Notes under the pieces: generated by a model
What the model was told of the DNA's origin: nothing
Seen by the model: only the letters and a program-made list of their open reading frames with translations
The model's database searches: none
Shown here: piece by piece, positions 1 to 64,000 of the stretch
How the letters are laid out: each line of letters begins with the position of its first letter
How positions within the stretch are numbered: position 1 is the stretch's first letter
DNA from: Branchiostoma floridae
Lineage: Eukaryota; Chordata; Leptocardii; Amphioxiformes; Branchiostomatidae
DNA length: 64,000 bases
Direction of reading: 5' to 3'
Assembly: GCF_000003815.2 (NCBI RefSeq)
Contig: NC_049979.1
Location: 24,846,255-24,910,254, forward strand
Position numbers and translations under genes: made by a program

Positions 1-650
1 CTGGTCAGCATCGAGACACATCTTACAAGTCAGCTGACGGTACCTGGCGTTGATAGATCCAATCATTACCGTAAACAACCATCTAGTTGAGATGAGAAAG
101 AGATTCAAGTGTGAATGGCGTAAATCAACTGTAATGAATCAACGTAGTTTGCGAGTGAATAGTGCAATAAAACCTGTCGTAATCTACAGGCTGCTTAACT
201 TTAAAAGTCATTGACATTCTCAAAACTTTCCTCTGTAGTTAATGTTACCGATTGCAACAAACACAGAAACATTATGTCAACATAACCTTACTGATATGAA
301 GTAGGTAATAAAGTAGGAAACGTGCAGGAAAAGATCAGCAGCAAGTCGGTCACAAAGGTAGAACATTCTGATTCGCAGCCGTCCCAAGCGAGACCGCCAA
401 TGCGCCATAGTCATTCGTTTCACTCCACTGAATTATTTCCACACTTCAATATTCCTTGATTCCTGCGCAGCTATCCTACGGGAAACACGCATGGCGCACG
501 GATGGACCTGAGAGGTCGGATTCCTTTCATGAACTAAAATAAGCAAACGAAACAGCTTGTAATCTCACTCCAGATGTTTCTTTCAGAAAACCCACTGTAT
601 AGAGGAAATATCTCGTGTGAATCAGCTAACATTATTGGAAACCTATGTAG
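1..650. other. no feature recognised
   Basis: Unique-looking sequence before the first microsatellite; no credible exon or repeat seen. Confidence 0.5.
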
Positions 651-675
651 TACATACATACATACATGCATACTA

Positions 676-706
<31 letters not shown>

Positions 707-727
707 CATACATACATACATACATAC
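651..727. repeat. (TACA)n microsatellite
   Basis: Tandem tetranucleotide with one short interruption (tgcatactat). It generates the artefactual MYVC/YIHT repeat ORFs on both strands. Confidence 0.95.
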
Positions 728-2119
728 TTAGATTTACCCTTCTCCTGGGGTTCTGCTTGAGATGAGAACCTGTCCTCAATTTACTGGACGTAGGTTAAAG
801 CTATGAAGGACGAGTTAGAGATATCATAAATCCTTCCACATTCATTCATTTGCTCGATTAATTTATTCAATCTACATAACGTTAATTATTATAGGAGCAA
901 CCATATTCACAGATAAGAGGTGTGGCGATAATCAATAAGCTGTCGTGAGGTGCTGTTGTAAAATGCACCGAATTAGGGTAAAAGCAAACACTTAGTTAAG
1001 TAATCAAATAAACTACCCTTCATCTGATATCTGCAAAGCATGCTCTGAAAAACAGTGCGTTATCGCCGGTCACTGTTGTGCAGATTTTGCAACAAAACCA
1101 GACGAAATACCGAGCGAACGGAAAACACTAGGGAAGTCTGGAATCTGCTGAGAAGAAGGTGAATGGAGCTTTTTCTAATTTAGATATTGACCGATTTCAA
1201 CTGCATTTTTGTTTGTGTTTTAACCTTTGGAAGGCGGATTACATCATGTCACCATTTTCATTTTTATTTAGTCTTCATGTTTCATATACAGTTATCATAA
1301 TGGAGGTCTCATCAGGTTGTTTTAGAGTCAGTGTACCATCTGCTCTCGGATTGATAGACCTCAGATACCCTACGCTCTCATTGTCATTAGATAGTGAAAA
1401 TTTCATAAATTTGGGATGAAACTAGATAAATAAGATAATTTCAAAGATTTGGTTCAAATGATAGAGACGAAAATTCTCCTACTTTCTCAGTCTACCTCCA
1501 TACAAAATGTCAGATTGTTTGGCCTCAGAATGACAAAAATGGTTTCATTGGACCGAAATAGTAGAAAGACAATACATTTCGCTCCTTGTGGCATAGGAAG
1601 TGAAATATGATAATAATGCCGACATCTTCAGGCCCCAAATACTCTTCTTTAATTAAGGTAACGCCAATGTTCTTCTTCATTAATTTCCTATGATATACTG
1701 ACCAGAGCAATAATTATCAACCTTTCTGAAGACTCTAATTGTCTATGCAGTAATGGCTATTTGGTCAACACAATCCATCTCTGCACTTAAGGGAAGGGAC
1801 GTTGCATCACAAACGTGCAATAATGTCTATACCACGTTTTTGTACTTGTTTTGACTCATTTGCTGCAGTTAGTCTCAAATATGCACGCACGTTCTGTTTA
1901 ATGCTATCGCCCACCACTGCTGCTGCCGTCTTTTATTGTGTGTTCATATTGGCTATGTGACGTCAGGCTAGGAAGCTGAAACCCCTGTAGGTAAAAAGAT
2001 GTTGGCACATCCCTCTCTCTCGGCCATGCTAATGTAAGTAGACACCCAGCGCTTTTATGATAGATGCGGCGACTGAGCGATTCGACTGGCAGCTACCTGC
2101 TATTGATCGCCCAGCGGTG
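728..2119. other. no feature recognised
   Basis: AT-rich, only short ORFs without protein-like composition. Confidence 0.5.
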
Positions 2120-3102
2120 NNNNNNNNNNNNNNNNNNNNNNNNNNNNNNNNNNNNNNNNNNNNNNNNNNNNNNNNNNNNNNNNNNNNNNNNNNNNNNNNN
2201 NNNNNNNNNNNNNNNNNNNNNNNNNNNNNNNNNNNNNNNNNNNNNNNNNNNNNNNNNNNNNNNNNNNNNNNNNNNNNNNNNNNNNNNNNNNNNNNNNNNN
2301 NNNNNNNNNNNNNNNNNNNNNNNNNNNNNNNNNNNNNNNNNNNNNNNNNNNNNNNNNNNNNNNNNNNNNNNNNNNNNNNNNNNNNNNNNNNNNNNNNNNN
2401 NNNNNNNNNNNNNNNNNNNNNNNNNNNNNNNNNNNNNNNNNNNNNNNNNNNNNNNNNNNNNNNNNNNNNNNNNNNNNNNNNNNNNNNNNNNNNNNNNNNN
2501 NNNNNNNNNNNNNNNNNNNNNNNNNNNNNNNNNNNNNNNNNNNNNNNNNNNNNNNNNNNNNNNNNNNNNNNNNNNNNNNNNNNNNNNNNNNNNNNNNNNN
2601 NNNNNNNNNNNNNNNNNNNNNNNNNNNNNNNNNNNNNNNNNNNNNNNNNNNNNNNNNNNNNNNNNNNNNNNNNNNNNNNNNNNNNNNNNNNNNNNNNNNN
2701 NNNNNNNNNNNNNNNNNNNNNNNNNNNNNNNNNNNNNNNNNNNNNNNNNNNNNNNNNNNNNNNNNNNNNNNNNNNNNNNNNNNNNNNNNNNNNNNNNNNN
2801 NNNNNNNNNNNNNNNNNNNNNNNNNNNNNNNNNNNNNNNNNNNNNNNNNNNNNNNNNNNNNNNNNNNNNNNNNNNNNNNNNNNNNNNNNNNNNNNNNNNN
2901 NNNNNNNNNNNNNNNNNNNNNNNNNNNNNNNNNNNNNNNNNNNNNNNNNNNNNNNNNNNNNNNNNNNNNNNNNNNNNNNNNNNNNNNNNNNNNNNNNNNN
3001 NNNNNNNNNNNNNNNNNNNNNNNNNNNNNNNNNNNNNNNNNNNNNNNNNNNNNNNNNNNNNNNNNNNNNNNNNNNNNNNNNNNNNNNNNNNNNNNNNNNN
3101 NN
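2120..3102. other. assembly gap, 983 N
   Basis: Run of N of estimated size. ORFs spanning it are artefacts. Confidence 0.99.
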
Positions 3103-4879
3103 GCAGAAAACCCTCTCTCCCGTTGTGTAGTGGTGTAAAGTGTACATTCAATCGCCTGCGCACACATTGCTGTCGAGTGACAAGACATGAGGGCTCCTGA
3201 CTAGGCAACGTCTACCGCGAAATATCTTGCCGAGACACGACGTTTTAACATGTGGTGTTGTAACTTCTTCGCTGCCCAGGATCAGGGGACAGCCATCCGA
3301 GCAGCCGACAAGGACGCTCCCACCCCAAGTGGAAGCCTCGCAGGGATATCGGACCCCCAATTACAAGGTACGTCCGCTTCACGATGTGTCATATTCCTGT
3401 CCCTGGTGCTGGATACATTGCTGTAAACCACGCCTCGTGGAAATGCGGCATACTGCCCAATTGTGTGCTTAGGAATGGCAATACAGATCCCACTAAACGA
3501 TCAGCGATATTTTTCCCCATCCTTAGATAGCCCATCCCTGATTTGAACGAAGCTAATGGTGCAAAGAGGAAATGATCCTGAGCGAAAGGGCTTCCACTAA
3601 TTTTCAATTCTTAGAACCAAATTAAATGTGAAATGAGACATCTGCGACCCGTCCCCTAGCAACATGCATTTAGACATGCAGACACCTACGCTTTTCCATT
3701 TCTTCATTTTTTTATGCATTCTCTGTCTCTGGGATATACATACAGCAATCAATTCGGCCTTTCGCAACATATCACCCGATAAGATGCCATGACTGAAGTT
3801 CCGCGCATTACTCATTAAGCATTCATTACGGCACGGATAATATCTGCTACCGAGCACAATAAATCATTGACAGGCATCGCCTAGTCTCCGGGAAGTACAC
3901 TGCACTATTATTGGAAAACCTATCGAGGTTTGAGTATGTTCACAATGGCGAATCTGTAACTAGTGGAGATAGGCCCAGCTTGTTTCACCACCAAATAGCA
4001 TTGTATTTGTTAGCATTCGTTTTAGCTGTGTTTCTTTTTAGTGATTGCTTCTATGTATTATCTTCGACAGAACTAAACAATGAATTCGGCCCTCCTTTGC
4101 AATCTCAAATATCATAGTTACTGTTTTGGTCCAAAGCAATGCAAACTAGAATAACCTAGACGTGTGCTTTGGGGAATCAGGTGCTCTAAAACTCGAATTC
4201 AAAGAAAAAAGAATTTGAAAGGAGCACGAAACCTTTCTTACTTCGTAACCTACAAGATACACAAACGCAAGGATTTTAACTGTGAAGAGAGAAACCAAAC
4301 GTACACTTACTATTCGTCTTGCTTTAGACGATGAGTAAGAGGTACGTGCGCTGCATGGAGTGGTGCCGATGGTAATTTATTGCAGTCATGCCGAACCGCA
4401 CTGTAGTGAAGGAACTTACGTTTACAAAGTCTTTCACACTACAATGTAACGCATGTTTGCTTTTTGGTATCTATAATGAGTAAAAATATGCCTGCCACTG
4501 AAACACATACTGTAGGTTATAACACCTATTTTCTCCTTTTCATGATAATGAGATTTGCTGTATAAAATGTTTCACTCCTGCATGTTATACTGAGTTGTGT
4601 GCGTGGGTGAGGCAGGTGGGTGGATTTCAAGTCAAAGATTACTACAATCTTCAGCTTTCAAAGCAAACATCTTAGATATCCCAACCATTCGCACTGGCTT
4701 TATTGTCGTCTAAGTGGCTTGTGGTACCGTGGGGGGACGTTGGGGTTTGTTACTCTGTGACTGGAGGGTAACCTCCAGCAACAGAGTCTTGTAATCACTT
4801 TGTGCGTTGAGTGTTCGCACCTTTATCTCTATGTTCCGTATGCCGCAATCGCATGTGTATTGGCATGTCGTCTGTACTC
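3103..4879. other. no feature recognised
   Basis: Short ORFs only; overlapping ORFs on both strands at 3150-3600 have no recognisable domain. Confidence 0.5.
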
Positions 4880-5250
4880 TGTTGGGAAATGATGCACGTT
4901 CTTTTTTTCGCCGTAGCTGTTTTTATTATGAATGTAATAATTTCAGTTTTCACCCCTACGCCGTCCAGTATAGTGGCTCAGGTCATCCTTATGATCGCGC
5001 CTAAATTGTTGTGGTAATTGGATACCGTCAAGCAGATGTTGTCCTCGTCGGAATATGCCATCTCGCTCGGGCTTTGCGTTTCCAGTACTGAGGTTGGTTT
5101 GATATGGCATACTGTTAACATTTTGCGCGGTTGATAGTCATATGGTTAGAACGTGTTTGATGCTTGGGATCCTTTTTTTTCGCGGTAGCTGTTTTCATTA
5201 TCGATGTAATAATTTGAGAAAGCACCCCTATTTCCCTGGTATTGTGGAAC
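4880..5250 (+). repeat. two diverged copies of a gcggtagctg repeat
   Basis: ttttttcgccgtagctgttt..attatgaatgtaataattt at about 4900 and ttttttcgcggtagctgttt..attatcgatgtaataattt at about 5167 are copies about 265 bp apart; each continues with caccccta. They resemble the CGCGGT MITE at 5350. No gene in this stretch. Confidence 0.5.
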
Positions 5251-5349
5251 AGCTGGCCTATAGACGATGGGGTTTGCCAATTACTTATCTCCAAGCAGAT
5301 ATGGGGTTATGTTATGTCCACAGCTGTCATTGACCCACTTTTTAAAATA

Positions 5350-5545
5350 CTGTAAATGCATTTAAGTTCGCTGGGATTTAATTTCGCGGTAGCGGGAAAA
5401 AAGACTTTTCGCGGTGGTTTTAATTTTGCGGTAGCACCCTGCACTGTAGTATCTTAAAGCCCTGGAAAAATGTTCGCGGTGGTTTTAGATTCGCGGTGAA
5501 ATGGCCAACGCGAAAACCGCGAACATTTATCCACTGCATTTACAG
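5350..5545. mobile_element. TA-flanked CGCGGT-type MITE, 196 bp
   Basis: Terminal inverted repeat ctgtaaatgca, with TA at 5348-5349 and 5546-5547. The interior holds repeated ttcgcggtggttttaattt words and its complement near the far end (gaaaaccgcgaacattta). Related pieces lie at 29149-29289 and about 16010-16065. Confidence 0.7.
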
Positions 5546-5934
5546 TAGTGTGCGTCACTTCCATTGTGAAGTTGTGTTGTTGTTTTCATTTGGTGTCGTT
5601 CGATTGAGACGCTGATTTCGCTGTTAATGCGTACAGGACTGTGTTTTGAATTTGGCAGTGATGGGTATGTTAGCTTTTAAGTAAGTTTTTGGTATAAGCT
5701 GATGTGATGTGTTCTGTATGCGATATAAACACCGAGTCATACACCACAAAAAACATCACAACCGACATAAACCATAATTAGGTCACAGAGTATGTTACCT
5801 ACGGTCACTTGTTATGTGTTATTTTTGCCCTTTTCCCTTGCCTTGCATTCATACTGATCATGACTTCCGGCACTGTCGTCAATGTATCATTAATTAACGC
5901 AAATCATAAAAACACCAAGAAGAAGAGATTGATC

Positions 5935-6578
5935 NNNNNNNNNNNNNNNNNNNNNNNNNNNNNNNNNNNNNNNNNNNNNNNNNNNNNNNNNNNNNNNNNN
6001 NNNNNNNNNNNNNNNNNNNNNNNNNNNNNNNNNNNNNNNNNNNNNNNNNNNNNNNNNNNNNNNNNNNNNNNNNNNNNNNNNNNNNNNNNNNNNNNNNNNN
6101 NNNNNNNNNNNNNNNNNNNNNNNNNNNNNNNNNNNNNNNNNNNNNNNNNNNNNNNNNNNNNNNNNNNNNNNNNNNNNNNNNNNNNNNNNNNNNNNNNNNN
6201 NNNNNNNNNNNNNNNNNNNNNNNNNNNNNNNNNNNNNNNNNNNNNNNNNNNNNNNNNNNNNNNNNNNNNNNNNNNNNNNNNNNNNNNNNNNNNNNNNNNN
6301 NNNNNNNNNNNNNNNNNNNNNNNNNNNNNNNNNNNNNNNNNNNNNNNNNNNNNNNNNNNNNNNNNNNNNNNNNNNNNNNNNNNNNNNNNNNNNNNNNNNN
6401 NNNNNNNNNNNNNNNNNNNNNNNNNNNNNNNNNNNNNNNNNNNNNNNNNNNNNNNNNNNNNNNNNNNNNNNNNNNNNNNNNNNNNNNNNNNNNNNNNNNN
6501 NNNNNNNNNNNNNNNNNNNNNNNNNNNNNNNNNNNNNNNNNNNNNNNNNNNNNNNNNNNNNNNNNNNNNNNNNNNNNN
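5935..6578. other. assembly gap, 644 N
   Basis: Run of N of estimated size. Confidence 0.99.
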
Positions 6579-6660
6579 ATTAAGGTCGTCGTTTACTCTA
6601 CAAGAATTGGACGAATCAATGGATGTTGATAGTCATCCCCAACCTGGGACCTGAGGTACG
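6579..6660 (+). pseudogene. possible LINE 5' coding scrap beside a gap
   Basis: SFTLQELDESMDVDSHPQPGT then TGA. The DVDSHPQPG stretch recalls the GDVE-NPGP motif upstream of many LINE endonucleases. Very short; the preceding 644 bases are N. Confidence 0.2.
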
Positions 6661-7255
6661 TTCTACTTCGTCATCTCATCTGCCGTAAACAAAATGTTAG
6701 AAACTGTTACGGTTGATGAGGAGACGATGAATAATGCGTAATACGTAATACGTTTCCCGGAGACATAAAGACTGATGAAACCATAATCTGCAGGAGATTG
6801 CAGCTGTCCAATATCTTCCTCCTCATCCGGTCTCTCTCTCCCTTCATAAATGCTTCCCCTACTCGGAAACTAGGCGTTTTAGACGGAAATTGAGATCCAC
6901 GCAGAGACGTGACGGGTGATGGGTCACGGTCGTGTCGAACCTACTTTCGTCAATGATCTTACAGAAAATTAAGCCATGGGTCAAGGTCAGCGACAAGCCC
7001 AACATACGAGGGGTGATCAATAATGAAGTCCTCGGCCTTATCCAAAAATAATAAGCACAACTCAGATTTTGAATCCTAGATGTCAAGTATAAAGTCTTTT
7101 ACGAATGTGTAACGAAATTCACATCATTATGGTCATTACTTTACAGGCGACACCCAGTAACGGTAGATAAGGGTCAGCTCCATCGTCCCTGTCCATTCTA
7201 CCTAACAAATTAACTTAATTACTCAAAAGAGTCCCCTTAAAGAATGAGACAGGCT
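6661..7255. other. no feature recognised
   Basis: Non-coding by inspection, with a taatacgtaatacg duplication near 6740. Confidence 0.5.
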
Positions 7256-8105
7256 ACAATAGGTCTCTTTAGAGTACTGAAGCCCGTTTGTTAAAAACTG
7301 ATGGTTGAGAATGACAGAATAGATGCTCTATAGTGATAGAAAATATCTAAATTGATTGAAAATTTGTTTCTCACAGTTGGCAAAAAGCCCATAGTTTCAG
7401 CCTCTCGTGACCATAGTCTCTCTGCCCCTGGGCTAAGGGGTCTCATTTGGGTAATTAAGTTAATTTGTGAAGAACTGAATGATTGAGAATCACAGAATGG
7501 TTGCTCTAGTGATAGAAAACATTATAAAAAATTGACTGAAAATTGTTTTTTTCCCAGTTAGGAGAAAGTCTGTAGTTTCGGCCTCTCTGATACCTAATGT
7601 GTGTCTTTTGAGTAATTAAGCTCATTTGTTAAAAACTGATGATTGAGAATCAGGACATTTGGCGCCAATTACACCCAATGGCTTAGTAACGCTATTTTTA
7701 CAGTGTGTTGTTATTTATTGTTATTGTGTTGTTTTTATGTATGCGCATGTGTCATTCTGGTGTGTCAGGGCCACAGGTGTGCCCAGGATTGCCTGAAAAC
7801 AGGTCTACGCTGACCTGAGATGTATTCCTGGTAAAATAAATAAACTGAAACTGAAACTGAGAATCACAGAATGGGCGTAATGTAGTGATAGAAAACATTA
7901 GAATATGTATTGAAAATCTGTTTTTCCCAGTTAGGAGAAAGCCTATAGTTTCAGCCTCTCCTGACCAAGGTCTCTATGATACCTAATGTGTGTCTTTTGA
8001 GTAATTCAACTCATTTGTTAAAAACTAATGATTGAGAATCAGAGAAGGGGTGCTCTAGCGATAAAAACATAAATGAATTGATTGAAAATGTGTTTTCCTA
8101 GTTAG
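7256..8105 (+). repeat. tandem repeat of about 180 bp units
   Basis: The words gattgagaatcacagaatgg, tgctctagtgatagaaaac, ttgattgaaaat, cccagttaggagaaag and gcctctc recur at about 7305, 7485, 7860 and 8035, giving four imperfect units. The second and third are separated by a LINE tail insertion at 7653-7857. Confidence 0.7.
7653..7857 (+). mobile_element. 5'-truncated LINE tail inserted in the tandem repeat
   Basis: The 3' end is gacctgagatgtattcctgg, taaaataaataaactgaaac. TGAGAATCA is duplicated on each side (7644-7652 and 7858-7866), the second copy merging with the (CTGAAA) tail. 205 bp. Confidence 0.7.
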
Positions 8106-8211
8106 GTAAGGCCCCCCACGCGTATAATGATACAGCCCCTCGTGCCCAGCCTATCGTGCCAATATGGTAGGCTGGGCACCGGGAGCGCTCCTTACCCCAC
8201 TCGCTTGCCGT

Positions 8212-8683
8212 GATATTTGGTACATGGGTTGATAGTCAAATATAAAATCAACAGATACTAATTATGCAAATGAGGACCCCAATTGCATAATTGATGCAAA
8301 AATGCCATGATTCCTCAGAAAGAAATGCTTAGAATTTTATACTTGTGGCATGTGTAAGTTAGTTAAATTTGAACAACACCATGCTTGGATTATGCAAATG
8401 TGTACAGCATTTTCACACAAGTTGGAAAAAGCTATACATATGGGACAAAAGGTGGGACATATACAGATACCAAATATGCAAATAAGGAACTATTTTTCAT
8501 AATATATTAAGAAATTGTAAAACCGCTTAATGATTAATGATGGGAATTTCATACTTGTGACGTGTGTATGTTAGTCAAAGATAAACATCACCATGCATAA
8601 ATCATGTAACGTTAGATGTGTAAGTTAGTACAAAAGCTCTAAATATTTCATGGAGGCATGAGGTCGCCAAACTCTAGTTCTAG
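8212..8683 (-). repeat. ATGCAAAT-family repeat, partial
   Basis: Contains attatgcaaatgagg, ttatgcaaatgtg and atatgcaaataagg and ends catggaggcatgaggtcgcc..ctctagtt, the family terminus. The left limit is approximate. Confidence 0.55.
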
Positions 8684-8774
8684 TCATTGGTCCGATTAAC
8701 ATGGAGCCAAGGATGCCAAACTATATTATCATTCTTGAGTATCACCATACTATTACTGATCATTTACTTCAAAC

Positions 8775-11700
8775 TTAAGAGGCTCTGTCTGTAAAAACCA
8801 AGCATAGGGTGGCCAAACTCAAAAAATCGATTTTCCTTAAATTTTGTGTGGTGGTAGGGCCTTGGTCCAAACCTACAAAAATGGCAAAGTTTTAGATCTG
8901 CGGTCACCGGTTACCATGGCAACGGCCATTTTTAAAAATGGCGGATTTTCACCAAGGGAAGGCATGGTCGCGTCCCAAATAGACCTTCTTTGGACTCCTG
9001 TAGCCCCCACAAATTAACAGATATTTTATTGATTCTCGCATATGTTATTACCCCTATTCTAATGAACAAAATGATATATAGTGATGCTCAAAATGTTTTT
9101 GTAGTCAGGTGCAGCAGATGTTTGAAAATGATGTGTTTTCGTGAATCCATTTTTTGACCATTTTTATTGACCATTAGCTCATTATCAGGCAAATCAATTT
9201 GCTTCATTTTCGGCACAGTTATAGTTTGAACCTTTGTATACATCATATGTAAAAATAAATTTGGGCCTTTTACGTATCGGACCGTGGTGGCCCCCAGAGT
9301 AAACCAATATTTCCATTTCAAGAAAATCGTAACCATAGAATTATTCCTGGAAAAACAGTCATAGCTTACCAGAAATGAATCTCATTATCATTGTATGTAA
9401 CAGAGGAACTTACCTATCACTTATAAAAGCAGGGTTGTTTTAGATTTTTTTATAATTGCCTTTAAAATGATTTTATTGAGTTTTTTTGGTCGTTTTTAGA
9501 CCAAAAAAGGTATCTTTTGGCCCCAGCACCCTGGTATTACAACCAAATGACCTGAAATTTGGTATGGGAATGTCCTGGACACGTACACACATGGGTTGAT
9601 AACTGGTTTGCCATATGATAGAACAAAATGCTGAATTTTGTGACTTTTATGGGGCATTTTTGGCCCAAAAACTACATTTTTGGCCCCAGTACCCTGGTTT
9701 TACAACCAAATGACCTGAAATTTGGTATAGGAATGCCCTGGACACATACGCACATGGATTCATGTTTTACATACAGTACAACAAAATGCTTAATTTTGAG
9801 ATTTATTTTACAAAAAAGTCATTTTTTTGCTCCTGTTCCTTGGTTTTCCAAGTAAATAACCGGTAAAAAATCGGTATACAAATGTAGAATCGCCTTTGAA
9901 ATGGCTTTTATAACCCGTTTTTCCATACAGTGCAACAAAACGCTTAATGTTGTAATTTTTGGTCATTGTTTTACCCAAAGTACATTTCTGGCTCCTTTTT
10001 GTAATTTTTGGCCCCAAAAGTACATTTTTGGCCCATTAAACCCTGGTTTTACAAGTAAATGAAATTCGGTATAAAAATGCCCTGGACACATGTACACATA
10101 GAGTCAATAATAATTTTGGCATACTGTGCAACAAAATGCTTAATTTTGGTCATTTTTTTTACTAAAAAAAAGGTACATTTTTGGCTCCTGTACCCTGGCT
10201 TTACCATTGAATGACCTGCATTCGGTATTGGAATGCCCTGGACATATGCACTGATGGATCCAATAACAACACGTTTGGCATACAATACAACAAAATGCTT
10301 AATTTGTTATTTTGGGCCATTTTTTTTAAACAAAAAAGTGCATTTTTGGCTCTTGTAGCCTGGTTTCACAACTAAAAAAATTTAGACGACTTGAACTTTG
10401 GTATAGGAATGCCCTGGACATATGCGCACATATGTCCAGGGCATGCTTGTCATACAGTACAGCAAAATGCTGAATTTTGTGTGTGTTTTTTGCCATTTTT
10501 TTTTACAAAAAAAACATTTTGGCTCCTGTAAAATAACCTGTTTCTCCAATTAAATAATCTGAAATTCGGTATGGGAGTGCCCTGGACACTTTAATAACAC
10601 TTTTTGGCAATTTACAATTTACAAAGACACGTCATCTTTTAACATCTGCTGCACCTCACTACAAAAACATTTCGAGGATAACTTAATATCACTTTTCTTA
10701 TTAGAATATGGGTAATAACATATACGGGAATCAATAGAATATCTCTTACTTTGTGGGGGTTTTTGGAGTCCAGGAGGTCATTTGCCTGTAATGCCTAATA
10801 GGGAACAGGAGCTAGAAATGTACTTTGGGTAAAGCAATGACCAAAAATTACAACATTAAGCGTTTTGTTGCACTGTATGCAAAAACGGGTTATAAAAGCC
10901 ATTTCCAATGTGCTCCTATACCAATTTTTTACCGGTTTTTTACTGGTTATTTACCAGGGAACAGGAGCAAGAAAATGACTTTTTTTTTTGGTAAAAAAAA
11001 AATGGCAAAAATCTCAAAATTAAGCATTTTGTTGTACTGTATGTAAAACATGTTATTGAATCCATGTGTGCATATGTTCAGGGCATTGCTATACCGAATT
11101 CCAGGTCATTCAGTTGTAAAAACCAGTACTTTTTTGGGAAAAAAATAAACCAAAAATCACAAACTTTTGCTTTTTTTTGAACAGTATGCCAAAAGTGTTA
11201 TTGAATCCATGTGCGCATGTGTCCAGGGCATTCCTATACCAAATTTCAGGTCATTTGGTTGTAAAACCAGGGTGCTGGGGCCAAAAATGTAGTTTTTGGA
11301 CCGAAAATGCCCCAAATAAGTCACAAAATTCAGCATTTTGTTCTATCATATGGCAAACCAGTTATCAACCCATGTGTGTACATGTCCAGGACATTCCCAT
11401 ACCAAATTTCAGGTCATTTGGTTGTAATACCAGAGTGCTGGGGCCAAAAGATACATTTTTTGGTCTAAAAACGACCAAAAAAACTCAATAAAATCATTTT
11501 AAAGGCAATTATAAAAAATCTAAAACAACCCTGCTTTTATAAGTGATAGGTAAGTTCCTCTGTTACATACAATGATAATGAGATTCATTTCTGGTAAGCT
11601 ATGACTGTTTTTCCAGGAATAATTCTATGGTTACGATTTTCTTGAAATGGAAATATTGGTTTACTCTGGGGGCCACCACGGTCCGATACGTAAAAGGCCC

Positions 11701-12216
11701 CAATTTATTTTTACATATGATGTATACAAAGGTTCAAACTATAACTGTGCCGAAAATGAAGCAAATTGATTTGCCTGATAATGAGCTAATGGTCAATAAA
11801 AATGGTCAAAAAATGGATTTTTGCCAATTTTGGAAATTCACGAAAACACATCATTTTTAAACATCTACTGCACCTGACCACAAAATTATTTTGAGCATCA
11901 CTATATATCATTTTGTTCATTAGAATAGGGGTAATAACATATGCGAGAATCGATAAAATATCTGTTAATTTGTGGGGGCTACAGGAGTCCAAAGGAGGCC
12001 TATTTTGGACGCGACCAAGGCCGTCCCTTGGTGAAAATCCGCCATTTTGAAAATGGCCGTTGCCATGGCAACCGGTGACCGCAGATCTAAAACTTTGCCA
12101 TTTTTGTAGGTTTGGACCAAGGCCCTACCACCACACAAAATTTAAGGAAAATCGATTTTTTGAGTTTGGCCAACTTTTTCTGATTTTGCTTGGTTTTTAC
12201 AGACATCAGCTCTTAA
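8775..12216. mobile_element. 3.44 kb palindromic (long inverted repeat) element
   Basis: Left arm 8775 to about 9620 pairs with right arm about 11330 to 12216, e.g. tctgtaaaaaccaagc near 8788 with its complement near 12187, and ccatggcaacggcc near 8923 with its complement near 12060. Pairing extends imperfectly further in through tandem units. The ends are ttaagaggctctgtctg and its imperfect complement, with TTAA at both outer edges, which suggests a TTAA target-site duplication. No long ORF or transposase is visible, so it would be a non-autonomous fold-back element. Small ORFs in the arms are mirror images of each other, not genes. Confidence 0.8.
9500..10600. repeat. tandem imperfect repeats in the left arm of the palindrome
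   Basis: About seven units spaced roughly 145-205 bp share the core gaccTGAAATTTGGTATaggaatgccctgg, each followed by a cacatg-type word and acaacaaaatgcttaatttt. The unit recurs about four times, inverted, at 10860-11460. The units diverge by substitutions and small indels. Confidence 0.75.
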
Positions 12217-12524
12217 GAAACGTCTTTAGGGCACTGAAAGAATGTGTCAACAATGATTTTAATTGCTGTTATGTCGTTTTATGTGCGTGATGCCATATAT
12301 CACTACAGACCCCTTCCTAAATATCGGTTTCTAGTATACCTGAGACATGTGAGAACTCAAAATATGTTCCATTAACGGAAGCCTGTCAAAAGGAAACGGC
12401 ATATTTCTCTTCGATGGTCTCTCTGGGATGCTTGAATTTCAGGAGTGGCACGATACGTCTGTAATTTAGAGTGACAGGAGGCCTCATCATGGCACACATC
12501 CACCTACAACAAAGCGCCTGTTTC

Positions 12525-12990
12525 TTTTACGCAGATTGAAACATTTCCACATTTCGAAGGAAGACTTTGTTACTGTTTACACTTCCTACATTCGCTCCGT
12601 GACCGAGTACTCAGCCCCAGTCTGGCACCCAGGGTTAACCACACAGCTGAGATAGAACAAGATAGAACGTATCCAGTGAGAGCGGTACGCATCATCATGG
12701 GACGTGACTACGCCGGCTATTCAGTCAGATGTGTGTGCACAGCTCGGCCTGCCATCCCTTCATTCCAGACTCTCGACTCTGCTCAAGACTCTCAAGTTAG
12801 CAAAATCACTCTTAGTGTCTGAACAGTACCGCCATCTTCGACAACCCACAAGAATGAACATCAGCTGCCGACAAACCCGCTCCGCTCACAAGCTGGACGT
12901 TCCTAAGTGTAGAACTGAACGTTATAAGACTAGTGCCATTCCGTACATGGTTCGCCTATTCAACTGTGCAAATGTACCCATGCCCTGATT
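12525..12990 (+). pseudogene. LINE reverse transcriptase C-terminal fragment
   Basis: KEDFVTVYTSYIRSVTEYSAPVWHPG, then after stops LGLPSLHSRL, KSLLVSEQYRHLRQPTR, RSAHKLDVPKCRTERYKTSAIPY. This is the thumb/C-terminal region of CR1/L2-like LINE ORF2. In-frame stops near 12650 show decay. Confidence 0.75.
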
Positions 12991-13196
12991 CTACAAGTAT
13001 TGTACGCCACTGATATTGTTGTTGTTGTTGAATATTGCCGTTATTATGTCTAGGTCTAGGTCGGGTAGTTAAATTTCTACTATACTGTACTATTGCAACT
13101 GAAAGCATTTCTGCATAAACAGGCAAACATTGCTGTACACTAGGGAGACCATGCGCGACACTTATCATTCATCTGTGTGAGAATGTGTGCTACACT

Positions 13197-13335
13197 TTGA
13201 TTGATTGATTGATTTTATTTTGCACTTTAAAAAATGATGATATACAGAAAATTATAGAAAACAACAGAACGTGCAAGGGGGGAGAAAAAAGCCATGTGGC
13301 TTATACAAACTCTCCCCCCCCCGTCAAAATTTACA
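13197..13335 (-). mobile_element. LINE 3' tail fragment
   Basis: Complement of tgcaaaataaaatcaatc preceded by a gccacatggct..ttttctcc block; typical of a 5'-truncated LINE end with a short tandem tail. Confidence 0.45.
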
Positions 13336-13463
13336 AATTATAATACAAATAAATGGGCATGAAGATTATACATCAAACAATAATAAACCAAGTGAAAATA
13401 ATATAACCCAGTGATCCTCATAACGTTACAATATCTTAACATCAAAAACTGAAATTAGACAAA

Positions 13464-14784
13464 ACTAGAGTTCCACGAACACATACCTTTGCCAAATAAA
13501 CCAGGTTTGTTATGTAGAATGATGTCTGTAGACAAATGCGTTACTCATTTCATTTTCTTTATAATTAAATGCTTGGAGTTGGTTTATAAAATTTCGGCAT
13601 TTATTATGCAAATTAGATCCCAATTTACAATTAATTGATATCAAATTGTATCAAGCATTACTTAAGCTATCAGCATACCAAAAGTCATGATGATCCTTTG
13701 ATCCATTCTTGACTCATTCTGACTTAAGTCTTTAAATACACCTCTTACTCTCTTCCCTCTTTCTCAGTTACATATGTGACAACTTTGATGAAAGTACTAT
13801 AATGGAATGCAGTGGATTTATGAACTTTTCCTTATCAATTATGCAAATTAGCTGTTAACTTGCATAATAAGTATCACATTATATAAGTCTTCATTTAGGC
13901 TATCTACATGCCGAAAATCATAACGATCCGTCAACACGTTAATATTTTCTCATTAATTATGCAAATGAGATCATCATTTGCATGATAAATATGTATTGAC
14001 ATTTCTCTCTTTCTCAGCTACATATGTGACAAGTTTTAAAGCCCTATCATGGAATGTAGTGAATTTATAAAATATCCTCATTAATTATGCAAATTAGCTG
14101 TTGATTTGCATAATTGTTATCTCATTATGTAGGTCTTCACTTACGCTACCTACATACAAAAAGCATGATGATCCGTCAACATGTTCATATTTTCTCATTA
14201 ATTATGCAAATGAGGTCAGCATTTGCATAATTGATATCTGTCGACATTTCTCTCCTTCCCGGCTACATATGTGACAAGTTTGAAAGTCCTATCATGGAAT
14301 GTAGTGGATTTATAATTTTTCCTCATTAATTATGCAAATTAGCTGCTGATTTGCATAATTAGTATACCATTATGTAAGTCATTACTCATTCTATCTACAT
14401 ACCAAAAATCATGACGATCCGTCAACACATTGTAGAGTTATTCTCATCCAAAGTTTGAAAGGAAACCGGCGCCTGCAGTTCCGCTAGGGGGCCCAAACTC
14501 ACAGCACTTACTCTCTGCCTCGAGGGCTATCTACCACTCAAAAATCATGATCACAGCATGTCCAGAACATATACGAGATATCAAAAATTGAGGTTCTGCC
14601 TTAGCAAGCCGCTAGGGGGCCCATTATCGAACTTGACCTTCGTTTTCCCGACCCCTACCCACCTACCAAATATTATCGGGATCCATCCAAGACTTCTTGA
14701 GTTATGCTGTTAACAGACAGACACACAGACACACACACAGACTCACAAGCCCAAAACATAACCTTAGCCATTCTGGCAAAGGTA
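13464..14784 (+). repeat. ATGCAAAT-hairpin repeat element with 245-bp tandem units
   Basis: Bounded by cataccttTGCCAaataaacc and attcTGGCAaaggta (inverted ACCTTTGCCA). Inside, aattatgcaaat..atttgcataatt hairpins recur: octamers at 13841, 14087 and 14332 (246 and 245 bp apart), with a second hairpin per unit at 13959 and 14204 (245 bp). The 3' part carries cgctagggggccc, tcgggatccatccaag and a CA-rich microsatellite. No ORF. Unclassified family, seen many times in the window. Confidence 0.7.
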
Positions 14785-14795
14785 ATAAACATGAT

Positions 14796-16422
14796 CTACA
14801 GATCATAAAGTAATTAGTCAAAATCATTTTTGAAGACATTCATAGAGAGATTGGTGGGGAGATATGGGGGGGGGGCATGGACACCATTGAAACCTTATAG
14901 ACACACTGTATTACCTATACTGTGTATGGTTTACACTGAAGCCTTCAAACGTTACTTTTCTACCAAACTTTCATGTGACTATGACGTCACGTGAGACAGA
15001 CACTCTGTAGCATTGGCCAGAAAAAATAATGTTTCAATGCTTCACAGAACCGGATTGTGTACATCATACACAGGCTAGAAAAAATATGTCTTTAATGTTT
15101 GATGGTTAAACATTAAAGTTGCCAAGTAACTTTGAGTTCATCTGTATAACTCCACAGGGGAACACATTATGCACGTGCACGTTCATAGCTTTACTTTAAC
15201 AAACCACTGGCCCTGGGGGTCCTTGCAAACTACCCATATTAATGTTCATTCCATTTCATAGACATTCCTCCAACCCCCTAACTGATCGTCAGTGGTGTGT
15301 CCCTGATTGGTTATTTGTCCTGGAAGCAATTACTTAGGACATAATCCGTCCTGGGAGACTCATCCGTTTTACTTTTAGATAACACTGGCACCAGCAGACG
15401 AGATGTACAGTGCCAGCGCGTTTCGCACGGAATTCAATAAGGCAGGTTGAGTTGAGCACCTAGACATTCGGATCCATTTCCTAAAATGATATTGATATCT
15501 TGGCATCCGAAAAATATAAATTCCATTCAGCTATACCGCTGACTTATCAACATTCAAAACAGCAAACGGATATAGCATTTTTAAAGATATGTGATACACG
15601 TAGCGATGACTGACTTGATTACCTAAGACGAGAGCAAACGTATTAAAAAGAAAAATATTTGGCTAAATGTAGTTATGTGTTTGCGAAACCTGCAAGGGCC
15701 ATTTGTTACCCACTTAGTCAAGGCTGTAATCTAATCTCACCCTCCTTCATCACAGTAATTACATCTAGCTTGTGATGTTTTTCTATTGCCGATTATTTGT
15801 AGTGAATCAAAGGTCTTACAAAAATCAAGAAAAGATGACGGGTGACGTATGACCATGGATTCCGCAGTTACAGTAATGGCTAGTAACATGGATAGAGCCG
15901 TTTGCCAGGGTATCTATAAAACGCAATAATCTTGGTGATTGGTGGGCTCTTTGCTTTGCTTATTCCTTCATTGGATGCCGATGTAGACATTCAGGTGGGA
16001 GGGGGCTTAAATTCGCGGTAGGGGAAGATGGGGTCTTCGCGGTGTCTTTACTTCACGGTGAGCAAACAGAAACAAAGGGGCTCCCAGCCTCGCGCAAGTT
16101 TCAATACAGACCCGAATTATAGTTAGTAATTGCAAAGTTCAGTAGAGAATTGGTAAAGTTGCTTATACATTTTTTGATTGATAGTACGCACAGTTGTTTG
16201 TATCTAGTCTCGGATTGTCCTTTTATTTTTGACAGACGAGTTACATCTAGCATAAGGCGGCTGGGTGAGGCAGAACTGACACTAGCTATGGGTTGGGTTG
16301 GGTGCGTCCGGAATACGCACGTAGGTGAGAATGCGCTTTTACACTCTTTGGAGGAAATTCTAACATCCAGACATTATTTAAGATATTTCCCTATGGGTAA
16401 GTTCACATGGGCGTAGATTACG
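14796..16422. other. no gene; one hairpin and a CGCGGT scrap
   Basis: Besides the hairpin at 15090-15118 and ttcgcggtaggggaag / ttcgcggtgtctttac near 16013-16055, nothing was recognised. Confidence 0.5.
15090..15118. repeat. perfect 11-bp hairpin
   Basis: ctttaatgttt, 7-nt loop, aaacattaaag. Isolated; no poly-T tail or gene end near it, so not called a terminator. Confidence 0.4.
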
Positions 16423-16625
16423 TAACCTCTACCAGGCCCCACTGGTCACTGGAAAAATAATAGAAATTGGACAAATATAACCAGATAACATGTCAGCGTA
16501 GTCGCAAGCTGGTCGCAAATTATACTCTTCGGACAGTTAACTCCGCTGGCATGTTAACTTGTGTTTGTATTTTTCCAATTCCAGTTTCTACTATTTTTCA
16601 GCAACGTAGAGCCCGGTAGAGGGTA
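16423..16625. mobile_element. MITE with imperfect long terminal inverted repeats
   Basis: gtaacctctaccaggcccc..ggaaaaataatagaaattgg at the left pairs with ccaattccagtttctactatttttc..gggctc..ggtagagggta at the right. TACG may be duplicated at the edges. Non-coding. Confidence 0.5.
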
Positions 16626-16649
16626 CGAATTCCACACGGACCTCATACG

Positions 16650-18140
16650 TACTTGAATGTACTGTGAACCCAGCTTATGCAGGCGTTGTCAAATGCCATA
16701 AATTCCACATGTTGACACACCAGAACATTCGTAGCCTTCCAGCACAACGCACCGATCTGCAGATCCTTTCCACAGAAAGACAGATGGACATCATTGGCCT
16801 GACTGAAGTGAACATTTTCTCGACAATGTCATTCAGCTACCTGCTGGCTACGTACTCCTGAGAAAGGATGGAGGTTCAAGACACGGTGGTGGAATAGCAA
16901 TTCACATCAAGGATTCGTTAGCTTTCAAAGAACGAAACGATCTTTGTGCTGATGGAAGCTCTATGGATCTAACTGACCCCAAAGTCGAAACACCTGCGCA
17001 TACCTACCACCGACCGATAACAATTTCGTCACCACTTTCAGACAAGGCCTAGAAAGGGCATTTGACACAAATGGGGAAGTATCCATAATGGGAGACTTGA
17101 ACTGCAGCCTCCTCCAGAACAAGGGTCCATCCAAAGACCTGACATTTCTTAGATACCTGCACGACCTTGGCAATCTCATAACGTCAACACGAGAAGCTGG
17201 AAACAGCTGAACGTCATCCTTACATCCAACCCTAGAAAGTACTTAAAGAGAGGCTTGTGGATTGAGTGACCGCCACCTGATCTACTCGTATTGGGGCATA
17301 AAACAACCCAAACCCCCACCTAAATGTATTTCAGCAAGAATCTTCCAAACGTTTGACGAGGAACTTTTTAAAAACGACCTAGCAAGTCCATGGTACCTTT
17401 GTGCAGGCTTGCTGTCTTTGATTCTGCTCAGGACGTGTGAAGTGCGTGGAAGTTGAGTTAGTTTGCAACAAACAAGCTCCGGTGAAAAAATTCCTGGTAA
17501 AAGGAATTGACTGCCCGCTCTGAAGATGTACGCGAGCTCATGTCTCAAACAACTACAGAACCATCAGCATCCTGTCCGCCGTCTCCAAATCCTTGAAACA
17601 GCTGTGCGAACTAACTCTACGACTACCTGACAACCAACAACATTCTCTCACAAGTTCAGTCTGGCTTCAGACCAGGACACTCAGCCCAAACAGCTGTACA
17701 CTTACGAACTGAGAGCAAGGAGTTTGAGTTTATTTTGATCCACAATTAGCCTCATTAGAGGCTATGCTTCCTGTGGTCACATACATATTTACACATTGCA
17801 TACGTACAGTTAAAAACATAAAGAGACATACAAAGTGACAATACATAACAGATGTGACTTTATCTTGTATATAACGTCCTTGCTTAGACGTGGTTCTATG
17901 CACTGAACGACGGTGAACTGACTTCTCCGCAAAACTGACTTCTCTTGCGGAGAAGTGTTCATTGACCTGTCAAAGACATTTGACACACTGGACCATTCCA
18001 TCCTTCCCCAGAAGATGTCCAGATATGGCATACAGTACCACACACTTGACTAGTTCCGGTCTTACCTCACTGGTAAACAGCACTGCGCCTCCATCAACGC
18101 GGAGCAACCTTTGGGTTTCACCATCTAAAGTACGAGGTGC
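16650..18140 (+). pseudogene. degenerate LINE with endonuclease and reverse transcriptase pieces
   Basis: NIRSLPAQRTDLQIL..DIIGLTEVN (about 16700-16810), LRKDGGSRHGGGIAIHIK (16860) and MGDLNC (17090) belong to an APE-type endonuclease. LSQVQSGFRPGHSAQTAVH (17645-17705) and VFIDLSKTFDTLDHSIL (17950-18005) are reverse-transcriptase motifs, the latter motif A. Frameshifts and stops break it. About 230 bp at 17716-17945, starting with the complement of a LINE tail, interrupts the RT. Jockey/CR1/L2-type clade; exact clade not resolved. Confidence 0.75.
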
Positions 18141-18221
18141 CTTTACCGGAGTTAATACCGTAACTATGAATTGGTATGTAATGGAGGTAAAAAAGTTTAG
18201 AAAGCCTAATAGGAAACAAGA

Positions 18222-18560
18222 GTTCTGAGACCTCATACTTCCATGAAATATTTAGGGCTTTTTTCTACATGTTATAAAAATGTCGTATACATTTGCATAA
18301 TGCAAGCATGGTGGTATTCACGTCTAACTACCTTACACATGTCACAAGTATATAATTCTAAATCTGTTCTTTCTTAGGAATCATGGCGTCAATTATGCAA
18401 ATATTGACCTCATTTTACATAATTAGTATCTGTTCGTTTTATATTTGGCCATGATTACATGTAGGTTAAGTCCTATTATGAAAAACACTGGAATTATAGA
18501 ACTCCCTCATATACAAATTAAGTCCTAATTTGCATAATTGCATCTCATATGTGTACATCA
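18222..18560 (+). repeat. ATGCAAAT-family repeat, partial
   Basis: Begins ttctgagacctcatacttcc (family terminus) and contains atgcaaat and atttgcataattgc. It directly follows a LINE fragment. Confidence 0.55.
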
Positions 18561-18689
18561 GGTTCCAATACCCACAGCGTCCACAGTAAACAACTCTATA
18601 ACAGCACCCCATCCTCCAACCCTACCCCCACCTTATCTCCCTACACTACCCAATCCCCGGGCAGCACCTACTCATATTATCTTTGAACT

Positions 18690-19470
18690 GCAGGAGTGTA
18701 AGGGGAGTGGAAAAAAAATCCGAGTTTAGGGCCTTAGTAGCTACAGAAAACCCTGATGTTATCTGCGGCAATTAGTCGCACCTAGTCCCTGATTATACAA
18801 ATGCAGAGATATTCCCAGAAGGCTATGATATATATCGTAAAGATCGTAACAGCCAAGGAGGGGGGGGGGGGGTATTGCGGGGACTTCAATATGCAGGACA
18901 TTTGCTGGAGCTCAGTAACGCCGACAGTCAACCTCACACCCAGTATGGTATGGGACTAAACGAGAAATATCTAGAGGTCGTACACATACAGAGCTCTAGC
19001 CTGTCCCAGGTGGCATTGACCCGGATACGCGGCCACAACATTCTGGGCTTGGCTTTAGTTTCTAATCCTGATAAGCGACCATAACGGTCCCACGTCAAAC
19101 ACAATAGTAAAAAAACGCGTACAGTTTATATATACAAGAAAACTGAAAAACAGCGGGGATAGAAGGGCTGAAAAACTTAGAAAAACAATTCAAGGAAAGA
19201 GTCCCAACTAACTACTCGGTAGAAGACAACTGGAACTACTTCCCAAAAGGGCTCAAACAATTGATTCTCAACATGTACTCCAGAAAAAGACTCTCTAATA
19301 AGAATCGCTGTCAGTGGTTTAAGTCGGCTCGTAATCGTATAATCAAGAAGAAGAAAAAACTCTACAAAAGAGCTAAGAGTACCGTGGAATAATAAGACTG
19401 GGAAAACTTTAAGACCAGCTCTGCTGCAGTACGTACCAATGTCACACACAAGGGGCCCAAAATCGAACCT
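18690..19470 (+). pseudogene. degenerate LINE endonuclease and linker region
   Basis: ALVATENPDVICG and AEIFPEGYDIYRKDRNSQGGG (18725-18870) are endonuclease-like; SDHNGP in a shifted frame near 19075 is the endonuclease SDH-type motif. WFKSARNRIIKKKKKLYKRA (19315-19375) is the basic linker typical before the RT. A different LINE lineage from 16650-18140. Several frame breaks. Confidence 0.65.
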
Positions 19471-20572
19471 GTTCTTTAGGTTCACAACACCTATATATCC
19501 ACACCCAAAATACCATCATAACCCATCCATAGGGTCTTACGTTATGCTGACAAATATGCAAAAATACAGACGAGCGAAAACAATACATCTTTATCATTCA
19601 GGCAAGTAGTCAATTACAATGTCATGAACAAGGATATCTATCACGATTTTATATTGTTTTAATATCTCGTTCACAGTTTGTTCTTTGTATGTATATTGTA
19701 ATATCTCGCAAATTCAGGCTTCCAGGAGGAATGTCTACTACTACTACTATCAGATCACAGCTAAGATTGTGATGTTTGGTATCATACACATATCAAGACT
19801 TATTGAGACGTTATATCAGCATTCACAGTACTGACAGCCTACCTGACCATCATAACGCTGACCTTTTTCTGATGCACGTTATCCGTTTAAGCAAGGAGGA
19901 GAGAGACTTCAGACCAGTGATTTATGGATGTATACAAAAGCTGTACATTCTCCAACTTCTACATTCTGGTATCTGGTCAACTTGCACTTTGGCCTCCATA
20001 GCATTCTATTATACAAGCTCAGGATGGAGGCAATAATTTTGATCACACCTGCTTCACAATATGTATGAAAACTCCAGCATTGATATTGCTGTAATGTGTT
20101 TGTTGCTGAGACAAGAACATAGACCCCCCCATCTGCTTGGAGTCCTTCGCAAATGTGAAACAAGAACAAGGCCATATGGACCTTCACCATCACCACACAC
20201 CCTCCTACCCACCTACCAAAAACCATTGTAAACCATTTAACCATAAAACAGTACTTCCATCTACATGGAAGTAACAAGTAAGACAAGGTCAAGATAGGGT
20301 TGCTACTTGAAACGTCTGACCATTTTCCAAAGTAATATCCAGTTGCTTGTGTAACTGCAGAACTGCTTCATCATTATGATTTTCTCAAACTGCCGCTTAC
20401 TACGTCCTACTGTGCTTTGTTCCGAAATGTTTAGCATGTTTGATGTGACCTCATCGACAGTCATCATTGTATTACCATGCGACACAATTCTGGAAACTGA
20501 AGAATGATATTTTGATGGCGCAATGTCCAACAACAGGAAAATTGTATACTTATGCGTTCGTGTTTGTTATTT
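19471..20572. other. no gene; possible LINE/SINE tail
   Basis: tgaaacgtctgaccattttcc at about 20307 resembles a LINE/SINE tail of the gaaacgtc type. The rest is unassigned. Confidence 0.4.
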
Positions 20573-21965
20573 GCCTCCATGAAATGGAGGTAGGTATTTT
20601 ACCCTGCGTTTGTCTGTGAACAAGATAACTCAAGAACGGCTGGGTGAATTGGTTTCATACATGGTGTGTTGGTAGTGTGTGATAAAAGCTGGAAATGATT
20701 AGATTTTGGGCCCCCTAGCGGTTTCCCTTGGTACTGCAGCGTAACTTCAGGTTTCGCTATCTCGTGTTCTGAACAAGCTATGGTCACGATTTTGGCGTGT
20801 TAGATATTAGTAGCTCTTGTGCTCAGGAAGAAGTGACATAAGTTTGGGCCCACTAGCGGCTACTTGGGATAGCAGGGGCATTTTTGTCAAAAACTGCTGA
20901 AGCAAAACAAATCCCCAGTCTGGTTTGGTTCCTTCCAGCCCTCGCAGCTGTACCTGACAGTTGAAGGTTTTCCAAGGCCCACGGGTCAGACTCCCTGACC
21001 CGTCACTTTCCAGACGGGCGGACCGTACCAAGTAGTTCCCAGTTAGCAAAATGGGTAGGATTTTTAGTAAAAAGGACTTTCATAACTCAAGAAGGGATCA
21101 ACGGATTTTAATGATTTGTATCTTGTTGTCACAATTTTGTACAAATGAAATACTATTATGCAAAATAGGAGTACATGTACATGACTAGTTCATTTTGCTT
21201 TTGCTGAAGAAGAGTGATGGATGTCACTCGAAACGTCCGGAAGTAAATATCCGTTTTTTTTTATCCAGTTGTAGAGATTGAATTGTATTTGAATATTGCT
21301 TACCTGGATGTCTAACCTTCATAAACGTAATGAGAATATTGTATCATAGCAGTTTTTCTACGTATCTCTTGTCCCGGACGTGATATGGTCTTTACATTTG
21401 GGTGGTGGATAGCTTTCAGTGTTATAACAAAGTGGGGCAAGTTTCAGTCCACTAACATTTAATTTTTAAACTGCAGGGGCGTTTTTGTTAAGACATTCCA
21501 AAGAGGATAACTGCAGAAAGGAATAACGGATTAGCATCATTTTAAGCATGCAGGTAGCTTAGGCAAAGATGTTTATAATGATATACATGTTATGCAAATG
21601 AGGATTTAATTTGCGTAATTAATGAGGAAATTGTATAATTCCATTGTTTTCAATAACTGACTTCCATAAATGTAACATATGTTAATTATGATAGGTGGAA
21701 TATAAGCAGATACCAAGTATGGTAATGAGGAACTTCCTTGCATAATTTATGTAAAAATTGCAAAACCGCTTTATGATTAATGATGGGAATTTAATCATTC
21801 TGACATATGTACGTTAGTAAGAGCGATAATACCTGCCATGAGTGAGTGAGAGATGTACGTTAGTAACAGCACCATGTATAACTTGTTAATGTGTTTGTCT
21901 ATTGCATGAAATTTACAAAAGCTCTATATATTTCATGGAGGTATGAGGTCGCCGAACTCTGGTTG
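20573..21965 (-). repeat. ATGCAAAT-family repeat, near full length
   Basis: Runs from cctccatgaaatggaggtag through aacaagataactcaagaacg and ggccccctagcgg to catggaggtatgaggtcgcc..aactctgg. It is interrupted at about 21195-21300 by a sequence (gatgtcactcgaaacgtccg) like a LINE/SINE 3' tail. Confidence 0.6.
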
Positions 21966-22289
21966 AATATTACTATCGTGGTTGTGGATGATAAGAAGAA
22001 CATGTTATCCTTTGGTTTCATACGGTCTCTATAAATATCTGAAAATCAGAAGGAGGCATGTACAAGCCTGTAAATCAGGTTACAAATTATGGAAGATTAC
22101 CATTGTGCGGCAATGTGTGGACTGACATACTCACCACTTTGGAGTGACTACCAAGCTATTTTGTCAGAAATGCCTGGAATAATAGATAGCTGGAACTAAT
22201 GCTGAAAATATTCCAAAATATATAATTTTAAGGTTACATTCTACGCATTGCTAATACATTTGCCCTGTTTGAATGTTTTCTTCTGCTAG

Positions 22290-22433
22290 AATACCGGGAT
22301 GCATTTAAACTCTTTGACAAGGACGGTGACGGCTCCATCACTATCGACGAACTCGGCACCGTCATGCGCAACCTGGGCCAGTTCCCGTCCGAGGACGAGC
22401 TGAAAGAAATGCTGCACGACATCGATACAGACG
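22290..22433 (+). CDS. calmodulin-like gene, exon with EF-hand 1
   Basis: 144 nt, the same length as the matching vertebrate calmodulin exon. Acceptor is ttctgctag, donor is gtcagt. It begins in phase 1 (G|AA TAC) and ends GAC G, so the second EF-loop is split by the intron as in calmodulin. GC content is clearly higher than in the flanking AT-rich DNA. A hAT-like MITE begins 47 bp after the donor. Confidence 0.92.
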
Positions 22434-25400
22434 GTCAGTGGTGTTTAGAGTATAGACACGTCGATGAAGATTAGACTAGACAGGGCTCGAAATACCACCT
22501 GCATATGCAGGTTAGTGTAGGTAAAATTGGAGCTGTGCAGGTATTTGTGATATCTACCTGCACCTAACCTGCACTGGTCCATGTACTGGGTTTTATACAT
22601 AGATGTTCGATAATGTAGGTGTATATGGATTGTTATCAGCTGCATTGACTGTTACCGCCTATGAAGTATAAAAGAAAAAATAGCAATGGTTCCTGAACAA
22701 TTTTAATATGATCCATATTTCCTAAATTCAGAGTGGTGCAGTTAAAATCTGTCTGGTGCAGGTAATTTTTAATGTTACCTGCACCAGTGCAGGTATGCAG
22801 AAAAAGCATTTCGAGCCCTGCTAGAGTATAGACAGTTTGAACAAAGAGGACCAACGGTTATTTTGACTCGCTGTTTTATTGCTATTGGCTGAGTGTAAAT
22901 ATCAACGGCAGCTACACTCAAGGTTCATATTCTATGTCGACAGTGACTATTATATCAATAGGACACAATTACCGGGTATAAAAACTGCATTGCTCCTTAG
23001 TTATATAGGCATATTTCATAAAAAGATGTCCATTGCTAGTTGGCAGAGTCAAAGTTATTTTTATTTTCACGATTGGTACGGAGTGAAAATATTGTTTTCG
23101 TAATGTCAACGTTCCTACTTTTATGCAATGAAAAATAGTTTAGAATTCTTGCCCGAGGATGATAATTGCTAGACCCTCCTACTCCACTCCTCCCTATCCT
23201 CCATCAGTGATCTTAGTTCGGGTATGCTGCTCTGTCTGTCGAGCCCGGAATCTCGCCTGAGTGTGTCTACAAAGGTATTTCTCGCCTGCCGGGTTTTCTC
23301 CTGCTCTGGACCGGTTCCCATAAGATCAGCTCACTTGCCACTAGTTCTGGGTGTCTGAGAGCTGCATACGCCTTTACCTGATCTTATAACAGTCTAGACA
23401 GGTTACCGTATAGTGCTGTATTCCTTACATGATCCTCCCATGAAACATCTAGAGCTCTCCTTAACATTCCGGTGTACATGCCATCAAGTGCCTTCTCTGA
23501 CGAAACCTCTGGTCATGCATCCGTNNNNNNNNNNNNNNNNNNNNNNNNNNNNNNNNNNNNNNNNNNNNNNNNNNNNNNNNNNNNNNNNNNNNNNNNNNNN
23601 NNNNNNNNNNNNNNNNNNNNNNNNCCGGTACAGTGTACCAGTACAAACCGGCTTTTCTTATTGGACCGGTTTAGAAAAACGGACCTGAAAAAATTCGGTG
23701 GACCGGATGTTGGACCTATTTGTAAATGAACAGATTATATGAACAGGCATTCACAACTTTTGGGGCTTACAGTCATTTCTACCAAGTTTAACAGTCAATA
23801 GTACAGGGGCAGTTTGCCTTGTAGGGTTTTAAAACGCTAGTGGCATTAAAATACTCCACAAAACAGATTTCTTTGTAGCGAGATGGACCATCGTTTTGAG
23901 TATAGTCCATTCACAAGTTCGGACCTGGACCTGATCCTCTGGACCTGAACCGGAACTGTACCAGAATTTTCTGTACCAGTACCCACCCCTAAACAAAACA
24001 AACCGCCATGAGATGTCCTTCATCCCACGAACCCTAGCCTACGAAGCTCTTTGTTCGCCCAACTGCTGATGTTAATTTTAGATATTGTTTTATCCCGCTT
24101 TCATCTTAAATTATTAAACTGTAATGATGTTAATTGAAGTGCTATGACAAGTTTTTATGAGTGTTGTAAAATCAATGCAATTCAGCACGGGGTCTGCAAA
24201 GTTTCAAAGCTTCTCATCTTGTACTGTTAGTGTCCAGGTTTCAGTGCCATACAGCTCTCAACTGTGGAGAAAAAGAGGCGTCGTTTGAGGTCGTCAGCCA
24301 TTCCCGACTTCCACACTCTCCTCATTCCATGTATGGCGTTCCAAGCTAGTGCACGTCTCAAGATCATGTCGTGTACTGTTGAGGCAATCCAGCCGCCGAG
24401 GTACTTGAAGTCGGGGACTACCTCTAGCCGTGTGCCATCAAGAGTAGCAACATTCTTTTCTGCTGAATTAAAAGCCATGGCATTAGTCTTTTTTGTATTC
24501 AACTGTTATCAAGTGTCGGTTATCAACGCTATGTCGTCTGCGAAGTCAAAGTCCGTCACTAGTTTTGCTGATAATCGACGACTTACTCTTTCCTTGAAGG
24601 TGAACGCCAGCTACTCTTCATTTCCTTCGATGGCACATCTCAGTACATAGTCAAGTACAACCATGAACAGGAAAGGCGCCAACGTGTCACCCTGTAAGAC
24701 GCCTGCTCCGTTTGGGGTCCTAATCTTGGCCCAAGTCTGTGAATATGTCGCTGTTATTGAAAAGACAGAAATATTAAGTGCCCCAGAGACTCGTTTGATT
24801 GGCGTGTCTTTCTCACTAATAACTGGTGGGTTTCTTGCTAGTGTGCATGCATAACAGAGTGATACACGCTCCTCTGGGCTGTTTGCTTTGAACTTAGACG
24901 ACTGTACACTGTTCCGACCTGAGATGTCGTTGATCAATTTCCAGGCTGCACCGTATGCTTTCACAACTTCTTCTATTTCGCTAGGATGTGTCGCTTGGTC
25001 GTTACGTTGCTCCGCATGTAGTCATCAAGCTCTCCCCCCTCTCGAGTTTACAGGAGAGTCTGTCCCATATCTACGATGGATGGAGAGAAAGCTACTGTGG
25101 CTTATAGAATGACTTGGTTCATAATGGAACAAAGCAATTCAGACTCTGACAAATGATTCGTACCGTCTATAAGAATGGAGCTTCTCACAGATGTCGAATA
25201 TATTTACCAATACGTGCACAGAGTTTTGGCGATGTTGGCGGTGTAGTTTTTTGGTAATGATTTTGCTAATCGGGCCGCCGCATTCAGTGCATTCAGCCCA
25301 TTTTCTATAACGACACGACCTGGATTGTGCTAGATTGAGCCCTCCTCGCGTGAGACGAGAAGTACTCACAAGCACAATTCTACTACCAAGACAAAACTAA

Positions 25401-28400
25401 AATATCTGAGAGTTCGATTCCTATTTCTGTTTACAAAAGCGCACCACGTTAGGGCACACTGTCCAGCGTAGCACAAAATTGGAAGGAACAATCACAAACA
25501 GGCCGCTTGTAACGTTGAAGGGTACATGAACCGTTTTAATGCATTTCTTATCCAAGTATGTCATTTAGATGAATGTACTGTATAATAAAATCATTCATGA
25601 AACCTTGACCACTCTCTGACAACTAGCGATGGAGCGACGTGAGTTTTAGCATGTGGAAAAGCGTGCTATGTTAGGGCTGCTCCCGTAATACCATAATAGC
25701 ATACTACAAAAGAATTAAGTACACCAGAATTAAATAACCATTTAATCATATTATTAAAAAAATCCCTAATTATGACCAAATTGATATCAATGATTCATCG
25801 TGATGAAAGTTATTTTTCTACTTTTTCTGCTATAAACTATAGGATGGGGACAGTTAGAGGGATCCATCATTCTCTTCGCCAAGAAGAGTATGAGATTGCT
25901 TGACTTGAGTCTGTATGTAGGTCAACAGCATATAACTCGAGAAATTGTGGATGGAACTTTGTGATTTTTGGTAGGTGTGTAGCNNNNNNNNNNNNNNNNN
26001 NNNNNNNNNNNNNNNNNNNNNNNNNNNNNNNNNNNNNNNNNNNNNNNNNNNNNNNNNNNNNNNNNNNNNNNNNNNNNNNNNNNNNNNNNNNNNNNNNNNN
26101 NNNNNNNNNNNNNNNNNNNNNNNNNNNNNNNNNNNNNNNNNNNNNNNNNNNNNNNNNNNNNNNNNNNNNNNNNCCTGGCTCTTACCTATGGTGCTGTAGC
26201 GGGATTTGTATGTAAGTGCGTTTGTCTGTAAGCAAGATAACTCGAGAACCCTTGAATGGATCCTGATTATATTTGTTAGGTGGATTGGGGTTAGGAAAAC
26301 AAACGACAAGTTCGATAATGGGTACCCTAGTGGCTGCCTAAGGTACTGCAGCAAAACTTTTAATTTTGGCACTTCGTGTTCTGGACATGCTGTGGTCATG
26401 ATTTTTGAGTGGTAGATAGCCCTTGAAACAGAGAGTAAGTGCTGTGAGTTTGGACCCCCTAGCGGCTTTTTGGGAACTGCAGGCACCGATTTCCGTTCAA
26501 ACTTTGGACGAGGATAACTTGAGAACGTGTAAACAGATCATCATGATTTTCGGTATGTAGATAGAATGAGTGATGAATTATACAATGTAATACTAATTAT
26601 GCAAATCAGGAGCTTATTTGCATAATTAATGAGGAAAGTTCATAAATCCATGCCAACAGCATATAACTCAAGAAGCTGTGTATGGATTTTCATGATATTT
26701 AGTATTTAAGTAGCGGCTGCGGAAAGGAAGGTTGTGTTCGAAAATAGTTGACGTAGCATTTTCCGTTAGGACGGTAGCGGGCCGAGTGTGTGCGTCCTTT
26801 TGTTTGTGGAATGCATAACTCGAGAAGCCTTGAAAAAATCCTGATGATATTTGGTAGGTGGGTAGGGGTCAGGAAAACGAAGATAAATTATGATAGTGGG
26901 CCCCCTAGCGGCTTCCTAAGGTACTGCAGCAAAACTTATTAACAGAAATAAACTGTGCTCTATATATCTCATTTTGACCTATATCTATGGACACAGCTGT
27001 TATACAGATGGTTTGCTGGAGGACGCCCTTACACTGGGGACAAAGTCTAAATTGACAAGCATGAAATTCTGATTGACCAGGGATGCTACCAGGTCATCTG
27101 TCAGGTCACAGTCTGGTTTTGGTAATGTTTGTGTGTTTGTGAGGAACAATAAGACCTTAAAGTCTTAAATAAAGGCATGATTATTTGGCGAAGAGATGGG
27201 TTCGTTGAACTCTAGTTATGATATAATACTATACCCCTTACATCAAATGCTACTGATGTCATATTGTAGATGAAGGTAGCTTTAATTTTGGAAAGATGCA
27301 TACAACAAAATATGCATTATGCTAATGAGTACCCCATCTGCATGATTCATCCAGAAACTTCATCTTTTCGTTATATAGGGATTTCCTATTGGACATATAG
27401 GTGGCTGTAGGAAAGGTGAATACAATGATGCGTTGAATATGCAAATTAAATAATGCCGTCATTTGCATAATCAATGTTGAAACTTGATATTTTTGTTGTG
27501 GTAAATGGTAGGAAATTCATATTGGTGATTCGAGAATACTAGTTAATAGTATTTCCTCTGTAGTCTCATATCGTCTCATCATTCCATCAAGCAATTGTTT
27601 ACCGAATCGCATGGATGATTTGTTTTCTACAGAAAACCTTACATTAACCGAGACAAATTGTAGATATACAATTAAGAGGGAAATAGTTCCGCCTGAAATC
27701 CTGCATGGTTTCTCGTTACATTTATACCCACATAACTTACACTCACCGCAAACCTGTTTATATTGGTGATACCAATATTTTCACTTTAGTCCAGAGTGTG
27801 CTCCAGACATGGTGCATAGTATCTCCGAACTGCCATGCTATCGTATGCTACAGTGTTTTGGAACAAAGGGAGTTCAAAATGCGACATAGCCTGAGGTCAA
27901 CACATGCTTTCGTTTGGCCCTTTATCTCACCAGGCGGCCCTAGCTGTTCATAGATAACGCGGAGGAAATCCTACCATAATTTCCTTCTGGTGCCGTTTGA
28001 ATAACACCAAGGGCGAAATCTTAAGGCGCCACCATGGTCGGAACGTGCCAGCATAGATTCAAACGGAATCCCTGGACCCTGGACATTTGTATAAATGGTA
28101 TATCCTATCGTCTCAGTATTGTTGGTGATACTTGCCATTTACGCACGATATCGTCGTCTTCACTAGAGGATGAATCTACCATCCCCATTGGCACAATCGA
28201 GTTAGATCCCCTTCGCCTTTGCTAGATTTGGGGTAGAATGTCTGTGTATGCTGTCAATTCAGATACCTGGGTTAAAACGTCCGTTTTGCAGCCCCCCCCC
28301 CCTATGATCCTATCACAGTCAAAATGCAAGAAAACAACCAAACACAAAAACAGAGAATTTTGACGCTGTCGACACTCTCTATATTGCTTGAACTGATTTC

Positions 28401-31400
28401 ATTGGGCAGTTAGGATCGATCTATACACCTTTTTCACGGGGCGGCGATGATAGATCGAAAACGGAGTTCAATAGGGCAAACAGACAAAACGTCTTTCTAA
28501 AATCAGCTCCCATTTAGATTTTAGTTTTCCACCAAACCACAAAATATTATAACTAGTGTTATGCAACGAAAGATGTAGCGTAGACTGATGCCATAGTACC
28601 TTAAGAGATGCAAAATAAAAACAAAAAAATAACTGAAAAACTCCCAGTGTTTGATGCCCAAAAGTGCCTTTGTACATTATTGTATACAATAGGCTAGGCT
28701 ATTAGCTACCCTAGGATTCAAAATAATTATATTTCAGCCATACCACAGGTACGGTGTAATGCATTGTATCTGTAATTATATTTCAATCCATAAATATTCC
28801 AAATAATTGTTTTCTGTCGCGTCTCTTCTTTTAACATGGGGCTTAGAAATTATTATATTAAGGGTTTTTAGTTATTTTTAGACCAAATATATATTTTGGG
28901 CCCCTGCGCCCTTGTATTACAACCTTTTGACCTGAAATTTGATACAGAGGTACACCGGACATATGCTCACAGGACAGTATCAACTAGGGATGGGTACCGG
29001 TACAGAAAATTCATGTCCAGCTTCGGTTCAGGTCCAGAGGATCAGGTCCATGTCCGGACCTGAACCTGGACCTGATTCAGTATGTGAGAACTTGTGACTG
29101 GACGATACTGAAGACATTTCGCTACAAAGAAATCTGTTCCGTAGAGTACTGTAAAACCACCGCGAACATTTTTCCATAACAGTAAGAGACTGCAGAGCAT
29201 GTTGCTACTGCGAAATTAAAACCACCGCGAAAAGTCCATTTTCCCGCTACCGCGAAATAAAATTCCCGCGAACTTCAATGCATTTACAGTATTCGACTCC
29301 CCACTGGCGTTTTAAAATCCTACAAGGCTAACTGCCTGGTATAAAGGACTATAGACTCTACTCTGCTTCGCTCTACTCTTGTTATTTTCCTCGACCGGTA
29401 AGCCCCAAGTGTGAATACCTGATCATATAATCAGTTCATTTTCCAGCTCCAACATCCGGTCTACCGATTTTTTCTAGGTCCGGTTTTTCCGGACCGGTCC
29501 AATAAAAAAACGGTTTTGTACAGGTGTGCCGGGGGCGAAATCACTAGCGATCTCGATCTCGCCCTCCATAGTATAAATATTAAGTTAACGTAATTACATG
29601 ATGATAAGACAGTTGAAGTTGTTTCGGACAAGGAGGGTTGGGTCCTTGTATTCCCATTATTGCATATACTGTACTTGAGTCTCGACATAAGATTTATTTC
29701 ATTGTATTCACCTGTCCTCAAGCAACCTACATGTATAAATCTCCAGTATGAAGCCTCTACCATGGATTGACCAGAAAAAAAGTATGAAATGTCTTTATCA
29801 GTTATGTAGATAAGGTATTCATTAGAATATCGCACATTTGCAATATGCACCTAGCCTATGGGTATCTTCACCTACAATATGACTGTTTTTCTAGTATCTA
29901 GAAACTCTATCAGGTGTTTTACCCGTGTTTCTTAAGACTGGTACTTTACCAGTATTTTTGTAGCATTTCGCAACAGGTATATGAACTTGCGCGTAGTTAG
30001 CGTTTTAATAAGAAACTATTATTCACTTGTGTTTTTGTTAGTGCGTTGGAAATGTTTCCTGCACAAATAGGAAATACTGTGACAAATTAAAAACAAGTAG
30101 CTGACTTATTCCGTACCAAAGATGGTGTTGATTTATACGTTCGCGATAGCTCTGTTTTTTCCTCAAAAAAGTGTCTTTTTCATTTCAATGGCTTGTTTGC
30201 ATCGAACCATATAGTATCGACTTTTTAGGTATAACATCTTCAGGTAAAGAGGTGCCATATAGGTGCCAGGTAACACACCATATACGTTACTCCCCAGGTG
30301 CAGCATAGTACCAGGTAGCGAGCCTAATATGTAGTTGCTCTTGAGAACTCTCCGAGAAGCAATGTCCTTAAGGGCGAGATCGCTAGTGATTTCGCCCCCG
30401 GGGGGGCGAGATCACAGGGGGGGGGGGGGGGTTGGGCGAGATCGCTGTCACACCTGTACGGTGTACCGGTACTCACCCCTATAGTATCAACACTTTTTTT
30501 GCATACATCACTTCCAAAATGAGTTATTTTGAGATTTTGGCCCATTTTTGTAAATGTATATTTTACGCTACCATGCCCTTGTATTAAAACCGAATGACCT
30601 GAAATTGAGGATGCGTACAGTATGTGCCCTCATGACTCCATTTACGTGTATGGTGTACATTACTTAAAATGGTTAGATTTGGGATTTTTTGTCATCTTTC
30701 CATCCTGTGTCATGCAAAGTCCAGCTGATCGGGAATTTGGTATAGGAGTAGCTTAAGCACTAGAAATGGAAAATAGGTCACATAGACCAGTCCATTTTGC
30801 ATACGGTGTTCTGGAAGACGCTATTCTTGTATGGGGGCAACTTAACAAAAATACAGTTTGGAGTGGGATGATGTTGTGAGACAAGTCAATTCCTGCAAAC
30901 GGTTGGTATGGAACAGTACGTTTTCGCAGATGATGGGTTGAAATATGCTGTAATTGTTCCCGAGCAAATGTCGGCCTTTCCAGTGTTACTGCTTCTTTCT
31001 TCTTATCCTGTCAAATGTTGAAAGCGATAGGGCCTTAAAGGTAACCTAAGCAATATTACATTGTTAAAAGTGGAGATATTCTGAATAAGGCATATTGACA
31101 TCTAATGCACTATTTTAGCACATTTACATCATTATTTCATAAATTGAGCCGTTAGAAACGGCGCGGGAACGAGTTGCACAAGGATTCCTGATCAAGTCCT
31201 TATTTTTTTTTGGGGGGGGGGGGTACAATAATAAGGAATATCCTCGTGCAACTTGTCTCTGGGTCGTTTTTAACTGCTCAAAGTATGAAATGAGGATGTA
31301 TATGTGAGAATACAGTGCATTAGATGTCAATATTATACAGATTGCCTTATTCAGAATATTTTCACTTTGATGCTGTAATATTGCTTAGGTTGCCTTTAAC

Positions 31401-34400
31401 TCTGGGTGTTTAATGCTTCCTGACAGAGAACGCCGTGAGTGTTAACATTGTTTACATTTACCTATTGCCGAACCCAAGATGAAGATAGCCCCTGTTCGAT
31501 TTACTGGACTTGATTTATGTACATTCTATAACGTTACCGACATTCTATTTCAAATGAGTCATTTACAGTTTATCAGATATTCCCTCCCAGTGAAACAACA
31601 CCCCTAATCTTAAATGTGGCATAGTCCTCAACTAATGACAGCTTTGCTACCAAAATCGTCTTTTATTTGTCTGTCGTCATTACCTCTTTTGTAACGGTAA
31701 ATTGGTAATTAATCATGAATCGAGGGATAAAGTCGTCTGGGTTGATGTGCTTTGATAAGCGCTTTGGTGATGTTAGTGGCGGGGTTGGAGCAGGAACCGG
31801 GCAATTTGCAGATATGCCATATAGGGTGATTGCACGTGATGCACAATCATCCATTACTTGTTTGAATCCATAATCTAGAGAAGTTATAAAATCTGCATGT
31901 GTATTACCTGACCACACACGACGTAATTTCATAACCAACTTATTCAGTAACATTCTTCTTTAATCATGCAGCATGAGACGATATCAACGCCACAGATACC
32001 TGAGTTCAAACACCCAGTATTGTGCATCGGCACCTCCCAGAAGTTAGGAGAAAAGGGAGAGTATCCGTTGATTTTTTAGTGATGCATATCGTCGTTTTTG
32101 TGTGAAACATTAAGCCAGGCGTTTTCATCTTTCTACCAACTGTTCTTCACTCTTTTATATTCAACAATTCTCTATTCTATAAAGCTCGGCCCCATTTATG
32201 ACACATTTACATCAACTTGGCGCCTCTGACTTTGATCTTACTGTTGTGACTTTGATCTATCTAAAGCTACACTCACTTCCGAAGCTTTAAGATTACTGAT
32301 AGACACATGGAAAGGAATGTAGAAAAGAATGTGACATTTGCACAGCGCGCTTTACTGACATTTCATGCAGGGTGATGTGGCACAATATAGCATAACTTCG
32401 ACGACGCTCCTTGGGCGTTGAGGTGAGATTGACATTTGCTACAAGGGTGGAATGCTTCGGTACATGTGACATTTAGATAAGTAGTGCGACTGTGACGTTG
32501 CAATCAATCGCTATACAACAGTTACAAGACTGACAATAAAAATATCATTGCCATGACGACGATTGAGGGGCACAACAATTCAGCTCAGATCAGAAATAGA
32601 CTGGAGCTTTCCTGTCGCACTATCCCTGGCATAATATACTAGCCCACCTGTAACATAACCCTACAGCCAGCAAAAATGTACTATCCCTGGTACAGCACAA
32701 TGGTCTGCCAGTAACCTAAACCTACATCTGAGCACTACAGTGTGTAGTAGAGAATAAAAAATAAGGAAGAACCAACTGTTTCCATCACTTCTGTCGTTGA
32801 ATGATTTTCTTGCACCTAACCCACATGGCTGTCCTACTTCGTAATATTCCAGTCCTTGGATAGTATAATAGGCCTTGAACAATTATATTTGGCTCTGAAT
32901 ATGATAACCATTTGGATGCCATCATTCAAGATGATGACCTCTATATGAAGTATTTCCTGTCTGCCTGTGGCGTATGGCTTGAACAAGCTCTAGAAAAGAA
33001 AATGTATCCTTCATAACATAACATAACATAACATAACATAACATAACATAACATAACATAACATAACATAACATAACATAACATGATCCATTGTGCAGAG
33101 TTTCCCTGTCTACCACTTAAGTTTCTTGCATACCCAGCATACTGCATTGCTCACTCACTCGTCCTCTTGCACAAGGTGCGTAGAGCCAACTGATTTCACT
33201 AGGGTCCTCCACCATCCTCTGTTTGTCGCTGCAAGCTGCGCCTGCTGCATACTGCATTCCTGTGGAAAAATGCCTGTGCAATTCATAGAATTTTTGCAGA
33301 CTGAACGCAATATATACCACTTGACGACTCATCTGAGGCGTCGTCAAAAACGATACACAGAGTCCAATTGTAAACGATAGTAAAAAAAGCACGTCACGTA
33401 TAAACACCACACAGTTTGTACTGTCATGTATTCACATTTGGAGCTATCATTGGAGAATGTATCGCTAGTGTGCATTTCAGGCTGTACATTCCATTACTTT
33501 CTTACCCTAGAGGCCTGGCTATGTTAGTGCAGTAGGGGGCAGGGTAGATTCCCGGAAATCTACAGCTTTATTTACCGTAATGAAAATGGTATCATTTTTT
33601 TCTGTCTGTGTGTCTGTGTTTCCGGATATTTGTGGTCAGCATAAATTAAGAACTTCCGTACGGCTTATTATCCATCCATGGCTGACAGCCAGTCATCTGT
33701 CATCTTAACCAAGGCAGTTGTTGTCGAGTGATTAGGACGATAGGCCTGTTGTGCAGTCGACACAATATTGTTAATGGTTACATAGTGCTGTCCAGTAGTC
33801 ATTTGTACCAAGTTTGTTTGGTGGAGTCGGATACTCTGCCAAACAGATTCCTTTGTAGCCAATTAGACCATTGTTTTGAGTTTTAACGGATAATCGGCGC
33901 GGGTCCGTGTTCAGGTCCAGAACATGGGTCTTACAAACAAAGGTTCAAAGCAATCATAAGTACTGGCATGGTTATCTCGCCTGTTTGCCGGCTCTACGAG
34001 TCAGGCTTTTTCGAAAATCATATTTTGCTTTTTTGGGATGAAATGCTATCAAGAAAAAATGCCATAAGACAAAAATCATATCATAAGGATTAAATCATAA
34101 GCCTGCCTTTCTGTTCGACTTGTCCCCATGGTTATGGTTATGGTAAACTGACCCGAGACCGGCGAGAGATGAGACCTGATCTAATTATGAACTCACGAGT
34201 ATGTAGCCATCAAATAAATGCATGCATCACCTGTGCGTGATGCTGAATCAGCCACATGGAAAACATTGCCTTGAAGGCTCCTCTACGGGCGTGCTGTTCT
34301 CTGGCTGCTACTGTGAACAGTTGCGTCTGATGTAGTTTCTCTTTTCGTAAACATCGACAATATCAGGGAAAACTGAAACCATCACAACAGGCTAAAAATG

Positions 34401-37400
34401 TATGAATCTTTAACGTCATTAGTAGAAAAAAAATGGTCGTGATGAAGTCTGCTATGGGGGCAATAAAAATCGTACGACGATGGAGAAACTTTGAACATGT
34501 TCAAAATCCATTTCAGCTCTATTTCTGTCATAGGAGGCTCCCCGATTTACTATGATTTACCTGAGATTGACGCAGGTACGCTCTTATGACCTCATCGTAC
34601 GATGCACTACGATTCTTGTGACCACGGCTTCATGTATTTAAACCATTGCTTCCGATTCTTCTCCGACTTATGACGTACTGCGCTTATACCGCACATAAAA
34701 CCTCCATCGCAGTAAATCGTACTATTCTTGTGACCGGGGCCTTGCGGGGTGACATACCCTTTCGTTAGCTGATTACAAGACGGGAATGCCAGGTCTCCCG
34801 TCCGAGTGAATGGTGTAAATCCACGTATGGCTGATGCGAGACGGAGGTTCGCCAAGCTTCCATCTGGGTGATTTGAAGTGAATCATCAACGACAGAAGGA
34901 TTTGCACCATTGCACACCGGGGCATGTCCTTTCTCTTTTTCGAAAGGTGTGGTGGGTTCTTTAACGTGCCTGTGGTGTGGCTCTCCCTAAACACGGGGCT
35001 TGCATTTAACGTCCTATCCGAGGGACGGGCCTAGCCGAAGCTAGGTACTCATTCTCAACCTAGTGAAGGGTAGAAAGTGCCTTTCCTACGGGCACAAGGT
35101 CGGCGACACGGCAGAATTCGAACTGGAGACCTCTTGGGCCCAACACGCTGCCGATTGCGCCACGGAATCCCACAGCATAATATATATTGCACCATTGCAC
35201 ACCGGTTTATAATACCGTGAAAGTATTATATAGGCAGTATTAAGCTCTCTTGGTCAAGGGTTTGGATGAAAGGAGGAATTCCTTGTGTTGAAATCTCTCA
35301 TAGCTCAGAAGTGCACAATGATATTTAGGGATTTTGAGCGGGAAGGGCTTTATCCCTCCGACAATGTCATCAATGCATGGATTGATTCATAGATGGATCA
35401 AAGACGACTTAGTCTTGGACGGTCATAAGGGACGAATGAGTAGTTTTGTGCATCTCCAATTTATTGTGAAGCATGTTGATCGTGTTTCTTCCTGTCGTCA
35501 GAAGTACTATCTGCAGTGATGTCTGATGAGCATGTGATGACGATCCGGAGCAAACTCCACAAATCACGAGAAAAGGTTCAAATGAAGTTAAATTTATAAC
35601 CTGTCCAACCCTTCAGCGTTTTGGCTAGAAATCCACGATAAGGTGCTAGTTCATTAGCCCATGTCGTCTTGTAAGAATTTAATGCAGACAGTCGTGGTGC
35701 AATATCAATGACTCCAAGCCCATTCCATGCGCCAGTTGAAGATCCTATCAGCAGAATGTTATTTGTGCAAATCGTATCAGGCAGTTTCGGCTGAGTATAC
35801 AAGCCAGATAATATTAGTTCCTGGCGCCTTCAACGAAATTGGATTGCCCCGTTTCTCCAGAAAGAAGATACCCCGGATGAAGACACTCGACGAAGCAAAT
35901 GCCGTGTCGTAAACAGTCATTGCCTGTCTTTAAAGGGGCATTCCACTCCAGAGGCGAGTGTTATGTTCTGATAGATAATATTTTTTGGGGATACAAATGC
36001 ACCCGACTTTTCGCAAAGTTACCTCATTTGTCTTTTCGACAATAATCCTTTCCTAAATCCAAGTACCCACATATGGACCCGCTTCTAATCACGGTACTGC
36101 GCCGTATATGATTCTGCGACTTCTGTCACACTTTCTCGCTAACAGTTGTGGGGAAAAGCTTGATAAAGCAGTCAAGGGCCAATTACACATTTAGAGAGAG
36201 ACAAAAATGTTTGAAGACTGCCTGCCACTTAAGTATAAGAAGTTGAAAGTAGGTCAACGTAAAATGGCGGCGCTAAAACTGCTTTAAAATAAAAAAAAAT
36301 GTTGGAATACAGAAATTTGGTCACCTTTTATAGACCATTCTGCTTTTATACATGGACAAATATTAATAGTCACGTGATCAGAGTAACTGAATCGTCACTC
36401 CTGAAGAAGGTCGACGGAAGTGCGACTGAAAATTCGAGGTGAGAATAATTTGTGTTGTATGACAGTTGAAAAACTTCAATATAATTGAAACGTGTTGGCT
36501 GGCCGTTCCGATGACGTTAGTGCACACACACAGTCTAAACAGTGATCGTAAAACATCATAGTATTGAAATTTACCGTCCTGTTCCCATGGTCAGAGTCAC
36601 GTCCTCACCCACCGGTGCACAATTGGAAGGGTCATCAGGGGCATTCAAGAACTCGTTTGCTACCCCGCATTTAGGCTTCAATTTGTGCTGAATTTGACCA
36701 AACAAAGTTGATTCATGCATGATTATTTATTTTCTGAGGACTTATAATACTCACTTTTAGAGTGGAATGCCCCTTAAGATAACGGTCGATACCATTTCGA
36801 AAACGGTCGTTGCCTTTTCACCAGTCGATGCCAATCTTAGCTGTATTTAAGGGACGGTGCATTATATATAGGCTATTGGTATACTCATACTGACAATACA
36901 TCAGTATGTACAAGGAGGTTGATATTTAAAAAGGATTATACTGTTCTTAATAAGGAATATTCAACCAAAATAAAATTCCTTCAGCTATATTTATGAGCCT
37001 TTGTATCAAAGTTATTACTACCTACGTTCAAATACGTGAAGGACAGACAACACCTATATAGTCGTGCGATTTTTATCGTTGTGGGCAAAGGTTGTCTTTA
37101 GACATTTGTTCAGAATATTGCGGGACACCCGCGGCACAGGATTCCATCGCGGTGCGTGCGTGACCCACAGTGACCTCTTGCTCGCAAAACAAAAATGGCG
37201 GAAGAATTCGTTATTGCCATAATGCAGAAGATTATCATCTTTTGCTTGCAAACAAACATTGTCCTATAGATATGACGCAGAGTACGTCAACAAAGGCTGA
37301 CATCCTGAGGCCCGCACATATAATAGTTGTCACGGTCTAAAGTGGGCCTAAAGTGTATAAAGAAAGATTAACTCAAAATATCGCGGTACCTTTAAAGTCC

Positions 37401-40400
37401 TCCATAGAAACAGTGTGGCGGTGCATAGCTATTCTTGACCTGGGACAAAACCAATTGCAAGACGCACCTTTAGTAAAATATCACAACATGCAATGTTTGG
37501 CTTAATTTGAGTGCTTGTACATGGTATTGATAACCTAATTGCCCACAGTGTATTTTATAATCAAAAGCATTTCTTATTGCCATTGAAACTGTCGAGATTC
37601 TTTTAATACCAAATCTTTACATATAAAAAGCCCCAGCTGTTCTGGAAACCGCATCCGTACAAATAGATCGTACATAAAAAGCGCCAACGTCAACAATAAC
37701 CGTTGCAGACGACGACAAATTACTTGCGACGGGTTCCCTACCAAGTGATGAACGATCCAAAAGCTTTCAATCGATACAAAGATTTTTGCCATCTCGACCG
37801 TAGAGACATAAACCCTGTACCGACAGAACCAATCAATATCTTCAGCTTGTTCCGTGGACTGCAAGTTCAGGTCGATATAACATTCCCTTTGAGTTGTGCT
37901 TCAGACGTACCATCAGTATGGGAGCTTAACGAAGGGCTTGTTGATACTTACGAGTTCTTTGAGCCGAAAAATCAGTGAGGCAAATTAAGACAAATGATCA
38001 ATTTTCTTCAGGGCCAGCATTCAATGACAGTGACCCTATCAATTTTTTTTTCGTATGGCGAATTTTAAACCAGAGTTCCACGAACACATACCTTCGCAAA
38101 ATAAACCAGGTTTGTTATGTAGAATGATGTACATTTTATTTTATATGTTATTTGATAAAGTCACACAAATTATTATCAACTAGAATTCGGCGACCTCATA
38201 CCTCCTTGAAATTTTGTAAATGTTATGCAAATGACTTACTAGGAGGCCCAAGATCATTAGGTTTGGTGCGGACAATACCGACCTGGTCCGGGCAAGCAGC
38301 CCACGATGATTATGACCATAGATATGAAAGATCTCTGGCAAGAACCGTGGGACCGTGTAGCGCAGTGGTATATTGTTCGCCTCGTGACCGAGAGGTTGCG
38401 GGATCGAATCCGCCTGCCGTGTTGCCAGTCTTGTGCCCTTGGGAAAGGTACTTAACACGACTTTCCTCACTTTACTCAAGTGAAAATGAGTCGTCCCTCG
38501 GATAGGACGTTAAATGGAGGTCCCGTGTCTGGGGAGAGCCACACCCCGGGCACGTAAAAGAACCCGCCACATGTGCGATGGTGCGATGTGAGCGGATCAA
38601 ACCATTCCGGCCAAAATGGGGTAGGGAATTTCCCGAGCAGCCTCGTAACCCCTGCTTCGCCTATTGAGTCAGTGAAGTCAAGCTTGCCTAAGCTTGATGT
38701 TTCTGACTTATGGAGAAGAAATGCTACTATATGTACAGTTATCGCTATGGGCCGCTCTTCATCTTCATGATGGTAAGATCAGGCCCTACGAACCTGATTT
38801 AGAAAAAAAAAACAGTCCCCTGAGACTTGAGAATCTTTCAGGTTTCAGGGCAACCCTACAAAGGTGGAGTAGAGATACAATTTTTGTAACGGGAGAATCT
38901 AATACAGTAACTTTTTATTTATATGCCTCTCAGAGTCTGTTTACTTTAACTACTTTTCACATTTTTCCCTTTCCCTCCCTCACTCCCACTTTGTGCGTCT
39001 TTACTTTTTGTACTCCATTTTGTACTCCTTTTTGAATTCCATCTTTTCATTCCTCACCTTCTTTGTTTCCGTGCAAGGTAACTTCTTTCCATTTTTCTAC
39101 TTCCATAGTGTACTTGTGTCTATTCCCTTTCTTGTATCCCAGTAATTCTAATCAAATATTTCCCATTAATTATGTAAATTAGGTTATCATTTGCATAATT
39201 TATATGCAAATTGGCATTTCTCTCTATCTCAGCTACATATGTGACAAGTTTGAAAGTCCTATCATGGAATGCAGTGGATTTAAAAGCTTTCCTCATTAAT
39301 TATGCAAATTAGCTGTAGATTTGCATAATCAATATGACATTATGTAAGTCATCACTTAAGCTAACCACATACCAAAAATCATGACGAGTTCTCGAGTTAT
39401 TCTTGTTTGACAGGAAATAGGCGCCTGCAGTTCCAAGAAAGCCGCTAGGGAGTCCACACACATAGCACTCATAGCATTTACACTTACTCTCTGTCCCAAG
39501 GGCTATCTACCACTCAAAATCACAGCCACAGCATGTCCAGAACACGAGATATCATGATGGAAGTTCCGCTGCAGTACCTTAGCAAACCGCTATCGAACTT
39601 GACCTTCGTATTCACGACCCCTACCCACCTACCAAATATCATCAGGATCCATCCAAGGCTTCTCGAGTTATGCTGTTAACAGAAGTACACGCCTAAAGAT
39701 GTCATCTAAGATTGATTATGCCTTCTTTTCAGGAAACGGCACTATTGACTTCGACGAATTCGTCGCGATAATGTCGAAAATTGTGAAGGGGGACGAGGGG
39801 ATCCCTGAGGACGAGGAGAAAGAGCTACGAGAGGCCTTTAAGTTGTTTGACAAGGCCGGAAACGGCTACATCAGCGCGTCCGACCTCAGACAGGTGCTGA
39901 ACTGTCTGGGACAGGATCTTACCGAGGAAGAAGGTATGTCAGGAGCAGCTAAGGCAACATAAGTTTATGTGCTTATTCCTGCTTTATTTGTAAAATCATT
40001 TATAGAATTTCAAACTACACTAGAGATATGAAATATAGTTAATTTTAAGCAAGCGTTAGAACATGGCCACTACCCCTCAGCCAATGGGAGCTGTCAATTA
40101 CTGTGATTATATCCACATAGTGCAGAAAAAGCGTGGTACTATGAAAAAATTTGCATAAAATAGTACCACACTTTTTCTGCACCACTGGTCGGCTAATTTG
40201 AAGCAGTATCACTGGAACTGTGCTAGGGGATTAGAGGATTAAGGGAGGAAGACACAATGCCATCAAAGTAAACAGTTTAATCAAAACAGACTCAGATCTT
40301 CACATAATAGCAGTGCAACAGAAAGCATTCTGCCTGTAATTATACACCCAACTTTGTGTTGCATGCACACTTCTACAATCTTTAACGAGTAAATAAAAAA

Positions 40401-42293
40401 ATCAAAATCAAAATAACTGTTCTTTCCTATAGTCTAATGTCACCAATAATGCTAAACTCTACAAATACTTTAATCAAGAATTTAATAAGAATGCAAATTA
40501 ATGTTATCTTCTAATGTCTAAATATTAACATACTGTTGTTAGCGTCAAGAGTGAAGTAAACATAACTGTCAGCATCCAGTTTCAGATAAGATGTTTTCTG
40601 ACATTTTAGCACTAATTCTGCCGGGTCCTGATTGGTGTGTTCAAAAATTCGTACTTTCCCCGAACTATCGTAGAGTGGAATTTGTTATCACCAAGCACAG
40701 TAGGGTTATCTTCTTTGGATAGTCTTCCGGTTCTGTAGATCATGTTCTGGATATACTATGGTCAAACGTTTTGTGTGGTAGATAGATCTTGTGATCATGA
40801 TCATGAAGAAGTGGCATAAGTTTGGGTTCGCTAATTCAGGAGTTGAAGGGGTATTTTTGTCGAAATTTCTGAAGAGGATAACTTGAGCCTTTCTAGATTT
40901 ATTGTTTCATTGTTTCATCTCATTGATCATACAACTAAACTTGCGATTAGCAGAATCTATTCGACTTATGATGGTCTTCTTAACCAAAAATACAGATTCA
41001 GTTTCATTTATTTATTTAAGCAGGCAAGTACACATCGCCTACTGGCGAGGAAGACCTTAGGGGCATGTTCGGACATGACGCACCCGCCATGGCACACGAG
41101 GGGTCTATATATACATATATAGACTTATATGTATATAATATATGTATTGTATGTGTATATCTTTTTGCTGGGCAGAATTCAATGTTAGCAAGTACCTTTA
41201 CATAATCTACACATGGTGGTGTAAAGCTGTAACCAACGTACACATGTCACAAGTAGGTAATTTCCACCATTTACCACAATGGAATTATGCCACTTCACAT
41301 TATTTATGCAAATTAGGCCCTCATTCCATAATTTGTATCTGTTAATGTTTCACCTTACCTAAATTATATGTTACGTGTACAAAAGTGCTATTATGAAAAA
41401 AAATCATTTATTATGCAAAAGCCGTCTTAATTTGTATAATTTTAATGTCACTGTGTACGTCTCTGTCTAAACTATCTACATGCCGAATATCATGGAAATT
41501 TGTCGTTCCTTTGTATAATTATCCCAATCCCCCAGCTATTCCAGAGCAAGCAGCTAGGGGGAACCAAAATACGCCACTTCTTCCTTACATCCTACCTACC
41601 TACCTTACATCAAAAGCCACCAATTCATTAAGACTATGAGATCGCTGAACTCAAGCTCATTAATTCATCCATCCATTCATTTGATCATTTGTTCGTTTGT
41701 TCACGGGCTCTCCATCCACAGATCTAGGCTTAACGTTAAAGCGAACTTTATTGCTTTCTCTTCAGTAGACGAAATGATCAGTGAAGTGGACGTTGATGGC
41801 GATGGTAGGATTGACTACGAAGGTAAGTAAGACTTTTCGCTCGGCTGCACAGTTACTGCCGGAACAACCACAGCAAATCTGTGGAATTGGGTATCGTGAC
41901 CCTAGATATCGATTACTGAAGCGTTTTGATGAAGGAGAATTGTTTCATGCTGAAGGTCATGAAATGGGAGACATGCAACAGTTAGCCAACTGTGCGCTTG
42001 TACGTGACGTTTCAGTCACCATATTTGTGGTTGAACCTTGAAGAGTCAGACCTCTAATTCCATCATCATCACCATCACAATCATCATCACCGCATGTTTG
42101 GTGCGTAGCACCGAGGCAGGTAGTCATTGTTTTGCATGTGTATAATACCATAAATACGATAGTTTACAATATCATATTTAAACAACAGCTTCTAGGTTCA
42201 ATCAGTCAAATATTATCTACCTGATTGACTATCCCGGTTCTGCTGTTTACAGAGTTCGTGGCAGCCATGTGTGACAGAACGGCGGAGAAGTGA
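22290..42293 (+). CDS. calmodulin-like four-EF-hand protein, 5' exon missing
   Basis: Join of 22290-22433, 39733-39933, 41766-41822 and 42253-42293; phases agree at every junction and the frame closes at TGA. It encodes a small cytosolic Ca2+ sensor of the calmodulin/troponin C family. Loops EF1 ([12 protein letters not shown]), EF2 ([12 protein letters not shown]) and EF4 ([12 protein letters not shown]) are canonical. EF3 ([12 protein letters not shown]) has Ala at position 3 and Asp instead of Glu at position 12, so it probably binds Ca2+ weakly. The linker between the two lobes ([16 protein letters not shown]) is several residues longer than in calmodulin, so this is a paralogue, not calmodulin itself. 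The first and last introns seen here fall where vertebrate calmodulin has them. The codons for roughly the first ten residues must be in an upstream exon I could not find. Candidate AATAAA signals occur at about 42715 and 42842. Confidence 0.9.
22481..22820. mobile_element. hAT-like MITE, 340 bp, inside the calmodulin-like intron
   Basis: Terminal inverted repeats cagggctcgaaat and atttcgagccctg, with CTAGA directly outside both ends (22476-22480 and 22821-22825). The interior repeats the palindromic words cctgcatatgcagg and acctgcac. It begins 47 bp after the EF1 exon donor. The flanking match is five bases, short of the usual eight, so superfamily assignment rests on the termini. Confidence 0.7.
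23525..23624. other. assembly gap, 100 N
   Basis: A round 100-N run usually means a join of unknown size. It cuts a hAT MITE and lies within the calmodulin-like intron, so gene length here is uncertain. Confidence 0.99.
23625..23992 (-). mobile_element. hAT MITE copy truncated by an assembly gap
   Basis: Related to 58185-58617: ccggtacagtgtaccagt next to the gap, ttattggaccggt, ggacctggacctgatcc and a terminal ctgtaccagtacccaccc. The other terminus is lost in the adjacent 100-N gap. Confidence 0.65.
24228..25010 (-). pseudogene. degenerate LINE reverse transcriptase
   Basis: Reading leftwards: [48 protein letters not shown] (RT motif), [15 protein letters not shown] (the catalytic FADD box near 24540), [25 protein letters not shown] (RT end) and [19 protein letters not shown]. 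Interrupted by stops around 24505-24610. R1/RTE-like endonuclease-reverse transcriptase type; clade not resolved. Confidence 0.78.
25130..25700 (-). repeat. dispersed repeat copy 1 with C2H2-like coding remnant
   Basis: Matches 60985-61590 in the same orientation: acaaatgattcgt, gatgttggcggtgt, attcagtgcattcagccca, cactgtccagcgtagcacaa, caactagcgatggagcg. On the minus strand 25375-25139 reads [20 protein letters not shown] then [21 protein letters not shown]-x2-C-x12-H-x2-H is zinc-finger-like. Probably a decayed transposon gene. Confidence 0.6.
25855..27480 (-). repeat. ATGCAAAT-family repeats, two adjoining copies with a 190-N gap
   Basis: Repeated ataactcgagaa, gatatttggtaggtgggtag, gccccctagcggcttcctaa and attatgcaaatcagg..atttgcataatta blocks. 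N from 25984 to 26173. A terminus-like aactctagtt occurs near 27220 and further atgcaaat words near 27439-27470. Confidence 0.55.
25984..26173. other. assembly gap, 190 N
   Basis: Run of N inside an ATGCAAAT-family repeat. Confidence 0.99.
27481..28859. other. no gene established
   Basis: Holds a 63-codon ORF (28034-28225) with an ideal start context, discussed separately, and a poly-C run near 28293. Otherwise unassigned calmodulin-like intron sequence. Confidence 0.45.
29149..29289. mobile_element. TA-flanked CGCGGT-type MITE nested in the hAT MITE
   Basis: ctgtaaaaccaccgcgaac at one end and gcatttacag at the other, with TA on each side. It shares the cgcggt/accgcg words with 5350-5545. 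A 2-bp TA target suggests Tc1/mariner mobilisation. The hAT sequence resumes on both sides. Confidence 0.65.
29521..30456. mobile_element. inverted-repeat insert nested in the hAT MITE
   Basis: Begins aggtgtgccgggggcgaa and ends gctgtcacacct. Inside the ends is an inverted repeat of about 25 bp (gggggcgaaatcactagcg near 29530 and its complement near 30390). It interrupts the expected gttttgtac..ggtgtacc sequence of the hAT end. Superfamily not assigned; the interior shows no gene. Confidence 0.55.
31039..31395. mobile_element. TTAA-flanked MITE, 357 bp (piggyBac-like)
   Basis: Begins aggtaacctaagcaatatt and ends aatattgcttaggttgcct; the imperfect inverted repeat extends about 75 bp at each side (gaataaggcatattgacatc and its partner). 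TTAA lies immediately outside both ends (31035-31038 and 31396-31399), the exact piggyBac target. No coding sequence. Confidence 0.75.
31400..33011. other. no feature recognised
   Basis: Intron sequence. A 96-codon minus-strand ORF (31663-31953) has no recognisable domain. Confidence 0.45.
33012..33084. repeat. (ACATA)n pentanucleotide microsatellite
   Basis: About fourteen near-perfect acata units. It produces the MLCYV repeat ORFs on the minus strand. Confidence 0.95.
33665..33780 (-). pseudogene. LINE reverse transcriptase fragment
   Basis: [20 protein letters not shown] followed by [10 protein letters not shown] matches the RT block usually read as QxGFRPGHSTTTAL..DDW. Only about 40 codons remain. 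Confidence 0.6.
33795..33935 (-). mobile_element. fragment of the hAT MITE
   Basis: Shares aaacagattcctttgtagc, a gaccattgttttgagt block and gttcaggtccag with 23860-23950. No termini are visible. Confidence 0.45.
34770..35173 (-). mobile_element. tRNA-derived SINE (left-arm copy)
   Basis: Reverse-strand counterpart of 58991-59400: box B complement gaattcgaac near 35114 and box A complement near 35155. A few substitutions separate the two. Confidence 0.7.
35935..36773. mobile_element. TTAA-associated MITE, left-arm copy
   Basis: Terminal inverted repeats ggggcattccactc / gagtggaatgcccc; TTAA is adjacent on the right and one base away on the left. Contains cctgaagaaggtcgacgg..tgcgactgaaaattcgagg. 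The right arm has its counterpart at 56150-57032. No coding sequence seen. Confidence 0.65.
38070..38230. repeat. two abutting ATGCAAAT-family termini
   Basis: gagttccacgaacacatacc..aaataaaccaggtttg (one terminus type) is followed by aattcggcgacctcatacctcc (the other type). The same pair appears reversed at 54100-54240 in the right arm. Confidence 0.5.
38345..38811 (+). mobile_element. tRNA-derived SINE present only in the left arm
   Basis: Box A-like tgtagcgcagtggta and box B-like gcgggatcgaatccg form the head; the body contains cttgggaaaggtacttaac, cctcggataggacgttaaatg and gagagccacacc. The end is an A-run (agaaaaaaaaaac). In the right arm the flanks ggcaagaacc and agtcccctgag are directly joined, so this is an insertion of about 467 bp. 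Confidence 0.75.
39130..39683 (+). repeat. ATGCAAAT-family repeat immediately before the EF2/EF3 exon
   Basis: Contains two hairpins (attatgtaaattaggttatcatttgcataat and attatgcaaattagctgtagatttgcataat, given here only as words near 39170 and 39300) and the gccgctaggg and catcaggatccatccaagg modules. Ends about 50 bp before the exon acceptor. Confidence 0.6.
39733..39933 (+). CDS. calmodulin-like gene, exon with EF2 end and EF-hand 3
   Basis: 201 nt with acceptor ccttcttttcag and donor gtatgt. It covers the rest of EF-loop 2, the inter-lobe helix and all of EF-hand 3. Vertebrate calmodulin has an intron at the start of loop 3 (after FDK); this gene lacks it and instead has one just before VDEM. 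The ATGCAAAT repeat family ends about 50 bp upstream of the acceptor. An almost identical copy lies antisense at 52870-53070. Confidence 0.92.
40119..40184. repeat. 22-bp inverted repeat hairpin
   Basis: gtgcagaaaaagcgtggtac is followed, after an AT-rich loop, by gtaccacactttttctgcac. The right arm of the large duplication breaks off inside the same sequence at the gap edge. Possibly a tiny MITE. Confidence 0.6.
40700..41640. repeat. degenerate ATGCAAAT-family pieces with an embedded LINE tail
   Basis: 40720-40890 shares the ctatggtcaaacg..gtggtagatag module. 40985-41100 is the complement of a LINE 3' end (cttaaataaataaatgaaac). 41280-41640 has attatgcaaattaggccc and similar words. Lies in the calmodulin-like intron. 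Confidence 0.45.
41766..41822 (+). CDS. calmodulin-like gene, exon with EF-hand 4 loop
   Basis: 57 nt, acceptor ttctcttcag, donor gtaagt. It completes a Val codon split by the intron and encodes [18 protein letters not shown], a canonical EF-loop 4. It ends in phase 1 with the G of the second loop Glu codon. Confidence 0.9.
42253..42293 (+). CDS. calmodulin-like gene, terminal coding exon
   Basis: 41 nt after the acceptor tgctgtttacag. It encodes [13 protein letters not shown] and TGA, the equivalent of the short calmodulin terminal exon (EFVQMMTAK). The position of the preceding intron is conserved with vertebrate calmodulin. Confidence 0.88.
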
Positions 42294-43080
42294 CATCACA
42301 AAGCATCATTTAGCACTAGCATGATACTGACCCACCTAATCGCATCTCCTCAACGGGCTCAAATCAGGGCTTTACATCTTGTAAGGATTTGTTGCAAGTG
42401 ATATGTTGGTAAAAGTGGTTGTATTTTTCGTCAAATTGTATTTTTCGTCAAATTGTGTGTCGTCAAATTGAATTCGTATATACAATGCATGTACACATTG
42501 GTCGGATATGATATATGCATCTATCTGCTGATGGATAATGATACAATACAATGAAATCAAATTAGGGATATCTCAGCGAATGAATCCTCGTTTTTTTTTC
42601 AAAATGATGTGTTGAATTAGATTAAGCCGTCATATGCAAGTGAAAATAAGAATGTGTAAGCGGAAAACCATAGCTATTGTTGTGGAAGAATCCGAAAATA
42701 TATTACTGGTGATGAATAAATATGATAAACAGATTCAACCGCTACCATCAACAGCTATATTCATACTGATTTTTTCTTACATTTGGATGCGGTACGTGTA
42801 ATTGTTCTGTATGATTTGAGAATAATGTCTCTGTACATATAAATAAAAAAAATATTACCTCGACTTTCATTGACTTTTTGATGTAGAAACAATAAATCAA
42901 TTTGAAACGTAACTGTGTGCACCATAGTCCGGTAATGCCTGATTACTCCGCATTTTGTTGCGCTCATATGTCCAGCCATGTATGCGCATTTAGTCAATAA
43001 AACACAAAGAAACAAGTGAAGATGTGTCATGTGCATACATGCTACAATGTTGTATGTTTATAACACAACAGTCTGGCTGT
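42294..43080 (+). other. probable 3' UTR and downstream of the calmodulin-like gene
   Basis: AT-rich, with AATAAA near 42715 and 42842 and no ORF of note. Confidence 0.5.
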
Positions 43081-43130
43081 TTCTCGTTGTTACCTCCAGG
43101 AAATATCCATGAAGGTTATATTTTCTCTAG

Positions 43131-43192
<62 letters not shown>

Positions 43193-43345
43193 CAAGATAA
43201 CGCAAAAACGGCTGGATGGATTGGTTCCATACTTGGTGTGTTGGTGGGGTGTGATGAAATGGTTAGATTTAGCGACTTTCCAATGGTACTGCAATGGAAC
43301 TTTAGGTTTTTATATCTCGTGTTCTGAACAAGCTATGGACAATAT
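43081..43345 (-). repeat. ATGCAAAT-family fragment with expanded (GT)n
   Basis: gaacaagataacgcaaaaacggctgg and tggtactgcaatggaac match the family modules; the (GT)n at 43134-43190 occupies the position of the gtttgtctgtg word in other copies. Confidence 0.5.
43134..43190. repeat. (GT)n dinucleotide microsatellite
   Basis: About 28 uninterrupted GT units within an ATGCAAAT-family fragment. Confidence 0.95.
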
Positions 43346-43392
43346 GTGGTATGCATGTAGGTATGTATGTATAATATGACAAATAGCGGTCC

Positions 43393-43564
<172 letters not shown>

Positions 43565-43708
43565 TAGCCTGCAGAGAATGGTTGTCTGAAATAAAGTACA
43601 AGGGCTTAGAGAGAGAGACACAGAGGAAGAGAAATCATGTCCGATACCGTCATACCGTCCAATCATGAAAGCAGGCCATGACAAGGACAAAGAGCTTTCA
43701 ATTGGATG

Positions 43709-43830
43709 TTAAAATACACGAGGATTGTCAACAGCAATACCATTTATAACAAAAACCTACTAGAAACAGACATGATTGCCATCTCAGAACACTAGCTGTT
43801 TCCTGAGGCCCTAAACANATCACAGACGAC
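43709..43830 (+). pseudogene. LINE endonuclease N-terminal fragment
   Basis: RIVNSNTIYNKNLLETDMIAISEH then a stop and LFPEA resembles the start of APE-type endonucleases (..DIIAISEHWLFP..). Contains the lone N at 43818. Confidence 0.4.
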
Positions 43831-45032
43831 GCGTTTAAACGAAACAAAGGCAAACATTACGAAACAAAAAAATGAAATAAGCGACATTTAGATTAAAGTT
43901 ACTAACATCTTTTTAGATATTTTTTTCCATAAGTCCTTCAACTTCAGGCCTAGGCTAGTATTCATTTTTTTTTAAAGATCCTGATTTTGATGCGCTGCTG
44001 TTTTGTAATCATGATATGAGCTGAGTAATAGACGTGCATTTACAAAACGCAGAAGAGACACAACTATGAATTGATGTACTAGTTGACTTTTCAGATACTA
44101 TATGATTATCACGTTACTAAGAGATTTTCAGATTTTATGATAACAGAAACAAGAGTCCGTAGAACATAAACTCCGTATTCCTATTAGTTATGGTGTTTGT
44201 GGTTTGGGCTCACATGTTTGATCAATGGGGTTGGTTTGATGCCCCCTTTGACTACAGACATGCCAAATTTCAGACAAATCCACTATGCAAAAGTATCTTT
44301 ATTCATAAGTGGGAAGACAAAGACCCAGACATACGTTATAAGATCTTATAACATATAAAGCTGTGGATAGCATTGTCTTGGTTATGTAACTTTGTTATAT
44401 TGGTCATTCTGCATGGTTTTATGATGTGCCTATAAAAAACAATACAGATCTTTAAAAATCTAAATGACAGTATGCTGATCCTCTCCTGCCATTATCCCTG
44501 ACTGATATATAGACGGTCTAGGATTTTTATGTGTTCATTTGTTTATTGGTGTCAATCCACGTTCAATTAAAGCACAGGTTACAGTGAGAGCATTTCCTTA
44601 TTGATATTGCTCACTTGAACAAGGGCATGGGCAAACAGACCTACATATGGGCGTTTGGTGCCACGGTACTTAATCTTATCAATAATTTACGAGAAAAGCC
44701 AGCACATATTATATAAATACAATTGTGTTCGAAAAACTACGACTTGATTATTGCTGGTACAGCTGGTCTATGTTGATTGAATTATGTTGTTTCGCATTGT
44801 GTCCTTGTGTTTCACGGCTAACTTGTGCACGACCGTGCTCTTTGTAATCTGAGCATATCAGTTAATCATTGATTCAAGTCCTCCAAAAAATCATAAGTCT
44901 CTGAAGCAATGTCAAACCGTCTAGTTTACTGCCAGAAGTGCTACCGTAAAGTTTTGATTAACCGCGCTGTTGATATGGATCTACGTGCAGAAAGCGCCCC
45001 GGAAAATTCTAGCCATAGGCCAGGTGTACACG
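43831..45032. other. intergenic and 5' flank of the TSP1/EGF gene
   Basis: No repeat family or exon recognised; no TATA box pinpointed. Confidence 0.45.
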
Positions 45033-45103
45033 ATGGCTGTGCTTGGCAGTCCAGTGCGCGTCACTCTTCTCCTGGTTCTCATTTTCTGTCTTACTATTCA
45101 CAG
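45033..45103 (+). CDS. TSP1/EGF gene exon 1, signal peptide
   Basis: Starts at ATG in the context acacgATGG and encodes 23 residues with a hydrophobic core (VTLLLVLIFCLTI). Donor gtggga follows CAC AG (phase 2), which joins the C of the next exon to make Ser. An upstream in-frame ATG at 44970 would put a polar stretch before the hydrophobic core, so 45033 is preferred as a signal-peptide start. Confidence 0.8.
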
Positions 45104-48100
45104 GTGGGATCTTGGGATAATAGTTGCTAGAAACATGACTACAGAGTTTACAAGTACTTGTTTTCCCCCCACACCTTTGCAGTTTTCACTTTAAGCATAT
45201 TAACTGCGTCACAGGGAGGAGGTTGTTGATCAGTTTAACAATGTACATTTTCCTCTTCATTCTAATAGCGCATACAGTCAATGCACCGTATGCTCTTGGA
45301 ACAATTGGGGGCCATGGAGTTCCTGTTCTCACGCATGTGGAAACACAGGTAATCCCTACTGAAATGACCATTTTAAACAGCCGTAATGCAATTTTGAGGT
45401 GAGAAAATGTGACGCATGTACTAATTTGTCAAACTGTCTGGGTCGGTAAGATAGTCATGAGCTTCATATCTTCGCTGAAATCCAACTTGAGGTCAATACG
45501 CCAATTCAATTCAACCATGAGCTACTACTAGTATATGTCACGTCTATGAGTAGAAAGATGTCCAGTGTATATCCAGACAAAAAGAATGTTTTGGACCACA
45601 TAAGAATATATCGCCCACCCATGGAGACCCTGAATAAACATATGTCTGTGATACTTGGATACACAGCCAAGAGTTTTTATCTAGCAAATGTCGGCAAGGA
45701 AAACGATTGTATACCAAAAAATGTTATCAATTAATACAGTGATTTACCAACTTGACGAAACCATTCGATTTCTGTACATTATGATAGTTATCAGTCTATA
45801 TGTAATTGGACCAAAATAGGATTTTATAGATAGATAATCGAAGCGATTAAAAGTTCTTAAAATTTATTTATTAGGCTTTGTAGTTTCTTGATGAAGTGAA
45901 AGAATTGGGGTTGGTTCTTTGGTCCATTATGTATGTTGCACTGAAGATTGTTGCAATTTCACTCACACGCGTGTTTATCTCAGTACTACTATGTAGTGTG
46001 TCCGCCACACGGTAAAATTGATTCACATGTGTAAACTGGTAACTGGGGTGTTTTACCGCTGGTGCAAGGAACAAGGACCCGTCATCGCAGTACCAACAAC
46101 TGTTGCACTACAACGAGCGAGCAAGCGCAAACGGAGCCTTGTAATCGGTTCTGCAACAACGGCGGCACCCCGTTCGGCAGCCGCTGCATCTGTACCCCAC
46201 ACTTCACAGGGCTATGTTGTGACATCGCCAACTCAGAAGGTGATCGATCGTTTAATTCATTATGCCAATGATTATCAGACACATATACAGTACACATCGT
46301 TATCTGCCTTACATGCTCATTGGTCGTCTATGTTCGTAAAGACCGATTTTTCAGCCCTGATAGATGAATCATTTATTACTCAGTACACTTTAACAACATG
46401 ATTCCCTATTATTATAAGTAAAAGTTAGGTGTCTCGAAAAAAGAATTATCTAACCGGTTGTAGACCACGTAGAGGCTTTCGACAAACTGCAACAATATAT
46501 ATAATACTTCCATTTGATACGTCTCATTTTCTGCACATGATGTCAGGATTTGGTCGTCATGTCTAGCTATTAAAGAACTTTCAACTTATTACTGGTACGG
46601 CGGGCGTGAATAAACCGCACAGAGGTTTAAAAATCTGTTTGGAATGTAAAAGTAGTATACTCAAATACTAGTGTTTGCTATTTCTAAATAGGTTTGGTTG
46701 AAGATCATATTTCACAAACATCAGTTATCAATATGAGTCATCACTTATTTCACTCCCATTCACAAATTTATCATCTATACTTGTCTCTGTCAGGATGCCC
46801 AACAGTTGTGATATACGGCTCCACCACCGTTCAGGTGTCCATGATGACGTCCTACACCATGACGGGAGACATCCACGAGGGCCGCCCTGTGTACTACAGC
46901 AGCGCCACCTGCTACTTCCTGTACTACATGGGTGACAGGAACCAACAGTGGTGGGTGGGACAGCAGGTTGGGAACGACGTCGGGTTTGTCTATGTCAGAG
47001 ACAACCACCTCTTCGCTGAGGAGATCATTGGGACGTTCCTTCTGTGGGACGGGCGGCAGTGGATAGAGGATTCGATTGTGCAGATCGCCTGCTCTGGTTC
47101 GTAGGACCGCCACCATATGTTGCAATCACATAAAACGTCGCATTCCCTACATTTGATTTTGATGAAAAAGGCCGGAACTTTTTGCTTGTATTGCATATCC
47201 CAAAAGTCGCATCAGGGCGTAACACACCAGGTTTGTATTGAAGAGTACAAGTTGCATGCCCGTTCAGATTTATTTGATCACAACTGGAAAGAGCCTGCCA
47301 TAATTGTGGTAACGTTAGGTCCATTCGAGGTGTGGCTCTCCTCCAACAAGGGACCTCAATTTAACGTCCTATATCCATCCGAAGGATGTCCCTTACCGAA
47401 GCTGGGTACTCATTTGCACCTGAGGAAAGTGAGGACAATATTGTATAAAGTGCCATTCCAAATGATCATGAGGTTATCATTTGCAATTAACTTTACACCT
47501 AACCGCGTACCGAAAGATTTCATTTTTCCCCTTTCAATCCAGGTTGTCCTGTTGTTTGACCACCTTTTGCAGCCTCGCGTATCAGCTAATTTTGACTGCT
47601 CTAGTAGGTCTATATTTTCCTCCTCGTTTGTTCCAGATGACGTCCCAGCTGGTGTTGTAGTTTCACAGCCGGAAAGCGGCACTACAGACTGTCCGAGGGT
47701 CCGTCTGCAAGGTGACGCCACCTACCAACCTTCCCGCATGACAACCTACACCAGGACAACCCAGACCAGCGGCGGCAGGCCTGTCTACATTAGCGACAGG
47801 GACAGCCGAGACTTTCTCTTCTATGTCGATGACCACAAGCAGTGGGTGGTCGGGCCCACCATCGGGCAACACCTTGGCCGCGCTTACGTCAACGATTGTG
47901 CCATGACACCAGACCAGACCAGGCCAGTGTGGCACCTGTTGGACGGGAGCCGGCAATGGCAGTTCGTTCCGTCGGTTCATGCAACCTGCATCGGTACGTA
48001 CACTGTGTCATATCAACATGTTGTTACCTCAAGGGAAAGAAGGATCCTGACGGGAGGTTTTGAAACTGCCCGAGTCTGTGCTGTTTTCAGTTGTATCTTA

Positions 48101-51100
48101 CGATCGACTCGGTGGATCATCCAAAGCAAGTAGATTTTATGGATGACATCCTCCATCCTCTGCAGACTGCAAAAATAATGAGATAGGGTGAAAAAAAAAC
48201 AAGTAAAAGTTTCAAAATAGACAAATAAACATTGTAACAATAATTGAAGCGACAAAACATGGCAGTACAGCTACAAGACATTGCCTCCATGAAAAATATA
48301 GGTATAGTTTTTGGAGTGTCTGCATGTCTGTCTGTGTTTCCGGATATTTGTCGTCGGCATAACTCAATAACCTATTGATGTATTACGATGGTATTTGGTA
48401 TGTGTGTAGGGATCGGGAAGACAAAGGTCAAGGTCGATTTTGGGCCCCCTGGTATGTTACCTTGGTACTGCAGCAAAACTTTTCATTTTTTTCTATCTTT
48501 TGACCTGGAAAAGCTATGGTCTTCATTTTTTTGTGGCAGATAGCTTATGATGTAAGAAAGAAGTGAAGTATGTTTCGGCCCTCTAGCAGCTTGCTCTGTA
48601 ACTGCAGGGGCATGTTTTGGCATTTTTTCCCCAAGCAGCATAACGGAAATAGGAAATATGGATTTCCATGATATTTATTATACAGGTACGTTTGACATAT
48701 CAATATTTGAGATGTACATATTGAAATGCAAATTACGCAAATATAGACTTCCGCGGACTTCCGCTGTTAACGGCCATCTTTCAATCCGCTATCTTGGATT
48801 ATCAAACTGAAATGTCTTAATAAGATACATCTTTTTCAACAAATAACCCTGAAACCCCATGGAAAGGGATTGGAAAACGTTGAATGTTTTTGTAAGCAAA
48901 TATAAAGTTGTGATGAAATCTGACAAAGAAAAGCTGATCTTATCATGATATGGTCGGCCATGTTGCATTTTGAGCAATTACGTCATCTCATTATTTATAA
49001 TATCTAATTATAAATGTCATAGTGAGATATGTTAGATATTAAAGATATATGAAAACAAGTGTAGTTTAGCAAGAAAATCTTAAAATCCCATTGTTTAAAC
49101 CAAAATTAGTAAATTTTGTAAAATATGCCCTCAGAAACCAGTTGTTGTGGCAACACGAAAAAATGTAAACTTATTCCTACGACGTCAAAGTTGCCCCCCC
49201 CCCCCCCTGAATATGCAGCCCGATGGCAAAACAAAAGTTCCATATGCACGTAGGCTTCTACGGCGTGTCTGTGTGTCTAGATTCCGTACGATTTCATACG
49301 GACGCGGTACTTTTCACTTACGGATCCCAAAAGATTTTACACACCACGCAGTTGCACGTAAGGCGGATTGTGTCCTCAGCTTTACTATAGTATTCATTGA
49401 GGATCGGACAAAAAGCAAAATGCTCAAACACACCCTCTTCTCTAAAACGCCAATAAAAATCATTGCACCAAGTAAAACACAATATACAAAAGAAAATACA
49501 ACATGAAGAAGAGTTCGGAGACCTCCTACCTCCATGAAATATTCTGATTATGCAAATGACTTGCATATCTGCATAATTTATGCTTGGTTATATACACCTT
49601 TGCATAACTTACATAGGTCACAATGTTGACAATCCAATCATTTACTACGTTTACTACATGAATTAGGACACATTCACATTGATTATGCAAATTAAGGACT
49701 TACTTGCATAATTGGTACCTACTTATCTTCCACCTGTCACAAATTACATATGTTACATGTATTTGAGTCCTATAAAGAAAAATGCTGGAAATATAGATTT
49801 TCCTCATTAAAGGTGCAAATTAAGTCCAAATTTGCATAATTTGCACTTCATTATGTACATCTCTGGCAAACATACCTATATGCTAAATATCATAGAATTT
49901 CATCGTTCCTATGTTCCGTTATGCTCCTTGGAAGATTTTGACAAATTGCCCCTGCAGTTCCAAAGCAAGCCGCTGGGGGGCCCAAACCTATATACCATTT
50001 TCCTTACGTCACAAGCTATCTGCCACCAAGAAATCAAGACCATAGCATGTTCAGGTCAAAAGATACAAAAAATCTAAGTTCTGCTGTAGTACCAAGGTCA
50101 CATACCAGGGGGCCCAAAATCGGCCTTGACCTTTGTCTTCCAAACACCTACCCACATACGAAATATCATTACAATCCATTCAGAGGTTCTAAAGTTATGC
50201 TGACCACAAATATGCGGACACACATAGACACACAGACACACACAGACACAGACACACCAAAAACTATACAGTCAAACCTGCCAAAGACGACCAACCCGGG
50301 GACCGGAAAAAAGCGGTCGATTTGGACAGGTGGTCGCTGAGAACAGTATCGACTTAAAACATGCCCGATGCAAAGTATAAATGGTTTCCGTTGTGTTTAA
50401 TGGCAAATAGCAAGCACACTGCACGCACGCAAAGAAGCGAGGTCTTTAATGTCAAATACAACATGCACACTGTAAACTGTAAATTTAACCCCAAAATCCG
50501 ACACAAACTGGCCGATTTCGGCACAAAATCGCGCTAGTTGTCATTCAAAAATCGATGAAAACCTCAATTTTGAAAATAATACGGTCGTTATGGGTCCCAA
50601 TTTGGGCCGGTCGCGGTCGCCTTGGCCAGGTGGTCGTTGAGAAAAGGTCGGTTAATGCTTGCGTCAATGGGAAAATAAATCGGGACCGAGAAAAAGCGGT
50701 CGAAATGGCCAGGTGGTCGCTGAGAAGAGGTGGTGGCTCGGGCAGGTTTGACTGTACCTCTATTTTTCATGGAGGTAATAACGAAAACAATCAAGGGAAA
50801 ACAAAGCAGGTTGATCACAAAAATCATGGCAATTAATCTCAGAACAAAATTTAGCAGCTTTTTAGTTTTGATCTAAGAGATTCCATATATGTACATTAAC
50901 TACCTTTTCCTGAGAACGATTTAAGAGATAATCTAAGGCATTGAATTTTCCTTACAGGATCCGACGGATCTGGAGGATCCGGAGCCACTATTATTAACAA
51001 CTATACTTCAGTGAACGTCAAGGTCGGTCTTGGACTGGGCATACCCCTTGGTCTCCTGGTCCTCGCCATCCTTATCTATGTTGTCAAGAAAAAAATTGGC

Positions 51101-51103
51101 TAG
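45033..51103 (+). CDS. type I membrane protein: TSP1, EGF-like and two unnamed repeat modules
   Basis: Join of 45033-45103, 45269-45348, 46069-46239, 46794-47096, 47637-47993 and 50958-51103: 1128 nt, 375 codons plus TAG. The first intron is phase 2, all later ones phase 1, as usual for shuffled extracellular modules. Order: signal peptide (1-23, core LLLVLIFCLTI); TSP1 repeat (about 30-75, W34, W37, W40, WSSC, TRTR); compact EGF-like module (about 75-101, CNRFCNNGGT, CIC, HFTGLC); unnamed module X1 (109-208) and X2 (about 209-328), both with C-P near the start, GRPVY, an FLYY/FLFY strand, WxVG, W..DGxxQW and a final Cys; Gly/Ser stalk with the sequon NYT at 342-344; transmembrane helix (350-370); tail KKKIG. 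Likely a cell-surface adhesion or recognition protein; ligand unknown. I recognise no family name for X. Confidence 0.85.
45269..45348 (+). CDS. TSP1/EGF gene exon 2, first half of TSP1
   Basis: Acceptor ttcctcttcattctaatag, donor gtaatc. Encodes CTVCSWNNWGPWSSCSHACG, the W-x2-W-x2-W-SxC tryptophan ladder of a thrombospondin type 1 repeat. An alternative acceptor (catacag) nine bases downstream keeps the frame but has a poorer pyrimidine tract. Confidence 0.85.
46069..46239 (+). CDS. TSP1/EGF gene exon 3, second half of TSP1 plus EGF-like module
   Basis: Acceptor ggtgcaag, donor gtgatc. TRTRHRSTNNCCTTTSEQ continues the TSP1 fold; PCNRFCNNGGT and then CICTPHFTGLCC make a short EGF-like module with spacing C-x3-C-x10-C-x-C-x7-C. 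TSP1 followed directly by EGF in one exon is compact. Phase 1 at both ends. Confidence 0.82.
46794..47096 (+). CDS. TSP1/EGF gene exon 4, module X1
   Basis: Acceptor ttgtctctgtcag; the donor gttcgt is non-ideal but is the one that keeps phase 1 with the next exon. Encodes about 100 residues beginning GCPTVVIYG, with GRPVYY, CYFLYYMGD, QWWVGQQVG, GFVYVRD, LLWDGRQWIED and IACS. The G+C-rich exon contrasts with its AT-rich introns. Confidence 0.82.
47300..47460 (-). mobile_element. SINE body fragment in TSP1/EGF intron 4
   Basis: Its complement reads gagccacacc, taggacgttaaattgagg, tacccagcttcgg and cctcactttcctcaggtg, the shared SINE body. The tRNA-like head is missing. It is read through by a spurious long ORF joined to the X2 exon. 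Confidence 0.6.
47637..47993 (+). CDS. TSP1/EGF gene exon 5, module X2
   Basis: Acceptor cctcgtttgttccag, donor gtacgt. A 24-residue Pro/Ser/Thr-rich linker (DDVPAGVVVSQPESG) leads into DCPRVRLQG, GGRPVYIS, DFLFYVDDHKQWVVG, GRAYVND, WHLLDGSRQWQF and ATC. It aligns with X1 motif by motif, so exons 4 and 5 look like an old tandem exon duplication that has diverged strongly. Confidence 0.83.
48276..48760 (-). repeat. ATGCAAAT-family fragment in TSP1/EGF intron 5
   Basis: tgcctccatgaaaaatatagg, cataactcaataacc, gggccccctggtatg and actgcaggggcatg match the family order. Truncated at about 48760. Confidence 0.5.
49505..50790 (+). repeat. ATGCAAAT-family repeat carrying the pogo-like MITE
   Basis: Starts gagttcggagacctcctacc, contains several atgcaaat/atttgcat words and ggggggcccaaacc, and ends tttttcatggaggtaa after the nested MITE at 50269-50754. 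TACCTCCATGAAA and its complement mark the two ends. Confidence 0.6.
50269..50754. mobile_element. pogo/Tc1-mariner-like MITE, 486 bp
   Basis: Terminal inverted repeats cagtcaaacctgcc / ggcaggtttgactg with TA on both sides. The interior repeats aggtggtcg(c/t)tgagaa next to aaaaagcggtcga several times. It is inserted in the 3' part of an ATGCAAAT-family repeat, which resumes with cctctatttttcatggaggt. Intron 5 of the TSP1/EGF gene. Confidence 0.7.
50958..51103 (+). CDS. TSP1/EGF gene exon 6, stalk, transmembrane helix and stop
   Basis: Acceptor ttttccttacag. Encodes GSDGSGGSGATIINNYT, a helix rich in Gly, Leu and Ile (VGLGLGIPLGLLVLAILIY) and VVKKKIG then TAG. Positive-inside charge predicts an outside N-terminus. 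The cytoplasmic tail is too short to signal alone, so it would act as an anchored receptor, adhesion molecule or shed ectodomain. Confidence 0.82.
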
Positions 51104-52559
51104 GGTGTCGTCCCAAATGCATTGTTTGGCTCTATGGTTATGTCATAGTGTTCTTCAAAAGCATCAACGTGCATGCATTTCATGACTTTTGAGTAGATTT
51201 AGTCGATGGCGTTGTGTGCTTTTGAGTTTTTTTGTAGATGATATATGATGCTGAAGCCAACAGATTCTTGACAAATATTCTGTCCTTGAAAACATGCTTC
51301 TGCTTTGTGCAAATATCCTATTATGCAGGCTGTACAAAATTTCGTCTAATGTTATCTAGATCTCGGTCATTCGAAGTATATTTGTCGTCAAGAGCAAACT
51401 TTAGACATCAATATTTATTGATATATGCCTGTTTGTGTACAAATTGAGTACTATTGACTATACATCAGGTATTTTCTGAAACCATCCGATGCAATCGACA
51501 ATTATTTATCCTTTCTTAGCTAAAACTACGTAGTCAAACAGCATAAGACAGTTGCAATGAAATTCAATGAACATGTTAGGATATACTTTGTGTGTTTTTG
51601 CAATGCTCGCCTTATTGTCATATGATGTAAATCTATAACCTTGTCGTATTTGGGGTTTGTTAACCACAAAGAGTTGTTGTGGGGAAAAAAGAAATACGTG
51701 ATGTATGTAAATGTACAAAAAACGTGTGTAAATTGAACTTAGAAATGATGGGGGATAGAAAAGTATGTTCACAGTCATGCATACGAACATGGTTATTTTC
51801 TATTAGGTTAGCTTGGCATGTTTTTTTTAATGAAATATAACAATGATGATACAACGATGATATGACTTGCTCTGGATCTAGAAATTCCTAATTTTCATTA
51901 GGAGGAGGGGGGGGTCCAGCAGGGTGAACCCAGACAGTGCTGATGTCATGGCCCCATGATCACATATCTGCAACTATTTACTAGTTAACTCCACCATAAT
52001 TGCTTCAACATCATCGTCGTTTTCACTATAATTATGAAATAGTCACACCTACAAACTTACAGACATATCTAAAATTTAGTTCTTTCTGCGTACCATAAAC
52101 AAATGAGTCTAACTAGTGCGGCGGAGTAGGGACCTCTCTCCCAGGTCAAAACAAATGCTAAAAGACAGAGTCTCCCAACGGGATCTCTACCGGTCGGACC
52201 AGCGATTCTGCCAGATGGCACTCTGATCTCCACTTTGAAGAAGATGGATTACCGCTGTAAGACCAGGGCCCACATGTCCGACATGACACGCCCACAAAAA
52301 TTGTGACGTCATATGAGCAGGCATATACTTTGAACCAATTGTGTCATAGGTAATCCCTCATGATTCCAGATGATGACACCTGTTCAAAGTACAGAATGAC
52401 ATAATGAACGGGTTGTTTAGTCACTTTCCGGATCCATTTCATTAAGCACGCATTTCCATTCAGACACACATTCACCTGAAGACATGAAACGACAAGAGTG
52501 TCTCTGGGCGCAAACCGCGCACCAGAATCTGGGTAAGTAACAATATTATCTTGTCAACT
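51104..52559 (+). other. 3' UTR/flank of the TSP1/EGF gene
   Basis: No AATAAA signal was found by eye close to the stop. No gene recognised up to the gap. Confidence 0.4.
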
Positions 52560-52659
52560 NNNNNNNNNNNNNNNNNNNNNNNNNNNNNNNNNNNNNNNNN
52601 NNNNNNNNNNNNNNNNNNNNNNNNNNNNNNNNNNNNNNNNNNNNNNNNNNNNNNNNNNN
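52560..52659. other. assembly gap, 100 N, left border of the inverted copy
   Basis: The homology to 34.1-40.1 kb starts directly after it. Confidence 0.99.
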
Positions 52660-52869
52660 TATGACCGTATTACGCTTTTCTGCACTATGTGGATATAATC
52701 ACAGTAATTGAGAGCTCCCATTGGCTGAGGGGTAGTGGCCATGTTCTAACGCTTGCTTAAACTAACTATATTTCATATCTCTAGTGTAGTTTGAAATTCT
52801 ATAAATGATTTACAAATAAAGCAGGAATAAGCACATAAACTCATGTTGCCTTAGCTGCTCCTGACATAC

Positions 52870-53070
52870 CTTCTTCCTCGGTGAGATCCTGTCCCAGACA
52901 GTTCAGCACCTGTCTGAGGTCGGACGCGCTGATGTAGCCGTTTCCGGCCTTGTCAAACAACTTAAAGGCCTCTCGTAGCTCTTTCTCCTCGTCCTCAGGG
53001 ATCCCCTCGTCCCCCTTCACAATTTTCGACATTATCGCGACGAATTCGTCGAAGTCAATAGTGCCGTTTC
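52870..53070 (-). pseudogene. antisense second copy of the calmodulin-like EF2/EF3 exon
   Basis: Reverse complement of the exon at 39733-39933. Translation is identical; one synonymous difference (GATCTC versus GATCTT, Asp-Leu) was seen. Acceptor and donor are also conserved. No copies of the EF1, EF4 or terminal exons accompany it, so it cannot encode a complete protein here. It lies inside a contig bounded by 100-N gaps, so it is probably the other allele of the exon misplaced in the scaffold rather than a decayed gene. Confidence 0.85.
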
Positions 53071-53109
53071 CTGAAAAGAAGGCATAATCAATCTTAGATG
53101 ACATCTTTA

Positions 53110-54240
53110 GGCGTGTACTTCTGTTAACAGCATAACTCGAGAAGCCTTGGATGGATCCGGATGATATTTGGTAGGTGGGTAGGGGTCGTGAATACGAAGG
53201 TCAAGTTCGATAGCGGTTTGCTAAGGTACTGCAGCGGAACTTCCATCATGATATCTCGTGTTATGGAAATGCTGTGGCTGTGATTTTGAGTGGTAGATAG
53301 CCCTTGGGACAGAGAGTAAGTGTAAATGCTATGAGTGCTATGTGTTTGGACTCCCTAGCGGCTTTCTTGGAACTGCAGGCGCCTATTTCCTGTCAAACAA
53401 GAATAACTCGAGAACTCGTCATGATTTTTGGTATGTGGTTAGCTTAAGTGATGACTTACATAATGTCATATTGATTATGCAAATCTACAGCTAATTTGCA
53501 TAATTAATGAGGAAAGTTTTTAAATCCACTGCATTCCATGATAGGACTTTCAAACTTGTCACATATGTAGCTGAGATAGAGAGAAATGCCAATTTGCATA
53601 TAAACTATGCAAATGATGACCTAATTTACATAATCAATGGGAAATATTTGATTAGAATTACTGGGATACATGAAAGGGCATAGACACAAGTACACTATGG
53701 AAGTACAAAAATGGAAGAAGTTACCTTGCACGGAAACAAAGAAGGTGAGAGATGAAAAGATGGAATTCGAAGTACAAAAAGTTAAGACGCACAAAGTGGG
53801 AGTGAGGGAGGGAAAGGAAAAAATGTGAAAAGTAGTTAAAGTAAACAGACTCTGAGAGGCATATAAATAAAAAGCATTAGATTCTCCCGTTACAAAAATT
53901 GTATCTCTACTCCACCTTTGTAGGGTTGCCCTGAAACCTGAAAGATTCTCAAGTCTCAGGGGACTGGTTCTTGCCAGAGATCTTTCATATCTATGGTCAT
54001 AATCATCGCGGGCTGCTTGCCCGGACCAGGTCGGTATTGTCCGCACCAAACCTAATGATCTTGGGCCTCCTAGTAAGTCATTTGCATAACATTTACAAAA
54101 TTTCAAGGAGGTATGAGGTCGCCGAATTCTAGTTGATAATAGTTTGTGTGACCTTATCAAATAACATATAAAATAAAATGTACATCATTCTACATAACAA
54201 ACCTGGTTTATTTTGCGAAGGTATGTGTTCGTGGAACTCA
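53110..54240 (-). repeat. ATGCAAAT-family repeat, right-arm counterpart
   Basis: Reverse complement of the 38070-39690 stretch without the SINE found there. Same modules: tttggtaggtgggtagg, ctccctagcggc, attatgcaaatctacagc and the terminus pair at 54100-54240. Confidence 0.6.
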
Positions 54241-55218
54241 TTTGTCTTAATTTGCCTCACTGATTTTTCGGCTCAAAGAACTCGTAAGTAAGTATCAACA
54301 AGCCCCTCGTTAAGCTCCCATACCGATGGTACGTCTGAAGCACAACTCAAAGGCAATGTTATATCGACCTGAACTTGCAGTCCACGGAACAAGCTGAAGA
54401 TATTGATTGGTTCTGTCGGTACAGGGTTTATGTCTCTACGGTCGAGATGGCAAAAATCTTTGTATCGATTGAAAGTTTTTGGATCGTTCATCACTTGGTA
54501 GGGAACCCGTCGCAAGTAATTTGTCGTCGTCTGCAACGGTTATTGTTGACGTTGGCGCTTTTTATGTACGATCTATTTGTACGGATGCGGTTTCCAGAAC
54601 AGCTGGGGCTTTTTATATGTAAAGATTTGGTATTAAAAGAATCTCGACAGTTTCAATGGCAATAAGAAATGCTTTTGATTATAAAATACACTGTGGGCAA
54701 TTAGGTTATCAATACCATGTACAAGCACTCAAATTAAGTCAAACAATGCATGTTGTGATATTTTACTAAAGGTGCGTCTTGCAATTGGTTTTGTCCCAGG
54801 TCAAGAATAGCTATGCACCGCCACACTGTTTCTATGGAAGACTTTAAAGGTACCGCGATATTTTGAGTTAATCCGCCGGTTTCAAGATCGAAGAAATTTC
54901 TGGTCGCCATATTAGATTAGTGTTAGGAGTCTGCATGGAGAAGTTTTCGATACCTTCTTCAGTCCACAGGCGACAGTAAGGTCAAACTGTGGATGTTGTA
55001 ATTAATTATAAGTGGCTCATAGTTTATAGCATAGCACAATTCCATTGTTGTCAACTTATGATACATCTATACTACGTTTACTATCCATCAAATTGCTTCG
55101 ATCTTGAAACCGAATAACTCGAGATAACTGGTAAATAGTTAGGACTTGCTGCGTTTTTCTTACTTATACATGTATAACAATGTATCAAGAGTGCCACACA
55201 AGGCTGTTGTCCCGTGTA

Positions 55219-55704
55219 NNNNNNNNNNNNNNNNNNNNNNNNNNNNNNNNNNNNNNNNNNNNNNNNNNNNNNNNNNNNNNNNNNNNNNNNNNNNNNNNNN
55301 NNNNNNNNNNNNNNNNNNNNNNNNNNNNNNNNNNNNNNNNNNNNNNNNNNNNNNNNNNNNNNNNNNNNNNNNNNNNNNNNNNNNNNNNNNNNNNNNNNNN
55401 NNNNNNNNNNNNNNNNNNNNNNNNNNNNNNNNNNNNNNNNNNNNNNNNNNNNNNNNNNNNNNNNNNNNNNNNNNNNNNNNNNNNNNNNNNNNNNNNNNNN
55501 NNNNNNNNNNNNNNNNNNNNNNNNNNNNNNNNNNNNNNNNNNNNNNNNNNNNNNNNNNNNNNNNNNNNNNNNNNNNNNNNNNNNNNNNNNNNNNNNNNNN
55601 NNNNNNNNNNNNNNNNNNNNNNNNNNNNNNNNNNNNNNNNNNNNNNNNNNNNNNNNNNNNNNNNNNNNNNNNNNNNNNNNNNNNNNNNNNNNNNNNNNNN
55701 NNNN
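55219..55704. other. assembly gap, 486 N, inside the inverted copy
   Basis: Falls where the left arm has 37221-37371. The sequence at 54873-55218 just before it has no left-arm match. Confidence 0.99.
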
Positions 55705-56149
55705 TGCATTATGACAATAACGAATTCTTCCGCCATTTTTGTTTTGCGAGCAAGAGGTCACTGTGGGTCACGCACGCACCGCGATGGAATCCTGCGCCGC
55801 GTTTGTCCCGCAATACTCTGAACAAATGTCTAAAGACAACCTTTGCCCACAACGATAAAAATCGCACGACTATATAGGTGTTGTCTGTCCTTCATGTATT
55901 TGAACGTAGGTAGTAATACCTTTGAGACAAAGGCTCATAAATATAGCTGAAGGAATTTTATTTTGGTTGAATATTCCTTATTAAGAACAGTATAATCCTT
56001 TTTAAATATCAACCTCCTTGTACATACTGTTGTATTGTCAGTATAATGTATATATATATAATGCACCGTCCCTTGAATACAGCTAAGATTGGCATCGACT
56101 GGTGAAAAGGCAACGACCGTTTTCGAAATGGTATCGACCGTTATCTTAA

Positions 56150-57032
56150 GGGGCATTCCACTCTAAAAGTGAGTATTATAAGTCCTCAGAAAATAAATAA
56201 TCATGCATGAATCAACTTTGTTTGGTCAAATTCAGCACAAATTGAAGCCTAAATGCGGGGTAGCAAACGAGTTCTTGAATGCCCCTGATGACCCTTCCAA
56301 TTGTGCACCGGTGGGTGAGGACGTGACTCTGACCATGGGAACAGGACGGTACATTTCAATACTATGATGTTTTACGATCACTGTGTAGACTGTGTGTGTG
56401 CACTAACGTCATCGGAACTGCCAGCCAACACGTTTCAATTATATTGAAGTTTTTCAACTGTCATACAACACAAATTATTCTCACCTCGAATTTTCAGTCG
56501 CACTTCCGTCGACCTTCTTCAGGAGTGACGATTCAGTTACTCTGATCACGTGGCTATTAATATTTGTCCATGTATAAAAGCAGAATGGTCTATAAAAGGT
56601 GACCAAATTTCTGTATTCCAAGAGGCTTCAAACATTTTTTTGACATCGGTCATTAAAGCAGTTTTAGCGCCGCCATTTTACGTTGACCTACTTTCAGCTT
56701 CTTATGCTTAAGTGGCTATTAACTTAACTCCTTATCTCAAGATAAGACAGTCTTCAAACTTTTTTGTCTCTCTCTAAATGTGTAATTTGCCCTCGACTGC
56801 TTTATCAAGCTTTTCCCCACAACTGTTAGCGAGAAAGTGTGACAGAAGTCGCAGAATCATATACGGCGCAGTGCCGTGATTAGAAGCGGGTCCATATGGG
56901 GGTACTTGGATTTAGGAAAGGATTATTGTCGAAAAAACAAATGAGGTAACTTTGCGAAAAGTCGGGTGCATTTGTATCCCCAAAAATATTATCTATCAGA
57001 ACATAACACTCGCCTCTGGAGTGGAATGCCCC
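56150..57032. mobile_element. TTAA-associated MITE, right-arm copy
   Basis: Counterpart of 35935-36773 in reverse. It has about 45 extra bases, including ccttatctcaagataaga, so the two copies have diverged by indels. Confidence 0.65.
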
Positions 57033-57057
57033 TTTAAAGACAGACAATGGCTGTTTA

Positions 57058-57873
57058 TACCCCCCTCACATTATATACGATCTTCGGACGTTCTTCGCGA
57101 TCGCAGGAAGGTCGGCTGATTTTAAGATCTTAAGATGGTCTTGCGTATTTTTCGCCTCAAAACTGTCCCACTCACATATACGCGAGGCTCGTGAGATCGA
57201 CGGTGAATAAATCTATGATAATAAACCTCCCATGACCTCTTGCACGCGGACAAGGTAACACAAAACGTTCCTAAAAAAAGGCAAGAGATCAATAAATGTT
57301 GCTTATTTTGTTGTCGTAATCTTTTTAACCAATGAATGGAATGCGCGAGCATAATAGAAATGACGCAAGAAAAGAAAGTGTGTCACAAAGCCAGCCTACA
57401 TACTGCCACAGCGGCCACAATGTTAGAATTACCCTCACATTCCCAGAAATTCAATATTTGTAAACAAACGGAAGTCGGGCGAACGTCGCCCGAACGTTGC
57501 CCAACTGACGGGCGTTCGCCATCCGATTTGCGCTCGATGATTAATAACTATGTCTTTGCTCGTCTATCGGTCTTCAATCGTTGGATTGACGCAAGACTAT
57601 TGACCGATACCCTTGCAAGGTACGCACGATTTGTACGCACAATCTGCGACTCGGTAACGAGCTGTGCGATTTTGGAGATTTCCTTCGACTAGTCGCATAT
57701 GTTAAGAACATGTTTCGCTGCACCGCGACCGTCGTAAGACACCTGAAAACTGCCGGCGATCCCTAAAAATCGCAAGATGATCGTGAGAACACCGGACGTC
57801 TTACTCACGAAAATGTCAATCAGAGTTCGTAAACTAGTCTTCCGATCGAATCGCGCCTATTGTGAGGGGGGTA
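57058..57873. mobile_element. PIF/Harbinger-like non-autonomous element, 816 bp
   Basis: Ends tacccccctcaca and tgtgaggggggta form a 13-bp terminal inverted repeat. TTA flanks it on both sides (57055-57057 and 57874-57876). The left arm shows the empty site with one copy (TAA at 35910-35912 in the other orientation). A 3-bp TTA/TAA duplication is typical of PIF/Harbinger. The 118-codon ORF inside (57336-57692) resembles nothing I recognise. Confidence 0.85.
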
Positions 57874-58184
57874 TTACGACACGGCATTTGCTTCGTCGAG
57901 TGTCTTCATCCGGGGTATCTTCTTTCTGGAGAAACGGGGCAATCCAATTTCGTTGAAGGCGCCAGGAACTAATATTATCTGGCTTGTATACTCAGCCGAA
58001 ACTGCCTGATACGATTTGCACAAATAACATTCTGCTGATAGTATCTTCAACTGGCGCATGGAATGGGCTTGGAGTCATTGATATTGCACCACGACTGTCT
58101 GCATTAAATTCTTACAAGACGACATGGGCTAATGAACTAGCACCTTATCGTGGATTTCTAGCCAAAACGCTGAAGGGTTGGACA

Positions 58185-58617
58185 TAGGGCTGGGTACCGG
58201 TACAGAAAATTCAGGTCCAGGTCCGGTTCAGGTCCAACGGGTCAGGTCCAGGTCCGGACCTGAACCTGGACCTGATGCAGTATCACTCATACCAATGGTC
58301 AATTTCACTACAAAGAGATCTGTATGGTGGAGTATTAGACTTACACTGGCGTTTTAAGGTCCTTCAACGCTAAATGCACATGTACGATTGGCTGTTAAAA
58401 TTGGTAGAAATTACTATAAACTCTACTCTACTTCACTCTTGTTATTTTCTTCCACCTGCAAGCGCCAAAACGTGTGAATGCGTGATAAAATAATCTGTTA
58501 TTTTTTTAATCGGTCCAACATCCGGTCCACCAAATTTTTTCAGATCCGGTTTTTCTGGACCGGTCCAATAAGAAAAACCGGTTTTGTACCGGTACGCTGT
58601 ACCGATACCCAGCCCTA
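58185..58617 (+). mobile_element. hAT MITE, 433 bp, 8-bp target duplication
   Basis: Terminal inverted repeats tagggctgggtacc / ggtacc-type...taccagccctagroup: the left end reads tagggctgggtaccgg and the right end gatacccagccctag. GTTGGACA occurs on both sides (58177-58184 and 58618-58625). The left arm carries the unoccupied site once (TGTCCAAC at 35602-35609). An 8-bp duplication is the hallmark of hAT. The interior is made of caggtcc/ggacctg repeats, with no transposase. Confidence 0.88.
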
Positions 58618-58990
58618 GTTGGACAGGTTAACTTCATTTGAACCTTTTCTCGTGATTTGTGGAGTTTGCTCCGGATCATCATCACATGCTCATCAGACAT
58701 CACTGCAGATAGTACTTCTGACGACAGGAAGAAACACGATCAACATGCTTCAGAATAAAATGGAGATGCACAAAACTACTCATTCGTCCCTTATGACCGT
58801 CCAAGATTAAGTCGTCTTTGATCCATCTATGAATCAATCCATGCATTGATGACATTGTCGGAGGGAGAGATTTCAACACAAGGAATTCCTCCTTTCATCC
58901 AAACCCTTGACCAAGAGAGCTTAATACTGCCTATATAATACTTTCACGGTATTATATACCGGTGTGCAATGGTGCAATATATATTATGCT

Positions 58991-59400
58991 GTGGGATTCC
59001 GTGGCGCAATCGGCAGCGTGTTGGGCCCAAGAGGTCCCCAGTTCGAATTCTGCCGTGTCGCCGATCTTGTGCCCGTAGGAAAGGCACTTTCTACCCTTCA
59101 CTAGGTTGAGAATGAGTACCTAGCTTCGGCTAGGCCCGTCCCTCGGATAGGACGTTAAATGCAAGCCCCGTGTTTAGGGAGAGCCACACCACAGGCACGT
59201 TAAAGAACCCACCACACCTTTCGAAAAAGAGAAAGGGCATGCCCCGGTGTGCAATGGTGCAAATCCTTCTGTCGTTGATAATTCACTTCAAATCACCCAG
59301 ATGGAAGCCTGGCGAACCTCCGTCTCGCATCAGCCATACGTGGATTTACACCATTCACTCGGACGGGAGACCTGGCATTCCCGTCTTGTAATCAGCTAAC
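58991..59400 (+). mobile_element. tRNA-derived SINE (right-arm copy)
   Basis: Head has a box A-like tggcgcaatcggcagcgtg and a box B-like gttcgaattc; the body reads gaaaggcactttctaccc, cctcggataggacgttaaatg, gagagccacacc and gcacgttaaagaaccc. The head would be transcribed by RNA polymerase III. It is not a functional tRNA gene because the body runs on without a cloverleaf end. The downstream limit is approximate. Confidence 0.7.
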
Positions 59401-59726
59401 GAAAGGGTATGTCACCCCGTAAGGCCACAAGAATAGTACGATTTACTGCGATGGAGGTTTTATGTGCGGTATAAGCGCAGTACGTCATAAGTCGGAGAAG
59501 AATCGGAAGCAATGGTTTAAATATATGAAGCCGTGGTCACAATAATCGTAGTGCATCGTACGATGAGGTCATAAGAGCGTACCTGCGTCAATCGCAGGTA
59601 AATCATAGTAAATCGGGGAGCCTCCTATGACAGAAATAGAGCTGAAGTGTATTTTGAACATGTTCAAAGTTTCTCATCTCTCGCCGGTCTCGGTTCAGTT
59701 TACCATAACCATAACCATGGGGACAA

Positions 59727-59826
59727 NNNNNNNNNNNNNNNNNNNNNNNNNNNNNNNNNNNNNNNNNNNNNNNNNNNNNNNNNNNNNNNNNNNNNNNNNN
59801 NNNNNNNNNNNNNNNNNNNNNNNNNN
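59727..59826. other. assembly gap, 100 N, right border of the inverted copy
   Basis: The homology ends directly before it; the sequence after it (59827 onward) does not match the region upstream of 34119. Confidence 0.99.
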
Positions 59827-60169
59827 TAGTATTCCTAATTCAATACTTCCATCTTGTCATCGTATTATACCCATTTCCCATTAACTAAAAACGTCATCAA
59901 AACAAATTCCCTGGGGAATGTTAAGATAATACTACTACACATGCGTGGAAAAATTCCACACATGCCTGGGGAAAATTCGACACATGCCTATGAAATTCTG
60001 GGAATTCTTGTCAAATGGGCGCACACTATAATTAGGCTCGCCCCTGAGGCGTCGCCAAAAAAACTAACTTCGTATGAGTGACGGCGGGGCTTAGTCTTAA
60101 CGTTACAACTTTCATTTCACATATCTGCTTGGAGACTACTTTTCACACATTTCATTTTGGGTTTGTAGC

Positions 60170-60303
60170 ATGACTTATGAGAGAATTCCGAGCATCATAA
60201 GAAAACTTTACAATCTTCCGCGTTCGTCCCAACATCTTCTTGAAGATTGAGTGAACGTCATTTGTGCCACGCGTCCCGCACATGCGCACTGAGGTCAACC
60301 ATC
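60170..60303 (+). promoter_or_regulatory. candidate promoter/5' UTR upstream of the SCFD1-like exon
   Basis: This stretch is less AT-rich than its surroundings and has CpGs (cacgcgtcccgc) and an NRF1-like gcacatgcgcac just before the ATG. No TATA box is evident. Inference only. Confidence 0.25.
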
Positions 60304-60334
60304 ATGGCTGCTTCCATACGAGAAAAACAGACAG
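60304..60334 (+). CDS. SCFD1: probable first coding exon of SCFD1/Sly1
   Basis: ATG in good context (ccatcATGG) encodes MAASIREKQT followed by a phase-1 donor, G|gtgggt. The N-terminus of vertebrate SCFD1 (Sec1/Munc18 family, ER-Golgi SNARE regulator) contains AASIRERQTV, and the split codon starting with G allows the Val. The upstream sequence is GC-richer and contains gcacatgcgcac, like half of an NRF1 site, fitting a housekeeping promoter. Exon 2 (expected to read roughly ALKRMLNFN) was not found before the window end, so the intron is at least 3.6 kb. The call rests on ten residues recalled from family knowledge. Confidence 0.55.
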
Positions 60335-60984
60335 GTGGGTCTAAAAATACAAGAAACTTGGTCCCTAGTTTAGTTTCTTGAATGATTAAGGGCTGTGTGA
60401 TAATAGTGATATGTTTGCGCATATCTATGTTCTATTTTGGGCAATTTTGAGCCTTTTGAACAACAAGAAAACACCCGTGTTTGTGGCTTGATGAACATGT
60501 AAAACTCCGGAGGTTAACGGCAGGCTCTTAACGGGGGGCCGCCCTAAGACGGTACGGATTTTTTGCTGATCTTATTATCCATAAGTACACCGTGTTTTTT
60601 GCCACTGACTATGCTGATTACAAAGGTAAATAAACCAAGTCCATGCACACAGCTTTAATTTGCATTCCGAGTATACTTTAACATATTTACTTCATAATTT
60701 TTTTAAGAGCAGAATTCTAACAGTAATGTTGACAGTGCTGAATCACTGCGGTCACCGGCCTCTGCGTATTGGCGGCTCGTGTCGCTAACTATACGAACTC
60801 ATCCAAGCAGTCACACAACTGCCATGATACACATAAATAAATCTCCATAAAACACTATGAATATGGGTCTTCAAATGTTTGTTGAGTAGAAAAGCAACCA
60901 AAAGGAAGCGACATAAACATTGCCGCCATTGTACTCCCAAGAGTGTGTGGCTGTGAAGGTGGCAGACTAGAGAACGCTCCAAAG

Positions 60985-61590
60985 ATTTATTTGACTGTAA
61001 CAAATGATTCGTGCTGTCTATGAAAATAAGACTTGACAGAGAGATGTAGATGATATTTTCATATAATCAGACAGAGTTTTGTTGATGTTGGCGGTGTCGT
61101 TTTTTCGTAATGGTTTTTTTTAGTCGGGCATTCACAATCAGTGCATTCAGCCCATTGCCCGTAAAACATCAGCTGGATTGTTCTAGGTACAGCCTCCTCC
61201 ATGTGAGACAAGAAGTACATACAGTCACGATTTTACTGTCAAAAGAAAGCTAAAATATCATACTATTAATTTTTTTCTGTGTACTTAGATTTACCACTTA
61301 CTTCTGAAGAGAGCAAAAAGCGTACCGAGTTAGGCACACTGTCCAGCGTAGCACAAAATTGGAAGGTTACATACACGAAATTGTCTCTCAGTGTTTGCCG
61401 CTTGTAACACGCAGCGTGAAAGGTTCATGAACCACATGAATGCATTTCTTATTCAAGTATGTTGTTCAAATCTATGAGTAAAAAATTCAGTCATCAAAAT
61501 TTGACCACTCTCAGGCAACTAGCGATGGAGCGCCATGAGTTTGAGCGCAAGAAAAAGCGTACCGTGTTGGGGCACCTCCCGTTATATTAT
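60985..61590 (-). repeat. dispersed repeat copy 2 with frameshifted coding remnant
   Basis: Second copy of 25130-25700. The minus strand reads QWAECTDCECPTKK, then one extra base in an A-run breaks the frame; restarting gives ITKKRHRQHQQNSV. Sits in the putative first intron of SCFD1. Confidence 0.6.
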
Positions 61591-62354
61591 AAACCAAAAC
61601 AAGAAATGCTTTTAAAAAAAGCTGGCAACGCAGCCTGAAATGATGATGATGAGAATAAAATTGTGGGAGAGGGTAGTTTGTGAATGACTGGATAATGCAG
61701 TGTTGTATGCTTAAATAGTTTCTTAAGAGTTTCTGGTAAAATATACTTATCTTCAGTAACGTTGTGATATCGTATACAGTGTAAATGAGTGGAAAAAATG
61801 TAGCTTTATTCTGAAATCAGTACGGTAGTTTGAGACAGTTTTTATAGAGCACACTACTTAATGTTCAATATAAACGAAATTTCTAAGTCAGCTTAGTTCT
61901 ACATGTAAGTTATCTGATTGTACGGGACAATCTTGATACAGTAGATGTCCTGAAACAAAAAAAAATTCAATCAGCAGAAATAACATAACAACTTAACCTG
62001 GATGTCTAAACCAAGCATAAGTATGTGGTTAATCTAATGTGGGGTAGGAGCCGTATGGCATGGCCTTGATTCCATGCGATATACTGGCACTAAATAAGCT
62101 GGATATACACAGTGAGATGCTGGTAATAATTCAAAGGTGAAGGCCCATACTATAAACAATTTGCTTCCAGACAATAGTTGTCCAGAATTTTTTTTTGTTT
62201 TGTCTTCGCTTTCAACTTCCACATATTACCCACTATGAATATTGCTGTGTATGCACAATCTCATCCATGAATTGGCTTAGCATTTTGTAAACAGCTACAG
62301 GCAACCATTTGTAATGCAAAATGTCATGCCATGGAGTACCCCATCCCCCACTAA
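61591..62354. other. no feature recognised
   Basis: AT-rich, presumably intronic to the SCFD1-like gene. Confidence 0.4.
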
Positions 62355-63087
62355 AACCCCATTCACACTCAGAAAAACGATTCGGATAAAACATTTATCC
62401 GAATAAAAAAAATTCTATCCGATCCAAAATTGCATTCACACTCGTCTTCGGCAATCCGATTTGTGCGCCCTCAGTCTTATCCGAATGAAACATTATGTTG
62501 AGGTCAAAGGGTAGCGTCATTTCTTACAGCTCAAAATGGCGGGAATCCACCAACTTTTGATGCTGTTGTTCCTCTGGAGAATGTTCTGTAGTCGTAGAAG
62601 GGAACGCAATCGACGACCTTTGATCTCGAGAAGGTTTCACCGACAAAATCTTCTGCATATTGGGATAGCTGTAGTACAGCTCAGATGTACGCCACCAGAG
62701 CGACAGACAGAACGATCTGGGAGCGGGAGCCATGATTGGTGGAACAACATTAATATTGTGCTTTGAACATTTTCAGACTCGGACTGGCAGAAAAACTTCT
62801 AATTGAGCAAACTCACCTTTGATAAGTTGCATCCTATCCACTTAAAGTGAATCCTATCCACTTGCGCGTTCACACTGCCGAATCGTACGAATCGAGACTC
62901 CCCGCGGCGCAGTTTTATCCACTTCCCGAAGTTCTATCTACCTCCCCGAGGTGGATCGCGAGGGATTCGAATCGATGAAATCCAAGTGATTTGGGAGCGT
63001 TCATACTGCTAAGTTTTATTCGGATCGGGTAGTTTTATTCGGATAACATGTTCTATTCGAATAGTTTTTCTGAGTGTGAATGGGGTA
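62355..63087 (+). mobile_element. PIF/Harbinger element, internally deleted, with transposase remnant
   Basis: Terminal inverted repeats match perfectly for 23 bp (62356-62378, accccattcacactcag...; complement at 63064-63086), and TAA lies outside both ends (62352-62354 and 63088-63090). An ORF at 62536-62766 starts MAGIHQLLMLLFLWRMF and ends SHDWWNNINIVL, TGA; past the stop the same frame reads TFSDSDWQKNF then TAA. The WW..-TFSDSDW-NF pattern recalls the N-terminal region of HARBI1-type transposases. The DDE catalytic region is absent, so it cannot move itself. Confidence 0.75.
62536..62766 (+). pseudogene. HARBI1-like transposase N-terminal fragment
   Basis: A 76-codon ORF within the Harbinger element at 62355-63087: a Leu/Arg-rich start, then RRRERNRRPLISRRFHRQ, ending DWWNNINIVL. 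The family similarity continues in frame beyond the TGA and is cut by another stop, so it is a fragment of a longer ancestral coding region. The call relies on remembered family sequence patterns. Confidence 0.5.
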
Positions 63088-64000
63088 TAAATATTTCTTA
63101 AAATAAGATTTATTACTTGCCATGCATCATCTTCTTAGCAATATAGGAAACTTTGCTGTACTATATAATGCACCAACTTCATAAACTCCGGTGTGACACC
63201 TGCATGTTTGTCAAGTGCTATTATAACACATCAAATTTTATTCATGGGTATATTCATTCATTCGTTTGGTTGACAGGTATATCTCCGAAGCAAGGCTATA
63301 TAGAGCTGTTATGTCAAGTTGAGCATTTATAACGAGTGTCCGAACTAAAAGTAACATGTAAAGAAGCACATAATTGGGGACAGTGCTCAATCCTAGCAGA
63401 GAGCGAGAAGAAAGGCAACAAAGCACCAGCATAAAAACTATGTACATAGCAGCGGTTCCATAGCAGCTTGTAGTTAATAGATACAAATTTAACAACGGTT
63501 CTGGTGCTGTTCCACAACTTGCACAAAATATCTCTAAATAATTAGATCACTCACGATGCATTTATTAAATATAAGTCTGAACGGACCGCTCTTCGCCCCC
63601 CTCCCCCTCCTAAACGTAACAAAGACTGAGAAATCTTTCTTCCTTCTACTTTGCTACAAGATAACTAATAGCCACATCATTGTCCTGGGTATTTCATCGT
63701 CGAAATAAACATCCCAACTTTTCGGATGCCGTTTAGATTGTATTGAAATCAAATGGATTTGATCCCACGTACCACCGTGTTCTTCTTGGTTATCTCCTGC
63801 CTGGAATGGGGGAAAAAGCGCCCTCAAGCGATCCATTGCAGCATCTCTGCAGCATGTCCATCCGGACGTTTCCCTAGCAGTGTCTCAACATCACAGTCAT
63901 TTCAATAGCACCGCGCCTTCGGCTGCGTTGCAAAAAATCATTCTACTTCTCTGCATGTAAAATTTGTAACGTATGCGCCATCTCCAAAATATGAGATTGG
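63088..64000. other. no gene established
   Basis: A minus-strand ORF at 63836 down to 63654 has a good ATG context and a gtacgt after 56 nt but no recognised homology; not called. Confidence 0.4.

Follow-up and report, generated by a model that had tools for sequence, protein, structure and literature searches.

The calmodulin-like gene and the surrounding contigs

In the 64,000-nucleotide stretch of Branchiostoma floridae DNA analysed here (the window), a calmodulin-like gene runs along the forward strand, and one of its exons falls within a segment that is present twice, in opposite orientations. Numbered by the order in which they are seen in the window, exon 2 (22290..22433, +), exon 3 (39733..39933, +, within the left copy of the segment) and exon 4 (41766..41822, +) all have AG/GT borders and an EF-hand match. 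Exon 2 is in frame with exon 3, and the three exons, with exon 3 taken from the left copy, join into a single reading frame. The spliced product resembles calmodulin over the 134 residues given; its top-ranked match, 4il1, is a calmodulin fusion with calcineurin, and the best plain calmodulin chain is 6dae_A (E = 1.5e-48). Pfam identified EF hands in four of ten pieces, including each of the three exons, and assigned no family at E 0.001 to the other six.

A further copy of exon 3 is stranded on the reverse strand within the right copy of the segment (52870..53070, -), with both splice borders kept. It encodes the identical protein, the two versions being separated by one synonymous base in 201. 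When the exon proteins were searched against the entire window, exons 2 and 4 each gave a single full-identity match and exon 3 gave two, one in each copy, while the remaining matches to the exon proteins reflect the weak mutual likeness of EF hands. An earlier pattern search, which found exon 2 alone, was too strict to serve as a control. These results agree with the original prediction, according to which the right copy carries one isolated calmodulin-like exon and the left copy sits in the correct gene context: only exon 3 is found reversed, exons 2 and 4 are single in the window, and exons 2, 3 and 4 splice in frame through the left copy.

The layout of the contigs sets the two copies apart. 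The window contains three gaps of exactly 100 N (23525-23624, 52560-52659 and 59727-59826), four gaps of 983, 644, 190 and 486 N, and one single N. That gaps of 100 N occur alongside other sizes suggests two scaffolding stages, with the right copy probably having entered the second as a separate object. The right copy (52660..59726, -; 7067 bases) fills everything from the second 100-N gap to the third, the former of which (52560..52659) lies between the two copies on the same scaffold and the latter of which (59727..59826) bounds its other end, both being located by the gap scan. It also has an internal gap of its own (486 N, 55219..55704), at the matching place of which (37227-37365) the left copy is continuous, and 345 extra bases beside this internal gap (54874-55218) fall outside the aligned blocks described below. 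The left copy (34120..40134, +), by comparison, is contained in a gap-free contig of 26,386 bases (26174-52559), which continues unbroken past both edges of the homology. The 400 bases flanking each gap of the right copy on its far side (52160-52559 and 59827-60226) have no other match in the window.

Similarity and differences between the two copies

The left copy and the reversed right copy form nine colinear reverse-complement blocks, with identities of 95.3-99.7% when gaps are included, which extend over 34120-40129 on the left and 59726-52676 on the right; default BLAST scoring carries the last block on to 40134 and 52672, respectively. The blocks span 4956 of 6010 bases of the left copy and 4927 of the right copy's 7067 bases, a total that includes its 486 N. 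Taken one block at a time, 75 of 4912 aligned columns carry a substitution (1.53%; 44 transitions and 31 transversions); 13 small indels add to these, and eight larger differences fall at the block joints. The pieces reported by BLAST contain 78 mismatches over 4981 alignment columns. An initial alignment of the two arms by MAFFT, with 181 mismatches in 5039 columns, was set aside for the block-wise count because it had forced together unrelated bases near the insertions and the internal gap, beside which its mismatches cluster (62 and 35 in two 250-base bins). Similarity by chance was ruled out by shuffling: in 20 pair-shuffled versions of the right copy, the longest match to the left copy was 12-26 bases. 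The geometry proposed beforehand, namely that 34119-40138 and 52660-59726 are reverse complements with substitutions and indels and that the second is bounded by two 100-N gaps, therefore stands, with all four ends correct within 0-16 bases and both gaps seen where expected.

Two of the larger differences are insertions present in the right copy only. The first, of 433 bp (58185..58617, -), has inverted ends TAGGGCTGGGTA and an exact 8-bp target duplication TGTCCAAC, its empty site being found in the left copy at 35602-35609; from its ends and target sites we take it to be hAT-like, and relatives of it lie at 23626-23991 and 28985-29525 in the window. The second, of 816 bp (57058..57873, -), has inverted ends TACCCCCCTCACA and an exact 3-bp target duplication, TAA, with the empty site at 35910-35912 of the left copy; on the same grounds, it is presumably PIF/Harbinger-like. 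These insertion/empty-site pairs are biological variants and not read errors, although whether the copies that carry them are alleles is a separate question. Conversely, a block of 466 bp (38347..38812, +), which has a tRNA-like head and a run of A as its tail and which we assume to be SINE-like, is present in the left copy only, and no clear target duplication was seen for it. The same holds for three further left-copy blocks, of 308, 75 and 53 bp, which are absent from the right copy, and one block joint has 3 bases on the left versus 31 on the right.

At the edges of the homology, the outermost base of the right copy, 59726, already pairs with 34120 on the left. At the other end, homology ceases 12-16 bases before the terminus of the right copy, at 40129-40134 of the left, and these terminal bases, which have no match to the left copy, are the only end bases left unexplained. 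At this place the left copy contains a hairpin (40120..40182, +; z = -6.9, with 0 of 200 shuffles folding as well), in the first arm of which the homology of the right copy stops. Strong hairpins can stop an assembler. Because the homology of the right copy runs to or near both of its gapped ends, while the left copy is unbroken across the edges, the window contains no sequenced duplication junction, that is, no passage from the right copy into unique flanking DNA; on both sides it meets a gap.

Origin of the reversed copy

Taken together, the sequence makes it very probable that the right copy is a haplotig: the other haplotype's version of the left copy, inserted backwards beside its own allele. 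The left copy would accordingly be the retained allele, and the two would represent alleles of a single locus. The case for this reading rests on geometry, with both ends of the right copy at gaps and the left copy unbroken; a divergence of 1.5% is compatible with both alleles and young duplicates. Points against it are the 12-16 terminal bases unmatched in the left copy and the lack of a clear target duplication around the 466-bp block. As is typical of haplotigs, the shorter sequence is contained in the longer, with the nine blocks in colinear order, and an assembly gap (52560-52659) separates the copies on one scaffold. The suggestion of a backwards allelic contig made in the original prediction thus gains support from the gapped ends, the containment, the unbroken left copy, the insertion/empty-site pairs and a gene that reads in frame through the left copy only.

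This configuration has parallels in the literature. The portion of PMC9516828 that deals with false heterotype duplication names gaps between the copies as one of its signs, and haplotigs mislabelled as primary contigs are described in the corresponding part of PMC7203741, where the purge_dups authors also state that, to their knowledge, heterozygous overlaps are not handled by long-range scaffolders. With the cases described in these passages (PMC9516828, PMC7203741) the present one shares diverged copies on one scaffold with a gap between them, a shorter sequence inside a longer one and a partial gene falsely doubled. It differs from them in that they are defined by read depth and k-mers, while the right copy is known from its sequence alone, and in that it is reversed relative to the left copy.

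As to how such an arrangement could arise, the insertions, together with the small variants, would have broken the similarity so that the two alleles were not merged during assembly, leaving the right copy as a short stand-alone scaffold. The last scaffolding step would then have joined it to the nearer end of the contig holding its allele, in the wrong orientation and with 100-N joins. A join of this kind may have been made from Hi-C or comparable long-range contacts, which are a better guide to the position of a short contig than to its orientation: a short second-haplotype contig would be expected to have such contacts with the surroundings of its own allele and hence could be placed adjacent to it. 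Short contigs set in the wrong orientation in Hi-C scaffolds are described in the relevant section of PMC7672694, according to which orienting a contig becomes harder the shorter it is. The 7-kb object seen here, lying between 100-N gaps on the strand opposite its allele, resembles those contigs, although that Hi-C was used for the present assembly is something we infer.

The nature of the differences can likewise be compared with what is found between lancelet alleles. According to part of PMC4284660, alleles of the Chinese lancelet differ at 4.39% through SNPs and at 0.98% through small indels, and transposons appear to be the source of about 65-77% of their large indels; a passage of PMC12862219 puts lancelet heterozygosity at 3.2-4.2%. 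By analogy, the joint occurrence of substitutions, indels and differences due to mobile elements would correspond to the known between-allele pattern, although the 1.5% found here is below these lancelet figures.

The main competing explanation, which we regard as distinctly unlikely, is a real inverted segmental duplication, approximately 12.5 kb apart, by which a portion of the gene with exon 3 was duplicated and at whose edges the assembly broke. The similarity of the two copies is indeed real and long, and high-identity inverted arms with a spacer are what such a duplication would look like; moreover, duplicates of recent origin may show about 98% identity and may each have acquired separate insertions. 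Nevertheless, breaks caused by the repeat should affect both copies, whereas the left copy is unbroken through both edges, and the right copy contains nothing beyond the homology save the 12-16 bases opposite the hairpin of the left copy. In contrast to an inverted segmental duplication, its junction is not sequenced and one arm is gap-ended on both sides, while a separate inverted repeat in the same window (8774-12217), with arms 94.3% identical, was assembled gap-free. Were the duplication both real and young, an intact antisense exon 3 would lie downstream of the gene and could give rise to a transcript complementary to the mRNA of the calmodulin-like gene, a scenario that we judge very unlikely.

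An origin of the right copy in a third haplotype, in another individual of a pooled sample or in a close relative, followed by the same scaffolding error, appears extremely unlikely: a second and a third haplotype would presumably look the same by sequence, but the additional assumption of a pooled or mixed sample is called for by nothing examined. Finally, a homotype false duplication, in which one haplotype is assembled twice through sequencing errors, would fit the low divergence and the gap-bounded position, but was rejected as practically inconceivable, being contradicted by the 433- and 816-bp insertions, whose target duplications and empty sites make them biological differences.

The pair of copies is therefore most likely an assembly artefact of a well-known kind and not biology, and this has practical consequences. 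Left uncorrected, the right copy could enter an annotation as a partially duplicated gene with an exon in antisense, and tallies of duplications, inversions and calmodulin-like exons would come out too high. More generally, the pair may serve as an example of how sequence by itself can raise the suspicion of a haplotig, through gap-to-gap homology, containment and insertion/empty-site pairs.

Other repeats and reading frames in the window

The contig that begins after the first 100-N gap (23525-23624) opens inside a relative of the 433-bp element (about 23625-23991), and the join at this gap, which is spanned by the calmodulin-like gene, may have been broken by a repeat. The inverted repeat near the start of the window (8774-9762 and 11202-12217) has arms 94.3% identical over 1019 columns, with a spacer of 1.44 kb, on one unbroken contig. 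An open frame of some 79 residues is common to both arms and matches no Pfam family at E 0.1. Candidate origins of the repeat are a foldback element, an assembly palindrome and a real inverted duplication.

Open frames at 46035-48133 include an EGF-like stretch (hEGF, E = 0.057, below the cut-off) and similar units bearing the motif GRPVY, which have no Pfam match at E 0.001. At the relaxed threshold of E 0.1, none of seven pieces reached a curated Pfam cut-off, the two weak matches being DUF6594 (E = 0.091) and hEGF (E = 0.057), and Rfam gave no match in the window at its gathering threshold. An AAAG array of 42.5 copies lies at 43395-43564, with a single N nearby at 43818. Lastly, a dispersed repeat family occupies 13753-14428, 26216-26650 and 39152-39690, with about 75-85% identity between sites; it is partly tandem, with a period of 245, and is present in the left and right copies alike.
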